A DNA stretch of 64,000 bases from the NCBI RefSeq assembly GCF_001513785.1, contig NZ_LNQS01000010.1, positions 1-64,000 on the forward strand, read 5' to 3'. The stretch comes from Rheinheimera sp. EpRS3. GTDB taxonomy: Bacteria; Pseudomonadota; Gammaproteobacteria; Enterobacterales; Alteromonadaceae. The notes under the pieces were generated by a model. That model had not been told where the DNA came from. It did not search any database and saw only the letters and a program-made list of their open reading frames with translations. How positions within the stretch are numbered: the first letter of the stretch is position 1; the number at the start of each line of letters is the position of its first letter. Shown here piece by piece: positions 1 to 64,000 of this stretch. A program made the translations under genes and the position numbers.

Positions 1-95
1 TGACAATTTCTATAACGGCTTATGAGGTAATTACCGTGGTAAATAAATCGTCTGGCGGCGCGGTACATGGCTGGCCATTATTGTTACTGGCCTGT

Positions 96-722
96 ATGGC
101 ACTTATCCGTCAGCGCAAAGCCCTGCTAAAACCTGTGTTGCTGTTAGCAGCCCTACTGAGTTTTAACACTCAGGCAAACTGGTCGCTTGATGCTATGTTT
201 GGTAAAAGCACTACCAAGCAATCAACATCAGAGATCCTTGCCCAGCTACCTGACAACGCCGAGCTGCTGCAATATGATGACAGCGGTAAAAGCTGGGCGC
301 TGGGCCTGAGTTATTACTTTACCCCTCGATTGGCAGTACAAGCGCATTATGTTGACTTAGGCGATGCCAGTGTCAGTATGCGTGGCGAAACGCTCACCCC
401 GGAGGCGTTTCATCAGGCAGTGTCTGACATTGGCCCTATGCTGGCAAAAGGTGTACGCAGCGGCTTGTCCTACCACGTGTGGCAACATGCCGGTTGGTCG
501 GCTACTGTGCAGGCCGGCGTATTTGCCTGGAACAGCGAAACCAACAGCACTGCAGGTGACAACCTGATCCGCTATAAAACCAGCGACACCGACATCTACT
601 GGGCGCTAGGCGCCAGTTATGCACTGGACGAGCACATCGCCTTACAGGCGGTGTTTAACCGCTATCATCTGGAAGGTAATAAAGCCGACAATATTATGCT
701 CGGTGTCAGTTACTCGTTTTAA
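96..722 (+). CDS. OmpA/OmpW-like outer-membrane beta-barrel protein
   Basis: Small outer-membrane barrel of about 208 residues. The preferred start (ATG at 96) gives a basic N-terminus followed by a hydrophobic stretch ending at a TQA-type signal peptidase site; the GTG at 36 would add 20 residues ahead of the signal peptide. The mature part alternates polar and aromatic residues (GLSYYF, HYVDLG, VGVSYSF-like ending), and the protein ends in a terminal Phe, the usual BAM recognition signature. Family assignment is by overall pattern (8-stranded OmpA-type transmembrane domain); the ligand or role is unknown. A hairpin terminator follows directly. Confidence 0.7.
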   Translation: MALIRQRKALLKPVLLLAALLSFNTQANWSLDAMFGKSTTKQSTSEILAQLPDNAELLQYDDSGKSWALGLSYYFTPRLAVQAHYVDLGDASVSMRGETLTPEAFHQAVSDIGPMLAKGVRSGLSYHVWQHAGWSATVQAGVFAWNSETNSTAGDNLIRYKTSDTDIYWALGASYALDEHIALQAVFNRYHLEGNKADNIMLGVSYSF

Positions 723-730
723 CCCGCAGT

Positions 731-750
731 AAGGTGCCTCAGGGCGCCTT
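731..750 (+). terminator. Likely rho-independent terminator of the barrel gene
   Basis: Just after the stop codon at 722, AAGGTGCC pairs with GGCGCCTT (one G-T wobble) around a TCAG loop, followed by a T-rich run. Confidence 0.6.
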
Positions 751-838
751 TACTTTAGCTGCAGCGCTTTTACTGGATAGCAAAATGGTTAATACTGGCT
801 TCAGCAGGCGTCCGCCATGCTGTTAGCCGGAGGCCGCC

Positions 839-1729
839 ATGAAACTACTGACCAAGCTTAGCCCTGCCCAACGTTTATTCGCGCTGTTGCTGTTTTTGCT
901 GGCGCTGTGTGCCGGTATTTATAGCGGTATGCTGCAACAACGGCTGGTAAACCCGGTGCTGTCACCGCTGGATGACAGAGCCACCGCCGCGTTACAACGC
1001 AGCTTAGTGCTTAGCAGCGCCTCTTTTGCCACTGCCCGTTTAATTGACCGCGGCATCGCTTTTGTATCTGAAGCCCAGGTAGGCGTTGGCGTTGCCAGTA
1101 TAAAACCCGGCCAGTTGTTAAAACCACTGCAGGATATGGCGGTACGCTATTCCGACTTAATGGTGCTGGCCATGACATCCATTGGCCTGCAGCTGTTTTT
1201 GCTCGAATTTGGCAAGCTGGCGGCCTTGCCCCTGTTTGGTACGGGCATTCTGCTGTCGGCCGTAATCTTGTTGCTGGGCCCGGCGAGCTGGCGCAACACC
1301 GCCACCTACCTGTTACGTATTTTTATTGCCCTGCTGCTGGTTATTCGCATTGGTGTGCCACTGGCCGCTTTTGGCGTGGCCGAGTTGTCAGACTGGGTGC
1401 TAGAGCCGCAGCGTATAGCGGCAGAAGCCGCCCTTAGCGGTGAAACAGCGGCCTTGCAACGGGTTGATCAGCCGCTGCAAAGCGGTGACGAAGGTTCATT
1501 AAGCTGGTTGCGGCAAATGGCGGCGCAGGCCAACGATATGTTTGCCGCGGTTAAAAGTTTTTCCGACAATATGGTAGAGAAACTGATCCAGTTGATAGTG
1601 GTGTACAGCCTGCAAACTCTGGTGTTTCCGCTGTTGTCACTGTGGCTGCTGTGGCACCTTGGCCGTTGGTTTGTGCGCCGGCCTCTGGCGGAACTACCCG
1701 CCCCGGCGCACACTATACCAGCAACTTAA
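839..1729 (+). CDS. Conserved inner-membrane protein of unknown function
   Basis: A 296-residue membrane protein preceded by a good ribosome site (GGAGG, 5 bases before ATG). Hydrophobic segments are visible near residues 11-28, 105-125, 133-152, 158-180 and 245-270. The loop between the first two and the region around 190-240 are hydrophilic and probably periplasmic. I do not recognise a named domain. The last 4 bases overlap tail-to-tail with the chemoreceptor on the other strand, so the two genes converge with no room for a terminator. Confidence 0.6.
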
Positions 1730-3405
1730 ACGCGGAACCGCTGTACCAGGGCACTGAGCCGTTGTTCAATAGTGCCCAGCTCATCGGTCGATTTTGCCAG
1801 TTCAGACGCATTATTTGCTGCCTGATCGGCCAGTTGGGCAATTTCATGAATACTGCGGCTGATATCAGCTGCCACTGCCGTTTGTTGTTCCGCCGCGGTG
1901 GCAATCTGAATATTCATCTGGGTAATGGTGCTAACCGATTTGGTAATAGTTTGCAGTGACTCACTGGCTTTATCGGCCTGCGCTACCGTTTGTACCGACT
2001 GCTCCTTACCGCGCTGCATTACCTGCACTGCATCACGGGTGCCTTGCTGGAACAAATCAATCATCTGCTGAATTTCATTGGTGCTTTGCTGCGTGCGGGT
2101 CGCCAGCGTACGCACCTCATCGGCTACTACAGCAAAACCCCGGCCCTGCTCACCGGCACGGGCAGCTTCTATTGCGGCGTTTAACGCCAGCAGGTTGGTT
2201 TGTTCGGCAATACCACGAATAACATTCACCACTGAGCCAATTTTATCGGCATTGGCACCGAGCTTTTCAATCGCATCACCGGCACGGTTTACGTCCTCAG
2301 CCAGCTTATTAATCGAGCTGATGGTAAGCGCTACACTTTGCTGGCCGCCAACGGCTTCTTTGTCTGCTTCCTGCGCGGCACTGGCAGCTAAACCGGCACT
2401 GCCGGCGACTTCCTGCACAGCGGTAGACATCTGATACACCGCCGCCGCCACCTGGGTGGTTTCGGCCTTTTGTCTGCCTGCATCCTGATCGGTTAAGCGC
2501 ACAATTTGCTGCATGGTAGACGCAGAATGGCTTAGCGCCAGCACGGCTTGTTTTACTTCATTTACCAATTGCTGAATTTTCTGCGCAAACTCATTAAAGC
2601 CGCGCGCTACTTCACCTACTTCATCGGAGGTTTCTACCTGCAAGCGCTGGGTTAAATCGCCCTCGCCCTGGCCGATATTAATCAGCGCCGCTGAGGCTTT
2701 TTGCAGTGGCGACACCACCAGGTTTGCCACAAATAACGCCAGCAGTACCACCAACACCAGCATGACTATGGCGCCGCCGATAATCAGCAGTAGGGTATTA
2801 CGAATCCGCTCACTGATTTGCGTTTGTTGTTCTGCCACGCGGCGGTCAATATCGTCGATATAAAAACCCGAGCCCAAAATCCAGCGGTTATTGTACATCG
2901 GTGCGGCATAACCCAGTTTCGGCGTTAAGCCGCCACGGGTTTTTTCATCCCACATATAGGTAACAAAGCCACCGCCTTTTTTACCAGCCTCAATTAAGTC
3001 GCGGATCAGCAGCACGCCATTGGGATCTTTTAACTCAATCAGGTTACGCCCTTCCAGTGCGGCATTAGAGCCATGCACTATATTTACACCGGCCAGATCA
3101 TAAACAAACATATAGCCGTCATCGCTGAACTTCATGGCGCGGATCACTGCCTTGGCGGCATCTAACTGCTCTGCCGACGGCTCACCGCCGCTAAAGTACG
3201 GTGCCACTGCAGTTATTGCTATAGCGACATGATGCTCCAGTGCATTTTGCTTTTCGTGCATCATATCAGCGCGAAACTGCACAACTTCTGCTTCCCCCAT
3301 TGCACGCATCTGGCTGTATATCAACAGCATCAGCGCTAATACCACTGTTACTATTGGCAATACCGCCAGCAGTAGCATTTTATTTTTCAGCTTAAAGTTG
3401 AACAT
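1726..3405 (-). CDS. Methyl-accepting chemotaxis protein with a single Cache sensor domain
   Basis: A 559-residue chemoreceptor. The chosen start (ATG at 3405, GGAG upstream) places a basic N-terminus directly before the first membrane helix; a longer reading frame to 3579 adds 58 residues without signal character. A periplasmic sCache_2-type domain (about residues 40-185, with the YMFVYDLAG and [13 protein letters not shown] signatures) is followed by a second membrane helix, a HAMP domain (about 210-265) and a cytoplasmic signalling domain with the highly conserved hairpin tip ([20 protein letters not shown]). The ligand is unknown; sCache_2 domains commonly bind small carboxylates. It diverges from the amylase operon across a 197-bp region holding a LacI-type palindrome, so co-control with glucan genes is possible but inferred. 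Confidence 0.93.
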
Positions 3406-3515
3406 AGACAAACTCCGCGTTATGCCATAACAAGTTGATTCTGTTACAGCATAGTGTAAACAAGGTGGAAAGAAAGCGGGATGCGACCTTAGTTGATAAG
3501 CCTTTTGGCAACGCC

Positions 3516-3529
3516 TGCATACGTATGCA
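3516..3529. promoter_or_regulatory. Perfect 14-bp palindromic operator (LacI-type), site 1
   Basis: TGCATACGTATGCA is a perfect palindrome with a central CG, as expected for LacI-family half-sites read by paired HTHs and hinge helices. It lies 74 bases upstream of the GH13 start at 3603 and 111 bases upstream of the divergent chemoreceptor start. Near-identical palindromes occur at 11501 and 27510, each ahead of glucan-degradation genes. Binding by the LacI protein encoded at 39284-40318 is inferred. Confidence 0.75.
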
Positions 3530-3602
3530 CCATAAAAAGGCAAGCCAGCTGTAATACACTCGGCTACTTTACAGCACAAATAGAAAAATACAGGGTAGAC
3601 AG

Positions 3603-5507
3603 ATGAACAAAACAGCCACTATTCTGATGCTAAGCCTTGCTGGCAGCATGCTGCTGGCCTGCGGCGGCAAAGCACCAGAACAAGCCACGCCTGTTAAGGC
3701 AGAACCCACTGAGCATAACGCTACTATTGTGAATACTGCAGAACATAAAGTGGTGGTATATCAGGTATTCACCCGTTTATTTGGTAACCAGAACACTACC
3801 AACACCCCCTGGGGCACGCTGGAGCAAAACGGTGTGGGCAAATTTGCCGACTTTACACCAGAAGCCCTTAGCGCCATTAAAGCCATGGGCACCAGCCATA
3901 TCTGGTATACCGGTGTACCGCACCATGCTTTGGTGCGTGATTACAGCGCTTACGGCATAAGTCATGATGACCCGGACGTAATTAAAGGCCGCGCCGGCTC
4001 GCCGTATGCAGTAAAAGACTACTACAACGTTAACCCCGATTTAGCCACCGATCCGGCCAACCGCTTAGCCGAATTTGAAGCACTGATTAAGCGCACACAC
4101 CAGCATGGTATGAAAGTGCTGATTGATATCGTCCCCAACCATGTGGCACGCCAGTATCAATCGCTGTCGAACCCGGCAGGAGTATCCGACTTTGGCGCCA
4201 ATGACGATACCAGTGTTGAATATGCCCGCGACAATAACTTTTACTATGTGCCGGGCCAGCCTTTTAATGTGCCGGCATTTCCTGCCAGTTATAAAGTACT
4301 GGGCGGCGATGCTCACTCTGCCGCCGACGGCAAGTTTAACGAAACGCCAGCCAAGTGGACCGGCAATGGTTCGCGTGCGGCACAACCAGATTTTGATGAC
4401 TGGTACGAAACAGTAAAAATTAACTATGGTGTAAAACCAGACGGCAGCTACGACTTTGACAAACTGCCAAGCGATTACGCCGACAAAGACTGGCCGGCCC
4501 ATTACGCTTTCTGGCAGGGTAAAGACGTACCTGACTCCTGGCTGAAATTTCGCGACATTACCCAATACTGGCTGGATAAAGGCGTAGATGGCTTTCGCTA
4601 TGACATGGCCGAAATGGTGCCGGTAGAATTTTGGAGCTATTTAAACTCCCACGTTAAACACAAAAACCCCGACGCTTTTTTATTAGCCGAAGTGTATCAG
4701 CCGCATTTATACCGCGACTATCTTAAGCTTGGCAAAATGGATTACCTGTACGACAAGGTAGAGTTTTACGATAGCTTAAAACTGGTGATGCAAGGCAAAG
4801 GCCCCACGTCTGCATTGGTAGAAACCCAGCAACGGATGGCCGATATTGAACACCATATGCTGCACTTTTTAGAAAACCACGATGAGCAGCGTATTGCCGC
4901 ACCGGAGTTTGCCGGTGATGCCAAAAAAGGCATGCCAGCCATGGTGGTATCAGCAACTATCAGTACATCGCCCACTATGCTGTACTTTGGTCAGGACGTT
5001 GGCGAACCGGGTGCTGAAGATGCCGGTTTTGGTAAAGCCAGCCGCACCACTATTTTTGATTACTGGGGCGTACCACACCACCAGCGCTGGATGAATGGTG
5101 GCAAGTTTGATGGCGGCGGTTTAAGTGCTGACGAGCTGGCACTGCATAATTTTTATAAAACCCTGCTTAGCTTTACCGCCAACGCCCCGGCGCTAATGGG
5201 TGAATATACTGAGCTGCACAGCGTCAACCTGGCTGCAGGCACGGCCTACAGCGAGCAACAATTGGCGTTTGCCCGTTATAACGATAAGCAAAAGCTGCTG
5301 ATTGTCAGCCACTTTAACAGCGATAATAACGTCAGCTTTGGCTTAACGCTGCCGGCAGAACTGATTACAAAGTGGCAATTGGCGGATGGCCAATACCCGT
5401 TAACCGACAAGTTAACCGACACCCAATACACGCTGCAGGTAGCAAACGGCGTGGGTACTGTGGCGCTGCAACTGGCACCGCTGGCATCGGTTATTCTGGA
5501 GCTTTAA
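3603..5507 (+). CDS. GH13 alpha-amylase-family lipoprotein
   Basis: A 634-residue secreted glycoside hydrolase anchored as a lipoprotein: the signal peptide ends in the lipobox LLAC with the lipidated Cys at residue 20. The GH13 (beta/alpha)8 motifs are all present: region I DIVPNH (about 175-180), region [11 protein letters not shown] with nucleophile Asp334, region III LLAEVY with acid/base Glu363, and region IV ENHDEQR with Asp427. It should cleave alpha-1,4-glucosidic bonds of maltodextrins or starch at the cell surface or in the periplasm. Exact product specificity cannot be read from the sequence. It is separated from the GH31 gene by one base, so the two are an operon, headed by the palindrome at 3516. 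Confidence 0.92.
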
Positions 5508-5508
5508 T

Positions 5509-7932
5509 ATGAAGCGGTTATTCTTTGTTTTATTCACACTGTGCTGCGCAATCGCAGCACAGGCGGCACAGTACCAACAACATAGCCTGCAAGGTAATAC
5601 GCTAAATATTCAAACCGACAGCGGCCAGCTTAGCCTGACATTTTACCAGAGCGATGTGGTAGAAGCGTTTTATCAGAGCGAAGGCGTAAAACAGCTGCCG
5701 TCATTTTCTATTAGCCAGCAAAGCCAGCCACAGCAGTTACGCCTGACCGAAAGTGCAGCTGCCTTAACGCTGGGCTCGGCCAATTTAACGGTAAAAATTA
5801 ATAAAGCCCCACTACAGCTAAGCTATTACTATCAGGGCAAATTGTTGCTGGCCGAAGAGCAAGGTTATTTTCAACAGCAACAGCGTCAACAACAGCCGCA
5901 ACAACATGGCTTTCGCTTTGCGCTAAGCGATGGCGAAAAACTGCTGGGTGGCGGCCAGCGCGTATTAGGTATGGACCGGCGCGGACAAAAATTTCCGCTG
6001 TATAACAAAGCCCATTATGGCTACAGCACTGAGTCCAGCCAGATGTACTTTAGCCTGCCGGCGGTAATGTCGAGCAATAAGTATTTGTTATTGTTTGATA
6101 ACTCAGCCAAAGGCGAAGCCGATTTAGGCCACACTGAGCCCGGTATTATGCAGTTTAGCGCCGAAGGTGGCCGTAGCAGCTATGTGGTTGTTGCCGGCGA
6201 CTCTTACCCTGCGCTTATCAACAACTACACTGCTTTAACCGGCCGTCAGCCGCTACCGGCACGCTGGACCTTAGGCAACTATGCCTCACGTTTTGGCTAT
6301 CGTAACGAAGCAGAAGCACGCGCTGTGGTGCAGAAGTTCCGCGAGCTTAAGTTGCCGCTGGATGCCTTAGTGCTGGATTTATACTGGTTTGGCCCGGATA
6401 TTCAGGGCCATATGGGTAACCTCGATTGGGATAAAACCGCCTTTCCACAACCGGAAAACATGCTGGCCGATCTAAAAGCAGATGGCATTAACACTATTTT
6501 AGTCACCGAGCCCTTTGTGCTGACCAGTTCAAAACGCTGGCAGGAAGCGGTAGCGGCCGGTGCCATAGCACCGGGTTTAGATGGCAAGCCGAAAACCTTT
6601 GATTTTTACTTTGGTAATACCGGCTTAATTGATGTGTTTAATCCCAAAGCGCAAGACTGGTTCTGGCAAATTTATAAGGGGTTGGCAGAGCAAGGCGTAG
6701 CCGGTGTCTGGGGCGACTTAGGCGAGCCTGAAGTACACCCCGAAGATACCGTGCATGCTATCGGCACAGCCAACGAGGTACATAACGCTTACGGCCACCA
6801 GTGGGCCGATATGGTGTACAGCGGTATGCGGCGTGATTTCCCGGCACAGCGGCCCTTTATTATGATGCGCGCCGGCGCGCCCGGTAGCCAGCGCTTTGGT
6901 ATGGTGCCCTGGACAGGAGACGTTGAGCGCAGTTGGGGCGGGTTAAAGCCGCAGGTAGAACTGGCGCTTAGCATGGGGTTGTTTGGCTTTGGTTATATCC
7001 ATTCGGATTTAGGTGGCTTTGCCGGTGGCGAGCTGTTTGATAAAGAGCTGTATATCCGCTGGCTGCAATACGGCGTATTCCAGCCGGTATACCGGCCGCA
7101 TGCACAAGAGCATATCGCACCGGAAATGGTATTTCATGATAGCGACACCATCGAAACGCTGCGGCCCTGGCTGAATTTGCGTTATCAGCTACTGCCATAC
7201 AACTACACGTTGGCGTATCAAAATAGCCTAACCGGCATGCCGTTAATGCGGCCGCTATTTTTCTCTGCTGAACAAAACCCGGCGTTGATGGATGAGAAAA
7301 ACAGCTACCTCTGGGGTGACGCCTTTTTAGTCGCGCCGGTAACCGAGCCCGGTGTCACTTTATGGCCGGTGCAGTTACCAGGCGGCGTCTGGTTTGATTA
7401 TTTCAGCGGCAAACGCTACACCGGTAATAGCAAAGTTGAGGTGCCGGTAACCATTAACACCATACCGGTGCTGGTAAAAGCCGGTAGTTTTGTACCGATG
7501 ACTGAAGTTGTACAAAGCACGCAAGATTACAGCAGTAACAAGCTGACACTGCATTACTATGCCGACCCAAGCGTAGAGTGCGCTAAAGGTGAAATGTATG
7601 AAGACGATGGCAAAACGCCAGACGCTATCGCCAATGGCCAGTTTGAGCTGCTGAACTTCTATTATCTGCAGCAAGATGGCGGGCAGAAATTTGAACTGCG
7701 CCGCAGCGGCGATTACACAGGCAAGCCAGACAGCCGCGAGCTTACACTGGTAATACATAACCAAACCGCGACACCCAAACACATCAGCGTTGATGGCCGC
7801 TATATTCAACTGGTACCGCAGCAAGCGCGCTTTAACCGTATGCAAAATGTGGCCTGGTACGATAAAGCTACTAAGCAGCTAAAGGTGAAAATTAATTGGC
7901 AGGCTGATAAACAGCAGATCCTGATTCGCTAG
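5509..7932 (+). CDS. GH31 family alpha-glucosidase, exported
   Basis: An 807-residue family 31 glycosidase with a cleavable signal peptide (hydrophobic core then AQAAQ), so periplasmic or outside. The N-terminal beta-sandwich (to about residue 230) precedes the (beta/alpha)8 barrel. The catalytic nucleophile is Asp403 in GVWGDLGEPE and the likely acid/base is Asp471 in WTGDVERSW; the HSDLGGF motif typical of GH31 follows. The C-terminal beta domains (about 600-807) include the YEDDGKT motif usual at the end of GH31 enzymes. It should release glucose from the non-reducing ends of the oligosaccharides made by the upstream GH13. Second gene of the operon, one base after the GH13 stop. Confidence 0.95.
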   Translation: MKRLFFVLFTLCCAIAAQAAQYQQHSLQGNTLNIQTDSGQLSLTFYQSDVVEAFYQSEGVKQLPSFSISQQSQPQQLRLTESAAALTLGSANLTVKINKAPLQLSYYYQGKLLLAEEQGYFQQQQRQQQPQQHGFRFALSDGEKLLGGGQRVLGMDRRGQKFPLYNKAHYGYSTESSQMYFSLPAVMSSNKYLLLFDNSAKGEADLGHTEPGIMQFSAEGGRSSYVVVAGDSYPALINNYTALTGRQPLPARWTLGNYASRFGYRNEAEARAVVQKFRELKLPLDALVLDLYWFGPDIQGHMGNLDWDKTAFPQPENMLADLKADGINTILVTEPFVLTSSKRWQEAVAAGAIAPGLDGKPKTFDFYFGNTGLIDVFNPKAQDWFWQIYKGLAEQGVAGVWGDLGEPEVHPEDTVHAIGTANEVHNAYGHQWADMVYSGMRRDFPAQRPFIMMRAGAPGSQRFGMVPWTGDVERSWGGLKPQVELALSMGLFGFGYIHSDLGGFAGGELFDKELYIRWLQYGVFQPVYRPHAQEHIAPEMVFHDSDTIETLRPWLNLRYQLLPYNYTLAYQNSLTGMPLMRPLFFSAEQNPALMDEKNSYLWGDAFLVAPVTEPGVTLWPVQLPGGVWFDYFSGKRYTGNSKVEVPVTINTIPVLVKAGSFVPMTEVVQSTQDYSSNKLTLHYYADPSVECAKGEMYEDDGKTPDAIANGQFELLNFYYLQQDGGQKFELRRSGDYTGKPDSRELTLVIHNQTATPKHISVDGRYIQLVPQQARFNRMQNVAWYDKATKQLKVKINWQADKQQILIR

Positions 7933-7954
7933 TTCATCGTTATCATCACAGCGA

Positions 7955-8051
7955 GAACCGGCTTACCCTAAACCAACCATTGCAGGCCAGGATGGCCGAA
8001 TCGAGCCTACAGGGACGTATTTACGGCGTGTTGGTGTGGGTGAACCGGTTC
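7955..8051 (+). repeat. Structured intergenic repeat, copy A (core 7972-8035)
   Basis: One of three copies of a conserved 64-bp element (others at 49145-49208, reverse, and 62938-63001). The core is bounded by ACCAA (7972) and TTGGT (8031). Inside are hairpin 1 (GGCCA-GGA-TGGCC), the block CGAATCGAGCC, hairpin 2 (TAC-AGGGAC-GTA) and the conserved TTTACGGCGTG. Outside the core GAACCGG (7955-7961) pairs with CCGGTTC (8045-8051), extending the outer stem. Copies B and C carry different paired bases at the same places. It lies in the gap between the GH31 gene and thrE-like gene. Confidence 0.85.
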
Positions 8052-8127
8052 GATGCCAATACGCAGATCTAATCTCTCTGGTAACAGCGCGCTTTTGCAT
8101 TACAATGAATAAGTTACCCCCTAATGG

Positions 8128-9363
8128 ATGCCGCCTGTGTACACAGCTGATTTTAATCATAAACGCAAATTTGTCGTTAAATTGGGCAAGATGCTGCACA
8201 AGTACGGTACACCTGCCTACCGGCTGGAAGCACATTTATCCGAGCTAACAACCCACCTGGGGTTAAAAGGCTCATTTATTATCTCCCCCACCTCGATGAC
8301 CTTTGTGCTGTGGACCGACGGCCATGAGCAGGAGTACACCCATGCCTCACGGGTTAACCCCGGCGATCTGGATTTAGGTGCACTGTCGCGTACTGACGAA
8401 CTAGTCGATCAGGTGTTGCAGGGCAACGTCAGCATTAACGAAGCCGATGCACTGCTGGATGCTATTGATGTGCGCCCCAGCTCTTACGGTAAGCTGGCCA
8501 CAGCGGTAGCGATGATGGCATCCGGCGGGGCTTTTGCTATGTTAATGGCCACCAGTTGGAATGATGTACTGTGGTCGTCATTGTTATCACTGTTGGTTTA
8601 CCTGTTTATGCTGTGGGCCGCCCGCTCGCCGCGCATTGCCAATATGCTCGAGCCTTTAGTGGCACTGGCCGCCGGTATTGGCGCCTGCGCCATCAGCAGT
8701 TATATCGACCCCGGCATTAATATTCGTTTAACCGTGCTATCAGCCATTATTTCGTTTATTCCAGGGTTAGCTCTGACCATCGGCTTTGCTGAACTGGCCG
8801 CGCGGCATCTGGTATCGGGCAATGCCCGCATTATGGATGCGCTGATGCTGCTGTTTAAGCTGTATTTTGGCGCCTTACTGGGTATAGCTATAGGTTTTGC
8901 CCTGTTCGGTGTGGTCGATTTTGTTAAGCCGCCGCCAATCTCGCGCCACTTTGCCTGGCTGGCTGTAGGCATACTGGTAAGCTCGCTGATCGTGCTGTTT
9001 AAAAGCCGTGGCAAATATACGCTGTGGTCTTTAGCCGCCGGCTTTATCGCTTATGGTGTCAGCATTACCGGTGCCAGCATGTTCGATTACACCATAGGCG
9101 CATTCTTAGGTGCCTTTGCCGTTGGCCTATACAGCAACCTGTTTACCCGGTTGGCCAATGCACCGGCCGTTATCGTCGCTATGCACGGCTTAATCGTGCT
9201 GGTGCCGGGTAGTAAAACCTATATCGGTTTAAACTCGCTGATTTCAGGTCAGGACTTTGTTGTGTCTGACCGCGTGGGCCAGCAAACCTTTCTGATTTTA
9301 ATGGCGCTGGTAGCCGGGCTTATTTTTGCCAACGTAGCACTGCCGCCGAAAAAAAGTTTGTAA
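8128..9363 (+). CDS. ThrE-family threonine/serine exporter (YjjP/YjjB fused)
   Basis: A 411-residue inner-membrane protein of the ThrE family, in which the YjjP-like N-terminal half (cytoplasmic region with KYGTPAYRLE and FIISPTSM motifs, then membrane helices) and the YjjB-like C-terminal half are one polypeptide. About ten hydrophobic segments run from residue 125 to the end. Known members export threonine, serine or other small metabolites such as succinate. Substrate here is not determinable. It starts 77 bases after the extended structured repeat. Confidence 0.88.
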   Translation: MPPVYTADFNHKRKFVVKLGKMLHKYGTPAYRLEAHLSELTTHLGLKGSFIISPTSMTFVLWTDGHEQEYTHASRVNPGDLDLGALSRTDELVDQVLQGNVSINEADALLDAIDVRPSSYGKLATAVAMMASGGAFAMLMATSWNDVLWSSLLSLLVYLFMLWAARSPRIANMLEPLVALAAGIGACAISSYIDPGINIRLTVLSAIISFIPGLALTIGFAELAARHLVSGNARIMDALMLLFKLYFGALLGIAIGFALFGVVDFVKPPPISRHFAWLAVGILVSSLIVLFKSRGKYTLWSLAAGFIAYGVSITGASMFDYTIGAFLGAFAVGLYSNLFTRLANAPAVIVAMHGLIVLVPGSKTYIGLNSLISGQDFVVSDRVGQQTFLILMALVAGLIFANVALPPKKSL

Positions 9364-9440
9364 TAGTATTCAGCCGTTGTCGATTTCATCGTTGCCGTAA
9401 CGACCAGTTATACCTTTGATGGTAAAACAGGAGCAACAAC

Positions 9441-9875
9441 ATGAATCACAGCCAACAAGTACAACAAATTACCGATCTGCTTACCAGTTGGGCTAACGCA
9501 TTGCGCCGCAAAGACGTTAGCAAAATTATGACACTGTACCATGACGACATTATTGCTTTTGATGCGATAGCGCAGTTGCAATTTAAAGGCAAAGCCGACT
9601 ACCGCGAGCATTGGCAACGCTGCATGGAGTTTTGCAGCGGCGAATCGATGTTTGAAGTGCATCAGCTAAAAGTGCAGGCTAACGAGCAACTGGCGTTTAG
9701 CCACAGCCTGAACCACTGTGGCGGCACCAATGACAAAGGTGAGATGCAAAGCTGCTGGATGCGCGCCACACAGTGTTGGCAACGTGGCAGCGATGGCTGG
9801 AAAATAGTGCACGAGCACTACTCGATGCCATTTGATATGGAAAGCGGTACTATTCTGTCAAACTTAGCGCCTTAA
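9441..9875 (+). CDS. NTF2-like / SnoaL-like small protein
   Basis: A 144-residue cytoplasmic protein with the cone-shaped NTF2-like fold signature: N-terminal helices (LTSWANALRRKDVSKIMTLY), the acidic DDIIAFD turn, and a strand-rich C-terminal half (RATQCWQRGSDGWKIVHEHYS). Relatives include ketosteroid-isomerase-like and DUF4440 proteins. The ribosome site CAGGAG precedes the ATG. It lies 11 bases before the YciI gene and is part of a three-gene operon ending in an ECF sigma factor. Confidence 0.82.
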   Translation: MNHSQQVQQITDLLTSWANALRRKDVSKIMTLYHDDIIAFDAIAQLQFKGKADYREHWQRCMEFCSGESMFEVHQLKVQANEQLAFSHSLNHCGGTNDKGEMQSCWMRATQCWQRGSDGWKIVHEHYSMPFDMESGTILSNLAP

Positions 9876-9886
9876 GGAGCACAACG

Positions 9887-10231
9887 ATGAAATATCTGTG
9901 TCTGGTATATAGCGACGAAAACACCTTGCATAGCCTGCCCGACAGCCCGCATGACAGCGAATGCTTGGCCTACGCTGAAAAAATACACGGCAGCGGCCGT
10001 ATGCTGGCCGCCGAAGCCCTGCAACCGGTCAGCACTGCCACTACCATCCGGGTGCGTAGCGGCAAAGTCAGCATTACCGACGGCCCTTTTGCCGAAACTA
10101 AAGAGCAACTGGCCGGCTTTTACCTGGTAGAAGCGCATGATTTAAACGAAGCGATCCAAATTGCCAGCGGCATACCGGCAGCCCGGGTAGGCTCGGTAGA
10201 AGTACGGCCAGTGCGCCAGCTTGAGGTATAA
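9887..10231 (+). CDS. YciI/DGPF-domain protein
   Basis: A 114-residue member of the YCII (DGPF) family, with the hallmark TDGPFAETKEQLAGFYLVEA segment (about residues 63-83). Such proteins are the standard genomic partners of ECF42-type sigma factors. It starts MKYLCLVYSDE, a typical family start, with AAGGAG upstream. The gap to the sigma gene is only 7 bases, so the two are translated from one transcript. The biochemical role of DGPF proteins in this context is not established. Confidence 0.92.
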   Translation: MKYLCLVYSDENTLHSLPDSPHDSECLAYAEKIHGSGRMLAAEALQPVSTATTIRVRSGKVSITDGPFAETKEQLAGFYLVEAHDLNEAIQIASGIPAARVGSVEVRPVRQLEV

Positions 10232-10238
10232 CCCTTAG

Positions 10239-11471
10239 GTGGCAGCTGTAACAATGCAGCAGCAGATCAGCGCACTGTATCAGCAGCAGTCGCGTAAAGT
10301 GCTGGCTACGTTGATCCGCCTGCTGGGCGATTTTGACTTAGCCGAAGAAGCCCTGCACGAAGCCTTTCATGCTGCGCTGCAACAATGGCCAAAGGACGGC
10401 ATACCAGCCAACCCCAGTGCCTGGCTGATATCGGCCGGGCGCTTTAAAGCCATAGATCAGCTGCGTAAAACCGCACGCCTCACCCAACTGCCAGATGAAA
10501 TACTGCAACAGCTAACAGCAGAAGACGCGCCAGATCAGCAACCGATAGCCGATGACCAGTTGCGACTGATTTTTACCTGCTGCCACCCCAGCTTAGCCGC
10601 CGATGCGCAACTGGCCCTAACACTACGCGAAGTATGCGGCTTAACCACCGAGCAAATTGCCAGCGCCTTTTTAACCAGCCCGGCCACGGTGGCGCAGCGT
10701 ATAGTGCGCGCCAAGGGCAAAATACGCGATGCGCGCATTCCGTACGAAGTGCCACCGCCAGCAGAATTACCGCAGCGGCTTGATGCCGTACTGCAGGTAA
10801 TTTATCTGCTGTTTAACGAGGGCTATTCGGCCTCCAGCGGCGTGCAATTGCTGGATATCAGCTTAAGTGATGAAGCCATCCGCCTGGGCCGCTTAATGCT
10901 GCAACTGCTACCCGATGCTGAAACCGCAGGTTTGCTGGCACTGATGCTACTGCAACATGCCAGACGCGCGGCGCGCATCAGCGCCAGCGGCGAGCTGGTA
11001 TTACTACCCCAGCAAAACCGCAGCTTATGGCAACACCATGAAATAACGGAAGGCAGCGAGCTGGTGCAATGGGCGCTGCGCACCCGCCGTATTGGCCCTT
11101 ACACCTTGCAAGCCGCCATTGCCGCCATCCATAGCGAAGCGGCGACGCCAGCAGACACAGACTGGCATGAAATTACCGGCTTATATAATTTACTGTTGCA
11201 GGCCGATCCGTCGCCGGTTGTCGCCTTGAACCGTGCCGTAGCCATTGCCATGCGTGACGGCCCGGCCGCCGGCCTGGCATTGATCAGCGAACTGGAATTA
11301 CAGGGCGAGCTAAACCAATATCATCTGCTATACGCCGCCAAAGCTGATTTGCTGCGCCAGCTTGGCCTAAAAATGGAGGCGCTTAACGCCTACCAGCAAG
11401 CGCTCAGCCATTGTAAGCAGGCCCCGGAGCAGCGCTTTTTGCAGCAACAAATAGCGGCATTACAAAGCTGA
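10239..11471 (+). CDS. RNA polymerase ECF sigma factor, ECF42-like with C-terminal extension
   Basis: A 410-residue sigma factor, about twice the length of a minimal ECF sigma. Region 2 is at about residues 15-80 ([16 protein letters not shown], then [18 protein letters not shown]) and region 4 at about 110-165 ([37 protein letters not shown]). The remaining 240 residues form a helical TPR/DUF6596-like domain ([32 protein letters not shown]), diagnostic of the group paired with DGPF proteins. The GTG at 10239 is used here; the ATG at 10254 ([12 protein letters not shown]) is equally possible. No anti-sigma gene is adjacent, and this group is thought to be regulated by its own extension. Confidence 0.9.
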
Positions 11472-11500
11472 TAGCAGCCGGCACTGGTCCGGGTTGTGGC

Positions 11501-11514
11501 TGAATACGTATGCA
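11501..11514. promoter_or_regulatory. Palindromic operator (LacI-type), site 2
   Basis: TGAATACGTATGCA differs from the perfect palindrome at 3516 by one base. It lies 78 bases upstream of the neopullulanase start at 11592, nearly the same distance as site 1 from its gene. Confidence 0.72.
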
Positions 11515-11591
11515 AAACCGCCGCTAACCTTGCGTCATAATGGTGCACTGCTTCACGATAGGCAACCCAAGTGTCAGCGGACCTTTTTGCT

Positions 11592-13454
11592 ATGTACCAC
11601 AAAACCCTTATTGCCTTAACCACCCTGCTAAGCAGCCATGTAATGGCAGATAGCTTTGTTATTGAACGGCTGGAACCAGCCAACTGGTGGGCGGGTATGC
11701 AGCACCCCGAACTGCAGCTGATGTTATATGGTAAAGACATCGCCCGGCTGCAGCCACAGGTACAGTATGACGGCGTAACACTTAACGGTGTTACCCGCAC
11801 CAATAACCCCAATTACCTGTTTGTTAACCTGACATTGGTCGACAACGTAAAACCCGGCGATATTGCCCTGCATTTTCGCCATAATGGCGAGACGGTACTA
11901 AGCCATAACTACCCGTTATTACAGCGCAGCGCCAACTCTGCCAAACGCCAGGGCTTTAACCCGGCCGATGTTATTTACCTGCTGGCACCAGACCGCTTTG
12001 CCAACGGCAACCCGGGCAATGACAATATGCCCGGCATGCTGGAACAAGCTAACCGCCAGGATGACAATGGCCGCCACGGCGGTGATATTGCCGGTATGCA
12101 AAATGCCCTGCCCTATATTGCAAGCATGGGCTACACCGCCATCTGGCCCATGCCGCTGACAGAAAACAACCAAAGTGCTTATTCTTACCACGGCTATGCC
12201 GCCACCGATTTATACAATATTGATGCGCGCTATGGCACTAATCAGCAATACCGCGATTTTGTCGCGGCTGCCAATGCCAAAGGCATTAAAGTCATTCAGG
12301 ATATTATTCTGAACCATATTGGCCATCAGCACTGGTGGCTAAGCGATTTACCCGATGACAACTGGCTGAATAAGCAAGATATTCTGCAAGGTGCGCCCTT
12401 TGTTGGCACCAACCACAGCCGCAGCACCATACAAGACCCTTACGCCAGCAAAGCCGACACCGAACTGTTTACCGACGGCTGGTTTGTCGACACCATGCCC
12501 GACCTCAACCAGCGCCACCCGCTACTGGCCACTTACCTTATTCAAAACAGTATCTGGTGGGTGGAATACGCTAATTTGGCCGGTATCCGCGAAGACACCT
12601 ACAGCTATGCCGACAAGCAATTTTTAAGCGAATGGGCCCGGCGCATTATGCTGGAATACCCCGATTTTAATATCGTTGGCGAAGAATGGAGCCCCAACCC
12701 GTTGATTGTGTCGTACTGGCAGCGCGGTAAACAAAATAAAGACGGTTATGTATCGCACACCCCGGCAATGCTGGATTTTCCGCTGTACGATGCCCTGTTA
12801 AAAGCACTAACCACAGCTGAAGACTGGAACAGCGGCTGGATTGGCCTGTATGAAATGCTTAGCAACGACCATGTGTATGCTGACCCGTTTAATCTGGTCA
12901 CCTTTGAAGGCAACCACGACGCCGCCCGGCTGTTTTCGGTGCTGGACGAAGATTTTAACTTATACCGCATGGCAGTAAGTTACCTGCTCACCATGCGCGG
13001 TATACCACAAATGTTTTACGGCACTGAAATCGCCATGACCAGCCCCAAAGTACGCGACGACGGCAAAGTACGCGCCGACTTCCCCGGCGGCTGGGCTGGC
13101 GACAAAGTTAATGCCTTTACCGGAAAAGGCTTAAACGCCACGCAAAAAAGTGCCCAGCAGTTAGTAAAAACCCTGCTTAACTGGCGCAAAACCGCCACGG
13201 CTATTCACAGCGGCAAGCTAATGCATTTTGCCCCCGATAATGGCACCTACACTTTTTTCCGCTATAACGAAGCGCAAACAGTAATGGTGGTAATGAATAA
13301 ACAAGCCAAAGCAATAACGCTGGATTTAGCCCGTTTTAATGAAGTACTGCCACAAGGTAAAACCGCAACAGAGGTTATAACCGGCAAAAGCTTAAAGCTG
13401 GATAAACAACTCACCGTACCAGCGCGAGGTACTTTGGTACTCGATATTCGTTAA
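11592..13454 (+). CDS. Neopullulanase/cyclomaltodextrinase-type GH13, exported
   Basis: A 620-residue GH13 enzyme with a signal peptide (MYHKTLIALTTLLSSHVMA); the in-frame GTG at 11571 would add 7 residues before it. Residues about 20-120 match the cyclomaltodextrinase N-terminal beta-sandwich (Cyc-maltodext_N). The catalytic domain shows region I DIILNH, region II GIREDTYSY with Asp335, region III VGEEW with Glu364 and region IV GNHDAAR with Asp443. The motif MPDLN before region II marks the neopullulanase subfamily. It probably linearises cyclodextrins or cuts pullulan and maltodextrins in the periplasm. It is monocistronic, with an operator-like palindrome upstream and a strong terminator after it. 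Confidence 0.93.
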   Translation: MYHKTLIALTTLLSSHVMADSFVIERLEPANWWAGMQHPELQLMLYGKDIARLQPQVQYDGVTLNGVTRTNNPNYLFVNLTLVDNVKPGDIALHFRHNGETVLSHNYPLLQRSANSAKRQGFNPADVIYLLAPDRFANGNPGNDNMPGMLEQANRQDDNGRHGGDIAGMQNALPYIASMGYTAIWPMPLTENNQSAYSYHGYAATDLYNIDARYGTNQQYRDFVAAANAKGIKVIQDIILNHIGHQHWWLSDLPDDNWLNKQDILQGAPFVGTNHSRSTIQDPYASKADTELFTDGWFVDTMPDLNQRHPLLATYLIQNSIWWVEYANLAGIREDTYSYADKQFLSEWARRIMLEYPDFNIVGEEWSPNPLIVSYWQRGKQNKDGYVSHTPAMLDFPLYDALLKALTTAEDWNSGWIGLYEMLSNDHVYADPFNLVTFEGNHDAARLFSVLDEDFNLYRMAVSYLLTMRGIPQMFYGTEIAMTSPKVRDDGKVRADFPGGWAGDKVNAFTGKGLNATQKSAQQLVKTLLNWRKTATAIHSGKLMHFAPDNGTYTFFRYNEAQTVMVVMNKQAKAITLDLARFNEVLPQGKTATEVITGKSLKLDKQLTVPARGTLVLDIR

Positions 13455-13465
13455 CCTTAAACACC

Positions 13466-13489
13466 CCACAGCGGCGAAAGCCGCTGTGG
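13466..13489 (+). terminator. Rho-independent terminator after the neopullulanase gene
   Basis: Perfect 10-bp stem CCACAGCGGC / GCCGCTGTGG with a GAAA tetraloop, followed by TTTCT, 11 bases after the stop codon. Confidence 0.85.
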
Positions 13490-13746
13490 TTTCTCAAAGC
13501 CCTGTCATTTTTTTAACGCACGTAAGTACTGTATAACCCACTGTAAAACAGCGCTATTTTTGTTAATAAGTTAATCGCAAGCTTAAACCCCGCTTTCACG
13601 CAGGCACTTTTTCAGCACAGTGCAAGATGTTGTTGATTAAGTGACAAATGTTGGCTAGTTTAGCAGAATGTAAAAACATGATAGAAGGGTGAATCTCGCG
13701 GTGAAAGCAGGGGTTTTGCCTTCTAATAATATTGTTATGGCAATAA
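13490..13746. other. AT-rich gene-free stretch at the left edge of the cassette island
   Basis: No convincing gene. Composition becomes more AT-rich than the flanking genes. GTTATGG at 13734-13740 resembles an integron core site and would be the left boundary of the first cassette, but I see no attC or attI structure before it. A short AGAAGG/CCTTCT inverted repeat lies near 13683-13723. Confidence 0.4.
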
Positions 13747-14205
13747 ATGGTGATCGGTGTGTTTGATAAAAACGGAATCTATTTTGAGCACCCAGAAAGC
13801 TGGCAGTTAACTGAAGAGCTTTGGGATGATGATATTTCCGCATTAACATTCGAGGATGAAAATGGGATATATATGATTGACATCTACCATGCTGGCAAAG
13901 GGCCAGAACTATTGGATTATGCAAATAAACACTTTTCCTGTTTTAAAAAAGAGCTTCCGTTCTTATCTAAAGTCATTGGCGATCCTGTCATCACAAATAT
14001 TTCTGTTGATGGGGTTTCTGGTTTGGTGTTGGAGTTTATGGTTAAGTCATTTTTTCTATCAAAGACTACCTATCTAAACTCTATATTTAGAGTTTCAGGC
14101 CAGAAAAGTATTAGCTTTATTTCTGCGCAATACCCAAAATCAGAAGGCAACGAGTTGTCGGTAGGGCTAGGTCAAGTATTGGCAAGTTACCATGCAAACG
14201 AGTGA
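13747..14205 (+). CDS. Integron cassette protein 1, unknown function
   Basis: A 152-residue protein without a signal peptide that I do not recognise. It begins 7 bases after a possible core site (GTTATGG) and ends 5 bases before an attC site, the usual compact layout of a gene cassette. It is acidic near the N-terminus (EELWDDDISALTFEDENG) and has a strand-rich middle. Codon use and AT content differ from the flanking amylase genes, consistent with acquisition. No clear Shine-Dalgarno precedes the ATG, which is common in cassettes. Confidence 0.6.
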   Translation: MVIGVFDKNGIYFEHPESWQLTEELWDDDISALTFEDENGIYMIDIYHAGKGPELLDYANKHFSCFKKELPFLSKVIGDPVITNISVDGVSGLVLEFMVKSFFLSKTTYLNSIFRVSGQKSISFISAQYPKSEGNELSVGLGQVLASYHANE

Positions 14206-14209
14206 AGAC

Positions 14210-14286
14210 CATAACAAAGCCAGTCAGCATCGCTCACTACGTTCGCTGGACCTCGTTTCACTCGGCCGCTGCTGGCGGCGTTAGGG
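14210..14286 (+). repeat. attC recombination site 1
   Basis: The left arm TAACAAAGCCAGTCAGC (from 14212) pairs with the right arm GCTGCTGGCGGCGTTA, which ends in the core GTTAGGG (14280-14286). Pairing of GCCAG-T-CAGC with GCTGCTGGC leaves an unpaired T, the extrahelical base typical of attC. It lies between two small genes with the same orientation. Confidence 0.82.
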
Positions 14287-14300
14287 CTAAGGAGTCAAAC

Positions 14301-14606
14301 ATGAGTGTAGAAAGTCAAATTCTGCTTGATGCCGGGCTAAGTGATGGTACCGCGAAATACCACATTTCAGACAACGGGCGAGATTTTGTTCTTGAAGTAG
14401 CGCAGAATGAAAAGCTTATCGAAGCTCTGGACGCTATAAATTTAAAGGGATTAGCGACAACAATTCCATTGCATCAACGAGCTGTTGATAGCACAGGGAC
14501 ACCAGAGCTAAAAATCCAAGATTTTAAAATATACCCAGCGCCAAGAAACAAAACTGTACGCAATGGTATCCACAGCTATGTTTTTATTTATGCGCCAAAG
14601 CAGTAA
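14301..14606 (+). CDS. Integron cassette protein 2, unknown function
   Basis: A 101-residue protein starting MSVESQILLD, with AAGGAG 6 bases ahead of the ATG. The start lies 14 bases after the attC core and the stop lies 2 bases before the next attC, so this is a complete cassette. There is no signal peptide or obvious membrane segment. I do not recognise the family; the C-terminal half (KIQDFKIYPAPRNKTVRNG, then SYVFIYAPKQ) looks strand-rich. Confidence 0.72.
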   Translation: MSVESQILLDAGLSDGTAKYHISDNGRDFVLEVAQNEKLIEALDAINLKGLATTIPLHQRAVDSTGTPELKIQDFKIYPAPRNKTVRNGIHSYVFIYAPKQ

Positions 14607-14608
14607 GG

Positions 14609-14689
14609 CCCTAACAAGCGCCATCAAAAACGCGCCCTATGGGCGCTCGACTCGCAACAAGTTGCTCGCGTTTGTGGCGGGCGTTATGT
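14609..14689 (+). repeat. attC recombination site 2
   Basis: Left arm TAACAAGCGCCATCAAAAA (from 14612) is complementary to the right arm CGTTTGTGGCGGGCGTTA, ending at core GTTATGT (14683-14689). The centre has further inverted repeats: GCGCCC-TAT-GGGCGC, and GCAAC-AA-GTTGC inside CGA-rich arms. This is the classic TAACAAGCGCC...GGCGGGCGTTATG form of chromosomal-integron attC sites. Confidence 0.9.
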
Positions 14690-14738
14690 GTTCTATTAAA
14701 GCTCGTTTCAATTTTATCATCAACGTTAGGAAAATAGG

Positions 14739-14804
14739 ATGCCAAGCGAGATAGAAGCCCTCGGGAGATTATATTTATGGCAAGTTGCTCTCAGAAGAAT
14801 TTGA
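14739..14804 (+). pseudogene. Truncated third cassette gene
   Basis: An open frame starts at ATG 14739 (MPSEIEALGRLYLWQVALRRI), about 50 bases after the attC core and preceded by AGGAAAATAGG. It stops after 21 residues at a TGA (14802-14804) that is the first triplet of the REP-like repeat. The likely history is a third cassette cut by insertion of, or recombination at, the repeat; a genuine 21-residue peptide cannot be excluded. Confidence 0.45.
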
Positions 14805-14875
14805 AAAAGGGGTCGTAGCTAATTAACGACATACAAGAAATGAAAAAGGGGTCGTAGCTAATTAACGACATACAG
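14802..14875. repeat. REP-like hairpin pair (units 1 and 2)
   Basis: Two copies, at 14802 and 14841 (period 39), of a 35-base unit beginning TGAAAAAGGGG. Within each, GTCGT pairs with ACGAC around the loop AGCTAATTA, and a GGGG tetranucleotide sits at the 5' foot of the hairpin. A tetranucleotide plus short hairpin is the architecture of REP elements mobilised by RAYT (Y1) transposases. No such transposase is in the window. Confidence 0.7.
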
Positions 14876-14967
14876 GCGAAGACCCGCTATCGGTAAAATA
14901 CAGCGGCAATAGATTTACCGCACAAAGTTTAGCTGTATCACCCGAATTACCGCTATCTTTGCTGAAC

Positions 14968-15567
14968 TTATACAACGCTGATCAAGCTCAGCCACTGCTG
15001 CACATCAGCTTCGTTAAAATTGCCAATTAAGCGGTAAATGTTGTTGCTGTCACCAACGATAATAAAAACTGTATTGTCAGCAGCGCCTTCGTTTACCCGC
15101 ACATAAGCTGCCAAATCATCATTGGTAAACTGCATAAGCCGGGTTTTAGCTTCAATACCAAATACCTCTAGCAGTGCCTGCTGTTGAAGCGTTCGGTTTG
15201 GGTTGTCACGCCAGGAAAACAAAGCATCTAATACCTGGCGGGCATTTGTTACTTCTAAGCGGGCGGGTAAACTAGACAAGGCCTTATCGGCAGATTCATA
15301 GCTAAGCGCATCAAAGCGGGTTTCGCCTTGCTCAAACACTATGGTTGGGGTTGAGCCTGCCAGCACTTCAACCTTGCTGTAAGTTTCGGCGCTCGTACAA
15401 ATACGCAGATCGACAAAAGTGATGCTGACAGCATTAGTGTTGCAATTAAATGCAGGCCACGCTGCAACTGTCGGCTGCGCTTGTGAACTGCAAGCCGTCA
15501 GGGCAAACAGAGAAAGTAATAGAAGTTGTTTAATCCACCTTAGATTACTCAACCTCGACAAACTCAT
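14968..15567 (-). CDS. Putative lipoprotein, duplicate copy 1 (rebuilt 5' end)
   Basis: About 199 residues from the ATG at 15567, with other in-frame ATGs at 15597 and 15618. It is a close paralogue of the gene at 15793-16362: the two match from the signal peptide (IKQLLLLSLFALTACS, lipobox LTAC) to the end (WLSLISVV versus WLSLITAV). The copy's original ATG is missing: homology stops at that codon, which reads TGG here, and upstream unrelated DNA supplies new starts. The mature domain has Cys pairs (NCN, RICTS) and a conserved C-terminus (VFIIVGDSNNIYRLIGNFNEADVQ). I recall similar secreted DUF4252-like proteins, but the assignment is unsure. It may be poorly expressed. Confidence 0.6.
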   Translation of the reverse strand: MSLSRLSNLRWIKQLLLLSLFALTACSSQAQPTVAAWPAFNCNTNAVSITFVDLRICTSAETYSKVEVLAGSTPTIVFEQGETRFDALSYESADKALSSLPARLEVTNARQVLDALFSWRDNPNRTLQQQALLEVFGIEAKTRLMQFTNDDLAAYVRVNEGAADNTVFIIVGDSNNIYRLIGNFNEADVQQWLSLISVV

Positions 15568-15641
15568 CCGGTTTAAAATTATCTTTGCTACTTGCATGCT
15601 GAGCTTTAAAAGCAGCATCTGCTTTTTGATGGGGAAAAAGG

Positions 15642-15700
15642 GAAAAAGGGGTCGTAGCTAATTAGGGAAAAAGGGGTCGTAGCTAATTAACGACATACAG
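15642..15700. repeat. REP-like hairpin pair (units 3 partial and 4)
   Basis: A partial unit from 15642 ends after CTAATTA and is followed by a complete unit from 15667. Together with the pair at 14802-14875 these bracket lipoprotein copy 1, and unit 4 begins the second copy of the duplicated segment. Confidence 0.7.
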
Positions 15701-15792
15701 GCAAAAATCCGGTACCGGAAAAATACAGCGGCAATAGATTTACCGCACAAAGTTTAGCTGTATCACCCGAATTACCGCTATCTTTGTTGAAC

Positions 15793-16362
15793 TTACACAG
15801 CGGTGATCAAGCTAAGCCAGCGCTGTACATCAGCTTCGTTAAAATTGCCAATTAAGCGGTAAATGTTGTTGCTGTCACCAACGATAATAAAAACTGTATT
15901 GTCAGCTGCGCCTTCGTTTAACCGCATATAAGCTGTCATATTGCCATTATTAAACTGCATAAGCCGGGTTTCAGCTTCAATACCAAATACCTGTAATAAT
16001 GCCTGCTGTTTAGGCGACAGATTTGAGCTACCACGCCAGGAAAACAAAGCATCTAATGCCTGGCGGGCATTTGCTACTTCTAAGCGGGCGGGTAAACCAG
16101 ACAAGGCTTTATCGGCAGATTCATAACTAAGCGCATCAAAGCGGCTTTCGCCTTGTTCAAACACGATGGTTGGGGTTGCGCCTGCCAGCACTTCAACCTT
16201 GCTATAAGTTTTGGCGCTCGTACAAATACGCAGATCGACAAAAGTGATGGTGACAGCATGACTGTTGCAATTAAATGCAGGCCACGCTGTAACTGTTGGC
16301 TGCGCTTGTAAACTGCAAGCAGACAGGGCAAACAGCGAAAGTAATAGAAGTTGTTTAATCAT
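15793..16362 (-). CDS. Putative lipoprotein, copy 2 (intact)
   Basis: A 189-residue lipoprotein with a short signal peptide and lipobox LSAC (Cys at residue 16). It is the intact member of the duplicated pair and starts 13 bases downstream of the gene at 16376-16708, so the two are probably one transcript. The mature domain contains NCNSHAVTITF, RICTS and a strongly conserved C-terminal block shared with copy 1. The function is not known; the C-terminus resembles the DUF4252-type secreted proteins but I am not certain. Confidence 0.72.
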   Translation of the reverse strand: MIKQLLLLSLFALSACSLQAQPTVTAWPAFNCNSHAVTITFVDLRICTSAKTYSKVEVLAGATPTIVFEQGESRFDALSYESADKALSGLPARLEVANARQALDALFSWRGSSNLSPKQQALLQVFGIEAETRLMQFNNGNMTAYMRLNEGAADNTVFIIVGDSNNIYRLIGNFNEADVQRWLSLITAV

Positions 16363-16375
16363 ATAACCGCCTCAG

Positions 16376-16708
16376 TTAGTAACCCAGCCCTGCAGCTGCC
16401 ATATCCAATGATGTTTTGTACTGCAGTATACGTGCTCGCATGCAAGTTACCGACTGCTTCTGTTTGAGTTCCGCCATTACGCTTTGTGAAATATTTTTAA
16501 CCAACCAGAGGACGCTCGCTTTGCCGCCTGTCGGCTTAGGCACCCATCGAAATGCATCGGAACAAGTTGCGATATCTGTCAGCAGATCGCCTACAACCGC
16601 TGCAACATCTTCATTCACCTCACCCCGAAACTGGGTTTTAATTCCTGCACGGCTGTATAGTATGTTAATCAGTTCCCGTACATGCTGTTTTTGCTGTGGC
16701 GTTATCAT
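16376..16708 (-). CDS. Hypothetical cytoplasmic protein upstream of the lipoprotein
   Basis: A 110-residue protein, start chosen at ATG 16708 because AGGA sits 7 bases before it (a GTG at 16714 adds two residues). It has no signal peptide or membrane segment and is predicted mostly helical. It has two Cys (ATCSDAF, SVTCMRA) and a central DIATCSDAFRWVPKPTGGK stretch. Not recognised. The 13-base spacing to lipoprotein copy 2 suggests co-transcription. Only the lipoprotein, not this gene, was included in the tandem duplication. Confidence 0.6.
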   Translation of the reverse strand: MITPQQKQHVRELINILYSRAGIKTQFRGEVNEDVAAVVGDLLTDIATCSDAFRWVPKPTGGKASVLWLVKNISQSVMAELKQKQSVTCMRARILQYKTSLDMAAAGLGY

Positions 16709-16841
16709 TTTCACGTCCTGATGTGACCAAGAAGAAAATAGAATTTTAACGGCACGCCTAAAAAATACAATTTATTTACATTGGCAATGTTTTTAAAAAG
16801 TATGCTATTAGCTATACAGCCCAGGCATCGGAGAGAGTGAA

Positions 16842-17213
16842 ATGAACGATTACGCAGTTTTAATTCAGCGCCAGCTGGACGCTTACAATGATAAAGATAT
16901 CGAAGCCTGGCTAAGTACCTATGCCGAAGATGCACAACAATTCACTTTACACGGTGCATGTCTGGCTTCAGGCCATGAAGAAATGCGTAAACGTATGCTG
17001 GTTCGGTTTGCCGAGCCTGACCTGCATGCCCGCCTTTTAAGCCGCGCTGTTATGGAAAATATCGTAGTAGATCACGAAGTAATTACCCGTAATTTCCCGG
17101 AAGGCAAAGGCGAAATTGAAATGTTATGCGTTTACGAAGTGCAGAACGGCTTAATTAAAACCGCATCTTTCGCTGTCGGCCAGCCCAAATTATATGAGTT
17201 AAATAAAGCGTAG
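16842..17213 (+). CDS. NTF2-like (SnoaL-type) protein
   Basis: A 123-residue cytoplasmic protein of the nuclear-transport-factor-2-like superfamily, with the typical N-terminal start QRQLDAYNDKDIEAWLSTYAEDAQQF and a small all-beta second half (EGKGEIEMLCVYEVQNGLIKTASF). GGAGAG precedes the ATG. Relatives have varied or unknown enzymatic roles. It stands alone between a divergent hypothetical gene and a TonB-domain gene. Confidence 0.85.
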   Translation: MNDYAVLIQRQLDAYNDKDIEAWLSTYAEDAQQFTLHGACLASGHEEMRKRMLVRFAEPDLHARLLSRAVMENIVVDHEVITRNFPEGKGEIEMLCVYEVQNGLIKTASFAVGQPKLYELNKA

Positions 17214-17402
17214 CAAGAGTGGGTCAGATTATCTGTTGGCCAAAGGTAAAGCGCTGGCAAAGATATTGCGCCAGTAAGCTTTGCTGTCAGCGCTGTGTTA
17301 GCCAAACATTAGCCCTGGCTTTGATGGTTGATTCTGTAAATAAAATTGGTACATTTATTGTCTGTTAAAGGAAATATCATGATTTAACAACAAGGAAAAC
17401 CA

Positions 17403-17840
17403 ATGAAATTACCAACGATTTTGGCTATCACCCTCGCTACAGCGGTTTTTCAGGCTGATGCTAACAACTATGCAGACGTACAGCTAAGCCTGCTACAACC
17501 GGCAGCCGCTGATGCAATCTGGAGCAGAGAAACACAAGTTACCCCCATGTACCCGATAGAGCTGGCACAACAAGGCATTGCCGGTTGTGGTGTGTTTAAC
17601 GTGACAATTAATGAAAACGGTAAAACCACCGACGTTAGCCTGGTTAACTCAGTGCCCGCTAAAGTGATTGCCAGACCAGCAATTAAAGTGATTAAAAAAT
17701 GGCTATGGGTTAACAACAGCAGTGTAGCTAATGCAGCAGAGCAAAAGCTAATCCGGCTGGATTTCTGCATGGGCGGCAGTACAGCAGAGGAAGCAGAAGC
17801 TCGCTGTAAAGTGCAAGCCGCAGCGCCATGTCAGACATAG
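17403..17840 (+). CDS. Exported TonB C-terminal-domain protein
   Basis: A 145-residue protein with an N-terminal signal sequence and, at about residues 45-110, a TonB_C fold (MYPIELAQQGIAGCGVFNVTINENGKTTDVSLVNS, then a KKWLW motif). It lacks the proline-rich spacer and cytoplasmic anchor of true TonB, so it is probably a stand-alone periplasmic TonB-box-like domain. Cys residues at the C-terminus (FCMGG, RCKVQ, PCQT) may form disulfides. Such single-domain proteins are common in Alteromonadales; their function is unknown. Confidence 0.75.
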   Translation: MKLPTILAITLATAVFQADANNYADVQLSLLQPAAADAIWSRETQVTPMYPIELAQQGIAGCGVFNVTINENGKTTDVSLVNSVPAKVIARPAIKVIKKWLWVNNSSVANAAEQKLIRLDFCMGGSTAEEAEARCKVQAAAPCQT

Positions 17841-17864
17841 AGAAAGAGTTCATAGTTCGTTAAT

Positions 17865-17881
17865 TTCAGCTGTCAGCTGAA
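17865..17881. promoter_or_regulatory. Inverted repeat upstream of the desaturase-like gene
   Basis: TTCAGCTG-T-CAGCTGAA is a perfect 8-bp inverted repeat, and the flanks (ATAGTTC to the left, ACTAT to the right) suggest a longer dyad interrupted by a few bases. It lies 25 bases after the TonB-domain gene and 39 bases before the next start. It could be an operator or a transcript-end hairpin; no T-run follows. Confidence 0.4.
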
Positions 17882-17919
17882 CTATCTGTTAGGCTGGGCT
17901 ATTTGGAAAGGCGGCATAG

Positions 17920-18957
17920 ATGTCAGTAAGCAAAGCGTCAGATGAGCTATCCCCGCAGCAACGGGTCCGCTGCATCATTCAGGCTATTCGTGCCGAAGAA
18001 CAATACTGGCGCGAACGCTATGCCATCCTGCGCTACCAGAACTGGCTTGGGCTGGGTATCTTATTGTTTGCCCTAACGGGGATGCTAACTGCCGCTGGTT
18101 TATATTACCTGCAATTGATCCCGGCCTGGGCCTGCATAATTGTGGCCGCACTGTGTGCATCCCTTTCGCATGAAATTGAACATGATCTGATCCATCGCCA
18201 GTATTTTCGTAATACGCCAATCATCTACCATGGCATGATGCTAGTAACCTGGTTGATGCGCCCTAACACAGTTAGCCCCTGGTACAGGCGCGATATGCAT
18301 CTGTTACATCACAAAGTCTCCGGCACCGCCAATGATATGGAAGAACGCCTGGTAGGCAATGGCATTGCCTATGGCTTGAGCCGTTTTATCGTAATGTTTG
18401 ATGGGTTATCGGGTCTGTTTATACGCCGCGCTATTTTGCGCCGCGAAGTAGACAACTTTTCCGTACAAAAGCTGCTGCAAGCAAGCTTTCCGCTGGCCAG
18501 CCTGTACTTTTTAACTTGGTATGTGTTTTTGCTATTCCACACCTATGATGCCCTCTTCGGCGGGATTAGCGCACAACCTTATCCGGACAGCTTAGTATGG
18601 CTGATGCAAGGCATTGATTTTGCCGTGGTAGTGCTGATCGCCCCTAACGTTCTTCGCTCGTTCTGTTTAAACTTTATCACTTCTCATATGCATTATTATG
18701 GCAACGTACATAACTTGCTGCAGCAAACCCAAATTCTGGATCGCTGGTATTTTATGCCGCTGCAGCTATTTTGTTTTAACTTTGGCAGTACCCATACTAT
18801 CCATCATTTTGTGGTGAATCAGCCATTCTATTTACGCCAACTGGTGGCCAGAAAAGCCCTTAAGGTGCTGCGCGAACAGGGAGTAAGAAGCAATGATCTG
18901 TCCACTTTTATTAGCGGCAATCGCTGGAAGGAAGAGCAAACAGTCAGCGCAAATTGA
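17920..18957 (+). CDS. Fatty-acid-desaturase-like membrane di-iron protein
   Basis: A 345-residue integral membrane protein of the fatty acid desaturase/hydroxylase superfamily. The three histidine clusters that bind the di-iron centre are visible: HEIEHDLIH near residue 87, HLLHH near 127, and HTIHH near 292. Membrane helices flank them (about 45-85, 185-210, 225-255). The substrate (acyl chain, carotenoid, alkane or sterol) cannot be determined. AAGG precedes the ATG. It appears to be transcribed alone. Confidence 0.85.
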   Translation: MSVSKASDELSPQQRVRCIIQAIRAEEQYWRERYAILRYQNWLGLGILLFALTGMLTAAGLYYLQLIPAWACIIVAALCASLSHEIEHDLIHRQYFRNTPIIYHGMMLVTWLMRPNTVSPWYRRDMHLLHHKVSGTANDMEERLVGNGIAYGLSRFIVMFDGLSGLFIRRAILRREVDNFSVQKLLQASFPLASLYFLTWYVFLLFHTYDALFGGISAQPYPDSLVWLMQGIDFAVVVLIAPNVLRSFCLNFITSHMHYYGNVHNLLQQTQILDRWYFMPLQLFCFNFGSTHTIHHFVVNQPFYLRQLVARKALKVLREQGVRSNDLSTFISGNRWKEEQTVSAN

Positions 18958-18984
18958 TTGCTTATGTTTGCCCGTTAATCCACT

Positions 18985-19122
18985 TTACAAGCCAAAAATC
19001 TGGATTACGCCTACGGCAATCAGATAAATAGCCACAACATAGTTTAGGATCTTCGGCCGGATCAGTATCAGAATACCGGCAATAATGGAGAGCACTGGAA
19101 TAAGGTCAATATGCAAAGTCAT
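18985..19122 (-). CDS. DUF3096 small membrane protein
   Basis: A 45-residue protein (starts MTLHIDLIPVLSIIAG, ends VGVIQIFGL) with two hydrophobic stretches separated by IRPKILN, matching the short DUF3096 family. AGGACAGG lies immediately upstream of the ATG on the minus strand. It converges with the desaturase gene and fills most of the 350-bp gap before the toxin-antitoxin pair. Function unknown; probably an inner-membrane small protein. Confidence 0.8.
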   Translation of the reverse strand: MTLHIDLIPVLSIIAGILILIRPKILNYVVAIYLIAVGVIQIFGL

Positions 19123-19311
19123 AATCCTGTCCTTTTATGTTTGAACTTAGTGGTGGGTGAACTAAAGCATTCTGCTGCCTGACAGAGAATATAGCAATTG
19201 ATAAAAAAGTGGCCTATGACAACCGCACCAGACTTTGATACCTGACACTTCCATTACTTGACGGCACCTTTTAACAGGTGCTATTAATAGCACCATTTAC
19301 AGTAGGAGCTG

Positions 19312-19584
19312 ATGATGCAAACCAAATTCTCTGAAGACGTGGTGCCGTTATCGGATTTAAAAATAAACCCCGGTAAAGTGGTAACGCAAACCAATAGTAC
19401 CCACCGGCCAGTGCTGCTTACCAGCCGCGGCCGCGGCGTTGCCGTGGTGCAGGCACTGGAAGATTACGAAAACACTGCTGAAGAATTGCGCTTTGTTAAA
19501 GCCATTGCCATCGGCCTGGCGGATATTCGTGATGGCAACACTGTTACTGCAGAACAGGCTAAACAGCTGCTGGGGATCAGCTGA
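19312..19584 (+). CDS. Phd/YefM-family antitoxin
   Basis: A 90-residue type II antitoxin. The N-terminal DNA-binding and dimerisation fold is recognisable (VVPLSDLKINPGKVVTQTNSTHRPVLLTSRGRGVAVVQALEDYE), and the C-terminal helix would wrap the toxin. AGGAGCTG precedes tandem ATGs. The toxin start follows the stop codon immediately, so translation is coupled. By analogy, it should repress its own promoter with the toxin as co-repressor. Confidence 0.9.
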   Translation: MMQTKFSEDVVPLSDLKINPGKVVTQTNSTHRPVLLTSRGRGVAVVQALEDYENTAEELRFVKAIAIGLADIRDGNTVTAEQAKQLLGIS

Positions 19585-19872
19585 GTGAAGTTGGAGCTTG
19601 CTCAGTCGGCGATGTCTGACTTATTGACAATAAAAGCCTGGTACCTGGAGCAAGGCGTACCGCATATTGGCCAGCAGTTTGTTACAGATATTTTGGCCGC
19701 AGCACAGCGCCTTACCGCTCAGCCAGATTCCGGCCGGATAGTGCCGGAGTTTAATCAGGCCAATATCCGTGAAATTATCCTGCCGCCATTTCGTGTGGTG
19801 TATCTGCGCGAAGCAGACTGCATTAGCCTGATCCGCGTCTGGCGCAGCGAGCGCCTGCTGCAACTGCCTTAA
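19585..19872 (+). CDS. RelE/ParE-family toxin
   Basis: A 95-residue toxin of the ParE/RelE superfamily, starting at GTG directly after the antitoxin TGA. The family pattern is clear: MKLELAQSAMSDLLTIKAWYLEQG, PDSGRIVPEF and the C-terminal IREIILPPFRVVYLREADCISLIRVWRSER. Whether it acts on gyrase (ParE-like) or on ribosomal mRNA (RelE-like) cannot be decided by eye; the IRE..LPPFRVVY pattern is nearer to ParE. Confidence 0.9.
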   Translation: MKLELAQSAMSDLLTIKAWYLEQGVPHIGQQFVTDILAAAQRLTAQPDSGRIVPEFNQANIREIILPPFRVVYLREADCISLIRVWRSERLLQLP

Positions 19873-19892
19873 ACATCAACACGCCCTAGCAT

Positions 19893-20210
19893 TCATTGCT
19901 CGGTAAACTGCTTTAATGCCTGTAAGCGCTCGTCCCATTGTGCTTCCAGCGCGGTAATAAATACCCTGCTCTGTGCCAGTGTGGCGGCATCCAGCTGCAC
20001 TTTTACTTCACGCCCGGCCGGGTGCAACTGTACTACTTTTGCTGACACCAGTGCCTGAATTTGCTTACGGGCGCCCTGGCGGCTAATGCCGAGATCTTTA
20101 GACAGTTCCCCCAGGCACAGTGCTGCACCATTCGATAAGCGCTGCACTATCTGCAACCGTACCGGGTCGCCCAATGCTTTAAATATCTGCGCTATGGCTA
20201 GCTGAGTCAC
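19893..20210 (-). CDS. ArsR-family transcriptional regulator (SRPBCC-linked subgroup)
   Basis: A 105-residue winged-helix repressor. The N-terminus IFKALGDPVRLQIVQRLS and the HTH (LCLGELSKDLGISRQGARKQIQALVSAKVV) are characteristic of the SdpR/ArsR subgroup that pairs with AHSA1-type proteins. There is no Cys-based metal site, so it is not a classical metal sensor. Its start overlaps the stop of the SRPBCC gene by 4 bases, giving a two-gene operon. A strong dyad upstream of the operon (20712-20739) is a probable autoregulatory operator. Confidence 0.92.
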   Translation of the reverse strand: MTQLAIAQIFKALGDPVRLQIVQRLSNGAALCLGELSKDLGISRQGARKQIQALVSAKVVQLHPAGREVKVQLDAATLAQSRVFITALEAQWDERLQALKQFTEQ

Positions 20211-20653
20211 TTGCCCTCCTCACTGAAGTATTGTTGTAACCGCGCCAGCATAAAGTCCCAGCCATTGCTGTTTTGTGCCAGGCTGCTTGCGGCGATGTCC
20301 GGCGGTAAATCGGCAAAGCCGGTTTCAGTTAAGCTGACTTTGCAGCGGCCCGGTTCCAGCTCTGTAATACGAAACTCGACCAGAGTATGCGGCACAGTGA
20401 GTACTTCACCGATGAAATTATTGCCGCCTGGCACCCAACGATAGGCAAAGTAGTTGTAAGGGCTGGCCGCTTCGATATAAACACTGCTTCTGTGTTTTTC
20501 ACCAAAGCTGAATATGGCTTGTGCCCCCTGTCGGTATTCACCTGTTAACGTATCGGGAAACCACTTTACCACCTGCTCCGGCGTGGCAATGGCGTTGTAT
20601 ATGCGCTCTGCTGTGGCGTTAATAGTAAGGTCGCGCTGAATAGTGTTTTGCAT
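20207..20653 (-). CDS. SRPBCC / AHSA1-domain protein
   Basis: A 148-residue START/Bet v1-like domain protein (AHSA1 family, CalC-like), recognisable from INATAERIYNAIATPEQVVKWFPDTLTGEYRQGAQAIFSFG and the terminal GWDFMLARLQQYF helix. The ATG at 20653 is chosen because GGAG lies 6 bases before it; an ATG at 20665 has no such site. It probably binds a hydrophobic small molecule. First gene of the operon with the ArsR repressor. Confidence 0.92.
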   Translation of the reverse strand: MQNTIQRDLTINATAERIYNAIATPEQVVKWFPDTLTGEYRQGAQAIFSFGEKHRSSVYIEAASPYNYFAYRWVPGGNNFIGEVLTVPHTLVEFRITELEPGRCKVSLTETGFADLPPDIAASSLAQNSNGWDFMLARLQQYFSEEGK

Positions 20654-20711
20654 AAGTTGCTCCATAGCTAGGTTTATCTTAACTGCGGTTTAACTAAAGC
20701 ACAGCACAACC

Positions 20712-20739
20712 AAACATGCAACTAAATGGTTGCATGTTT
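20712..20739. promoter_or_regulatory. Dyad operator candidate for the ArsR-SRPBCC operon
   Basis: AAACATGCAAC-TAAATG-GTTGCATGTTT is an 11-bp perfect inverted repeat, 59 bases upstream of the SRPBCC start. The TGCAAC...GTTGCA halves look like sites of SRPBCC-linked ArsR repressors. A T-run follows on the + strand, so it also looks like a terminator, but no nearby + strand gene ends here. Confidence 0.6.
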
Positions 20740-20826
20740 TTTTGACAATACTTTATTTGCCATGTCGAATTTTCCCGCTATGGTACGACTAAGCCCTACT
20801 ACCACTTAGCTAACAGGAGAACCCCA

Positions 20827-21036
20827 ATGAGCACAGAACAAGCTGTTAAAGGCCCGGCGTCTTACTTTCCGTCGATTGAAAAAAACTACGGCCAGAGCAT
20901 ACAACACTGGTTAACCTTACTGGATAACGTGAAGGATCAGCCGCATATGGCTCAGGTAGGTTTTTTAAAAACGCAGCATGGCATTGGCCACGGCCACGCT
21001 AATGCGCTGGTTGCATATTATCGCGCACAGAAATAG
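20827..21036 (+). CDS. DUF4287-domain protein
   Basis: A 69-residue protein of the DUF4287 family, recognisable from YFPSIEKNYGQSIQHWLTLL and the closing GIGHGHANALVAYYR. This helical domain is found alone or fused to DUF5655. The function is unknown. CAGGAG precedes the ATG. A plausible promoter (TTGCCA, 16-base spacer, TATGGT) ends about 43 bases upstream. It is divergent from the ArsR-SRPBCC operon. Confidence 0.9.
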   Translation: MSTEQAVKGPASYFPSIEKNYGQSIQHWLTLLDNVKDQPHMAQVGFLKTQHGIGHGHANALVAYYRAQK

Positions 21037-21170
21037 GCACACTTTAACCCGACCCGGCCCTGCCATTTTTGCCCTTTGGCGACACATCAAGCTTAAATAT
21101 GTTTTACTGTGCCCTATTGTCTAACAACATCTCCAGATGTTGCTGATGTAGCCGAACCGGGAGGGCATTG

Positions 21171-22466
21171 ATGGCTGAACGTGGGATCACTTACTCTATT
21201 GCTGTAATTGGCAGCGGTATGGCAGGGTTAGCGGCGGCTTATCGGGCGCGCTGTGCCGGCCATAATGTTACTGTATTTGAAACACACAACAGCCATGGTA
21301 TGGATGCCCACCGCCTTAGCGTAAACGGCGGCCTGGTGGATGTGCCTCTGCGCGTAATGAGCCCCGACAGCTGGCCCAGCCTGCTTGCGCTGGCCAAAGA
21401 AGTTGGCGTAGGCACTTTTAACGTGCAAACCCATACCTCCTGTAGCTGGACTAACCGCCATACCTGGTTTCGCAGTGGCGAAGTACCACTGCTGGGCTGG
21501 CCCTGTATTGGTTCGTGGCGCTATCTGAACCGCAACGCTCTGCGTATTGGGTTGGGTATCTGGCAGCTGCGGCGGTTAACCCGCCAGCTTGAGCACCATA
21601 GCAACGATGCCACGTTGCACGATACTGCGCTGAAAAATGCTACGCTGGCTGACATTTTACAGCAACACCGCTTTGACCCACTGTTTTGGCGCGGCCTGGT
21701 GTTGCCAATCCTAACCACTATTTGCACTTGTGAAGAAAAATACCTGCTTAACTGGCCGGCAGCGCAGTTATTGTTATTACTGAATGGCATTTTGTACAGC
21801 AGCCAGCTTTGCCGGCTGGAAGGCGGCACTTCAGCACTGGTGCAGGCGTTGGCTAAAGGCCTGCTTTTGCATAGTGGCAGCCCTGTGGTACAGGTTAAAA
21901 CAGGCGAACAAGGGGTAAAAGTTTATAACCAACGTGGCGATGGGGGCGTGTTTGACCGGGTAATTGTTGCCACCCAGGCTAACCAGCTAAGCTTTTTGGA
22001 TGACGCCCAGTTTGGCGCTGAACGCGAAATGCTGCAACACATTGGTTTTGATTCAGGCGAGCTTTGGGTGCATCAGGACAGCCGCTTTATGCCGTTAAAA
22101 CAACAAGACTGGACCGCACTGAATTTTCAGCTGGATAAAACTCTAACAAAGCCGATGTTTACTGTCTGGGTTAACCAGGTTGAACCGACGCTACAAAACT
22201 GTGCGCCGGTGTTTCAAACCTGGAACCCGTTGTTTGAACCAAAGCCGGATACCGTACTAGCACGGATACCGCTACAGCGCGCTGTTGTTACCCCAGGCAC
22301 GGCACAGGTGCATAAGGCCCTTAAACAATGGCATCGCCAAAGCGGCCGCCAGGTGTTTTTTTGTGGCTCCTGGGCCTATGAGGGCGTGCCGCTGCTGGAA
22401 TCGGCCGTACGCTCGGCCAATGCTGTGGTAGATATTATTAATCAGCCCGTTGCACCGCAGCCGTAG
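21171..22466 (+). CDS. FAD-dependent amine-oxidase-like oxidoreductase
   Basis: A 431-residue flavoprotein. The N-terminal Rossmann dinucleotide-binding motif is visible (SIAVIGSGMAGLAAAYRARCAGHNVTVFE, GxGxxG at about residues 14-19), and the C-terminal FAD motif is YEGVPLLESAVRSANAVV. The start at 21171 is chosen because GGGAGG sits 6 bases before it; a TTG just upstream is not needed. It belongs to the NAD(P)-binding amine oxidase/desaturase superfamily; the substrate is unknown. The last 29 bases overlap tail-to-tail with the sorbosone-dehydrogenase-like gene. Confidence 0.85.
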   Translation: MAERGITYSIAVIGSGMAGLAAAYRARCAGHNVTVFETHNSHGMDAHRLSVNGGLVDVPLRVMSPDSWPSLLALAKEVGVGTFNVQTHTSCSWTNRHTWFRSGEVPLLGWPCIGSWRYLNRNALRIGLGIWQLRRLTRQLEHHSNDATLHDTALKNATLADILQQHRFDPLFWRGLVLPILTTICTCEEKYLLNWPAAQLLLLLNGILYSSQLCRLEGGTSALVQALAKGLLLHSGSPVVQVKTGEQGVKVYNQRGDGGVFDRVIVATQANQLSFLDDAQFGAEREMLQHIGFDSGELWVHQDSRFMPLKQQDWTALNFQLDKTLTKPMFTVWVNQVEPTLQNCAPVFQTWNPLFEPKPDTVLARIPLQRAVVTPGTAQVHKALKQWHRQSGRQVFFCGSWAYEGVPLLESAVRSANAVVDIINQPVAPQP

Positions 22467-23760
22467 CAACCACCCGCCAGATAGTATTGGACAGATCGTC
22501 AGCAACAATTAATGCACCTCTTGGATCTACTGTTACTCCGACAGGTCGGCCACGGGTCTTACCATCTTCGCCAAGAAAGCCAGTGACAAAATCTACCGGT
22601 GGCCCGGCGGGCACACCATTACTAAACGGTACGAATACCACTTTGTAGCCCACCGGATTGTTACGGTTCCAGCTACCATGCTCACCAATAAATACCCCTT
22701 CTGCGAATTCGGTTCCCATGGCGGCTGCAGAGAAATCAAGCCCAAGCGCAGCTACGTGCGAGCCCAGCGCATAATCAGGCTTGATAGCCGACGCCACTTT
22801 TTTTGGATCTTGCGGCCGCACCCGCTCGTCAACATTCTGACCCCAATAGCTGTAGGGCCAGCCGTAAAAAGCCCCCTCTTTAACTGTCGTCAGATAATCA
22901 GGCACCAGGTTTGGCCCAATCTCGTCACGCTCATTCACTACTGCCCACAATTGACCATTTTCTGGTTGTATAGTGAGCGCAGTTGGATTACGTAAGCCGG
23001 TGGCGTAAGGCCGGTGAGCCCCGGTTTGAGCATCTACTTGCCAGATCATCGCACGGTCAGCCTCCGCTACCATGCCCCGCTCTGTAATATTGCTGTTAGA
23101 GCCAATGCCAACATAAAGAAAACGCCCATCGGCACTCGCTGCCAAAGCTTTGGTCCAGTGATGATTGATTAGTGATGGCAGATCGGTCACTTTAACCGGT
23201 GGCGCTGTAGCTTCTGTCTGGCCTTCTTGATAATCGAAGCGCACCAGAGCGTCCTGGTTAGCGACATACAGCGTGTTATCAACCAGCGCCAGCCCGTACG
23301 GAGCGTTAAGGTTGTCAGCAAATACGGTGCGAAACTCATAACGTCCGTCGCCATCGGCATCGCGTAATAAGGTCAAGCGATCCCCGCTTTCAACGCTGGT
23401 TGTGCCTTTTGATTTAATGTAACCGGCTATCACATCTTTGGGTTTTAGCGCCGATGCATTGCCCCCTTTACCTTCGGCGATCAAAATATCGCCATTGGGA
23501 AGCAGCAGCATCTGCCGTGGTACCTTCAGATCAGTAGCTATAGCTGAGATAGTATAGCCTTCAGGCACTGTCGGCTGCAGATCGCCCCATGGCGCCGGTT
23601 GTGCAATTGTCATATCGGGCAATAGCCCATGCTTTGGCTTTGGTAATATTGGCTCAGCGCCATGTTGCGCCGAACCCGGCTCATCGTTGCCGCATGCACT
23701 CAAAACCCCGGCAAGGACAATAGTAGTTAACCAAGGTATATATACATGGATCTTCTTCAT
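22438..23760 (-). CDS. Sorbosone/glucose dehydrogenase-like beta-propeller lipoprotein
   Basis: A 440-residue exported protein with a lipobox (LSAC, Cys about residue 23). The mature part is a six-bladed beta-propeller of the glucose/L-sorbosone dehydrogenase (PQQ-type) family: PEGYTISAIATDLKVPRQMLLLPNGDILIAEG, NAPYGLALVDNTLYVAN, ATGLRNPTALTIQPENGQLWAVVNERDE, and GEHGSWNR. In relatives such residues hold PQQ and calcium. Many family members have no proven sugar oxidase activity. Its start overlaps the end of the DUF2231 gene by 4 bases, so the two are translationally coupled; that pairing is common. Confidence 0.9.
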   Translation of the reverse strand: MKKIHVYIPWLTTIVLAGVLSACGNDEPGSAQHGAEPILPKPKHGLLPDMTIAQPAPWGDLQPTVPEGYTISAIATDLKVPRQMLLLPNGDILIAEGKGGNASALKPKDVIAGYIKSKGTTSVESGDRLTLLRDADGDGRYEFRTVFADNLNAPYGLALVDNTLYVANQDALVRFDYQEGQTEATAPPVKVTDLPSLINHHWTKALAASADGRFLYVGIGSNSNITERGMVAEADRAMIWQVDAQTGAHRPYATGLRNPTALTIQPENGQLWAVVNERDEIGPNLVPDYLTTVKEGAFYGWPYSYWGQNVDERVRPQDPKKVASAIKPDYALGSHVAALGLDFSAAAMGTEFAEGVFIGEHGSWNRNNPVGYKVVFVPFSNGVPAGPPVDFVTGFLGEDGKTRGRPVGVTVDPRGALIVADDLSNTIWRVVATAAVQRAD

Positions 23761-24185
23761 CTTCTACCTCCCACGCCAAATGTGGCAAAGCCAAGCCAGA
23801 CCGATGCGCAGCTGAGCAAGACTACCACCACAGAAAGAATCAGGCCGCCTGGCATAGTGGCCCAGGCATCTCTGGCATGGATTAACGAATTCAACAAGCC
23901 CAGCACCCATGTAGCTAACAAAAGCAGGGTATAAATAACTGAATACTTGCCTTTATGACCGCTGCGAAACAAATTGAGGATGGCCCATAATAGGATAATA
24001 CCGCCAAAGATTAGGCCGCCTGTAATCAGCCAGGAAGCAAAGTTAACCCACTGAATCTGGTAGCTTGATGCATAGGCAAGGTCGCTTAACAAACCACAAA
24101 AAAATAAGGCAAAGGCTGCGGCAAGCAGCACTCCATGGACTGAATGAAGCCTGGGTGGATATATTTGATCATTGCTGACAGTCAC
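23757..24185 (-). CDS. DUF2231 membrane protein
   Basis: A 142-residue inner-membrane protein with four hydrophobic segments (about 17-37, 46-70, 80-100, 112-135). The N-terminal PPRLHSVHGVLLA and LLNSLIHARDAWATMPGG match DUF2231, whose members may bind haem through conserved His. First gene of an operon with the sorbosone-dehydrogenase-like lipoprotein, suggesting that it might pass electrons from that enzyme; this is inference. Confidence 0.82.
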   Translation of the reverse strand: MTVSNDQIYPPRLHSVHGVLLAAAFALFFCGLLSDLAYASSYQIQWVNFASWLITGGLIFGGIILLWAILNLFRSGHKGKYSVIYTLLLLATWVLGLLNSLIHARDAWATMPGGLILSVVVVLLSCASVWLGFATFGVGGRR

Positions 24186-24262
24186 AATTTCCTCCTCACT
24201 TTTTATTTACAAATAAGTGTAGCAGCCGAAGCAGAAAGTGCTGAATTAACCGGCAATCCTGC

Positions 24263-24274
24263 CCCCGGCCGGGG
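24263..24274. repeat. GC-rich palindrome in a 220-bp gap
   Basis: CCCCGGCCGGGG followed by AATTTT, in the spacer between the divergent DUF2231 gene and the next small gene. It may be a terminator-like hairpin or an operator; nothing else is recognisable in this gap. Confidence 0.3.
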
Positions 24275-24406
24275 AATTTTCATAACGGTAATACAAGTGC
24301 TGTAAAACAGATTTAACAGCCTCTGCTGCAGATATGCGCTATTTAGCCTCACCGGTTACATTTGGTGTTATAGTTTCGCCAGCCCCCATTAGCGCAAGAT
24401 TTGAGT

Positions 24407-24688
24407 ATGAAGCTGGATAAAGCAAAAAAACGCATTGCAAAGCAGATAAGCAAAGGCTTTGACGGTTACCCGCATATTTCATTGGCCTATTTTGGTGCCA
24501 CAGCCGATTGCGCCACTGAAGTGGTAGTGAGTTTTATGTCTGCTGAGGGTGAAGCACCGCAACAGCAACGCTTTGTTAGTACGCAGGATGTGCGCGAAGA
24601 TGAAACTATTCAGTCTGTGCTGGTGAAAATAATAGAGCGCGCTAATGCCAATACCGTAACCGAAGTTGCCGGCGTGGCCATTAAATGA
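24407..24688 (+). CDS. Hypothetical small cytoplasmic protein
   Basis: A 93-residue protein (starts MKLDKAKKRIAKQISKGFDGYPHISLAYFG). An upstream in-frame TTG at 24401 is less likely. It has a basic N-terminal helix followed by strands, and no signal peptide. It is not recognised with certainty; similar small proteins are conserved in Rheinheimera-type genomes as far as I recall. The ribosome site is weak. Confidence 0.6.
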   Translation: MKLDKAKKRIAKQISKGFDGYPHISLAYFGATADCATEVVVSFMSAEGEAPQQQRFVSTQDVREDETIQSVLVKIIERANANTVTEVAGVAIK

Positions 24689-24787
24689 TAACGCTAGCTG
24701 TCAAGCTGCGTCGTTACAATAGAAACACTGGCTAATTGTTACCTCTGTGTTTACAATCTCAGTGTTTTTCCGTTAACAAGCCTTAAT

Positions 24788-25948
24788 ATGCCAGGTCTGG
24801 ATTTACCCACATTAATCGTTCTGACACTGACAATTAACCTGTTAGTGGCCGGTTATATGGCGTTACTGGCCAAATTACAGCCGCAGCAAAGCGCATTTTG
24901 GCATTGGGCGCTGTCATGCCTGATTTTTGTTGTCGCCAGCCTGTTGGCAGCTAGCCGCTTGCATCATGTGCCACCTATGTTCAGTGTGTTGTTGGCGCAT
25001 GCGCTGCTGGCACTGCCGCCTCTGCTGGTGGGTACCGGTTTAATCCGGTTTATCCGCGGCCCTTTAGCAGCGCAGCCGCTAAAAGCCATTGCCATTTGTG
25101 CCACAGTGTATTTGCTGCTATTAAGCGCCAGTTACACGGTTTCACACAGTACTGCCGTTCTTAATGCTATTGCCATTACCGCCAGTTGTATCTGGTGTAT
25201 TCGGTTGCTGCAAGCCTTAACAAAGCCGCAATTCGCCAGCCGGTTGCTGCAAAGTGTGCTGGCGCTACACGCCTTAACCATGCTGGCAGAAATCTATCTG
25301 TATCTTAGCCACTGGCACACAGCGTTACCGCAGCAAGCGGTAACCTTATTACAACTGATTTTACTCAGCCATATTCTGCTTACCACCGTTGCAGCGGTGC
25401 TGCTGCCATTATTGTTTTTTATCGCCCGTGAACAGTTGCTAATGCAACAAGCTGATTTAGACGAGCTAACGCTGCTACCAAACCGGCGGCATTTTTTGCG
25501 CGAATCGTCAGCGTATCTGGCGCAAGATGGTGCTAATGCGCAGTTGGCGGTAATGATGCTGGATCTGGATCATTTTAAAAGCATTAATGACACCTTTGGC
25601 CATGCCGTGGGAGATACGGCGTTAAAGCAGGTCGCGCAAATTTTGACACAGGTGCTGCGTAAAACAGATTTAATCGGCCGTATGGGCGGAGAGGAATTTG
25701 CCATAGTGATGCCCAATACTTCAGAGGCAGAAGCCCGCTGTATTGGCCAGCGCCTGCGTCAGCAAGTTGAGCAGCACGCAGGTATGGTTGATGGTAAACC
25801 ACTTAACCTGACCATCAGTATTGGTGCAACCTATGTTCAGCAGTTCAGTGGCCTGGATTTCCAAACCTTGCTAAAACAAGCCGACGAAGCATTGTATGAA
25901 GCCAAACGTAGCGGGCGCAATACCGTTACCTTTTACAGCGCCCGCTGA
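24788..25948 (+). CDS. Membrane diguanylate cyclase (GGDEF domain)
   Basis: A 386-residue protein with about seven N-terminal membrane helices (residues 8-215) and a C-terminal GGDEF domain (about 220-386). The active-site loop is GGEEF near residue 300, an active variant, and DLDHFKSINDTFGHAVGD marks the substrate and metal site. It should make cyclic-di-GMP from two GTP. The N-terminal membrane region resembles 7TM-type sensor modules, with unknown signal. It converges on the sugar transporter gene with 8 bases between the stops. Confidence 0.93.
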   Translation: MPGLDLPTLIVLTLTINLLVAGYMALLAKLQPQQSAFWHWALSCLIFVVASLLAASRLHHVPPMFSVLLAHALLALPPLLVGTGLIRFIRGPLAAQPLKAIAICATVYLLLLSASYTVSHSTAVLNAIAITASCIWCIRLLQALTKPQFASRLLQSVLALHALTMLAEIYLYLSHWHTALPQQAVTLLQLILLSHILLTTVAAVLLPLLFFIAREQLLMQQADLDELTLLPNRRHFLRESSAYLAQDGANAQLAVMMLDLDHFKSINDTFGHAVGDTALKQVAQILTQVLRKTDLIGRMGGEEFAIVMPNTSEAEARCIGQRLRQQVEQHAGMVDGKPLNLTISIGATYVQQFSGLDFQTLLKQADEALYEAKRSGRNTVTFYSAR

Positions 25949-25956
25949 TAGCCGCT

Positions 25957-27423
25957 TTATTCAGCTGCAGTAACGTCCTGCTCTTTAACCAGCCATACCG
26001 ACAGCGCACCCAGCACCATAGCAGCACCAGCCAACATCACGATATATACTGCCTGGTTTTGGAATACTGAGCCTAAGATCCAACCGGCAATTAAACCGGA
26101 GATAATCTGCGGTGCCGCAATAGTAAAGTTAAAAATACCCATATAAACGCCGGTTTTATTTGCCGGTAAGGCACCGGCCAGTATTGCATATGGCATGGCC
26201 AGAATAGCCGCCCAGGCAATACCCACGCCCAGCATCGGGATCATCAGGCCAAGTGCGCCTTTGGGTATTTCTACCTGAGTAATCAGCAGGTTTACATGGG
26301 TCATCGTCGGGTCGGTAAATAGCACAAAGCTTAAATAACCCAGGCCGCCGGCCAACAGCGATATTGAATAAACAAACTTGCGGCCAAACAGGTTAGCCAA
26401 TTTGGCCATGACTAATGAAAACAACACGGCAAACAGCGAGTAACCGGCATATAAAATACCTACCCAGTCACCGGCAGCGCCTTTAGCGGCAGCGATATGC
26501 ACCGGTACCCCACCCATTTGGGCAATATAGGCGCCGTCATACCACTCAACGCCAACGCCCCAGGTATTTTGCGCAATAGCCGCGGGGAAATAGGTCCACA
26601 TAATAAACAGAGCAAACCAGGAGAAAAACTGCACCAGCGCCAGCTGTTTCATAATGCGTGGCATGCTTTTCATCGTTTGCCAGAAATCGGTTAACTTCTC
26701 GCCCAGTGAACGCGACTGGCGCACCTGTTCAGCCAAAGCCTGCGCTTCTGAATCCAGCCCTTTATAGGCATAATATTGTTCAGGCGCATATTCTTTGGTG
26801 CGAAATACTGTCCACAGTACCGAGCCCAGCAGTACCGTAGCGCCAATATAAAATGCCCATATTACAGAAGGGGCAACCTCTCCGGCTTTAGAGGCGTTTT
26901 CCAGCCCGACCACATTGGTTAACACAAACGGCAAAATGGAGCCAAATACCGCACCAATATTGATCAGCAAGGTTTGTACTGAGTAGCCGAGGTTACGCTG
27001 CTCTGCCGGCACCATATCTGATACCAGCGAACGAAATGGCTGAAAGGTAACATTAAAAGCGGCGTCTTTAATGGCGAAGATAATCAGGCCAAATAGCATT
27101 GGCGGAATAAAAGCCACCATCATTGACGAGTTGGGCAGTAATACCATTGCGGCCGCGGCCACTAACGCGCCACCAAGCATAAACGGCAAACGGCGGCCGA
27201 GTTTATTCCAGGTACGGTCAGACGCCGCACCCACAATAGGCTGCACCAGCAAGCCCATAATAGGTGCCGCTAACCAGAATAATGACAGCGACGACAGATC
27301 TGCGCCTAAGTCTGACAAAATCCGGCTAACGTTACCGTTTTGCAGCGCAAAACCAATTTGTACACCAAGAAAGCCGAAACTGAGGTTCCAGATCTGCCAG
27401 AAAGAGAGCTTAGGTTGTTTCAT
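25957..27423 (-). CDS. MFS sugar transporter of the SLC45/GPH type, likely maltose/maltodextrin permease
   Basis: A 488-residue inner-membrane permease with 12 predicted helices. The N-terminus (FWQIWNLSFGFLGVQIGFALQNGNVSRILSDLGA) and the loop DRTWNKLGRRLPFM are typical of the proton-coupled sugar symporters used for maltose in proteobacteria without an ABC maltose system. It diverges from the GH13 gene at 27643 with the LacI-type palindrome between them. That context supports uptake of maltose or short maltodextrins released by the neighbouring hydrolases. Confidence 0.88.
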   Translation of the reverse strand: MKQPKLSFWQIWNLSFGFLGVQIGFALQNGNVSRILSDLGADLSSLSLFWLAAPIMGLLVQPIVGAASDRTWNKLGRRLPFMLGGALVAAAAMVLLPNSSMMVAFIPPMLFGLIIFAIKDAAFNVTFQPFRSLVSDMVPAEQRNLGYSVQTLLINIGAVFGSILPFVLTNVVGLENASKAGEVAPSVIWAFYIGATVLLGSVLWTVFRTKEYAPEQYYAYKGLDSEAQALAEQVRQSRSLGEKLTDFWQTMKSMPRIMKQLALVQFFSWFALFIMWTYFPAAIAQNTWGVGVEWYDGAYIAQMGGVPVHIAAAKGAAGDWVGILYAGYSLFAVLFSLVMAKLANLFGRKFVYSISLLAGGLGYLSFVLFTDPTMTHVNLLITQVEIPKGALGLMIPMLGVGIAWAAILAMPYAILAGALPANKTGVYMGIFNFTIAAPQIISGLIAGWILGSVFQNQAVYIVMLAGAAMVLGALSVWLVKEQDVTAAE

Positions 27424-27509
27424 TACAGGTCCCCGGATATTTTTATTCTATTATGATGCTTCTTATGTTGGCCTAAACTACACGATAGCAGCCATTTTGC
27501 GCAAAACTG

Positions 27510-27523
27510 TGCATACGTATTCA
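27510..27523. promoter_or_regulatory. Palindromic operator (LacI-type), site 3
   Basis: TGCATACGTATTCA lies in the 219-bp region between the divergent transporter and GH13 genes, 87 bases from the former start and 120 bases from the latter. It differs by one base from site 1, and its reverse complement is exactly site 2. Confidence 0.75.
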
Positions 27524-27642
27524 TCTTGTTGTTGCACTGTTTTGGCGTTATTACCAACCTTTAATTAGCAAAAATGCACCATATTGCTGCGCTGTGCTAA
27601 ATACTGGCACGCTGCATAAAATAATACTCTGACGGGGATGCA

Positions 27643-29373
27643 ATGAAAGCTTTTACCTTAAGCGCACTGGCGCTGTCTTTATTACTGGCCGGTTGTAAGC
27701 CTGCGCCAACCAGCGATACGGAACCCAATACTGTACAAACTGTAACCGCCGTGCAGCAAAGTGCGGTGACTAAAGAAAGTGCAGCAGCTAAAGACTGGTG
27801 GCAGGATGCGGTGTTTTATCAAATCTGGCCGCGCAGTTTTTATGATACCAGCGGCGATGGTCATGGCGACTTTAACGGCATGACCGCCAAACTGCCCTAT
27901 TTGCAGGAGCTGGGTGTAAATGCATTGTGGCTAACGCCAATGTTTGAGGCTCCTTCCTACCACGGCTACGACTTTACCGAGTTTTATCAGGTAGAAAGTG
28001 ATTACGGCACTATGGCTGAGTTTGAAGCTTTTATTCAGGCCGCTGATGCCAAAGGCATGAAGGTGATCCTGGATCTGGTGATTAACCATATCTCCAGTGA
28101 ACATGACTGGTTTAAACGCTCGGCGGCCGGTGAAGCACCGTACAAAGATTACTTTGTCTGGCGTGATGATATGCCGCCAGCAGGCAGTGGCTGGGGCAAT
28201 GCCTGGAGCGACAATGATAAACCCGAAGCCGTATGGCACTATAACGACACCCGCAAAGCCTGGTATTACGCCGCTTTTGGCGCCAGCCAGCCCGATTTAA
28301 ACCTGCGCCACCCCGACGTTATTGCCGAAATGGAAAAAATGGCCAAATTCTGGCTGGATAAAGGCGTGGCAGGCTTTCGCCTGGATGCCGTACGTTTTGC
28401 AATGGAGGGCGGCCCGGATGCCCAGGCCGACACCGATGAAACTATCGCCTACTGGCAGGATTTTAATCAGTACGTAAAAAGCGTTAACCCGGAAGCGTAT
28501 TTAGTCGGCGAAGCCTGGGTAGATATTCCGGTAGCGGCGCGCTACTACGGCGGGGGTAAAGGCCTGGACCAGGGTTTTGATTTTGAAGTCGGCTATAAAA
28601 TTCTTGGCTTACTGCAACCCAACGCCGGCAGCGAAGCCCAGTTTGGCACTATGCAATCCAATGCTAAGCAAGTGGCGGATGCGTCTGTGCTACAGCAGAA
28701 CGTGCAGCAACGCAGCGACTCTGTTGCCCCACTGCACTTTTTTGCGCCGTTTTTAACCAATCACGATCAAGAGCGGATCGCCTATCAGCTAAAACAGCAT
28801 GATGCCAAAGCTAAACTGGCAGCAGCTATGTTGTTTAGCTCACCCGGCACACCTTACATTTACTACGGTGAAGAAATTGGCTTAACCCAGGATCGCAGTG
28901 GCCACGACGTCTTTAAACGCGCGCCTATGCAGTGGGATAACAGCAAACAGGCCGGCTTTACCAAAGCGGACAGCAGTTGGGTAGAGCAAATGGACCTGTT
29001 TGGTGAAGGTTTTCCTAACTGGTGGCCGGATTTTCTGGCTAAGCAACTGCAGGCAGAAGATCGCAGCGTAGCCGCACAACAGGCACAGCCAGATTCTATC
29101 TGGCAACTGTACAAGCTGTTAATTGCGCAGAAAAAACAGCGGCCAGAGCTGGGTACTGACGGTAGCTATGCTGTGACGCAATTGGCAAATGGTGTGGTGC
29201 AAATTAGCCGTGAGCTAAACGGCAGTAAAACGCTGTTTGTGCTTAACCTGAGCGACAGCGCGCAGGATATCAGCGCTATTAACCGTGACGGTTTAACCAC
29301 CAACTGGGCCTTTGATCTGGATGGCAATACACTGGCAGCAAACGGCCTGTTGCTACTGCAAAGCGCGCCCTGA
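27643..29373 (+). CDS. GH13 lipoprotein of the oligo-1,6-glucosidase/alpha-glucosidase type
   Basis: A 576-residue lipoprotein (lipobox LLAGC, Cys18). The start motif WWQDAVFYQIWPRSFYDTSGDGHGDFNG is characteristic of the GH13 alpha-glucosidase and oligo-1,6-glucosidase branch, as is the QPDLN motif (ASQPDLNLRHP). Catalytic residues are Asp248 in GFRLDAVRF, Glu290 in LVGEAWV and Asp375 in TNHDQER. It probably hydrolyses alpha-glucosidic bonds of short maltooligosaccharides or isomaltose on the periplasmic side. It is transcribed away from the sugar permease and followed by a strong terminator. Confidence 0.92.
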   Translation: MKAFTLSALALSLLLAGCKPAPTSDTEPNTVQTVTAVQQSAVTKESAAAKDWWQDAVFYQIWPRSFYDTSGDGHGDFNGMTAKLPYLQELGVNALWLTPMFEAPSYHGYDFTEFYQVESDYGTMAEFEAFIQAADAKGMKVILDLVINHISSEHDWFKRSAAGEAPYKDYFVWRDDMPPAGSGWGNAWSDNDKPEAVWHYNDTRKAWYYAAFGASQPDLNLRHPDVIAEMEKMAKFWLDKGVAGFRLDAVRFAMEGGPDAQADTDETIAYWQDFNQYVKSVNPEAYLVGEAWVDIPVAARYYGGGKGLDQGFDFEVGYKILGLLQPNAGSEAQFGTMQSNAKQVADASVLQQNVQQRSDSVAPLHFFAPFLTNHDQERIAYQLKQHDAKAKLAAAMLFSSPGTPYIYYGEEIGLTQDRSGHDVFKRAPMQWDNSKQAGFTKADSSWVEQMDLFGEGFPNWWPDFLAKQLQAEDRSVAAQQAQPDSIWQLYKLLIAQKKQRPELGTDGSYAVTQLANGVVQISRELNGSKTLFVLNLSDSAQDISAINRDGLTTNWAFDLDGNTLAANGLLLLQSAP

Positions 29374-29391
29374 AGTTTACAGACTCTCCCT

Positions 29392-29421
29392 AAAACCGCC
29401 GGCTAGTTTAGCGGCGGTTTT
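29392..29421 (+). terminator. Rho-independent terminator after the GH13 lipoprotein
   Basis: AAAACCGCCG pairs with CGGCGGTTTT around a 10-base loop, followed by CTTTAAG. The pairing gives T-runs on both strands. Confidence 0.82.
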
Positions 29422-29484
29422 CTTTAAGCTTGCCAACTCCGTATTGTTAATTTACTGTACCTACTAAATTAACAAGGAGTGTCT

Positions 29485-30528
29485 ATGAAACCTTTTCTGA
29501 TTTTACTCAGCAGCTTACTGCTGGCTACTACCACGCAGGCTGAGTCGGCAAAAACAAAAACCGGCCCGGAATTATTACCGGCGTTTTCCAGCGCCAGCTC
29601 GCTAAAACAAAACTTCAGCTGTTATGGTGGCCCTTTTAGCAGCTATGATAGTTGGCTGGCTATGCTAAGTAAAAAGCCAAAATTTAATGCTGACGCTTTT
29701 GTAAAACGTTTTGCCAGAGCAGATATCGAAAGGCGCCAGCAACAGATAGATTGCCGGATTTTCGTTTACGAATCTGATGGACACCTGGTGGAAGGGGTGA
29801 TGTTACAACCCCGAACAGCAACCACGGTCACTGAAAAGTTGCCAGTTGTCATTTACAACCGGGGCGGTAATGCCAAATTCGGTTATTGGATGTATCCCGC
29901 TATTCACATTGCACTAATGCCCCTCGCGGAACAGGGTTATATTGTGGTCGCCAGCCAGTATCGCGGTGCATCAAGCTTTCCTTCTGGCATAACAGCGCAA
30001 CCATTGCTGGATCAGTTTGGCGGTAATGATGTTAACGATATTAAAAACCTGCTGCCAATTATTCAGGGTATGCCAGATACTGACAGCGGCCGGATTGCGA
30101 TGAAAGGCGCCAGCCGTGGCGGCATGATGAGTTATCTGGCGGCGCGTGATATGCCGCAGCTTAAAGCACTGATTGTAGAAGCTGGCGTTGCAGAACTCGA
30201 AAGCCACCTGGTACACCGGCCTGATATGGAAAAAAATGTCTATAGTCTTTATATGCCGAACTACACCACTGAAAAAAAACAACTTTTAAAGGCGCGTTCA
30301 GTTTTAGATTGGCTGGATAAGCTGCCGCCTCAGCTACCGATATTACTGCTGCACGGCGATAAAGATGTTCGGGTTGAAGTGACTCAATCACAAATGCTGG
30401 CAAAAGCCCTAGCAGAAAAAGGCCATCCGCATAAACTTGTGGTATACCCGGGTGCAGATCATGGTATGCAGCCCAACCGCGCTGAAGCCGATGCCGAAAC
30501 TGCGGCCTGGTTAAAAAAATATCTATAA
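29485..30528 (+). CDS. Exported prolyl-oligopeptidase-like serine hydrolase
   Basis: A 347-residue alpha/beta hydrolase with a signal peptide (MKPFLILLSSLLLATTTQA). The ATG at 29485 is chosen because AAGGAG sits 5 bases before it. The nucleophile elbow is GASRGG (about residue 212), followed by the likely acid in LLHGDKDVRV and the His in GADHGM near the C-terminus, in family S9 order. Substrate unknown; could be a peptidase or an esterase. Monocistronic, following a terminator. Confidence 0.85.
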   Translation: MKPFLILLSSLLLATTTQAESAKTKTGPELLPAFSSASSLKQNFSCYGGPFSSYDSWLAMLSKKPKFNADAFVKRFARADIERRQQQIDCRIFVYESDGHLVEGVMLQPRTATTVTEKLPVVIYNRGGNAKFGYWMYPAIHIALMPLAEQGYIVVASQYRGASSFPSGITAQPLLDQFGGNDVNDIKNLLPIIQGMPDTDSGRIAMKGASRGGMMSYLAARDMPQLKALIVEAGVAELESHLVHRPDMEKNVYSLYMPNYTTEKKQLLKARSVLDWLDKLPPQLPILLLHGDKDVRVEVTQSQMLAKALAEKGHPHKLVVYPGADHGMQPNRAEADAETAAWLKKYL

Positions 30529-30620
30529 GCCACTCTGCCTGACTATAGCCTGTTTACTATCTGGATAAATGTAGTAAAAAACTACTGCACCGTGGCAAAC
30601 CTCAGTGCAGTTGTATTGCA

Positions 30621-31478
30621 CTAAGGCTTTTGCGGTAAGGTAATTACCGTTGAAATAGGAAAATGATCGGAAATATACACGCCGGCAATACCTAGTTGAT
30701 AAGTGCGGTAGTTATGGCTTTTTAAGCCGTTGCTGATAAAAATATAGTCGATGCGGTCGCGGCCGCTGTCGCCTGCGGCGAACCCGTTATAGGTACCAAC
30801 ATCTTCTGCATTTGCCAGGGTTGCGGTATCGGTCAACGGCAGCAAGCGGCCAGAGGTGAGCGTTTTGTAAGCTACGCTATTGTTCAGCATATTAAAATCG
30901 CCCAGTAAAATAACCGGTTTGTTACCCGCAATAGCCGGAATATGTGTCAGCAAAAATTCAGCACTTTTTTGCCGGGCCACATCGCTTACATGGCTAAAAT
31001 GCACATTAAATACAAAGAAGTCAGCGCCGTCTTTTTCAAAATGCCCCCAGCTGGCAACGCGGGGAAGCTGGGCCTGCCAGCCGATTGAGCCGGCAACATC
31101 GGGTGTTTCAGATAACCAAAAGTTGCCGCCATCCAGTTTTTTAATGGTGTTTTTATTATAAAACAACGGCACAAACTCACCGGCAATAACGCCATCGTCT
31201 CTGCCAACACCAATGTAGCGGTAATCAGGCAATTGCTCGTTTAACCAGCTAAGTTGATGGTGCAACACTTCCTGTAAACCCAGCACATCAGGCTGCAGCG
31301 TTTTTAAGTGGGTATAAATCAGGTGTTGCCTGTTTGGCCAGGCATTAATTGCATCGGCCGGGTTGTCGTAGCGAATATTAAAGCTTTCAACAACCAGGCT
31401 GGTGGCGCTTACTTTTACCAGCATGCTGCAACCAGTAAATATACTGAACAACAAAACAAACTTAATGGCTTTTATCAT
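30621..31478 (-). CDS. Exported endonuclease/exonuclease/phosphatase-family protein
   Basis: A 285-residue protein of the EEP (DNase I-like) superfamily. The ATG at 31478 begins a signal peptide (MIKAIKFVLLFSIFTGCS), possibly a lipoprotein with Cys17; an in-frame start at 31535 adds 19 residues. The motifs are intact: SFNIRYDN, LGLQEVL, NVHFSH, LLGDFNM, RIDYIFIS and SDHFP. It could cleave nucleic acids, sugar phosphates or phospholipids. It is alone and divergent from dauA. Confidence 0.88.
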   Translation of the reverse strand: MIKAIKFVLLFSIFTGCSMLVKVSATSLVVESFNIRYDNPADAINAWPNRQHLIYTHLKTLQPDVLGLQEVLHHQLSWLNEQLPDYRYIGVGRDDGVIAGEFVPLFYNKNTIKKLDGGNFWLSETPDVAGSIGWQAQLPRVASWGHFEKDGADFFVFNVHFSHVSDVARQKSAEFLLTHIPAIAGNKPVILLGDFNMLNNSVAYKTLTSGRLLPLTDTATLANAEDVGTYNGFAAGDSGRDRIDYIFISNGLKSHNYRTYQLGIAGVYISDHFPISTVITLPQKP

Positions 31479-31634
31479 AACGACTCTTTTTGTTTTGACA
31501 GAGGTAATTATTGTAGGGAAGCAGTATTGCGCCATTGTGAAAGTAACACAACCATACTAAAAGCGCATAGGCGCAAGCCTTTGTCAGCGCTACACTAAGT
31601 TTATCCCTTAGCGGCTTTTATAGCGGATGCTGTT

Positions 31635-33383
31635 ATGTCTGACCGGTCCCACCTGTTTTCCCTGCGTGCTGGCCATGCCCTGCGCGAAGTACTGGCAGAA
31701 GGTTATAGCCTGAATAAACTCGGTAAAGACCTGCTGGCTGGCATTACCGTAGGCATTATTGCCATACCGCTGGCGATGGCGCTGGCCATTGCCTCCGGCG
31801 TGGCGCCACAATACGGCTTGTACACAGCTATTATCGCCGGTTTGGTTATTGCGCTAACCGGTGGCTCGCGCTACAGCATTAGCGGCCCCACCGCAGCCTT
31901 TGTAGTTATTTTATATCCGGTGGCATTAAAGTATGGTTTAAGCGGCTTGCTTATTGCCACCGTGCTATCCGGTGTTTTGCTGCTGGTTATGGCTTTTATG
32001 CGGCTGGGACGGCTAATTGAGTATATTCCCGAATCCGTTACTTTAGGCTTTACCGGCGGCATTGCCGTGGTTATTGCCACCCTACAAGTTAAAGATTTTT
32101 TTGGCCTGCCAATAGCGGCTATGCCAGAGCACTTTGTCGACAAACTGCTGATACTGGGGCAAATGCTACCGCAATTATCCTGGCCCAGCTTGCTGGTTGC
32201 CGTGGTAACACTGGCCGTAATGCTGCTATGGCCGAAACTAAAAACCATCATACCGGCGCATTTACCTGCACTGTTTATTGGCACCTTACTGGCATTATTG
32301 CTACTGGGTTTTGGTGCTGAGCTGGACACCATAGGTTCGCGCTTTAGTTACACCACAGCCGATGGAGCCAGCGGCAGCGGTATTCCGCCCTACCTGCCTT
32401 ATTTTGACTGGCCCTGGCTGCGCCCCGGCCCCGATGGCGAACTGCTAGGCTTTAGCTGGCAACTGGTTAAAGACTTACTGGCAGCCGCTTTTGCTATGGC
32501 CATGCTGGGCGCTATTGAATCCCTGCTCTGTGCCGTGGTGCTGGACGGTATGTCGGGCCGGCGTCACAGCGCCAACAGTGAACTCTTCGGCCAGGGCATT
32601 GGCAATATTATTACGCCGTTTTTTGGCGGCATTACCGCCACAGCCGCACTGGCGCGTTCATCGGCCAACTTTAAAGCCGGTGCCCAGTCGCCGGTAGCGG
32701 CTATGGTACATGCACTGGTATTACTGCTGGGGCTGGTATTGCTGGCGCCAGTGTTATCTTATGTACCCATGGCTGCGCTGGCATCACTGCTGATAATAGT
32801 AGCCTGGAATATGAGCGAAGCGCCAAAAGCGGTGCACTTACTGAAAACCGCCCCACGTAGCGATATCTGGGTATTTATCACCTGTTTTTCCCTTACCGTG
32901 CTGTTTGATATGGTGATCGCCATTAGCGCCGGTATTTTGCTGGCAGCCTTGCTGTTTGTTAAAGAAATTGCTGAAATGAGCAAAGTGACCGATATCAGCC
33001 ACAACCGTAAACAGGTTGAACAGCCGATCCCCACCGGCTGGCAGGTATTAAAGATCAGCGGGCCGCTGTTTTTTGCCGCCGCCGATCGTATTTTTGCCGA
33101 TATCGCCCGCTTAAGTGAGCGCAGCCGCGGCTTGGTGCTATATATGGACGGTGTACCTTTGTTGGATGCCGGTGGCCTGGCAGCGCTGAGTAAACTGATC
33201 AGCAAGTGCCATAAAAGCAAAACCCAGCTGGTAATAGCCGATTTACAGTTTCAACCACTAAAAACCCTGGCCAAAGCCGGGGTAAAACCCGTGCCGGGCC
33301 AGCTTAGTTTTTACCCGACATTACGCGAAGCGCTGGAAACACTGTATCAGCAAGCGGCGGCGGCAGAAGATCAAGACGGCTGA
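31635..33383 (+). CDS. dauA: SulP-family anion transporter with STAS domain, DauA-like
   Basis: A 582-residue inner-membrane transporter close to E. coli DauA (YchM): the stretches LLAGITVGIIAIPLAMALAI and ISGPTAAFVVILYPVAL are nearly the same. The transmembrane SulP domain (about 30-430) is followed by a cytoplasmic STAS domain (about 455-570, LYMDGVPLLDAGGLAAL). DauA carries C4-dicarboxylates (succinate, aspartate, fumarate) in aerobic acidic conditions; other SulP proteins carry sulfate or bicarbonate. The substrate here is inferred from similarity. The 3' end overlaps the convergent PepSY gene by 13 bases. Confidence 0.9.
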   Translation: MSDRSHLFSLRAGHALREVLAEGYSLNKLGKDLLAGITVGIIAIPLAMALAIASGVAPQYGLYTAIIAGLVIALTGGSRYSISGPTAAFVVILYPVALKYGLSGLLIATVLSGVLLLVMAFMRLGRLIEYIPESVTLGFTGGIAVVIATLQVKDFFGLPIAAMPEHFVDKLLILGQMLPQLSWPSLLVAVVTLAVMLLWPKLKTIIPAHLPALFIGTLLALLLLGFGAELDTIGSRFSYTTADGASGSGIPPYLPYFDWPWLRPGPDGELLGFSWQLVKDLLAAAFAMAMLGAIESLLCAVVLDGMSGRRHSANSELFGQGIGNIITPFFGGITATAALARSSANFKAGAQSPVAAMVHALVLLLGLVLLAPVLSYVPMAALASLLIIVAWNMSEAPKAVHLLKTAPRSDIWVFITCFSLTVLFDMVIAISAGILLAALLFVKEIAEMSKVTDISHNRKQVEQPIPTGWQVLKISGPLFFAAADRIFADIARLSERSRGLVLYMDGVPLLDAGGLAALSKLISKCHKSKTQLVIADLQFQPLKTLAKAGVKPVPGQLSFYPTLREALETLYQQAAAAEDQDG

Positions 33384-34588
33384 GCCCCCGCCAGCGTACC
33401 CAGCAGCGGTGATAACGGCGGCTTGCTTAGCTCACGCTGCGAGAATGTCGCGCTGGTCCAGATAATACCGCTTAGCGCCAGCAGCAGAGCCAGCCAGCCG
33501 AACAGGCCCAGCCAGCGGGCTAAACTTGGCTGTTTATGTTTGGTACGCAGCCAGTGCATACGCATACCACCGGCCACCAAAATACACAAGCCGGTACCAA
33601 ATAGCGCATAAATCAATTTAACTGTCAGGCCGCTAAAATTACCAAAATGCAGCGGGTCGGCCATATCTGTCAGGTAAGCCAGCGCAGCTAAATCGGCGCT
33701 GCTCTGGCTGCCCATCACATTACCCGCGCTATCCAGGTAAATACGGTTAGCCCGGTCACGTAGCAGTAAATCTCCCGCCTGGCCGCTAACCACAATCGGC
33801 GCTTTGGCATTGCGGTTATACAACACAGCGCGGATATCCAGCTGTGGCCTGTGCTGCTGGGCGATACCGGTTATTTCGGTTAGCGATAAGGGTTGTGTTG
33901 GCGCTGCGGCGCTTAATGTCGCCCTTGGCACCGACGGATAATATTGCAGCGGTGTTTTTAGCAGCCAGTGCTCGGTAAAGTACCACAGGCCGGTTAACGT
34001 CATCAGCAATACAAACCACCAGCTCCATAGACCGATAAGCTTGTGCCATGATGCCCAACTGCTGCGCACACCCCAGCGCCATTTACCGGGGTTATGTAGC
34101 CATTGCCGCCACCAGTTACGATAGACGTAAAAGCTGGAGATTAGCGAAATAAGTAGTAAAAAGCTCAGCGAAGTCACAACAACCTTGCCCACGCCTTCTA
34201 CTGATAAATACATATGCAAATTGCGCAAAAAGCGTGACAACCGGCCCCAGTCACCACTGCCGGTAAGGCTGCCGCTGGCCGGATCAAAATAAGCAAAGCG
34301 AAAGCCGTCTGGCGTAGCCAGTGACGCTTCGCCCGCCAGATAAGCCTGCTGATGCACTTGTACGCTGAGCAGTTGGCTATCCGGGTAAGCAGCTGCCAGG
34401 TTTTGCTCCAGCTGTGCCCAGTTAACCGGGCCACTGCGGCTGCTAAGTGCGCGGTATTTGCTGTCGCTCAGGTACTGTATTTCGTAGCTAAGCGTGGCTA
34501 ATACGCCTGTAACGCATACCAGCAGCAACAGTGCCCCCAGCACAAACCCTGCCCAGGAATGCAGTGCAAACCATTGCCGGTTAGTCAT
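33371..34588 (-). CDS. PepSY-domain iron-regulated membrane protein (PiuB-like)
   Basis: A 405-residue membrane protein of the PepSY-associated TM family: helix 1 (WAGFVLGALLLLVCVTGVLATL), a periplasmic PepSY-type loop, helices near 145, 195 and 330-385, with LHSWAGF and WHKLIGLWSWWF. It starts 1 base after the stop of the TonB receptor gene, so it is its operon partner. PiuB-like proteins often accompany siderophore receptors and may help iron release or reduction in the periplasm; the mechanism is not proven. Confidence 0.9.
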   Translation of the reverse strand: MTNRQWFALHSWAGFVLGALLLLVCVTGVLATLSYEIQYLSDSKYRALSSRSGPVNWAQLEQNLAAAYPDSQLLSVQVHQQAYLAGEASLATPDGFRFAYFDPASGSLTGSGDWGRLSRFLRNLHMYLSVEGVGKVVVTSLSFLLLISLISSFYVYRNWWRQWLHNPGKWRWGVRSSWASWHKLIGLWSWWFVLLMTLTGLWYFTEHWLLKTPLQYYPSVPRATLSAAAPTQPLSLTEITGIAQQHRPQLDIRAVLYNRNAKAPIVVSGQAGDLLLRDRANRIYLDSAGNVMGSQSSADLAALAYLTDMADPLHFGNFSGLTVKLIYALFGTGLCILVAGGMRMHWLRTKHKQPSLARWLGLFGWLALLLALSGIIWTSATFSQRELSKPPLSPLLGTLAGAQPS

Positions 34589-34589
34589 A

Positions 34590-36725
34590 TCAGAACTGGT
34601 AAGTGGTAGTCAGATAAACCCGGCGTGGCTCGCCCGGAAAATGCCCGGTACGGTCAATAAAGCCACTGCTGGCATAGGTTTTATCAAACAGGTTTTTTAC
34701 GTTTAGTTGCACCAGCCAGCTTTGCCATTCGGTTTGCCAGCTGATATCAAATACCGTATAAGCTTTTACCGGCTGGCCGCCAATACTTTGTTGCTTGCCA
34801 ACGTAGTCGACACCGGCAGCAAAAGATGAATGCAGCGCTGGCAGTTCATAACGGCTCCACAACCCTAACTGATGCTGTGGTGCATTGGCAAAGCGGCCGT
34901 TAAACGCATTGGTAATGCCATTATTGTCCTGCACTACCCGGGTATCGTTGTAGGCGTAACTCAGGTTCATTACCCAGTTGTCGGTTAAATCGCCTAACAC
35001 ATCCAGCTCAAAGCCACGGCTACGCACTTCGCCCAGCGCCAGTAAATCATCCTGACCATCGTTAGCCACATCACCGCGCGGATCTGCCTGCAGAATATTC
35101 TTCCGGGTAATTTCGTACACGGCGGTATTAAGCCGCACGCTATCGTTTAGCAGCGAAAAACGCACGCCGGCTTCATATAAACGCGAGGTTTCCGGCTCGA
35201 ACGGCCCGCCCACTGCCTCTGCCTGCGACGCTGCCGCCTGCGGCACAAAGCCGGTAGCCGCCACCAGATAACCACGGGCATAGTCGGTTAGCTGATAAGT
35301 GGTGCCCAGCCGCCACGACGTATCGTTACCCGATATTTTGCTGCCATCACGCTTGTTGGTGTCTTCAAAGCTGTCCCAGCGCAGGCCCAGCAGCAGGTTC
35401 CAGTTGTCCGACAGCGTTAACTGATCCTGCACGTAAAGGCCCTTACGCACGGTTTCGGTATCGGTAATGTTGGGTGTTAAGGCGTCAAGGTTATAATCAG
35501 CACCGCTGGTTAAACCGTATTGCGGGTTAACCAGGCTCAGGCCGGGCACCACACCACCGCTTTCAAGCGGTTGGGCATTGCGGCCAGAGAAAAACGAATC
35601 CTGCTGCAGGTAGTCAGCTCCTACCAACAGAACATGCTCAACACCTGCAGTGCTTAGCTCAATAATATTGTTCCAGGTCAGGCTGAGCGAGTCATTTTCG
35701 CGGTTTTGGTCACGAAACTGTCGGGCGCAATAGTCAATAACGCCATCATCATCGGTATCAAAACTGCAAAACGGTTCATGGTAGTTTTGCAGCTCCTGGT
35801 TCTGGTAGCCACGCACGGTAATATCGGTGCTCCACTGGCTGCTAACCTGATGCTCTAACCTGGCCTGATACACTTCGGCGGTTAATAGCTGAAAATCCGT
35901 GCTTTCGTTATGGTTCCAGCTACGGTCAGTCAGAAAATTACCGGCGGCATCGGTAACTACGCCACGCAGGCGGGCGCCACCGTAGTCTTGCTCTACGTCG
36001 GTATATTGCAGTGTCAACGTGGTGTCTTGTGTCAGGTCAATGGCATAACCTAAATCAATGATCTGGTTTTCCACATCAGTGTTTTGCCGAAATGGCTGTT
36101 CGCTGTCTTTGTAAATACCGGCACGGTAACGCTGGGCCGCATCATCGGTTAACGGCCCGCTTAGCTCCAGCGAACCACTGTAAAAGCTGTCATTTCCCAA
36201 GCCTACCTTCAGCTGCCTCTCGGCCACTGCTGTTGGTTTTTTCGTGCTGTAGTTAATCAGGCCGCCGGGGGCCATACTGCCATACAGGGCGCCAGCCGCA
36301 CCTTTTAGCACCTGAATTTCAGCTACGTTAAACAGCTGCGGTACCGCAAAGCCGTTAAACGGGTCGCCGCGCACACCGTCGTATAAAATCTCGTCCTGGC
36401 GAAAGCCACGAAAGGTCACGCCCGAGTAGCTAAAAGCACTGACACCGCTCATGCTGCGATATAAATCGGTAATTTGCCGCGCCGCCTGATCGCGGATCAA
36501 TGCTTCGGGCAATACCTGAATATTTTGTGGAATTTCATCCAGTGGCGTATCGGTACGGGTGCCCAGGTTAGACGAGTCAACCCGGTACAGCGTTTGAGCC
36601 CGGCCTTTAACTTCAATATGTTCCAGTGCGGTAGTAGAAGTATTAGCCAGTGCAGTATCGGCCTGGGTGTTAGCAGAAAATGCCATAGTGCAGAATAAAC
36701 TGACAGCAGAAAGACAGAACTTCAT
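34590..36725 (-). CDS. TonB-dependent siderophore receptor
   Basis: A 711-residue outer-membrane receptor. The ATG at 36725 starts a signal peptide (MKFCLSAVSLFCTMAFSANTQA); a longer frame to 36782 is less likely. A plug domain (about 50-180, DEIPQNIQVLPEALIRDQ, GMAPGGLINYSTKKP) precedes the 22-stranded barrel, which ends in YLTTTYQF with terminal Phe. The sequence is of the TonB-siderophore receptor type (FhuE/FpvA-like); the siderophore is unknown. A Fur-box-like sequence lies about 44 bases upstream and the PepSY protein follows in the operon. Confidence 0.93.
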   Translation of the reverse strand: MKFCLSAVSLFCTMAFSANTQADTALANTSTTALEHIEVKGRAQTLYRVDSSNLGTRTDTPLDEIPQNIQVLPEALIRDQAARQITDLYRSMSGVSAFSYSGVTFRGFRQDEILYDGVRGDPFNGFAVPQLFNVAEIQVLKGAAGALYGSMAPGGLINYSTKKPTAVAERQLKVGLGNDSFYSGSLELSGPLTDDAAQRYRAGIYKDSEQPFRQNTDVENQIIDLGYAIDLTQDTTLTLQYTDVEQDYGGARLRGVVTDAAGNFLTDRSWNHNESTDFQLLTAEVYQARLEHQVSSQWSTDITVRGYQNQELQNYHEPFCSFDTDDDGVIDYCARQFRDQNRENDSLSLTWNNIIELSTAGVEHVLLVGADYLQQDSFFSGRNAQPLESGGVVPGLSLVNPQYGLTSGADYNLDALTPNITDTETVRKGLYVQDQLTLSDNWNLLLGLRWDSFEDTNKRDGSKISGNDTSWRLGTTYQLTDYARGYLVAATGFVPQAAASQAEAVGGPFEPETSRLYEAGVRFSLLNDSVRLNTAVYEITRKNILQADPRGDVANDGQDDLLALGEVRSRGFELDVLGDLTDNWVMNLSYAYNDTRVVQDNNGITNAFNGRFANAPQHQLGLWSRYELPALHSSFAAGVDYVGKQQSIGGQPVKAYTVFDISWQTEWQSWLVQLNVKNLFDKTYASSGFIDRTGHFPGEPRRVYLTTTYQF

Positions 36726-36768
36726 ATTACGACCTGTATCGCAGGAGGAATTAAACAGGTCGCGAAGT

Positions 36769-36787
36769 GTAAATGATAACAATTACT
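36769..36787. promoter_or_regulatory. Candidate Fur box
   Basis: GTAAATGATAACAATTACT matches the 19-bp Fur consensus (GATAATGATAATCATTATC) at about 13 positions, with the core AATGATAA exact. It lies 44 bases upstream of the siderophore receptor start, as expected for iron repression. Confidence 0.65.
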
Positions 36788-36823
36788 ATTACAATAAAAT
36801 TGAACTAAAACTGTGAGGTAATA

Positions 36824-36849
36824 CGCTGCTGCCATCGCCGGCAGCAGCG
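36824..36849. terminator. Strong hairpin between the MORN gene and the receptor promoter
   Basis: CGCTGCTGCC pairs perfectly with GGCAGCAGCG across a 6-base loop, just downstream of the MORN gene stop (minus strand). The following T content is poor, so termination is plausible but not certain. Confidence 0.5.
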
Positions 36850-36857
36850 GATCTTAG

Positions 36858-39161
36858 TTAGCCTTTATGCTCGGTTTTAATTAACTTGCCGTGTTGATCA
36901 AAGTACTGCCAGTCGCCTGACGGGCGGTTGCTGATATAACTGCCCTGAGTACGCACCTGGCCATTGGGCCAATATTCCAGCCACTCGCCTTCTTTGCGAT
37001 CACGCAGGTAATCGCCCTGTTGCAGCGATTTACCATTGGGGTGAAAGTATTCAGCTTTGCCTTCTTTTAAACCTTGGACATAGCTTTCTTTTTGCTGTGG
37101 CCGGCCATTTAAATGGAATAACTCATATCGGCCATGTGGTTTGTCATACTCGTATTCAATTTCACTTTTTAGCTGGCCGTTGTCGTAGTATTCCTGCGCC
37201 ACACCGTGCTTACGGCTGGCGTCATAATGCACGGCCTGGGCCAGAGTGCCATCTTCATACCAGGCTTGCCATAAGCCAAACCACTCGCCCTTTTGCATTG
37301 TACCAGCCAGTTTAGGTTCACCGTTGCTGACATAAAACTCCTGATAGTCACCGCTTTTTACGCCTTTGTCCCAGTGCTCAACTTTGTGCAGGATATTTTT
37401 GGCCGTATAAAACTCGGCTTTACCGTGCTGTTTGTTGTCCTGCCACTGTGTTTTATACCTGATAGTGCCCTCCGGAATAAAACCGTAAGTTGGATCGTCA
37501 GCCTGGTAATAGTATTCAATCCATTCACCGGTTTTCTGGTTGTTGTAGTAATAACCACTGGTGCGGCGCCGCCCCTGATAATAATCGACAAACCGGCCTT
37601 CGGCCTTACCGTTAACAAACTCCTGCTCACGGCTTTTTTCGCCTTGCTGATAGCTAATCCAGTTGCCATGACGTTTGTTGTCGGCGTAGGTACCTTCCTG
37701 CGTAAGATCACCGTTGGCCAACCACTGCTGGTATTTACCTACCTGGGCAAACCTGTGCTCTGTTGGTTTTTTCTCGCTGGCGTAGTGTTCCAGCTTTTGC
37801 GGTTTGCCGGTGTCGTAAAAGCTCTGGTAACGCCCGGTCAGCTGGCCGTCTTTGCGCTCACCCTCTTCACGTAAGTTGCCATTCATATGCCAGCTTTTAA
37901 AGGGCCCGCTTAGCTGGCCGTCGGCATAAGTATTGTGCTCACGCGGTTCACCTGATGAGTAAAACGTTTTGCTCAGGCCATGGCGTTTACCGGCTTTGTA
38001 ATACGACTCTTCTACCAGCTTGTCGTCGATAAAGCGCTTATGTACGCCGTCGCGCTCACCCAACACAAAATTCGACAAATCATATGGCAGGCCATTTTCC
38101 TGATAGGTTTCATTGGCACCATGCAGCGGAAACTGGCCATTAGCATTGCGTTCTGTTGTGTGGTAGGTAATGCGTTTCGACAGCTCGCCATTGCTGTGAT
38201 ACTGCAGTTGTTCACCGGCGAACATACCGTCAATATAGTATTGTTTCTGCAGCAGTTGCCCTTGGTCACTGAACCATTGCTGTTCACCATGCTGCTTGCC
38301 CTGTTTAAACAGTAAGGCATTCATCAGCTGACCATTGGGGTAAAACTCGCGGCATTCACCGTGCTGCTCACCCTGCTGATAATTGCACTGGCGCACCAGA
38401 ATGCCGTCGGTACTGAATTGCTCGGTTAAGCCATGGCGCTTACCATTGAGGTACTGCACTTTAACTTCCACCACATCGGCGGCATAAAACTGCAGCCAGT
38501 GGCCGTGTTGCTGGCCCTGAGCATCATATTCGCCCTGCAGCAATACCGTGCCCTGCTCGTTTTTGCTTTGATATAACCCGGTGAGCTGGTTGTTCGCGTA
38601 GGTCCATTGCTCGGCCACTTCGCCGTTAAGGTGGAAGGTTTGCCACACGCCATGGCGCAGGCTGTCCTGATAGGTTTCGACAATGCGTATTTTGCCGTTG
38701 TCATAAAAACGGCTGACGTTGGTTTTTTCGCCACGCTCAAATTGAGTAGTTTCGATCACTTGCTGCTGGCTGTTAAAACGCTGCCACAGGCCGCTGGCAA
38801 CACCGGCATCATAATGCTCAATTTGCTCCACACTGCCATCAACAGCAAAGTACTGCCATTCACCATGCTGGCGCCCGGCCTGATAGTGGCCGCTTAATAG
38901 TCGCTGATTACGTTGATCAAACACCTGCCAGTTGCCTTGCACCAGGCCTTGCTCGAACGTAGCCAGTGTATAACCCTGGCTATCACGCATTAAGCGGTAC
39001 TCGCCTTGCAGCGCCAGGCCGTTGCTAAGGTTGTAATACACATCAACGCCTTCTACCTTACGCACATCCAGCATACGGTCGGCTAAGGTTTGGCTGGCCA
39101 TCACCGGCGCAGCTAATTGCAGGCAAAACAGCAGCAAAAAATGAAGTGAAGATAAACGCAC
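36858..39161 (-). CDS. Large exported MORN-repeat (YwqK-type) protein
   Basis: A 767-residue protein with a signal peptide (RLSSLHFLLLFCLQLAAPVMAS) followed almost wholly by about 28-30 copies of a 22-24-residue MORN_2-type motif, of the form G-x-W-x-x-[FY]-[FY]-x-x-G-x-[LP]-x-x-x-x-x-Y-x-x-G-x-x-[HS]-G. Examples are HGEWQYFAVDGSVEQIEHYDAG and YDNGQLKSEIEYEYDKPHGR. Shorter MORN_2 proteins are annotated as YwqK-family antitoxins, but nothing here suggests a toxin partner. The array should form a long beta ribbon in the periplasm or outside the cell. Function unknown. It lies alone between the receptor promoter and the LacI gene, all on the minus strand. Confidence 0.88.
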   Translation of the reverse strand: MRLSSLHFLLLFCLQLAAPVMASQTLADRMLDVRKVEGVDVYYNLSNGLALQGEYRLMRDSQGYTLATFEQGLVQGNWQVFDQRNQRLLSGHYQAGRQHGEWQYFAVDGSVEQIEHYDAGVASGLWQRFNSQQQVIETTQFERGEKTNVSRFYDNGKIRIVETYQDSLRHGVWQTFHLNGEVAEQWTYANNQLTGLYQSKNEQGTVLLQGEYDAQGQQHGHWLQFYAADVVEVKVQYLNGKRHGLTEQFSTDGILVRQCNYQQGEQHGECREFYPNGQLMNALLFKQGKQHGEQQWFSDQGQLLQKQYYIDGMFAGEQLQYHSNGELSKRITYHTTERNANGQFPLHGANETYQENGLPYDLSNFVLGERDGVHKRFIDDKLVEESYYKAGKRHGLSKTFYSSGEPREHNTYADGQLSGPFKSWHMNGNLREEGERKDGQLTGRYQSFYDTGKPQKLEHYASEKKPTEHRFAQVGKYQQWLANGDLTQEGTYADNKRHGNWISYQQGEKSREQEFVNGKAEGRFVDYYQGRRRTSGYYYNNQKTGEWIEYYYQADDPTYGFIPEGTIRYKTQWQDNKQHGKAEFYTAKNILHKVEHWDKGVKSGDYQEFYVSNGEPKLAGTMQKGEWFGLWQAWYEDGTLAQAVHYDASRKHGVAQEYYDNGQLKSEIEYEYDKPHGRYELFHLNGRPQQKESYVQGLKEGKAEYFHPNGKSLQQGDYLRDRKEGEWLEYWPNGQVRTQGSYISNRPSGDWQYFDQHGKLIKTEHKG

Positions 39162-39283
39162 TGATACTTGTCCCTGTTTAAACCAATATTCTGGCGCAGG
39201 ATATTAACACAAAGCAGCAGCAACGTAAGCAAGGTTATTGGCAGGTAAACAAACCGCAGTAGTTGCCGGCTACTGCTGGCTTG

Positions 39284-40318
39284 TCAGGTATTACGGTTAA
39301 AGCCGCAAGACTGGCGGATAATTAACTTGGGTTCAATCTGGCTTACAGTAATTGGTTGGTTATTAATCAGTTGCAGCAGGTTATTAACCAGTAACTCACC
39401 GGCCTGGGTGGTATCTTGCTGAATAGTGCTAAGGGCCGGAGTGGCAAAAGACGCCACGGGAATATCATCAAAACCCATTACGGCAATATCTTCCGGCACC
39501 CTTAAGTTGCGCCGTTTCAGGCAGCGCATAACGCCAATAGCGATAAGATCGCTGGCGCAGAAAATGGCATCAACCTGATGGCCTGCAGCCAGTAATTGCT
39601 CGGTGGCTTTGTCGCCGGCGCTTTCAGTAGAAATAGCATCAAAGTGTGGTACTTGCGTGGCACTGATACCGGCTTTATTTAATGCATCAATAAAACCCAG
39701 ATAACGGGCACTGAATTCCGGGCTGCCTTCAGAGGCATTACCCACAAAGGCAAATTTCTTATGCCCGGTAGCCAGTAAATGCTCACCGGCCAGGCGACCA
39801 CCTTCGCGGTTATTGCTGCGTAACGTAAACTCCGGGTGGCCCAGCACTTCAGCGCCCCAACAGACAAAATGGGTTTCCTGTGCCAGTAATTTATGCAGTT
39901 TTTCTTCATAATCTTTATAGTCGCCGTAACCGAGCAAAATAATGCCGTCGGCTTTATTGCTGTCTTCGTAGTCGGCGTGCCAGTCGTCACTTAATTGCTG
40001 AAAAGACACCAGTAAGTCCTGGCTGCGTTTGGCACAAGCGCGGGTAATGCTGCCCAGCATAGATAAAAAGAACGGATTAATCAGCGATTCGTCGGTGGTG
40101 GGGTCTTCAAATAACAACAGCGCCAACGTACTGCTGCGCTGCTGGCGAAGGTTACTGGCGTTTTTATCTACTTTGTAATTCAGTTGCCGTGCAATCGCCT
40201 GTACTTTTTCGCGCGTTTCTTTATTAACCTGCGGGCTGTTTCGTAGCGCCCGCGATACCGTGGACTGCGATACTCCAGCCATATAAGCAATGTCGAACGA
40301 AGTAGCTTTGTCTCTCAT
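39284..40318 (-). CDS. LacI-family transcriptional regulator, candidate maltodextrin repressor
   Basis: A 344-residue LacI/GalR repressor. The N-terminal HTH (SFDIAYMAGVSQSTVSRALRNSPQVNKETREKVQAIARQLNYKVDKNAS, residues about 6-55) includes the recognition helix SQSTVSRAL and the hinge; the rest is a type I periplasmic-binding-like effector domain ending in EPKLIIRQSCG. The ATG at 40318 is used rather than TTG at 40321. It is the only LacI-type protein in the window, and the window has three LacI-like palindromes in front of glucan genes; control of those genes is inferred. No copy of the palindrome lies in front of its own gene. Confidence 0.92.
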   Translation of the reverse strand: MRDKATSFDIAYMAGVSQSTVSRALRNSPQVNKETREKVQAIARQLNYKVDKNASNLRQQRSSTLALLLFEDPTTDESLINPFFLSMLGSITRACAKRSQDLLVSFQQLSDDWHADYEDSNKADGIILLGYGDYKDYEEKLHKLLAQETHFVCWGAEVLGHPEFTLRSNNREGGRLAGEHLLATGHKKFAFVGNASEGSPEFSARYLGFIDALNKAGISATQVPHFDAISTESAGDKATEQLLAAGHQVDAIFCASDLIAIGVMRCLKRRNLRVPEDIAVMGFDDIPVASFATPALSTIQQDTTQAGELLVNNLLQLINNQPITVSQIEPKLIIRQSCGFNRNT

Positions 40319-40635
40319 CAAAACGCTCTGCTATGACAGCGATATTACTACGCTTATCAACACCGGCCGCCCGCCGCAGCAGCTACCGGTATCTTAGAAT
40401 TATTGTGGCCTTATCATAAAGTGAATTGGCAGGGGATTCAATTTACATCTTGCCCCGCACACTCGCTTTATACCTGAACGGGTGAATTTGGATCACTTTA
40501 TTGCCGCCCGGCGAAAGTCAGACTTAGTGAAGCGAATTGTGAAACATTGTTATGTTGGCTTATGTCTGGCCGCACAACTTGCTAAACTGACAGGGTAAAA
40601 ATATCTGTAAACTAACCTCTGAGCTAAGGTGAAGA
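40319..40635. other. 317-bp divergent promoter region without a gene
   Basis: Holds the promoters of the LacI gene (leftward) and the mipA-like operon (rightward). I see no small gene, RNA or the LacI-type palindrome in it; a possible stem-like stretch near 40370 (CCGGCCGCCCGCCGCAGC) is not convincing. Confidence 0.4.
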
Positions 40636-41490
40636 TTGCGCTACCTGATCATACTTTTATTTCTGCTAAGCTGGCAGGTGAAAGCCGAGCCCGCGCCGGT
40701 GTGCGCCCAGGGTGCCCAGTGCGTGGAAGAGCAGCGGCTGTATATGAGCTGGGCGTTGGGCTATGGCCAGCGCAGCAACCCTCTGCACGGTGGCGAAGAG
40801 CTGCCGCTGGTTATCCTGCCGGATATTTACTATTACGGCCGCTACTGGTTTTTTGACAACGGCAAACTTGGCAGCAGCCTGGCGTTGTCAGACAACTGGC
40901 AGTTAAGTGTGCTGGGCCAGTTTAATCAGGAAAAAGGCTACTTCCAAAAATGGTTTGGTGGCAACCTGATGCAGTTTAATCATACCTCTATGATAGTAGG
41001 GCCTAGCTATGCCGAAGAGCGTAATGCCGCGGCCGTTTCTGTACGCCAGGTCAGTAAACGGCCAACCGCCTTCGATTTAGGCGTGCAGCTGGACTGGTTT
41101 AATGACGATTGGCAGGCTCAGGCCATACTGTGGCAAGACGTTAGCAACACTTACCAAGGCCAGCATGCCAGCATCAGTGTTGGCCGCGGCTGGCAGCTAA
41201 ACACTGGCCTGTGGCAAGCCAGTGCCAAACTACACTGGAAAAGCGCCAAACTGATTGATACTTATTATGGCATTGATAATAATGAGCCGTTTTATCTGCC
41301 GCGCTACGATGGCAGGCCAAGCTGGCAGCCTGAGCTGCGTTTAAGTTGGCAAAAGCCCGTGTCGGAGCGTGTCTCTGTGCTGGCTTTTGTACGCTACCTT
41401 CATCTGGATGATGCTATGACCCAAAGCCCGCTGGTGCGGTCTGATAATATAACAACCTGGTTTTTAGGCGTGAGTTACCGGTTTTATTAA
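40636..41490 (+). CDS. MipA/OmpV-family outer-membrane protein
   Basis: A 284-residue outer-membrane barrel of the MipA/OmpV family with a signal peptide (RYLIILLFLLSWQVKAEP) and a terminal aromatic pair (VSYRFY). The start is a TTG at 40636; AAGGTG lies 6 bases before it, and no ATG is available nearby. OmpV-type proteins are often controlled by an RstA-like regulator. The gene heads a four-gene operon with overlapping or near-overlapping starts: DUF3019, response regulator, histidine kinase. Confidence 0.85.
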   Translation: MRYLIILLFLLSWQVKAEPAPVCAQGAQCVEEQRLYMSWALGYGQRSNPLHGGEELPLVILPDIYYYGRYWFFDNGKLGSSLALSDNWQLSVLGQFNQEKGYFQKWFGGNLMQFNHTSMIVGPSYAEERNAAAVSVRQVSKRPTAFDLGVQLDWFNDDWQAQAILWQDVSNTYQGQHASISVGRGWQLNTGLWQASAKLHWKSAKLIDTYYGIDNNEPFYLPRYDGRPSWQPELRLSWQKPVSERVSVLAFVRYLHLDDAMTQSPLVRSDNITTWFLGVSYRFY

Positions 41491-41870
41491 TGCACGGTTT
41501 CTGGTTGTTACTGGCACTGAACGGAGTCACTGCACCACAGGTTGCAACCGCCCCCTGTGCGGCTGCGCTATGCTGGAACGTAAAACCACAAATTTGTGTT
41601 ACCGAACAAGCCAATCAACCCTGCCAGGCTGACTTGCAAGTGCAGTGGTACAGCGAGCATAAGCTCAGCCCCTGCCTGTTTCTGGCTGAGCAGCTTATCC
41701 AATGCTGGCAAGACACCACAACAGGCCAATGGCAGCAACCGCTGTCATGGCAAAATACCGAACTTAGCCTGCGCAGTAGCAATAATACGGTATTGCTGCA
41801 AACAGAACTGAAAGTGTTAAGCCGCAAACCAATGCGGCGCCGGATCGCCAGCCCATGGAGTATTTTCTGA
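41490..41870 (+). CDS. DUF3019 exported protein
   Basis: A 126-residue protein of the DUF3019 family with a short signal-like N-terminus, conserved Cys (APCAAALCWNVKPQICV, QPCQA, SPCLF, IQCW) and a basic end (RKPMRRRIASPWSIF). The ATG shares its A with the upstream TAA. DUF3019 genes are regularly found between mipA-like and RstAB-like genes in Shewanella and relatives. The Cys pattern suggests periplasmic disulfides. Function unknown. Confidence 0.85.
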   Translation: MHGFWLLLALNGVTAPQVATAPCAAALCWNVKPQICVTEQANQPCQADLQVQWYSEHKLSPCLFLAEQLIQCWQDTTTGQWQQPLSWQNTELSLRSSNNTVLLQTELKVLSRKPMRRRIASPWSIF

Positions 41871-42562
41871 TGGCCAAAATATTGTTAGTCGAAGACGATG
41901 CCCGCCTGGCCTCTTTGGTGCAGAGCTTTTTAACCCAACACGGTTTTACCGTGCAGCAACAAAGCCAGGGCGACGCTGTAGCAGAGCATTGCCGCCAATT
42001 TCAGCCCGATCTGATAATACTGGACCTGATGCTGCCGGGCCTGGACGGCTTTGGCGTTTGCCGTCAGATCCGCCCCTGGTACAAAGGCCCGGTGTTAATG
42101 TTAACTGCGAAACAAAGCGATATTGATCAGGTGCTGGGGCTGGAGCTGGGCGCCGATGATTATGTGGTGAAACCGGTAGAGCCGCGCGTGCTGGTGGCAC
42201 GCATAAACGCTTTGCTACGGCGCAGCCAAAGCACCACTAAAACCGAGCAGCAAGAGCTACAATTTGGCCGTTTAATGCTAAAACAACGTGCCCGTGAAGC
42301 CTGGTACGACAACGAGCGTGTAGAACTCACCAGCTACGAATTTGATTTGCTCTGGATGCTGGCCAAACATGCCGGCCAGACCGTAAAACGTGAAGCTATT
42401 CACCAGCAGATTATTGGCCGTGAATACGACGGCCTGGACCGTACCGTCGATGTGCGGATTTCGCATTTACGCCGTAAACTGGGCGACAACGCCGAAACGC
42501 CGTTTCGTATTAAAACCGTATGGGGCAAAGGCTATTTATTTGTCGCAGACGCCTGGCACTGA
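41870..42562 (+). CDS. OmpR/PhoB-type response regulator (RstA-like)
   Basis: A 230-residue two-component regulator. The ATG at 41870 overlaps the preceding TGA (ATGA-type) and has GGAG 9 bases upstream. The receiver domain (ILLVEDDARLA) has the phosphorylated Asp at residue 52 (LIILDLMLPG) and Lys in DYVVKPVEPR; the winged-helix effector ends with DRTVDVRISHLRRKLGD. It resembles RstA and sits in the operon it presumably controls, probably activating mipA. Confidence 0.93.
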   Translation: MAKILLVEDDARLASLVQSFLTQHGFTVQQQSQGDAVAEHCRQFQPDLIILDLMLPGLDGFGVCRQIRPWYKGPVLMLTAKQSDIDQVLGLELGADDYVVKPVEPRVLVARINALLRRSQSTTKTEQQELQFGRLMLKQRAREAWYDNERVELTSYEFDLLWMLAKHAGQTVKREAIHQQIIGREYDGLDRTVDVRISHLRRKLGDNAETPFRIKTVWGKGYLFVADAWH

Positions 42563-42564
42563 GT

Positions 42565-43803
42565 ATGCAAAGGTTATTCTGGCATTTTTACCTGTTTCTG
42601 TTTCTGGTGTTACTTGGCATTGGCTGGGCAGTAGAACAACTGTGGCAGCAGTGGCAACCCGACACCGCCCCGCCCTGGCTTAGTAGTTACACCCAGTTGT
42701 TGCAGCAGCAGTTACAACAACCCACGGCGCAATGGCAAAGTATTATCAGTCTGCCTTACACTGAGCTCAGCACGGACAGCATCAGCTGGTTGCCCGAAGA
42801 ACAGCAGTTATTGCAACAAGGCGACATTGTTACTTTGTTTGAAGCCGACAGCGTGTATTTTTACTATCAGCAAGCCCAGCAGCTATGGCGATTTGGCCCG
42901 CTGCCACTTATTCAACAGGAAGGTGCCACCTGGTTTACACTGCTGTTTTTTGTGTTGCTAGCCGTAGCAGTAGCCCTGTGGCTGTGGCCGGTGGCGCGTG
43001 ATATCCGCACCCTGCAGCTAAGCCTGAAGCAATTTTCCAGCAACAGCGACAGTACCATTGCCGTACCGGCGCATTCTTTTATCGCGCCAATAGCACAAAG
43101 CTTCCGCCAGATGAGCCTGCAAATCCGTGATTTGCTGAACCTGCAGCGTGAAATGACCCATGCCGTATCGCATGAGCTACGCACGCCCATTGCCCGGCTG
43201 AATTTTGCGCTGGAAATGGCAACCCAGCTACCGGAAGACGAACGCCGGCTGATGTGTGAAGACGTGCGTGAACTACAGCAGCTGGTCGATGAAATTCTTG
43301 ATTATGCCCGGCTGGAAACCGGCCAGTTACCACTGCAACTGCAACAAATAAACCTGACTGAATTAATTGCTAACCTGAACGAAAAGCTGTCGCCGCTGCC
43401 TGGCGCAACGATCAGTTTAATTATGCCACAGCAGGCGCTGCTGTTTGGCGATGGCCATTATCTGGAGCGGGCACTGCAAAATGTGCTGGTTAACGCCAAA
43501 AAGTATGCTCAGCAGCGCATCACGTTAACGTTGCAACAGCAGCAAAATCATTGGCATATTGATATTGAAGATGACGGCCCCGGTATTCCGCAGGCCATGC
43601 GTGAAGAAATACTCAAACCTTTTTTCCGCCTTGAAGCCAGCCGTAATAAGCAAGGTGGCGGCTTTGGCCTGGGGCTGGCCATAGTGCAGCGTATTATGCA
43701 GTGGCATCAGGGCAGCATCAGGGTAAGTGAGTCTGCCACCCTCGGTGGCGCCCGTTTTTGTCTGCGCCTGCCGCTGCGGCAAAGCAACACCTCAGCGCCA
43801 TGA
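42565..43803 (+). CDS. Sensor histidine kinase (RstB-like)
   Basis: A 412-residue membrane kinase starting at ATG 42565, 2 bases after the regulator's stop. Two membrane helices (about 5-24 and 125-147) flank a periplasmic sensor of about 100 residues; a HAMP-like linker leads to the H-box HAVSHELRTPIARL (His203). The N-box ENVLVNAKKYA-like region, the DDGPGIP and GGFGLGLAIVQRI motifs complete the ATP domain. It should phosphorylate the adjacent regulator. Confidence 0.92.
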   Translation: MQRLFWHFYLFLFLVLLGIGWAVEQLWQQWQPDTAPPWLSSYTQLLQQQLQQPTAQWQSIISLPYTELSTDSISWLPEEQQLLQQGDIVTLFEADSVYFYYQQAQQLWRFGPLPLIQQEGATWFTLLFFVLLAVAVALWLWPVARDIRTLQLSLKQFSSNSDSTIAVPAHSFIAPIAQSFRQMSLQIRDLLNLQREMTHAVSHELRTPIARLNFALEMATQLPEDERRLMCEDVRELQQLVDEILDYARLETGQLPLQLQQINLTELIANLNEKLSPLPGATISLIMPQQALLFGDGHYLERALQNVLVNAKKYAQQRITLTLQQQQNHWHIDIEDDGPGIPQAMREEILKPFFRLEASRNKQGGGFGLGLAIVQRIMQWHQGSIRVSESATLGGARFCLRLPLRQSNTSAP

Positions 43804-43823
43804 TAACTAAGCGGCAGCGCCTG

Positions 43824-44498
43824 TTATAAGCCCAGTGTTTTCAGAAAGTCATCATCCACTTCAGCTGAGGCACTAACGGTGTTTTCCGGTGTATATTGCT
43901 GCGCATTGGCCAGAATGTCGTCCGGGTGTTCCTGCTCGGCTTTGTCAAACTCATGCAGCTGAATAAACTCGGTTTTATCCATCGCCAGTTCCAGATAAAA
44001 AATATTATGCTCTGGCGTACTAAAGGTAACGCGGCGTGCCTGTGGTTGATCAAGCTGGGTATTAATTAAAATTTGTACCTGCTTATTAATCGCCATCATT
44101 TTTGGCTGGCTCTGATTAATTGATGTTTGCAGGTCATAGCGCACGGTATTGGTAAAGTCGCCGACGATCTGGTTCATCAGTTCGCCCATTACATTACCTA
44201 CTTCATCAGAGGTATGAAACTGGGCCAGTTCACTTTCCGGCATGCCCATACTCATTAAATACTTTTTATAAATTTCCATTGCTGCCTGAGCAGTGAAATT
44301 AATAATCACCAGGCCGGAGAAACCACCATCAAACAACACAAAACAGCCCAGATCAGGCCGCAGACAGGTTTTTTGTATTTTTTGTACCATCGGCGAGTAA
44401 GCTACATTACTGTTGCCTGCACCCGACAATACTTTGGTTACCGACTGACACAATGTAAGTAATATTTCATCTGTAGTAATTATTTTGGTTTTTTTCAT
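43824..44498 (-). CDS. DUF3334 (CheX/CheC-like) protein
   Basis: A 224-residue cytoplasmic protein of the DUF3334 family. The segment DEVGNVMGELMNQIVGDFTNTVRYDLQ resembles the N-x3-N helix of CheC/CheX phosphatases, and FDGGFSGLVIINFT fits a strand of that fold. Family members lie near chemotaxis or other signalling genes; phosphatase activity is speculative. It stands alone, converging on the kinase gene with 20 bases between the stops. Confidence 0.8.
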   Translation of the reverse strand: MKKTKIITTDEILLTLCQSVTKVLSGAGNSNVAYSPMVQKIQKTCLRPDLGCFVLFDGGFSGLVIINFTAQAAMEIYKKYLMSMGMPESELAQFHTSDEVGNVMGELMNQIVGDFTNTVRYDLQTSINQSQPKMMAINKQVQILINTQLDQPQARRVTFSTPEHNIFYLELAMDKTEFIQLHEFDKAEQEHPDDILANAQQYTPENTVSASAEVDDDFLKTLGL

Positions 44499-44554
44499 TA
44501 TTCGAATCCAACAATCTGAGTTTGTTCAGTATAAGCGTAATACCCTGGCTTAGG

Positions 44555-44647
44555 CTATTCTGTTCCGATAGCTGCGCTGTGGTTAAACTGTTGCAGCCTG
44601 TACATTAGTTTACTGCCTCCGCTACAACCCCCTGAGCTACCAGACAT
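44555..44647 (-). CDS. Possible 30-residue peptide, Gly/Ser/Cys-rich start
   Basis: An open frame upstream of the DUF3334 gene encodes MSGSSGGCSGGSKLMYRLQQ and ten further residues. The Gly-Ser-Cys start is unusual, but the ribosome site is weak (AGG, 10 bases before the ATG) and there is no other support. It may be chance. Confidence 0.22.
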   Translation of the reverse strand: MSGSSGGCSGGSKLMYRLQQFNHSAAIGTE

Positions 44648-44736
44648 ATTTGCTAACCTATTTTTACACTCGGCCATTAGCTGAGGCTAACAAAACCGCG
44701 TATTATAGTGCGCTGCCACATTAAGAGCCTTAACCT

Positions 44737-45930
44737 ATGTCAAATAAACCCGCAGGCTGGATCATTATATTATTGGCAGCTGTTGTCGCCACCACGCCGC
44801 TGGCCATTGATATGTACCTGCCTGCCATGCCCATTATGGCGCAACAACTGAATACCTCTATAGGTATGGTGCAGCAATCATTAAGTATTTTCCTGGCATT
44901 TTTTGGCATCAGCATGCTGATTTGCGGCCCGCTGGCTGACAACTTTGGCCGCCGGCCACTGGCTATTTTTGGTTTAACTGGCTTTGTGCTGGCCAGTATT
45001 GCGCTGAGTTTAGTTAGCACTATTGAGTGGTTTTTATTCTGGCGCGCCATTCAGGCTTTATGTGGCGCAGCCGCTACGGTAGTGGTACCGGGTATAGTAC
45101 GGCATATTTATCAGGAACATACCGCTAAAGGTATGTCGTATGTGTCGATGATAATGATGCTGGCCCCGCTGCTGGCGCCGGCTATTGGCAGCGGCGTATT
45201 GTGGCTGGCAAACTGGCAGATGATTTTTGTTACACTGGCGGCCTACGGCTTACTGATCCTGTTGCTTAGCTGGCGTTATCTGCCCGAAATTAAACCAGCT
45301 GGTACGCCACAGAAGCTGGCGTTCTTTGCTGGCTATAAAGTGGTATTTTCGCGGGTTTCTGCCCGGCCGGATATTGCTACTTCGATGTTTGCCTCGTTTT
45401 CATTCTTTTGCTTTTTAACCGCTGTGCCTTTTGTTTATATCAAATTTTTTGGTGTAGATGAGCAACTGTTCAGCCTGTTATTTGGCTTTAATGTGTTAAT
45501 GCTGATGCTGGCAAACCTGATAAACAGCCGCCTGGTTAGCCGCCTTGGCCCGCAACGTATGCTGCATGCCGGCCTGGCGGTAGCCATTGTCAGTGCCAGC
45601 GCGTTAACCTTGTTTAATTTCTGGCAATTTGAGCTGGTATATACCGTACTGTCGATAGCACCGCTAATGGCCAGTTTAAGCCTGATAGCCACGAACGCTG
45701 ATGCGATGATCCTGATGAAATTTCCGGATAACAGCGGCACCGCAACGGCGGTAATAGGTACTTTACGCTTTGGTATAGGTGCGCTGGCAGGGCCGTTGCT
45801 GGCGCTGTTTTATAACGGCACCCCGCTGCCATTTTCACTGCTGATGCTGGCAGGGGTGCTGTGTATTGCGGTAAGTCAGTTGTGGCATAAACCTGCGGAG
45901 CTGCCAGCTACGGCAGCCAGCCCAGACTAA
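44737..45930 (+). CDS. Bcr/CflA-family multidrug MFS transporter
   Basis: A 397-residue drug efflux permease with 12 predicted helices. The start GWIIILLAAVVATTPLAIDMYLPAMPIMAQQL is diagnostic of the Bcr/CflA (DHA1) group, and the loop GPLADNFGRRPLAIFGL is the MFS motif A. Likely substrates are antibiotics such as bicyclomycin, or sulfonamides or natural metabolites; the actual one cannot be read. The last 4 bases overlap a small gene on the other strand. Confidence 0.92.
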   Translation: MSNKPAGWIIILLAAVVATTPLAIDMYLPAMPIMAQQLNTSIGMVQQSLSIFLAFFGISMLICGPLADNFGRRPLAIFGLTGFVLASIALSLVSTIEWFLFWRAIQALCGAAATVVVPGIVRHIYQEHTAKGMSYVSMIMMLAPLLAPAIGSGVLWLANWQMIFVTLAAYGLLILLLSWRYLPEIKPAGTPQKLAFFAGYKVVFSRVSARPDIATSMFASFSFFCFLTAVPFVYIKFFGVDEQLFSLLFGFNVLMLMLANLINSRLVSRLGPQRMLHAGLAVAIVSASALTLFNFWQFELVYTVLSIAPLMASLSLIATNADAMILMKFPDNSGTATAVIGTLRFGIGALAGPLLALFYNGTPLPFSLLMLAGVLCIAVSQLWHKPAELPATAASPD

Positions 45931-46079
45931 ATTTTGCAGGCACCGCCACTGCATTCATCGTCATCATCACCATATTGTGGCGCCTCAGCACGGCTAAGTT
46001 CGGCTTGCTGCTGGCGCTCTACATTTTGTTCCGCTTCAGCAAAGTCCAGATGATCTAAATCAAAATCCAGCTCAGACAT
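45927..46079 (-). CDS. 50-residue acidic protein with a Cys-containing tail
   Basis: A small gene downstream of the SLC13 permease, with start ATG at 46079 and AGGGG just upstream; a tandem ATG at 46082 is an alternative. The product begins MSELDFDLDHLDFAEAEQ and ends GDDDDECSGGACKI. The acidic run plus the CSGGAC tail could bind a metal. It fills the 150-base gap between two genes with good coding structure. I do not recognise the family. Confidence 0.55.
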   Translation of the reverse strand: MSELDFDLDHLDFAEAEQNVERQQQAELSRAEAPQYGDDDDECSGGACKI

Positions 46080-46133
46080 CATTATTCCCCTCAGTTAAAT
46101 AGCCTTAGTAGTGTAGCAAAGGCCAAGGCCAGG

Positions 46134-47927
46134 CTAAAGCGGCCAGAAGTATAAAAGTGCCGGTACCGACACGGCGATAACCAACAACTCCAGTGGTAAA
46201 CCCAACCGCCAGTAATCGCCAAACTTAAAGCCACCTGGCCCCAGGATCAGGGTATTGTTCTGATGGCCTATCGGCGTTAAAAAGGCGCAAGAAGCACCAA
46301 TGGCTACGGCCATTAAAAAGGTATCTGAGCTGACATCAAGCTGCTTGGCAATACTTAATGCTATCGGGCACATTACCGCCGCGGTAGCGGCATTGTTCAT
46401 AAAGTCGGATAATGTCATCGTCAGTGCCAGCAACAGGATCAGCGCAAATACGGCACTGCCTTGTGATAAATGCGACAGCATCAAATCGGCTAATAAAGCG
46501 GCCGCCCCGGTTGTCAGCATGGCTTCGGCCACCGGAATTAACGCTGCCAGCAGCACCACCACCGGCCAATCAATAGCCTGATACACCTTGCTCAGCGGCA
46601 ACGCTTTAAACAACATGCTGGCCAACACACCCGCAGCAAAGGATATTGCTGCCGGCACCAAACCAAAGGCCGCACCAGCCACCGCGCTTAACATAATAAC
46701 GCTGGTTAACCAGATGCGGCGTTTATCCGGCACCTGAATAGATCGTTCAGCCAGCGGCACACAACCAAATTCACTGGCAAACGCAGACAACAGCTCTGCA
46801 TCGCCCTGCATCAGCAACACATCACCGGCAACCAGCTCGGTACGACGCAATCGCTTAATTGAACGATTGCCCTGGCGTGATAACGCCAGCAAATTAATGC
46901 CAAACCGGCTGCGCAAACTAAGATCGGCTGCTGAACGGCCAATCAGTAAAGCATCCGGCATTACAGCCAGCTCCAGCAGTACTTCTTCTTTGCCAGAGCC
47001 TGAGGTTTTTTCTGCATCCGTGGCGTCGACATCCGCTTTAACATTTTCTTCCAGTGTCAGGCCCAGCTCAGATAATATATTGCCCAGCGATTCCGGCTCT
47101 GCCTCTATTACCAGCACGTCGTCTGCTTTTAACATACGATAACCGGTGGGTGCAGACACGCGGAATTTGTTACGCACCAGGCCTACCACCTGCGCATCGG
47201 CTTCTTCCAGTAATTGCTCAAGTGCCGCCAGCCGCAGGCCATCAGCTTTGCCTTTAGCGTCTACCCGCACTTCGGTTAAATAGCTTGCTGTATCAAAGCC
47301 CTCAACCCCGCCCTGCTGGCGTTTAGGCACCAAACGCCAGCCAACAATGGTAATAAAGGCCAGGCCGGCCAGTGCAACCAGCACCCCCACCGGGCTAAAA
47401 TCGAACATGGCAAAACTACTGCCCTGACTGCTATCCCGAAAGCCCGAAACAATAAGGTTAGGCGGCGTACCAATTAAGGTTGTCATACCGCCCAGTATCG
47501 AGCCAAAGGCCACCGGCATCAGCACCTGCCCTGGCGTTAGCTTAAGCCGGGTTGCCGCCTGAATAGCCACCGGCATCATCAGCGCCATAGCGCCGACGTT
47601 ATTCATAAATGCCGATAACAGCGTAACTAAGGTGGTTAACAGGGCAATAGTGGCCATCACACCACTGTTGGCTGGCAGCAATTTGCGCGCTAACAAATCA
47701 ACCGCGCCGCTATTTTGCAGGGCATAACTTAACACCAGCACACAGGCAACGGTAATAACTGCCGGGTGGCCAAAGCCGCTAAAGGCTGTGTCGGTTGGTA
47801 CCAGGCCGGCAGCAACTGCCGCCATCAGTGTCGCCAGCGCGACGGTGTCGTGCCGCCAGCGGCCCCAAATAAACAACGCTATAGTGCAAAGTAAAATTGC
47901 AAATAGCATTCCCTGTTCTAATGTCAT
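46134..47927 (-). CDS. SLC13/CitT-type anion permease with two TrkA-C domains
   Basis: A 597-residue membrane protein with two sets of membrane helices (about 1-190 and 410-597) separated by a cytoplasmic part holding two RCK_C/TrkA-C domains (about 205-385, LEQLLEEADAQVVGLVRNKFRV and LLELAVMPDALLIGRSAADLSLRSRFGINLLALSR). The helical motifs FMNNVGAMALMMPVAI and FMNNAATAAVMCPIALSI are the paired SLC13/ArsB signatures. It probably carries a di/tricarboxylate, sulfate or phosphate with sodium; the substrate is unclear. Confidence 0.9.
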   Translation of the reverse strand: MTLEQGMLFAILLCTIALFIWGRWRHDTVALATLMAAVAAGLVPTDTAFSGFGHPAVITVACVLVLSYALQNSGAVDLLARKLLPANSGVMATIALLTTLVTLLSAFMNNVGAMALMMPVAIQAATRLKLTPGQVLMPVAFGSILGGMTTLIGTPPNLIVSGFRDSSQGSSFAMFDFSPVGVLVALAGLAFITIVGWRLVPKRQQGGVEGFDTASYLTEVRVDAKGKADGLRLAALEQLLEEADAQVVGLVRNKFRVSAPTGYRMLKADDVLVIEAEPESLGNILSELGLTLEENVKADVDATDAEKTSGSGKEEVLLELAVMPDALLIGRSAADLSLRSRFGINLLALSRQGNRSIKRLRRTELVAGDVLLMQGDAELLSAFASEFGCVPLAERSIQVPDKRRIWLTSVIMLSAVAGAAFGLVPAAISFAAGVLASMLFKALPLSKVYQAIDWPVVVLLAALIPVAEAMLTTGAAALLADLMLSHLSQGSAVFALILLLALTMTLSDFMNNAATAAVMCPIALSIAKQLDVSSDTFLMAVAIGASCAFLTPIGHQNNTLILGPGGFKFGDYWRLGLPLELLVIAVSVPALLYFWPL

Positions 47928-48072
47928 TGCGGTTTCCGGTAAGTAAATATCAATGATGGCTAAGCTACGCTGAACGCCAACTTACCACAATACGCGCTGA
48001 AGCAATTTCACCAAACGAGGTTACTTGGTATCATAGCGCCACTTTTTTGCCGCAGCAGTTGCAGGAGCCTCC

Positions 48073-49104
48073 ATGACCACGCTTACCATACAAACCCCGG
48101 ATGACTGGCACTTACACTTTCGTGACGGCGATATGCTGCGCGAAACCGTACCGGCCACAGCCCGGCAATTCGCCCGTGCCATTGTGATGCCAAACTTAGT
48201 GCCTCCGGTAACCACAGCAGACATGGCCGTAGCCTACCGCAACCGCATTCTGGCTGCCCGCCCGGCAGGCAGCAACTTTCAGCCGCTGGTTACCTTATTT
48301 TTAACCGATAAAACTACCGCTGCCGATATCAGCGCGGCCAAAGCCGCCGGTGTGGTTGCGGCTAAGTTGTATCCGGCCGGTGCCACCACTAACTCCAGCG
48401 ATGCGGTAAGTGCGCTGGGCAGCCTGTATCCGGTATTTGAAGCGATGGCAGAGCAAGGCATGTTGTTGCTGGTTCATGGCGAAGTTACCGATCACGATAT
48501 TGATATTTTTGACCGCGAAAAGGTGTTTATTGACCGTTACCTGCAGCACATTGTCGCGCGTTTACCAAGTTTGAAAGTGGTATTTGAGCATATTACCACC
48601 GCCGATGCCGCCAGCTTTGTCGCGCAAGCATCAAACAATGTGGCTGCCACTATTACACCGCAGCATTTACTGCTCAACCGCAACGACCTGTTAGTCGGCG
48701 GCGTGCGACCGCATAACTATTGCCTGCCGGTGTTAAAACGTCGTACGCATCAGGAAGCGCTGCGTGCGGCTGTGGCCAGTGGTTCAAGCAAGTTCTTTTT
48801 AGGCACAGATTCTGCGCCGCATGAAAAACACCGCAAAGAGTCAGCCTGCGGTTGTGCCGGCTGTTACAGCGCTCACAGCGCGATAGAGTTGTATGCTCAG
48901 GTATTTGATGATTTAGGGTGCCTGGACAAGCTGGAAGGCTTTGCCAGCCACTACGGCGCTGACTTTTATGGCTTGCCACGTAACAGCGGCACAGTGACAC
49001 TGCAAAAGCAGCAATGGCAGGTGCCAAACGAGATTACCCTGCCCAACGGCAACCCGATAGTACCGTTTTATGCCGGCGAAACGTTAAACTGGAAATTGGT
49101 GTAA
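48073..49104 (+). CDS. pyrC: Dihydroorotase
   Basis: A 343-residue class II dihydroorotase, the third step of pyrimidine synthesis (carbamoyl aspartate to dihydroorotate), in the cytoplasm. The zinc motif WHLHFRDGD is at about residues 13-21; the likely carbamylated Lys is in [13 protein letters not shown] (about 101), and HGEVTD and FEHITT supply zinc His residues. [12 protein letters not shown] is the usual active-site Asp region. Length and order match E. coli PyrC. GGAGCC precedes the ATG. Downstream lie a palindrome and structured repeat B. Confidence 0.97.
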
Positions 49105-49110
49105 CTTACA

Positions 49111-49133
49111 GGCTCAGGCGTAACGCATGAGCC
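49111..49133. terminator. Compact hairpin after pyrC
   Basis: GGCTCA pairs with TGAGCC, and the inner GCG pairs with CGC around TAA, giving a nearly perfect 23-base hairpin 7 bases after the pyrC stop. No T-run follows, so it may be a transcript-end stabiliser rather than an intrinsic terminator. Confidence 0.5.
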
Positions 49134-49221
49134 GATATACTCACGTCAACACGCCGTAAACCCATCCCTGGGGGCTCGATTCGGCCATCCTGGCCTGCAA
49201 CGGTTGACTTAGAGTACATCG
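49133..49221 (-). repeat. Structured intergenic repeat, copy B (core 49145-49208)
   Basis: Reverse-orientation copy of the 64-bp element. Read on the minus strand the core is bounded by GTCAA and TTGAC, with hairpin 1 GGCCA-GGA-TGGCC, the block CGAATCGAGCC, hairpin 2 CCC-AGGGAT-GGG and TTTACGGCGTG. Outside the core CGATATACTC (49133-49142) pairs with GAGTACATCG (49212-49221), with one internal mismatch. It lies between the convergent pyrC and comM genes. Confidence 0.85.
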
Positions 49222-49246
49222 ACTCCTGCTTTAATATACGCGAGAC

Positions 49247-50749
49247 TCAGCTCTTCAAATAACTTAGCAGCCGCTCCAGCGCGCGGTAGCTAAGTGCCTC
49301 CATTAAATGGGCGCGGCTAATTTGGGCTTGCTGCTGCAAATCGGCAATGCTGCGCGCCACTTTGATGATCTTATGGTAAGTTCGTGCCGACAGTTTAAAA
49401 CGGTGAATAGTGTCTTCCAAAAAGCGCGCATCGGCTTGTTGCAACGGGCAAAAATCGGCAATTTCACTGCCACTTAAACGGGCATTAGCTTTACCCTGCC
49501 GTGCCAGCTGTAATTGCCTGGCTGCCAATACCCGCTCGCGCACACTGGCGCTGCTTTCTTCCTGCGTATGCTGGCTAAGCATGCCTTTGGGCAGCAACGG
49601 TACTTCAATTTGCAGTTCTATGCGGTCAATAAACGGGCCTGACAGCCGGTTCAAATAACGCATTACCTGCTCGGGGGTGGCCCGGCCATCCTGATGGTGC
49701 CCGGTCGGGCTGGGGTTTAATGCTGCTACCAGCTGAAATTGTGCCGGAAACTCTGCCTGACGTGCAGCGCGGCTAATATGTACCACACCGGTTTCCAGCG
49801 GTTCGCGTAACACATCCAGCACCTTGCGCGGGAACTCTGGCAGCTCGTCCAAAAATAAAATTCCGTGGTGCGACAACGATATTTCTCCGGGCCTGGGCAC
49901 AGAACCACCACCAACCAAGGCCACTGCAGAACTGGTGTGATGCGGCGATCTAAACGGCCTTTGCTGCCAGTCGGTTAAGTTACGCTTTAACCCGGCAATA
50001 GAGTAGATGGCGGCAGTAGCCAGTGCTTCCGGCTCTGTAAGAGGCGGCATAATACCGGGTAAACGCTGCGCCAGCATAGATTTACCGGTACCGGCCGGGC
50101 CCAGCATTAACAGGTTATGTTCACCGGCCGCCGCTATTTCCAGCACCCGTTTGGCATGGGCCTGGCCTTTCACGTCAGCTAAATCCGGTAAGTGCTGTTG
50201 CTCACGCACCGGTAAAGCCGGAATAGCAGGCAATGGTTGCTGGGCTAATAAAAAGCTGTGCACCTGCAATAAATGCTCAGCACCGTGCACTACTACCTTG
50301 GGTACCTGCTGCGCCTGCTGGGCATTTAACATCGGCAGCACCACTTCACGGCCAGCATCGCGGCAGGCTATGGCTACCGGAATTTCGCCTACTATGCTGC
50401 GGATCTCGCCCGACAGCGCCAGCTCGCCACAAAACTCATAGCCCTGCAGGCTTTTTTCGGCTAACTGGCCGGAAGCAACGATAATACCCAGCGCTATCGG
50501 CAAATCGAAACGGCCGCCTTCTTTAGGCAAATCAGCCGGGGCTAAATTAACGGTGATTTTGCGATCCGGAAAAGCAAAACCGCTGTTTACCATGGCACTG
50601 CGCACCCGATCACGAGACTCTTTTACCGAGGTTTCGGGCAGGCCAACCAGCTGAAAAGCAGGCAAGCCATTGCTGATATGCACTTCAACGGTAACTAAAG
50701 GGGCATCTAAACCATGACGGGCACGACTGAAAACAACGGCCAGTGACAT
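49247..50749 (-). CDS. comM: YifB/ComM-type Mg-chelatase-like AAA+ ATPase
   Basis: A 500-residue AAA+ helicase-like protein. The N-terminal ChlI domain (SLAVVFSRARHGLDAPLVTVEVHIS, LVGLPETSVKESRDRVRSA) is followed by the Walker A GPAGTGKS (about 217) and Walker B LFLDELPEF (about 298), then the C-terminal Mg-chelatase domain. ComM is a branch-migration helicase that helps integrate incoming DNA during natural transformation; this role is known from Vibrio cholerae and Haemophilus. The gene faces pyrC with repeat B between them. Confidence 0.95.
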   Translation of the reverse strand: MSLAVVFSRARHGLDAPLVTVEVHISNGLPAFQLVGLPETSVKESRDRVRSAMVNSGFAFPDRKITVNLAPADLPKEGGRFDLPIALGIIVASGQLAEKSLQGYEFCGELALSGEIRSIVGEIPVAIACRDAGREVVLPMLNAQQAQQVPKVVVHGAEHLLQVHSFLLAQQPLPAIPALPVREQQHLPDLADVKGQAHAKRVLEIAAAGEHNLLMLGPAGTGKSMLAQRLPGIMPPLTEPEALATAAIYSIAGLKRNLTDWQQRPFRSPHHTSSAVALVGGGSVPRPGEISLSHHGILFLDELPEFPRKVLDVLREPLETGVVHISRAARQAEFPAQFQLVAALNPSPTGHHQDGRATPEQVMRYLNRLSGPFIDRIELQIEVPLLPKGMLSQHTQEESSASVRERVLAARQLQLARQGKANARLSGSEIADFCPLQQADARFLEDTIHRFKLSARTYHKIIKVARSIADLQQQAQISRAHLMEALSYRALERLLSYLKS

Positions 50750-50933
50750 CCTGTCTCCTGCGCGGACAAAATAAAAAGATAATTAATATTTAGCATATTG
50801 TTAAATATTAGCAAGGTTAAATAATCTGCTAAGCCACAGGCTAAATCGGCTACACTGGGTAACACAGCACGGAGCGCTATATTTTCAGCCCAAGCTGTTG
50901 GTCAGATTGATAAATTGTCTTAGGGAGCAAAAG

Positions 50934-53234
50934 ATGAGGCAACTTTGGCTTGGCTGGGTGCTGAAACATCCGTGGTGGGTGTTACTGGGTACTTTGGTGC
51001 TTGTATTGCTGATGAGCAGCGGCATGGGCAAGCTGTACTTTCGCGGTGACTTCCGGGTATTTTTCGCCGATGACAACCCGCAATTGCTCATGTTTGAACA
51101 AATGCAGGACGAATTTAATAAGAGCGACAACATTCTTATTGGTATCGCGCCGGCAGACGGGCAGATCTTCAACACAACCAATCTGACGCTGGTTAAGCAA
51201 ATAACTGACGCCGCCTGGCAGACACCTTATTCTATCCGAGTCGACTCAATCAGTAATTTTCAGCATACTGAAGCCGATGCCGATGATTTGCTGGTGGCCG
51301 ATTTGCTGCTCGATACAGCGCAATTGGATGAGGCAAAAATAGCTAACATCCGTCGCGTTGCGCTGGCAGAACCAACACTGGTAAAACGGCTGATTACCGC
51401 CGATGGCGCCGTTACTGCTATTAATATCACTGTACAGTTGCCCGAACTGGATAAAAATAAAGAGGTGTTTGATACCTTTGGTTTTGCCCGCCAGTTAACA
51501 GACGAATTTAGCCAACGTTATCCGGATGTCCGATTCTATCTGGCCGGCGTAATAGCAATGAACCACTCCTTTGCCTATGAAGCCGAGCACGACGCCCGGA
51601 CGCTGATCCCGGTGATGTTTGTCGTGATCGTAATTATGCTGGCGTTATTACTGCGCTCAGTTGTTGTTGCCCTGGCTACTGTCATTATTATTGTGGTGAC
51701 CATCACCAGCACCCTTGGCATGGCAGGTGCAGCCGGTATTTTTTTAAGTACCGCTACTGTCAATGTACCTACCATTCTGATGACACTGGCGGTGGCCGAC
51801 TGTGTACATGTTATAGCGTCGGTGCAGTTTGCGCTAAGCCGGGGCCAAAATAAGCAAAGTGCTATTGAATACAGCATGCAGCGCAATTTAATGCCCATTT
51901 TTATTACCAGTGCAACGACTGCCATTGGTTTTTTAACGCTGAATTTCTCTGAAGTGCCCATTCTGGCGGACTTAGGCAATATGACTGCGGTTGGTGTGAT
52001 GTTGGCGTGTTTACTCAGTGTCGTCACCTTGCCGGCACTGCTGGCAGTGTTACCGGTAAGGCCAGGCAAAGTAAAACCGCAGCATCAGCAAGATACTGCA
52101 ATGGATAAACTGGCCAGTTTCGTGATATTGCGCCAACGCCCGTTATTGCCGGCAATGGCACTACTGATGGTCGTTTTTGCCGGTTTTGTCAGCCTGAATA
52201 AAGTGAATGATGAAGCGGTTAAGTATTTTTCACCCGCGACTGATTTTCGTCAGGCGATGGATTTTCTTGATCAGCACCTGGCGGCATCAATGTCGATGGA
52301 TTTTGTGTTACACAGCGGCCAAAGCAGTGGCGTAAACCAGCCGGAATTTATTGCGGCAGTGGAAAACTTCAGTCAGTGGCTGGCAGACCAGCCACAAGTG
52401 GCGCATGTTAATAGCATCAGTGAAGTGTTTAAACGACTAAATAAAAATATGCATGCCGACGACCCGGCCTTTTACCGCATACCACAAACACAGGACGAAG
52501 CCGCACAATATCTGCTGATGTATGAAATGTCATTGCCTTACGGCCTCGACTTGAATAACCAGCTGAATCTGGATAAAAGTGCCACCCGCCTGACCGCTGC
52601 CCTGAGAAATATGGGCAGTAAAGAGATTACCGGCTTTGAACAAAAAGCCCTGCAGTATTTTACCAGTCAGTTTCCGCAGTATCAGGCCAGCGCGGCCAGT
52701 ACAGCGTTGATGTTTGCCCATATTGGTGAGCGTAATATGGCGTCGATGCTGCAAACGCTGCCACTGGCACTGGTGCTGATCTCCCTGTTGCTGGTATTTA
52801 GTCTGCGTTCCTGGCGCATGGGGCTAATCAGCCTGTTGCCTAATATTGCCCCCGCGGCTATTGGTTTTGGCATCTGGGGCCTGTATAGCGGTGAAATTAA
52901 TCTGGGATTATCGGTGGTCGCCGGCATAAGTCTGGGTATTATTGTTGACGATACAGTGCATTTTCTGGCCAAGTACCAGCATGCACGCCACGAAGGTAAC
53001 AATGCTGAAGCTGCTGTGCGCTATGCTTTCAACAGTGTCGGCCGGGCGCTTTGGATCACCACTGCCGTACTGGTAATTGGTTTTAGCGTGTTGATGTTAT
53101 CCAGTTTCCGGCTCAACTCGGATATGGGCCTGTTAACCGCTATTATTATTTTTACCGCGCTGGTAATCGACTTTTTATTCCTGCCAGCCTTTTTGCTTAA
53201 ATTTGATACTAAGGAAAGCCAACATCATGCGTAA
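50934..53234 (+). CDS. RND/MMPL-family exporter
   Basis: A 766-residue inner-membrane protein with the 12-helix two-repeat layout of MMPL/RND exporters: helix 1 (WVLLGTLVLVLLMSSG), a large periplasmic loop (about 30-215), five helices, a second loop (about 415-600) and five helices. The sequence VVAGISLGIIVDDTVHFLAKYQHAR carries the helix Asp residues for proton coupling. GGGAG precedes the ATG at 50934. It overlaps the LolA-like gene by 8 bases and heads a three-gene operon with it and a barrel gene, which suggests a trans-envelope export system for a lipid or other hydrophobic cargo; cargo is unknown. Confidence 0.88.
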   Translation: MRQLWLGWVLKHPWWVLLGTLVLVLLMSSGMGKLYFRGDFRVFFADDNPQLLMFEQMQDEFNKSDNILIGIAPADGQIFNTTNLTLVKQITDAAWQTPYSIRVDSISNFQHTEADADDLLVADLLLDTAQLDEAKIANIRRVALAEPTLVKRLITADGAVTAINITVQLPELDKNKEVFDTFGFARQLTDEFSQRYPDVRFYLAGVIAMNHSFAYEAEHDARTLIPVMFVVIVIMLALLLRSVVVALATVIIIVVTITSTLGMAGAAGIFLSTATVNVPTILMTLAVADCVHVIASVQFALSRGQNKQSAIEYSMQRNLMPIFITSATTAIGFLTLNFSEVPILADLGNMTAVGVMLACLLSVVTLPALLAVLPVRPGKVKPQHQQDTAMDKLASFVILRQRPLLPAMALLMVVFAGFVSLNKVNDEAVKYFSPATDFRQAMDFLDQHLAASMSMDFVLHSGQSSGVNQPEFIAAVENFSQWLADQPQVAHVNSISEVFKRLNKNMHADDPAFYRIPQTQDEAAQYLLMYEMSLPYGLDLNNQLNLDKSATRLTAALRNMGSKEITGFEQKALQYFTSQFPQYQASAASTALMFAHIGERNMASMLQTLPLALVLISLLLVFSLRSWRMGLISLLPNIAPAAIGFGIWGLYSGEINLGLSVVAGISLGIIVDDTVHFLAKYQHARHEGNNAEAAVRYAFNSVGRALWITTAVLVIGFSVLMLSSFRLNSDMGLLTAIIIFTALVIDFLFLPAFLLKFDTKESQHHA

Positions 53235-54021
53235 TATTTTACCAACGCCGCTGTTAATACTGGGCCTGACCGGCGCAGTCTGGCTAACAGGTTTTGCAGT
53301 AGCCGACGAAACCAAAGGCCTGGCTATTGCCCAAGAGCGCAAAGTGCGCGATGCCGGTTGGGGTGACAGTGAAAGCCGCACCACTATGGTACTGCGTAAT
53401 GCCAAAGGGGATGAAAGCCGGCGGGAAATCCGTACTGCCGCACTGGAAGTGCAGGGCGATGGCGATAAGGGGCTGACCATTTTTGACGAGCCGCGGGATG
53501 TACGCGGTACCGCCTTTTTAAACCACTCGCACCCGACAGCAGAAGATGATCAGTGGCTGTATCTGCCGGCCATAAAACGGGTGAAACGTATTGCATCACG
53601 CAATAAATCGGGGCCTTTTATGGGCAGTGAATTTGCCTACGAAGATTTAAGCTCGTTTGAAATCGAAAAATACCGTTTTAGCTACCTGCGTGACGAAAGT
53701 TGTAATGACCAGCCTTGCTTTGTACTGGAGCAAGTACCTGCTGACGAGTTTTCCGGCTATAGCAAAACAGTGGTTTGGGTAGATCAGCAGCATTACCGTT
53801 TATATAAGGCCGAATATTACGATCGCAAAAATACGCTGTTAAAAACGCTGACATTGCACGACTATCAGCTGTATCTGGATAAATACTGGCGCCCGCATAA
53901 GCTCAGTATGGTGAATCACCAGACCGGAAAAAGCACCGATCTGTTAATCCATCAGATCAGTTTTAATACTGGCCGCACGGCGGCAGACTTTGACACCAAT
54001 GCGCTGCAACGGGTGCGCTAG
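53227..54021 (+). CDS. LolA-like outer-membrane lipoprotein-sorting protein
   Basis: A 264-residue periplasmic protein with a signal peptide (MRNILPTPLLILGLTGAVWLTGFAVA). The mature part matches the family annotated as outer membrane lipoprotein-sorting protein (LolA/LolB-like half-barrel): KGLTIFDEPRDVRGTAFLNHSH, QWLYLPAIKRVKRIASRNKSGPFMGSEFAYEDLSSFEIEKY. Start at 53227 with AAGGAAAG upstream. Members routinely follow an MMPL/RND gene and presumably ferry a hydrophobic cargo across the periplasm; real LolA function is not implied. Confidence 0.9.
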   Translation: MRNILPTPLLILGLTGAVWLTGFAVADETKGLAIAQERKVRDAGWGDSESRTTMVLRNAKGDESRREIRTAALEVQGDGDKGLTIFDEPRDVRGTAFLNHSHPTAEDDQWLYLPAIKRVKRIASRNKSGPFMGSEFAYEDLSSFEIEKYRFSYLRDESCNDQPCFVLEQVPADEFSGYSKTVVWVDQQHYRLYKAEYYDRKNTLLKTLTLHDYQLYLDKYWRPHKLSMVNHQTGKSTDLLIHQISFNTGRTAADFDTNALQRVR

Positions 54022-54039
54022 CACAAGGATACTTTAGCG

Positions 54040-55686
54040 ATGCATCAGCTGACTTCTGCTCTGGTATTCTGTACTGCGCTGGCTCAGGCACAGCCGCAGC
54101 AACTGCCTCCGGTACAGCCGACAGATACCTTATGGAAACTGGCAACTGCAGCCCGACCGGACGAACAGGTGGCTATGGTGCAGGTGGTTTATGCACTGTG
54201 GCAGGTTAATCCGCAGGCATTTCGCGCTAACAATATCAACGCTCTGCAGCGCGGCGCTGTATTAAAGGTGCCGCAGCGGGCGCAAATGCTGGCTACGCCG
54301 GTATCGCAGGCCCGGCAATGGTATTATCAGTCCATTGCCGATAAGCCGCTTGGTGTGGTTACGCCAGCACAGTACATTAATGTTGCTGCGGCGCCAGTAG
54401 CAGAAAACCGCCGCGACGCTATCAGTACCACCACAGCCAGTACTGCCGACACAGAACAGCCCACCTCGGCGGCACAGCTCAGTAGCGCAGCAATATTACA
54501 GCGCCGGGCAATAGCCGCAGCACAACCCGGGGCCAGCCCGGATGTTACACCGAACAGCTGGCAGCAAAATCTTAGCAATGATTACAGTCTGCATCTGCAG
54601 CAACGCTATTACCCACAGCAGGGAGAGCAAGGCCAGGCCAAAGCGCACAGCAGTGTGGCCATTAGCGCTGAGTGGGTTTGGCAAAGTGATAACCGTGCTC
54701 ACCAGATCGCCATTGAGCCTTTTTTGCGGCTGGACCAACGTGATAATAAGCGCAACCTGGCCGACCTGCGCCAGGCCTACTGGCAGTATGCCGGCACAGG
54801 CTATGATATTAAAGCCGGTGTTGACATCGTGTTTTGGGGCGTGACGGAGTCGCAGCATCTGGTAGATGTTATTAACCAGACCGATCTGGTCGCCAGTGTG
54901 GATGGCGAAACCAAGTTGGGTCAGCCAATGTTAAACTGGAATCTGTATGGCGACGCTGGTACTTTTTCGTTGTATCTGCTGCCTTATTTTCGCGAGCGTA
55001 CCCTGCCGGGCCCTGATGGCCGTTTAAGGCCGCCGCTGCCTATCGACAGCGATAATCCGTTTTATGAGTCGGCACAAGCTGAGCAAAACCTCGACTTCGC
55101 CTTACGCTGGAGCCGGCAGTTTGGCGCGCTGGATTTAGGCCTGAGTTATTTTGAAGGCAATAATCGTGATCCGCAGCTACAGCTAACCTCAACTGGCAAC
55201 CTGCAGCCGGTGTATCTGCAGATGCAGCAACTGGGGCTGGACAGCCAGTGGCTTAGCGGTAGCTGGGCCTGGAAATTGGAAAGCATTTATCGCAAAACCC
55301 GGCAGCAAGACTTTATCGCCAGCACCGCCGGCTTTGAATATACCCAGGTCGGTGTATTCGGTAGTAGCTGGGATTTGGGCTGGATCGCCGAATACCAGTA
55401 CGACAGCCGCGACCGGCAGGCGCCAGTACCAGGGCAGAATGATGTGTTTATCGGTGGCCGTATTGTTGCCAATGATGAGGCAGGCAGCGAAATTCTGCTG
55501 GGAATTATGCAGGATTTGCAGAACAGCAACAGCCGCAGTGGCAAGCTCGAAGCCTCTATGCGTTTGTCGAACAGCCTGCGTTTAAGACTGGATGCCTGGT
55601 TCTTTCAAAGCCACCTGACATCAGATCCACTGTACTTTATGCGCCGCGACGACTACCTGCAGCTGAGCCTGGATTTTTACTTCTGA
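54040..55686 (+). CDS. Outer-membrane barrel with N-terminal FimV/LysM-like domain
   Basis: A 548-residue exported protein. After a signal peptide, residues about 24-85 (PTDTLWKLATAARPDEQVAMVQVVYALWQVNPQAFRANNINALQRGAVLKVP) match the LysM-like domain seen at the start of FimV, which binds peptidoglycan. A linker rich in Ala, Thr and Ser (to about 165) leads to a porin-like beta-barrel (about 170-548) that ends YLQLSLDFYF with terminal Phe. The barrel shows DUF1302-like features. It is the third gene of the operon with the RND exporter and LolA-like protein, and may be the outer-membrane exit, anchored to the cell wall. Fusion of a LysM-like domain to a barrel is unusual. Confidence 0.8.
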   Translation: MHQLTSALVFCTALAQAQPQQLPPVQPTDTLWKLATAARPDEQVAMVQVVYALWQVNPQAFRANNINALQRGAVLKVPQRAQMLATPVSQARQWYYQSIADKPLGVVTPAQYINVAAAPVAENRRDAISTTTASTADTEQPTSAAQLSSAAILQRRAIAAAQPGASPDVTPNSWQQNLSNDYSLHLQQRYYPQQGEQGQAKAHSSVAISAEWVWQSDNRAHQIAIEPFLRLDQRDNKRNLADLRQAYWQYAGTGYDIKAGVDIVFWGVTESQHLVDVINQTDLVASVDGETKLGQPMLNWNLYGDAGTFSLYLLPYFRERTLPGPDGRLRPPLPIDSDNPFYESAQAEQNLDFALRWSRQFGALDLGLSYFEGNNRDPQLQLTSTGNLQPVYLQMQQLGLDSQWLSGSWAWKLESIYRKTRQQDFIASTAGFEYTQVGVFGSSWDLGWIAEYQYDSRDRQAPVPGQNDVFIGGRIVANDEAGSEILLGIMQDLQNSNSRSGKLEASMRLSNSLRLRLDAWFFQSHLTSDPLYFMRRDDYLQLSLDFYF

Positions 55687-55690
55687 CACC

Positions 55691-56257
55691 TCAGCTAAGT
55701 GGCGTTTCTGCCGGCTCTGCTGCTGGGGTTTCCAGAATTAACTTCAGGTTTTCCAGGCCTTGTTGTAAATCTGCCGCTATCATTGCTTCAACATCCATAA
55801 ACAGCAGCATCAGGTTCATTGGATACGGCATATGGCCGGCAAAACCCCAGGTCACCCGGGTTTGTTCTGCGCTAACGGCTTCTGTTTGCATATAAGCTGG
55901 CGACACCGCGGCATAAGGCTGATAAAAACGCAGCTCGTAATCTATCCGCGAGCCTTCCACTATGGCTTTTATTTCCTGCTCGCCGGTGCCAACATCTGAA
56001 TTTTCACTATGCCAGCCCGAAACAAAACCCACAGTGCCGTCAACACCGCGATCAGTTTTTTGCATATTCGGGTCCTGGGCGGCCCATACACTGAAGTTGT
56101 CCTGATTAGTTAAAAAACGAATATAATCAAACACCACCGTCACCGGTTGCTGAATAACCACCTGAGTTTCTACTTTATAATCCTGCTTTACAAATAATGC
56201 CGCCAGCAAGGGGATCGCCAACAACGCTAGCACCACAACCAGTACTTTCTTTAACAT
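55691..56257 (-). CDS. SRPBCC (polyketide-cyclase-like) protein with N-terminal membrane anchor
   Basis: A 188-residue protein with an N-terminal hydrophobic anchor (MLKKVLVVVLALLAIPLLAALFV), then a START-like domain (EVTQVVIQQP-type start, VFDYIRFLTNQDNFSVWAAQDPNM, and VTWGFAGHMPYPMNLMLLFM). Relatives bind lipids or polyketides. AAGGA lies 9 bases ahead of the ATG at 56257, so an in-frame TTG upstream is not needed. It converges on the barrel gene with 4 bases between the stops. Confidence 0.85.
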   Translation of the reverse strand: MLKKVLVVVLALLAIPLLAALFVKQDYKVETQVVIQQPVTVVFDYIRFLTNQDNFSVWAAQDPNMQKTDRGVDGTVGFVSGWHSENSDVGTGEQEIKAIVEGSRIDYELRFYQPYAAVSPAYMQTEAVSAEQTRVTWGFAGHMPYPMNLMLLFMDVEAMIAADLQQGLENLKLILETPAAEPAETPLS

Positions 56258-56597
56258 AGTGAGCAATCCTTATTATGCTGCGACATTATTCTGCTGTAAT
56301 GCCTGATGGCGCTGTTACCCTTTGTTTAAACGCCGCCTGTTTAAACCCGACCCGCTTAAACATAGCTCGCTTTTTGTTAACACTCCAGCAGTGGCTGCTA
56401 TTGTTAGCAAAAGCGTTATTTGTGTCGTCAATTCAACCACATAGTGGTCATAACCGCCAGGCTTTAGCGCCACTTTAAAATATAAGTGTTTAATTACAAC
56501 AACTTAAATTCGGGCATTTATTTTGCAGTGCTTTTGTTAAGCGCTTTGGCAAACTTAGCCATTATTGAATAAACCAGACAAACAACAAGGACATCAT
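56258..56597. other. 340-bp divergent region without a supported gene
   Basis: It contains an open frame (56275-56478) without ribosome site and with poor protein character, which I reject. AT content is higher than in flanking genes, as expected for two divergent promoters (the SRPBCC gene leftward, the beta-repeat lipoprotein rightward). No repeat or RNA is recognised. Confidence 0.45.
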
Positions 56598-57350
56598 ATG
56601 AAAAGCACTGTTATTACTGTATTCGCTGCCGGCTTACTCAGTGGCTGTGTTATTTATGTTGGCAACGGCCACGCCGGCGACTTACAGCATGAAGAACGCA
56701 AACTGACATTAGATGGTGCAGCTTTAACACAGCTGGTAGCAGATACCGGCGCCGGTAAACTGGATATTATCGGTGAGGCCGGCCGCAGCGAAATAGAAAT
56801 GGTCGCCAACATTTATTATTACCAGGCTGACGATATCCGCCTGAGCCTGACAACCAGTGGCAATAGTGCGGTACTGGAAGCCGGGTTCGATAAAAGCTTT
56901 TATAACGGCAACAGCCCTTATATCGACGTGCTCATTAAGGTTCCTGAACACTTCGGCCTGACGCTGGATGACGGCTCGGGCGACACTGACATCCGTGGTC
57001 TGCAGGGCGATTTACAGGTAGACGATGGTTCCGGTGATTTGCGCATTAGTGGCGGCGCCAATGTAAAGGTGGAAGATGGCTCGGGCAATTTACTGATTGA
57101 GCAGGTCAGCGGCAAACTGACAGTAGATGATGGCTCCGGTGATCTGACTATCCGTCAGGTAACCGGTAATGTAACGATTGAAGATGGTTCAGGCGATATC
57201 GTGGTCAACGCGGTGGGCGGTGTCGTTACTATTGATGACGGCTCCGGCGATATTAACGTAGACGGTGCCGGCGGCCTGACCATTCTCGACAGCGGCTCCG
57301 GTGGTTTAAAGCTGAATGCCATAAACGGCCCGGTAAAAATTAACGATTAA
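56598..57350 (+). CDS. DUF4097-like lipoprotein with repeated DGSG motifs
   Basis: A 250-residue lipoprotein; the start at 56598 has AAGGA upstream and gives a signal peptide with lipobox LSGC (Cys16). After a short linker there are seven repeats of about 17-19 residues, each of the form [LVI]-x-[DE]DGSG[DN]-[LIT]-x-[LIV] (for example VDDGSGDLRISG, VEDGSGNLLIEQ, IEDGSGDIVVNA). The first (about 125) is LDDGSGDTDIRG and the last is degenerate (LDSGSGGLKL). This is the beta-solenoid pattern of DUF4097 proteins. The regular DGSG turns could bind calcium. Function unknown. Confidence 0.85.
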   Translation: MKSTVITVFAAGLLSGCVIYVGNGHAGDLQHEERKLTLDGAALTQLVADTGAGKLDIIGEAGRSEIEMVANIYYYQADDIRLSLTTSGNSAVLEAGFDKSFYNGNSPYIDVLIKVPEHFGLTLDDGSGDTDIRGLQGDLQVDDGSGDLRISGGANVKVEDGSGNLLIEQVSGKLTVDDGSGDLTIRQVTGNVTIEDGSGDIVVNAVGGVVTIDDGSGDINVDGAGGLTILDSGSGGLKLNAINGPVKIND

Positions 57351-57450
57351 GCCGGTTAACCAGACAAATTTTGTTTATTTCACGCTATCGCATTTGGCTT
57401 AAGGCAAAACTGCGGTAGCATTACGCCTTTGTGTTCAACCTTCAGGCGTT

Positions 57451-60400
57451 ATGACAACCGATACTGCGTTTCCACTTAGCCAGCAACAGCTGGAACACTG
57501 GTTTGATGCCATGACCTTTCACCGGGCTCAGGCGTATTTGCAGGCCGGTAAAGTGGTCAAGCTGGAATACAACAGCGACTTATCTGAGATCAGCGCCCAG
57601 GTGTGGGGCGCCGCCTTTACGCCGTACCGGCAATTTATCAGCCTGAAACACAACAGCAGCGGCTGGCAATTGCAAAACCGCTGTACCTGCCCGGTAGGCG
57701 CTAACTGCAAGCATGTGCTGGCCGTATTGCTGCGGCTGCAACGCGATTACCAGCAACACAAGCTGCAACTGGAGCAACAACCGGTACGCCAGCTCAACCA
57801 GTGGTTTGAACAGGTAGAACAATCACTTGCCCCGGCGCAAGATGAAAAAGATGTGGTGCTGTATCTATTGTCATACGGCCAGGCCGGGCTGCAACTTAGC
57901 CCGCGCCGGGTGCGCGAAAGCAAAAAAGGCGGTTATACCAAAGGCGTTGCCATTGGCAAATACGATTTGGTGACACCCGGCATACCGCACTGGATTGATG
58001 AACAGGATTACCGCCTGCTAAGTTATTTCCGTGCTCAAAGCCTACGCGATTTACCGCTACTGGAAGGTGACTGGGGCTATCAGTTGTTGCAACAATTACT
58101 GGGCAGTGGCCGCTGCTTTTTTTCTGAAGCGCGCTACGCGGTGCAGCAAGGGCCGAAACGGGCACTGGCTTTTACCTGGCAGGATACCGCCGCAGGCCAG
58201 CAACTGGGCTGGCAACTGGACGACGATGACCGCGACTTCGAACTGGTATATACCGATCCGCCCTGTTATCTGGACACCAGTTACTACCAGATAGGCGAAC
58301 TGGACACCGCCCTGAGCAGTGCGCAGTTAAAGCTGTTAAACAAAATGCCGCCTATACCGCAGCAGGCGCTGGCACCCAGCATCAGTCGCTTGCAGCAGCT
58401 GTTTAACCAAACCAGCCTGCCATTACCCAGCGCCGCCGGATTAAAACAAATCAGCAGCACACCTCGGCCGGTATTGCAGCTAAAAATGCTGCCACACAAA
58501 GCTAAAAACCGCAGCGAACCCACTGCTGTACTGCAGTTTCAGTATGCCAGCTACCTGTTGCCGCTTAATCTGACACAAGCACAAACTGAGCTGGTGCAGG
58601 ACAACACCACCGTTTTTATAAAACGCCACCGGGCGACAGAAACCAGCGCGCTGGAGCAATTGTTACAGCTTGAACTGCTGCAACTGCCGGCATTGCCACC
58701 ACCTTATAGCGAGCAAAGTGCGTTTGGCGTCGGCGAAGGGCCAGACAACCCGCTGCTATGGCAACCCTTGCTGGACGCCCTGCCACAGTTGGAACAACAA
58801 GGCTGGCATATCGCCCGCGATGATAATTTTAATCTGGATATATTAAGCGATGCGCCCTACCTGCAGGTGCAGGACAACGCTGTAGGTGGTTTTGCTTTAG
58901 CCATACAGGTTGATATCGACGGCACTCAGGTGCCGCTGTTGCCGTTGATCAGCCAGTGGCTGCGCCAGCACGGCCTGCCCGACGCCGGTAAACCCATCTG
59001 GTTGTCATTACCGCAAGGTAAGCTGGCCTTACCGCTGGCGCTGATCCAGCCGTTTATCGACACCATTATTGAACTGCTAAACCCGAACAAGCCACAGTTC
59101 AGCCTGGATTTACCAGCCTTTAAAGCGGCATTATTACCGCCAGAAACCGCGAAGGACATTCAGTTTTTAAACGCCCAGCGTGTACAGCGCCTGAGCCACC
59201 TGTTACATAATTTTAATGGTATTACGCCGTGCGACGTGCCGCAGGGCCTGCAAGCATCACTACGTGATTATCAATTACAGGGCTTAAGCTGGCTGAGCTT
59301 TTTGCGTGAGTTTGGCTTAGGCGGCATTTTGGCCGACGATATGGGCCTGGGTAAAACACTGCAAACGCTAAGCCTGCTACTGCTGCAAAAGCAGCGTGGT
59401 GAACTGCAACACCCGGCGCTGATTATCTGCCCTACCAGCGTGTTGGGTAACTGGCTGGCCGAGGCTGAGCGGTTTACACCACAGCTGCGGGTATTACAAA
59501 TTCATGGCAATAAACGCCAGCCTCTGTTTAATGAACTGGCCAATTACGATCTGATCGTAACCAGCTATCCGCTGGTGGTGCGGGATCATAAGTATTATCA
59601 GAACCAGCCGCTGAGCGCCGTTATTCTGGACGAAGCCCAGCATATTAAAAATGCCGGCAGCCTGGCGGCCAAAGCTGTGCGCTTATTAAAAGCTGACTTT
59701 AAACTGGCACTGTCGGGCACCCCGCTGGAAAACCACTTAGGCGAGTTAAAATCGATTTTTGATTTTGTGCTGCCGGGCCTGCTGGGTAATGACGCCCACT
59801 TTAACCAGGTATACCGCAAACCGATTGAAAAACACGGCGATGCAGAGCGCGCCCATGCATTAAAGGCCCGTATCGCGCCCTTTATGCTGCGCCGCACCAA
59901 GGCTCAGGTAGCCAGCGAGTTACCAGACAAAACCGAGATAGTGCAACTGCTGGAATTAGAAAGCGACCAGCGCAACCTGTACGAAAGTATCCGCCTGGTA
60001 ATGGAAACCAAAGTACGCGAATTATTTGTGCAAAAAGGCGTGGCCGCCAGCCAGATCCAGTTTTTAGATGCACTGTTAAAGCTGCGCCAGGCCTGTTGCG
60101 ACGCCCGGCTGGTGCCGGTTGAGCATGCCCGCTCGGTGCAAAGCAATGCCAAGTTACAATGGCTGCGCGACACCCTGCCGGAAATGCTGGAAGAGGGCCG
60201 CAATATTTTACTCTTCAGCCAGTTTGCCAGCATGCTGACACTGATAGAAGATGAGCTAAACGCACTGGGCATCAGCTACAGCAAACTCACCGGCCAGACC
60301 AAACACCGCCAGCAACAGATTGATGCCTTTCAAAGTGGTGAAACCCGGGTATTTTTGATCAGTTTAAAAGCCGGCGGCACCGGTTTAAACCTTACCGCCG

Positions 60401-60654
60401 CCGATACCGTAATTCACTACGATCCGTGGTGGAACCCGGCCGCAGAAGCGCAGGCTACCGATCGCGCCCACCGCATTGGCCAGAAAAAAGCCGTGTTTGT
60501 TTATAAGCTTATCGCCAGCAATACGGTAGAGCAAAAAGTACAACTGCTGCAGCAACACAAACGCCAGCTGGCCGACCAGCTGTTTGCCGGTGGCCAGGGT
60601 CAGCCATGGCAAGGCAAGGCCGAAGATTTACTGGCGTTATTCAGTGCTGACTAA
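57451..60654 (+). CDS. SWI2/SNF2-family helicase with SWIM zinc finger
   Basis: A 1067-residue ATP-dependent DNA translocase. Near residues 78-88 the SWIM motif CTCPVGANCKH (CxC...CxH) is clear. The Snf2 ATPase follows at about 600-1060: motif I DDMGLGKT (about 630), motif II DEAQHIKN (about 727), and helicase C with LLFSQFASMLTLIEDEL, ISLKAGGTGLNLT, and QATDRAHRIGQ. Between them lies a long, Gln/Leu-rich bacterial SNF2-associated region. It probably remodels protein-DNA complexes or RNA polymerase, like other bacterial Snf2 proteins, but its target is unknown. It converges on the amylase gene with 11 bases between the stops. Confidence 0.93.
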   Translation: MTTDTAFPLSQQQLEHWFDAMTFHRAQAYLQAGKVVKLEYNSDLSEISAQVWGAAFTPYRQFISLKHNSSGWQLQNRCTCPVGANCKHVLAVLLRLQRDYQQHKLQLEQQPVRQLNQWFEQVEQSLAPAQDEKDVVLYLLSYGQAGLQLSPRRVRESKKGGYTKGVAIGKYDLVTPGIPHWIDEQDYRLLSYFRAQSLRDLPLLEGDWGYQLLQQLLGSGRCFFSEARYAVQQGPKRALAFTWQDTAAGQQLGWQLDDDDRDFELVYTDPPCYLDTSYYQIGELDTALSSAQLKLLNKMPPIPQQALAPSISRLQQLFNQTSLPLPSAAGLKQISSTPRPVLQLKMLPHKAKNRSEPTAVLQFQYASYLLPLNLTQAQTELVQDNTTVFIKRHRATETSALEQLLQLELLQLPALPPPYSEQSAFGVGEGPDNPLLWQPLLDALPQLEQQGWHIARDDNFNLDILSDAPYLQVQDNAVGGFALAIQVDIDGTQVPLLPLISQWLRQHGLPDAGKPIWLSLPQGKLALPLALIQPFIDTIIELLNPNKPQFSLDLPAFKAALLPPETAKDIQFLNAQRVQRLSHLLHNFNGITPCDVPQGLQASLRDYQLQGLSWLSFLREFGLGGILADDMGLGKTLQTLSLLLLQKQRGELQHPALIICPTSVLGNWLAEAERFTPQLRVLQIHGNKRQPLFNELANYDLIVTSYPLVVRDHKYYQNQPLSAVILDEAQHIKNAGSLAAKAVRLLKADFKLALSGTPLENHLGELKSIFDFVLPGLLGNDAHFNQVYRKPIEKHGDAERAHALKARIAPFMLRRTKAQVASELPDKTEIVQLLELESDQRNLYESIRLVMETKVRELFVQKGVAASQIQFLDALLKLRQACCDARLVPVEHARSVQSNAKLQWLRDTLPEMLEEGRNILLFSQFASMLTLIEDELNALGISYSKLTGQTKHRQQQIDAFQSGETRVFLISLKAGGTGLNLTAADTVIHYDPWWNPAAEAQATDRAHRIGQKKAVFVYKLIASNTVEQKVQLLQQHKRQLADQLFAGGQGQPWQGKAEDLLALFSAD

Positions 60655-60665
60655 GCATAAACTAC

Positions 60666-62090
60666 TTAGTCGGCATACCACATTCTGACCTGGCGTGCCG
60701 GAATGCTGAAGTTGTAGCTGCCACCATTGATATACACCAGATTGCCGCCACTTAGCACATCGCGGTAATTGCGATACCAGTAAAAACGGCCGTTGGTGTT
60801 AATGTTAAAGCTCTGGTTGCTGCTGCACTTATTAATGCCTACCACCCCTTCCTGGCCACGACGGAACAAAATGGCGCAATCATTCCAGGCCAGCATTTCC
60901 ATGCCCTGCCCCTGCATACGGTTATGGAAATTCAGCATTTTGCCAATATGATCGGCTTTATAAGCATTGACCCAGCGGTTGCTATCAGTACCGGTGCTGT
61001 CACTAAATATCAGCGGTTTACCGCCATCACGGCCCATAATGTAGGCATAGGCCAGATACTCGTCGGTAGCATCCATAATCAGATAGCGAAAGCCGTCATT
61101 GGTAGGAATATCATGCGTAATCGTAAAGGTTACCGCCCGGCTGTTTTGCAGCGCCTGGCCGTTAGATAACGGGTTAACCAGCTGGCTTAAGCTACCGCCA
61201 AAACCAAAGGCACTGCGAATCGCGCTAAACAGCGGAAAATCGTAGGCTTTATGGTCGGTATAGGCCAGGTAAGGCGATAAAAAGCTGTCGTACTCATTAT
61301 TACCGGCGCCTCCACTGGTAATTATTTCACCAAATACGTACATGCCGCTTTTAATGCTGCTGGTGAAAATTTCATTAATATGCCAGATAGTCATATGCTT
61401 GGCCGCATCAACCCGAAAGCCCTTTACGCCCAGTGCTTTTAACGCACTAAGATAAGCGCGCTGTTGCTGTACCACCCAGCTGTTGGGGTTTAAATCCGGT
61501 AAACCGGCATCACCCGCGCCGCCGCACAGCCGCCAGTTTTGTACCTGCCATACATCGTTATAGTTGCTGATACAGTTGGCCGGGTTAAAGTCGCTGGCAC
61601 CAAACAAGCCCTGGGTTAAATTGCCAAATAAACGCTGGTTATTCCAGTAACTGCTGTTACTGCCATAGCTATTTACTGCCGCCTGGCCGGGGAAATCGGT
61701 CGCGCCGTTACGCTCATTTGCCATATGGTTTAATACTATATCGGCGTATACATCAACTTTACGCGCCGGGTTGGCGTCGTTCAGGGCATTGATCATATTT
61801 ACAAACGACTGCTTGTTGCCTTTGCAGTGGTCAATTACGCGGATATCCTGCGGCTGATAACGCTGCCACCAGGCACAGTTACCCGCGTTCGATTTTAGCG
61901 GCGGCGCCACTAATACCGCTTTGTAACCCAGATTTTTAATTTCAGTCGCCTTAGCGGCGACTTCGTCATAATGCCAGTCAAACGCATGTAAAATCGCATC
62001 GGCAACAGCAGCCGACGAAAATACGCCTGAACTAACAACTAATGTCAGCCACAATAGCTGACGCTTTAACATGGTACTGATTACTTGCAT
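60666..62090 (-). CDS. Secreted GH13 alpha-amylase
   Basis: A 474-residue secreted alpha-amylase with a signal peptide (RQLLWLTLVVSSGVFSSAAVADA). AGGA lies 7 bases before the ATG at 62090. Catalytic residues are Asp228 in GFRVDAAKH and Glu255 in FGEIIT. Region I is DIVLNHMAN. Region IV is the unusual ITHDIPTN with Asp327. Its Cys pairs (NCAWW, IDHCK, NCIS, RLCGG, NDCAI, NKCSS) suggest disulfides of an extracellular enzyme. It resembles Aeromonas/Pseudoalteromonas-type alpha-amylases that attack starch outside the cell. Unlike the other glucan loci here it has no TGCATACGTATGCA-type site upstream. Confidence 0.9.
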   Translation of the reverse strand: MQVISTMLKRQLLWLTLVVSSGVFSSAAVADAILHAFDWHYDEVAAKATEIKNLGYKAVLVAPPLKSNAGNCAWWQRYQPQDIRVIDHCKGNKQSFVNMINALNDANPARKVDVYADIVLNHMANERNGATDFPGQAAVNSYGSNSSYWNNQRLFGNLTQGLFGASDFNPANCISNYNDVWQVQNWRLCGGAGDAGLPDLNPNSWVVQQQRAYLSALKALGVKGFRVDAAKHMTIWHINEIFTSSIKSGMYVFGEIITSGGAGNNEYDSFLSPYLAYTDHKAYDFPLFSAIRSAFGFGGSLSQLVNPLSNGQALQNSRAVTFTITHDIPTNDGFRYLIMDATDEYLAYAYIMGRDGGKPLIFSDSTGTDSNRWVNAYKADHIGKMLNFHNRMQGQGMEMLAWNDCAILFRRGQEGVVGINKCSSNQSFNINTNGRFYWYRNYRDVLSGGNLVYINGGSYNFSIPARQVRMWYAD

Positions 62091-62359
62091 TGGTCTATCC
62101 TTTATTTTTCATTGGTTTATGCAAGCCATCCGTGAGTGGGTAGCAGTGTGGTTAAGCCCACACCACTAAGTGTTATTGACAACAAGCTCCGTTAACACAC
62201 CGCGAGCCTACGCCTTTAGCTGCAAAATTTATTGCCTATATACGCCAATTTTACAACTTAGCTACATTGGGAACAAAGTGTCTCATTGACCCGTTGCCAT
62301 GCCGGATTTAGGCTTAGCAACACCTGAGTTAACACCAGACAACAGCAGGCAGAATAACA
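62091..62359. other. 269-bp divergent promoter region
   Basis: Between the amylase and the Mpo1-like gene. GTGTGG pairs with CCACAC (62145-62162) around a 6-base loop. No small gene, operator of the TACGTA type or RNA is recognised. Confidence 0.35.
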
Positions 62360-62860
62360 ATGAAAAACCTGACCGAACATTTAAGCCAGTACGCTTTGTA
62401 CCACCGCGACGAGCGCAATATTCTTACCCACTACGCCGGCATACCGCTAATAGTGGTGGCAGTATTTGCCCTGCTGTACTGGCCATTATTTACGCTGGCA
62501 GGCATGGTTATTACACCGGCATTATTATTGTTTATTGGCAGTATGGTGTTTTACCTGCGGCTGGACTTGCGCTTTGGCCTGGTTATGTTTGTTTTTAGCG
62601 GCATTAGCCTGCTGCTGGCGGCGAAACTGGCCGCCTTACCCTTCGGGCTTTGGCTTGGGAGTTCAATCGCCCTCTTTGTTGTCGGTTGGGTATTGCAGTT
62701 TATTGGCCATTATTACGAAGGCAAAAAACCGGCCTTTGTCGACGACTTAGTGGGCTTACTGATTGGCCCATTATTTATTATGGCCGAACTGGGTTTTAAA
62801 CTTGGCCTGCGCAAACCGCTGCAGCACCGCATTGAGCAAATTGCCGGTAAGACGCATTAA
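62360..62860 (+). CDS. Mpo1/YGL010w-like (DUF962) membrane protein
   Basis: A 166-residue inner-membrane protein of the Mpo1-like family. The conserved start LSQYALYHRDERNILTHYAGIPLIV and the middle QFIGHYYEGKKPAFVDDLVGLLIGPLFIMAE hold the His residues that coordinate iron in this family. The yeast homologue is a dioxygenase of 2-hydroxy fatty acids (phytosphingosine degradation). Whether the bacterial protein acts on fatty acids is not shown. Four membrane segments are visible. Structured repeat C follows. Confidence 0.9.
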   Translation: MKNLTEHLSQYALYHRDERNILTHYAGIPLIVVAVFALLYWPLFTLAGMVITPALLLFIGSMVFYLRLDLRFGLVMFVFSGISLLLAAKLAALPFGLWLGSSIALFVVGWVLQFIGHYYEGKKPAFVDDLVGLLIGPLFIMAELGFKLGLRKPLQHRIEQIAGKTH

Positions 62861-62919
62861 GTCAGTTGCTGTTCAGCGCGGCTGATTAAGCTGAGCAGCG
62901 AAAATAAATTGTCGTAGCA

Positions 62920-63018
62920 GAGATCGGCTTGCTGTAAGTCAACCGTTGAAGGCATGGATGCCTGAGTCGAGCCCCCACGGAAGGGTTTACGGCGTGTTGA
63001 CGTGAGCAAGGCGAGCTC
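62920..63018 (+). repeat. Structured intergenic repeat, copy C (core 62938-63001)
   Basis: Third copy of the element. The core is bounded by GTCAA (62938) and TTGAC (62997). Hairpin 1 is AGGCAT-GG-ATGCCT, instead of the GGCCA/TGGCC pair of copies A and B. Then comes GAGTCGAGCC, hairpin 2 CCC-ACGGAA-GGG and TTTACGGCGTG. Outside the core GAG-A-TCG-G-CTTGC (62920-62932) pairs with GCAAG-G-CGA-G-CTC (63006-63018). It lies between the Mpo1-like gene and endA. Confidence 0.85.
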
Positions 63019-63065
63019 TGCGTCAACAGCTGCATGGCTGTTCTCACTGAAGTAAGTGGTAGTGA

Positions 63066-63806
63066 ATGAAGTTTTTATCCTGTTGTACCGGCAGCTTTTT
63101 GCTGCTGTTTTCTGTATTTGCTTTAGCTGCACCCGCCAATTTTGACCAGGCCAAACGTTTAGCCCAGCGCATTCACGCCCCTGAAGCAAAAAGCTTTTAT
63201 TGCGACTGCGACATTAGCTGGCAAGGCAAAAAAGGCATACCCGATTTAGCTGGCTGCGGTTACCAGGTGCGTAAAAATGGCCCGCGCGCTAACCGGATAG
63301 AGTGGGAGCACGTTATGCCGGCGCATCACTTTGGCCACCAGCGCCAGTGCTGGCAAGACAGCGGGCGCAAAAACTGCGTAAAAACCGACAGCGTATTTCG
63401 TGCCATGGAAGCCGACTTATACAATCTGGTACCAGCGATTGGCGAGGTAAACGGCGATCGCAGTAATTACCGCTTTGGCGTATTACCCTCTACTCCGGCA
63501 AAGCACGGCGCCTGCCCGGTTAAGGTAGATTTTAAACAACAGGTATTCGAGCCCGCCCCACCGGTGCGCGGCGATATAGCCCGTATCTACTTTTATATGG
63601 CCGACAAATACAACCTAAACCTGTCCCGCGCCCAGCAGCAGCTGTTTATCGCCTGGCACAAGCAAGACCCGGTAACGCCGCAAGAAATTGAGCTAAACCA
63701 GCGCATCCAGCAACATATGGGCCACGACAACCCCTTTGTCAGCGGCAAGCGCGAATGGAATTTAGGCTACAAGCCAACGGGCTATGGTTTAAAGGTCAGC
63801 CGGTAA
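63066..63806 (+). CDS. endA: Endonuclease I family nuclease (EndA/Dns)
   Basis: A 246-residue periplasmic or secreted nonspecific nuclease with a signal peptide (KFLSCCTGSFLLLFSVFALAA). The mature sequence matches endonuclease I / Vvn: FYCDCDISW, then IEWEHVMPAHHFGHQRQCW with the catalytic His and metal ligands, MEADLYNLVPAIGEVNGDRSN and GACPVKVDF. Eight or so Cys give the usual disulfides that keep the enzyme active only outside the cytoplasm. It degrades DNA and RNA, and in Vibrio related enzymes limit or aid natural transformation. Confidence 0.95.
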   Translation: MKFLSCCTGSFLLLFSVFALAAPANFDQAKRLAQRIHAPEAKSFYCDCDISWQGKKGIPDLAGCGYQVRKNGPRANRIEWEHVMPAHHFGHQRQCWQDSGRKNCVKTDSVFRAMEADLYNLVPAIGEVNGDRSNYRFGVLPSTPAKHGACPVKVDFKQQVFEPAPPVRGDIARIYFYMADKYNLNLSRAQQQLFIAWHKQDPVTPQEIELNQRIQQHMGHDNPFVSGKREWNLGYKPTGYGLKVSR

Positions 63807-63810
63807 AGTG

Positions 63811-63829
63811 GCTGGTAACTTTTACCAGC
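63811..63829. terminator. Perfect hairpin after endA
   Basis: GCTGGTAA-CTT-TTACCAGC is a perfect 8-bp stem, 4 bases after the endA stop. The tail after it is not T-rich, so it is only a candidate terminator. Confidence 0.5.
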
Positions 63830-63923
63830 TGCAAGCAATAGTTACCTTTACGGCACGGCCCCGCTGACAGCAGCTAATTTGTAACCTCATAATATAAATC
63901 ATGTTTTGTAAAAAATTCGCCAC

Positions 63924-63939
63924 TGGCACTTTCTTTGCT
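63924..63939 (+). promoter_or_regulatory. Sigma-54 promoter
   Basis: TGGCAC-TTTCT-TTGCT matches the -24/-12 consensus (TGGCAC-N5-TTGCW): GG at 63925-63926 and GC at 63937-63938 are exactly 12 bases apart. Transcription would start near 63950, ahead of the ATG at 63987. Sigma-54 promoters need an enhancer-binding activator; none is encoded here. Confidence 0.78.
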
Positions 63940-63986
63940 CTATCTAGATGCATGAAAAAACCCACTTACCCATAAGGAAAGTTAAC

Positions 63987-64000
63987 ATGAGCGAAGTTAT
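63987..64000 (+). CDS. Start of a gene running off the window (MSEV...)
   Basis: ATGAGCGAAGTTAT at the right edge, preceded by AAGGAAAG (a good ribosome site, 7 bases before the ATG). Only four complete codons are visible, so the product cannot be identified. Its sigma-54 promoter suggests a flagellar, nitrogen, or stress-related role. Confidence 0.55.

Follow-up and report, generated by a model that had tools for sequence, protein, structure and literature searches.

A dispersed TwoAYGGAY-like intergenic repeat of gammaproteobacteria with a covarying two-hairpin fold and CsrA-type GGA loops

Here we describe a structured intergenic element that is present in three copies in the 64,000-nucleotide stretch of Rheinheimera sp. 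EpRS3 DNA analyzed in this work (hereafter the window). The element belongs to a dispersed, apparently non-autonomous repeat family of gammaproteobacteria, of about 100 letters; it is a relative of the Rfam family TwoAYGGAY, and Ysr224 of Yersinia is the opposite strand of the same family. The reading that we favor, to which we give a probability of about 0.6, is that the element is a dispersed TwoAYGGAY-like structured RNA made from the strand carrying GGA, whose CsrA-type loops would turn its copies into a scattered reservoir of CsrA sites.

Results

Architecture of the copies and their fold

Direct reading of the sequence bore out the initial annotation in that the three copies lie where it had placed them, with the stems, hairpins and conserved blocks that it had described (Table 1). 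Each copy is 98 nt long including its outer stem, which is long and variable in sequence; two hairpins sit on top of it, and the GGA in their loops is conserved. The placement of the copies downstream of gene ends also holds, copies A and C being flanked by two plus-strand ORFs and copy B by convergent ORFs. The mechanical ORF list includes a 110-aa minus-strand ORF (62857-63189) that overlaps copy C and that we do not take for a gene.

Table 1. Positions of the three window copies and of their hairpins
Feature	Position	Strand	Description	Basis
Copy A, whole element	7953..8050	+	outer stem and two-hairpin head	CM R1 108.1 bits; sequence
Copy A hairpin 1	7985..7997	+	GGCC-AGGAT-GGCC; GGA 7990-7992	sequence, alignment A2
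Copy A hairpin 2	8008..8019	+	TAC-AGGGAC-GTA; GGA 8013-8015	sequence, alignment A2
Copy B, whole element	49130..49227	-	between convergent ORFs	CM R1 113.1 bits; sequence
Copy B hairpin 1	49183..49195	-	GGCC-AGGAT-GGCC	sequence
Copy B hairpin 2	49161..49172	-	CCC-AGGGAT-GGG	sequence
Copy C, whole element	62919..63016	+		CM R1 93.4 bits; sequence
Copy C hairpin 1	62950..62963	+	AGGC-ATGGAT-GCCT (CANGGANG)	sequence
Copy C hairpin 2	62974..62985	+	CCC-ACGGAA-GGG (CANGGANG)	sequence

Two structural details had to be amended. Both the GGCC and the GGCAT forms of hairpin 1 are present as annotated, but they do not make a single fixed helix, their registers differing by one base. Likewise, the blocks CGAGCC and TTTACGGCGTG, which had been presented as conserved and single-stranded, are indeed conserved but not fully single-stranded, since in the folds predicted for copies outside this genome they are partly paired, taking part in the GCC/GGC pairing around hairpin 2.

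Analysis of 26 copies from the Rheinheimera genome showed 93.8% of 805 cells to be paired and double changes in 19 of 31 pairs, with none of 500 shuffles reaching any of the five measures used. The covariation score, 0.388 in register, fell to 0.044-0.082 when one side was slid by 1-3 columns. The hairpin 1 helix was paired in only 75% of cells because of the one-base difference between the GGCC and GGCAT registers, and RNAalifold did not recover this hairpin, predicting a short alternative pairing in its place. A set of 118 diverse copies (117 distinct), whose alignment was fitted to the model, gave 91.4% of 3533 cells paired (55.4% when shuffled) and a covariation score of 0.876 against 0.214 in the shuffled and at most 0.149 in the slid controls. 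Two of the five measures fell within the shuffles in this set (double-change pairs, 122/500; further pair types, 5/500) because almost every pair varies. Kinship among the copies is retained in both the shuffled and the slid controls. The earlier reading of the covariation as a sign of selection on a folded form is supported.

Size and distribution of the family

The covariance model built from those 26 copies yielded 60 matches at E<=1e-3 in the Rheinheimera genome, a figure that includes the training copies and among which the window copies are three, and BLAST with copy A gave 43 matching pieces; the number of repeats in the genome is far above chance. Relatives were found in 33 of 148 genomes of the order (Rheinheimera sp. 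EpRS3 counted) and in other gammaproteobacteria, among them Methylotuvimicrobium buryatense 5G with 658 pattern matches. Copy A had no match among plasmids and just three short, weak matches among phage records (E 0.07 to 0.9), and the head pattern occurred in two viral contigs. With a more distant relative (L059), matches were obtained in 16 plasmid records and in 5 out of 5426 genomes of E. coli.

A literature query with the head string returned no papers, and none matched retroposed RNA. Among the matches listed, and as far as their available text goes, we recognized no account of the element as a dispersed repeat, either in the literature on CsrA and repeats, TwoAYGGAY and Ysr224 or in that on the repeats of Stenotrophomonas, Methylomicrobium and Xanthomonas. 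The available portions of PMC5338858, PMC9788540, PMC11882849, PMC12306157, PMC12889724 and PMC7657543 contained nothing on dispersed CsrA-type repeats.

Relationship to TwoAYGGAY and Ysr224

The initial annotation had likened the element to the C4 antisense RNAs and proposed a search with that and all other Rfam models; this search returned no C4, and the nearest families were TwoAYGGAY (RF01731, gathering score 43 bits) on the same strand and Ysr224 (RF02770, 70 bits) on the opposite one. No Rfam family reached its cut-off in the window copies. TwoAYGGAY was absent at E<=10 from copies A and B and from all of 20 other Rheinheimera loci, two of which had a weak Ysr224 match. Among 25 loci of the order, five of which had been picked following the first TwoAYGGAY match in L036, TwoAYGGAY matched six end to end on the same strand, L054 above the cut-off (51.7 bits) and L036, L040, L045, L047 and L052 below it. 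Like TwoAYGGAY, the element carries an outer stem and two hairpins with GGA loops, in the same order and on the same strand (alignment A2, pair and loop counts). The differences are that most copies, those of the window included, either fall short of the cut-off or have no match, that the element is a high-copy dispersed repeat with loops relaxed to ANGGAN, and that its hairpin 2 is carried by GCC/GGC and a UUYAC bulge. TwoAYGGAY shares the Rfam clan CL00106 with CsrB and has been proposed before as a CsrA-binding sRNA (excerpts of PMC4333381).

Ysr224, a Yersinia sRNA, matched the opposite strand of L059 with 83.6 bits, above its cut-off, and weaker antisense matches elsewhere brought the total to 15 of the 25 loci. 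Its consensus reads as this same head reverse-complemented, and the Rfam model represents the strand that lacks GGA loops. Our results suggest that the constrained strand is the one opposite to the Ysr224 annotation. Several copies of Ysr224 have been reported as transcripts in Yersinia ruckeri (excerpts of PMC12112432), and it has been listed among the 20 most prevalent sRNAs (excerpts of PMC9029176); the portions of the literature examined made no link between Ysr224 and TwoAYGGAY or CsrA binding.

Conservation of the GGA loops

The sequence CANGGANG is the CsrA motif, which most of the loops fit. GGA was present in both loops of all 26 aligned Rheinheimera copies, while the adjoining loop letters vary. 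Among 84 copies from named genomes, picked by a pattern that holds hairpin 2 and not hairpin 1, GGA stood in the hairpin 1 loop in 78, across 66 distinct arms, and CANGGANG occurred in 60, compared with 1.3 in shuffled windows. In 45 diverged copies from two genomes the mismatch per site was 0.022 at GGA and 0.197 at the other fixed letters. The loops are spaced 19-21 nt apart in 80/84 named, 47/56 Rheinheimera, 35/39 order and 51/82 M. buryatense copies, a spacing inside the range of 10-63 nt over which a CsrA dimer can bridge two sites (excerpts of PMC7652899). Judged by their sequence, these hairpin loops are of the same kind as the CsrB repeat CAGGA(U/A/C)G and the SELEX site RUACARGGAUGU described in the same excerpts, and the hairpin 1 loop of copy A (CAGGATG) matches the CsrB repeat; the exact SELEX core TACARGGATGT was found in only 10/84 named and 7/56 Rheinheimera copies. 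The motif is more loosely kept in M. buryatense, where mismatch at GGA is hardly lower than at other letters (0.137 vs 0.180), GGA lies within the hairpin 1 region in only 57 of 86 near-exact copies, CANGGANG stands at hairpin 1 in 18 of 82 and hairpin 1 has been replaced in some copies. The Rheinheimera genome carries a single csrA as well as a CsrB-like sRNA in which CAGGATG recurs many times. The element shares with the CsrB/RsmB/RsmZ-type sRNAs the same motif in hairpin loops for a dimeric protein, but those sRNAs are encoded by few genes per genome and each has many GGA motifs (22 in CsrB and 14 in CsrC of E. coli; excerpts of PMC11882849), whereas the element has two GGA loops in each of many short copies.

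Strand asymmetry of the stem

When read on the GGA strand, the stem zone of 238 elements contained 268 G.U and 45 A.C mismatches, as opposed to 64 and 84, respectively, beyond the stem zone of the same set. The aligner penalized both mismatches equally, and elements were taken at a stem alignment score of at least 9 (283 in all, 238 without G089 and G005). The excess held in tandem sense (55:10), antisense (63:14), convergent (73:10) and divergent (26:2) contexts, and leaving out the stem near the head weakened it (107:42, 37:20, 77:49, 30:14, 11:1). Because G.U is in excess on the GGA strand whatever the orientation of the neighboring genes, one folded single strand is being kept. G.T is a mild mismatch in single-stranded DNA as well, and the asymmetry alone is therefore no proof of RNA; we consider RNA the most likely identity of this strand.

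Discussion

Turnover and alternative explanations

Presence of the element at the same spot differs between related species. The site of copy B is empty in some relatives and occupied in either orientation in others, and that of copy C is clean and empty in three relatives, with no clear target-site duplication seen; in addition, the entire spacer differs at two other loci, the head alone is missing at one, and a long and a short form occupy one spot in related species. The mobile repeat offered as an alternative by the initial annotation is borne out in part, as a dispersed repeat with turnover.

These observations are what would be expected of a selfish MITE- or REP-like DNA repeat that a trans-acting enzyme mobilizes in the form of a folded single strand of DNA. 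The GGA loops would then be the recognition hairpins of that enzyme, and the stem would owe its strand bias to the folding of single-stranded DNA rather than RNA. The 658 matches in M. buryatense, the similar constraint across all gene contexts and the order of 40 close copy pairs, in which -/+ was the most frequent (18), also accord with it, and REP/BIME/RAYT systems and TIRtrons are likewise many-copy intergenic palindromic repeats, some in inverted pairs (excerpts of PMC3733652). Unlike these systems, the element is about 100 nt long with a two-hairpin head, and no RAYT association was found: copy number was unrelated to the count of Y1_Tnp matches in 21 genomes of the genus (rho -0.11, p 0.64), G154 and G160 having no such match despite 42 and 25 copies; a copy lay near only 1 of 20 fetched Y1 loci (out of 40 matches altogether); and the RAYT-type gene of the Rheinheimera genome is flanked by another repeat. 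We therefore rejected mobilization by RAYT, and equally that by an autonomous flanking gene, since of 21 ORFs lying alone between copies (one locus counted twice) the 10 scanned comprised six that match housekeeping, transport or membrane families and four without a match, and no transposase. Separately, in three related species (loci L036, L037 and L049) copies about 1.1 kb apart, with the element antisense to both genes, enclose a gene that ORF reading identified as ABC-transporter-like and not as a transposon gene. Insertion by replication strand was rejected too, as the genomes are mutually inconsistent: 29 of 35 copies have one orientation relative to the GC-skew halves in G089 (Fisher p 1.4e-4), where copies sit inside larger repeats, M. 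buryatense leans in the opposite direction (24:34 vs 41:24, p 0.019) and Rheinheimera sp. EpRS3 shows no bias (local skew, p 1.0). As the loops moreover fit a known RNA-protein motif, we regard a selfish DNA repeat as unlikely, if still a serious contender.

A selfish mobile element acting at the RNA level, whose spread would depend on the folded GGA-strand RNA and perhaps on CsrA, seems doubtful to us, although the constraint on a single strand is equally strong in antisense copies, as would be expected if its target were the element itself instead of a host message. If true, the element would be a CsrA-riding, retroposon-like repeat providing up to hundreds of docking sites per gammaproteobacterial genome.

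The Rheinheimera copies alone might suggest a cis-acting hairpin at mRNA 3' ends, stabilizing or terminating messages after stop codons. Among 58 of the 60 matches (two close to another fetched copy were omitted), 43 had a co-directional gene upstream, with 31 of these 43 at 10-40 bp past its end, and only three were divergent. However, 12 of the 33 tandem copies in this genome are antisense, and the placement is not seen elsewhere: 62 usable of 86 copies from other genomes were sense (17), antisense (21), convergent (17) or divergent (7), and in M. buryatense the corresponding counts were 17, 33, 20 and 30 for 100 copies, out of 115 sampled from 40 windows of 20 kb each (5 overlapping called genes and 10 without a neighbor in their 20-kb window set aside). 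Antisense copies being as common as sense ones in other genomes, the element does not behave like a plain 3'-end site of mRNAs; this role is improbable given also that antisense copies show a similar asymmetry of the stem and that the two conserved loops are left without explanation.

Template-switch correction of imperfect palindromes is a known process that keeps arms complementary with no selection involved, and the outer stems are indeed long, near perfect and widely different between genomes. Being strand-blind, this process predicts equal G.U and A.C, contrary to the asymmetry observed, and does not explain the conserved loops, which makes it very improbable. A C4-type antisense RNA of phages has a negligible probability, since the only point in its favor was the resemblance noted in the initial annotation, RF01695 was absent from all five permissive Rfam lists (E<=10) and from the cut-off scan of the window copies, and links to phages amount to the weak matches of copy A and the two viral contigs.

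A proposed scattered reservoir of CsrA sites

Under the reading that we favor, the GGA strand would be read into a structured RNA, and the element would act in this form. The RNA folds into a long outer stem, which varies in sequence yet stays paired, and a two-hairpin head with CsrA/RsmA-type ANGGAN loops about 20 nt apart. One CsrA dimer is predicted, most likely, to clamp both loops of a copy. We infer that copies are transcribed in Rheinheimera sp. EpRS3 as RNA that binds CsrA, and such copies would then form a scattered reservoir of sites competing with mRNAs and with the CsrB-type sRNA.

The element joins two Rfam families that have been kept separate, TwoAYGGAY and Ysr224, and offers a system in which repeat turnover and RNA structure can be tested jointly. 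Counting G.U against A.C offers a simple strand test that can be applied to other palindromic repeats. If CsrA binds the element, many gammaproteobacteria would carry tens to hundreds of scattered sites, and models of CsrA titration must count them.

Fold and covariation of the element

Direct reading of the sequence bore out the initial annotation, which had described three intergenic copies whose stems differ in sequence and still pair. The short form of the element is 98 nt and has a long outer stem around a three-way head, in which a short linker with GAGCC at its end joins hairpin 1 to hairpin 2 and UUYACGGCG follows; in folds predicted for other genera, GCC/GGC pairing flanks hairpin 2 and UUYAC is left as a bulge. 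With copy A as BLAST query 43 matching pieces were found in the own genome, and a covariance model trained on 26 copies gave 60 matches there at E ≤ 1e-3. In the 26-copy alignment 93.8% of the cells were paired and 19 of the 31 pairs showed double changes, values of pairing and double changes that no shuffle equalled. Hairpin 1, whose two forms pair in registers offset from each other, was for that reason the weakest helix (75% of cells paired), and it was absent from the RNAalifold prediction. When 118 copies from many genera were aligned, 91.4% of the cells were paired, compared with 55.4% in shuffles, and in the outermost helix each of the 13 pairs showed double changes and five or six kinds of standard pair, although this alignment was fitted to the covariance model and is therefore biased towards the structure. 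Outer stems differed widely in sequence among genomes with pairing kept, their mean aligned length being 32.9 in 78 copies from named genomes (hereafter named copies) and between 20.3 and 26.4 in each of four further groups. We give a probability of about 0.9 to the reading of this repeat as a structured single-strand element.

Coordinates of element copies and related features (L numbers, extracted loci; G000, own genome)
Feature	Record	Position	Strand	Remark
Copy A	window	7953-8050	+	
Copy B	window	49130-49227	-	
Copy C	window	62919-63016	+	
Tandem copies	L168	3110-3744		four copies, direct tandem, period ~180 bp
RAYT-type transposase gene (Y1_Tnp)	L031	1474-2172		flanked by short copies of a different repeat (AAAAAGGGGTCGGAGC)
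Element near Y1_Tnp	L333	3123-3293		171 nt match, long-form size; sole fetched Y1_Tnp locus with a copy nearby
Plasmid relative of L059 copy	NZ_CP067312.1 (L438)	71630-71733		~84% identity
CsrB-like sRNA candidate	G000:C8 (L033)	796044-796341		CAGGATG repeats; RF00018 41.3 bits, under cut-off of 71
CsrB-like sRNA candidate	G000:C10 (L034)	244446-244738		CAGGATG repeats; RF00018 26.9 bits, under cut-off of 71

Constraint on one strand

In a double-stranded palindrome G.T and A.C mismatches are equal in number, since either one, read from the opposite strand, becomes the other. Stem arms were aligned with a scheme scoring G.U and A.C both as plain mismatches. On the strand where both hairpin loops read GGA (the GGA strand), the stem zone of 238 elements from four groups held 268 G.U versus 45 A.C, and the same elements held 64 and 84 outside it. 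Over the whole aligned stem all five genome groups agreed (G.U:A.C of 126:44, 54:20, 110:50, 42:15 and 49:3); at 12 nt or more from the head the signal was weaker, elements with G.U ahead or behind numbering 46/12, 20/5, 30/18, 14/11 and 11/1. Since the excess is alike in all gene contexts (stem-zone G.U:A.C of 55:10 sense, 63:14 antisense, 73:10 convergent and 26:2 divergent; P = 0.82 for sense versus antisense), one folded single strand is constrained whichever way the neighbouring genes run. The agreement among genome groups is a stronger argument for this than the P values, which overstate the case for lack of independence among related copies. The constrained strand is naturally read as RNA. 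A strand-specific single-stranded DNA intermediate is a possible alternative, because a G.T mismatch is mild in DNA as well.

For the placements that follow, gene calls were taken from a simple script using ORFs and codon usage, not from annotation. A co-directional gene lay upstream of 43 of 58 own-genome copies (31 of them at 10-40 bp), and 3 of the 58 were placed divergently. Orientation was even in the named genomes (17 sense, 21 antisense, 17 convergent and 7 divergent among 62 usable of 86). In Methylotuvimicrobium buryatense placement roughly tracked intergenic space, and tandem copies were more often antisense (33) than sense (17; P = 0.03).

GGA loops and proposed CsrA binding

In the own genome GGA occupied both loops of 26/26 aligned copies while the flanking letters varied, and GGA stood at hairpin 1 in 78 of 84 named copies, which had been sought with a pattern that left hairpin 1 out. 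The two GGA were 19-21 nt apart in 80/84 named, 47/56 own-genome, 35/39 order (genomes of the same order) and 51/82 M. buryatense copies. Among 45 diverged copies of two compared genomes (G089 and G005) GGA was conserved about nine times as well as the remaining fixed letters (mismatch 0.022 versus 0.197); the values were 0.056 versus 0.128 in 12 diverged own-genome copies and 0.137 versus 0.180, a small gap only, in 51 from M. buryatense. Near-exact M. buryatense copies had GGA at hairpin 1 in only 57/86, partly because some have this hairpin replaced. Loops and closing pairs mostly read CANGGANG, which we take to be the CsrA motif; it occurred at hairpin 2 in 51/56 own-genome and 34/39 order copies, and at hairpin 1 in 36/56, 32/39 and 60/84 named, but 18/82 M. 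buryatense, copies. The exact core TACARGGATGT of the SELEX site was present in only 10/84 named and 7/56 own-genome copies.

Long forms carry about 73 nt extra at hairpin 1 (L020, L023, L024, L025, L029), and the loops of the added hairpins again hold GGA in the five read. The tandem copies of L168 could form a single RNA that carries several GGA loops. In M. buryatense, copies whose hairpin 1 is swapped for another repeat (CACGCCATCC..GGCG; L398-L437) are apparently a recombinant family.

According to excerpts of PMC7652899, the SELEX CsrA site is RUACARGGAUGU, mostly within six-letter loops, the CsrB repeat is CAGGA(U/A/C)G, and pairs of sites are bridged at distances of 10 to 63 nt. Both hairpins are of this type, hairpin 2 as UAC-ANGGAY-GUA or CCC-ANGGAY-GGG and hairpin 1 as CAGGATG where it takes the GGCC form. 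The own genome has one csrA, and CAGGATG is also repeated in its CsrB-like sRNA. Taken together, the loop motif, the shared CAGGATG, the spacing and the single csrA suggest that one CsrA dimer may bind the GGA-strand RNA of a copy, and judging from sequence we consider binding by CsrA rather probable. The copies, presumably transcribed in the own genome, would then serve as scattered CsrA sites, and the binding would presumably have an effect.

Distribution and turnover

Matches occurred in 21/21 genomes of the genus examined (7 to 60 each) and in 33/148 of the order, own genome counted. Judging by closely similar copies, L170 and L176 among them, the genus is likely Rheinheimera. The strict head pattern fitted at least 117 stretches of the species-genome collection; among the matches listed, all 80 loci are, going by record titles, presumably from gammaproteobacteria or broadly labelled MAGs, with hosts including Stenotrophomonas, Xanthomonas, Marinobacter, Microbulbifer, Methylococcales and Rheinheimera. 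Allowing two mismatches, the head pattern matched 658 times in M. buryatense 5G, 77 in Stenotrophomonas maltophilia D457, 30 in Arenimonas daejeonensis and 4 in one Cellvibrionaceae genome, and a reversed control pattern gave 0 in these four. Relatives of the L059 copy lie on NZ_CP067312.1, near two transposase genes, one of IS26 and a frameshifted one of the IS5 family, and on 15 more plasmid records; 14 of the 16 are predicted conjugative, mostly enterobacterial. Two IMG/VR viral contigs (L269, L270) match the head pattern exactly. In G089 the element is embedded in larger repeats of several hundred bp (L342-L367), and the orientation of 29/35 copies follows the GC-skew halves.

At the site of copy B, in a tally leaving out G154, two relatives have zero spacer between the two stop codons (G149, G148), six have short element-free spacers (G150, G164, G152, G167, G166, G158) and two a different sequence (G159, G160); the element is oriented as in the window in G162, G163, G151 and G153, inverted in G157, G155, G161 and G165, and in its long form in G156. 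The site of copy C is empty with a clean junction in three relatives (G161, G156, G149). At L071 two relatives keep the outer stem and miss the head alone, and at locus A and L069 the entire spacer differs. No clear target duplication was found at the compared loci. Among the Y1_Tnp matches and 10 ORFs scanned between copies no fitting transposase emerged: none of the 10 ORFs was a transposase, and numbers of Y1_Tnp matches did not track copy number, a genome with 42 copies and another with 25 having zero.

Relation to known RNA families

TwoAYGGAY (RF01731), of the same clan as CsrB (CL00106), gave same-strand, end-to-end matches at 6 of 25 order loci, 5 of the 25 having been picked after a first match (initially 1/7 sources), and exceeded its cut-off once (L054, 51.7 versus 43). 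Excerpts list it in 2010 among candidate motifs, with human gut, gammaproteobacteria and Clostridiales as its sources (PMC2864571), and name it in 2014 as a proposed candidate CsrA-binding sRNA (PMC4333381). The Ysr224 (RF02770) consensus reads like the reverse complement of the element head; at L059 it scored 83.6 bits on the opposite strand, above its cut-off of 70, with weaker antisense matches elsewhere, 15/25 loci altogether. The available text places Ysr224 among the 20 most prevalent sRNAs of a published list (PMC9029176) and reports several copies as transcripts in Y. ruckeri (PMC12112432). The window copies and 20 other own-genome loci scored under both cut-offs. In the excerpts returned by literature searches no paper linked TwoAYGGAY with Ysr224. 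The present analysis adds this link, together with the dispersed nature and turnover of the element, the evidence on its strand and the statistics of its loops.
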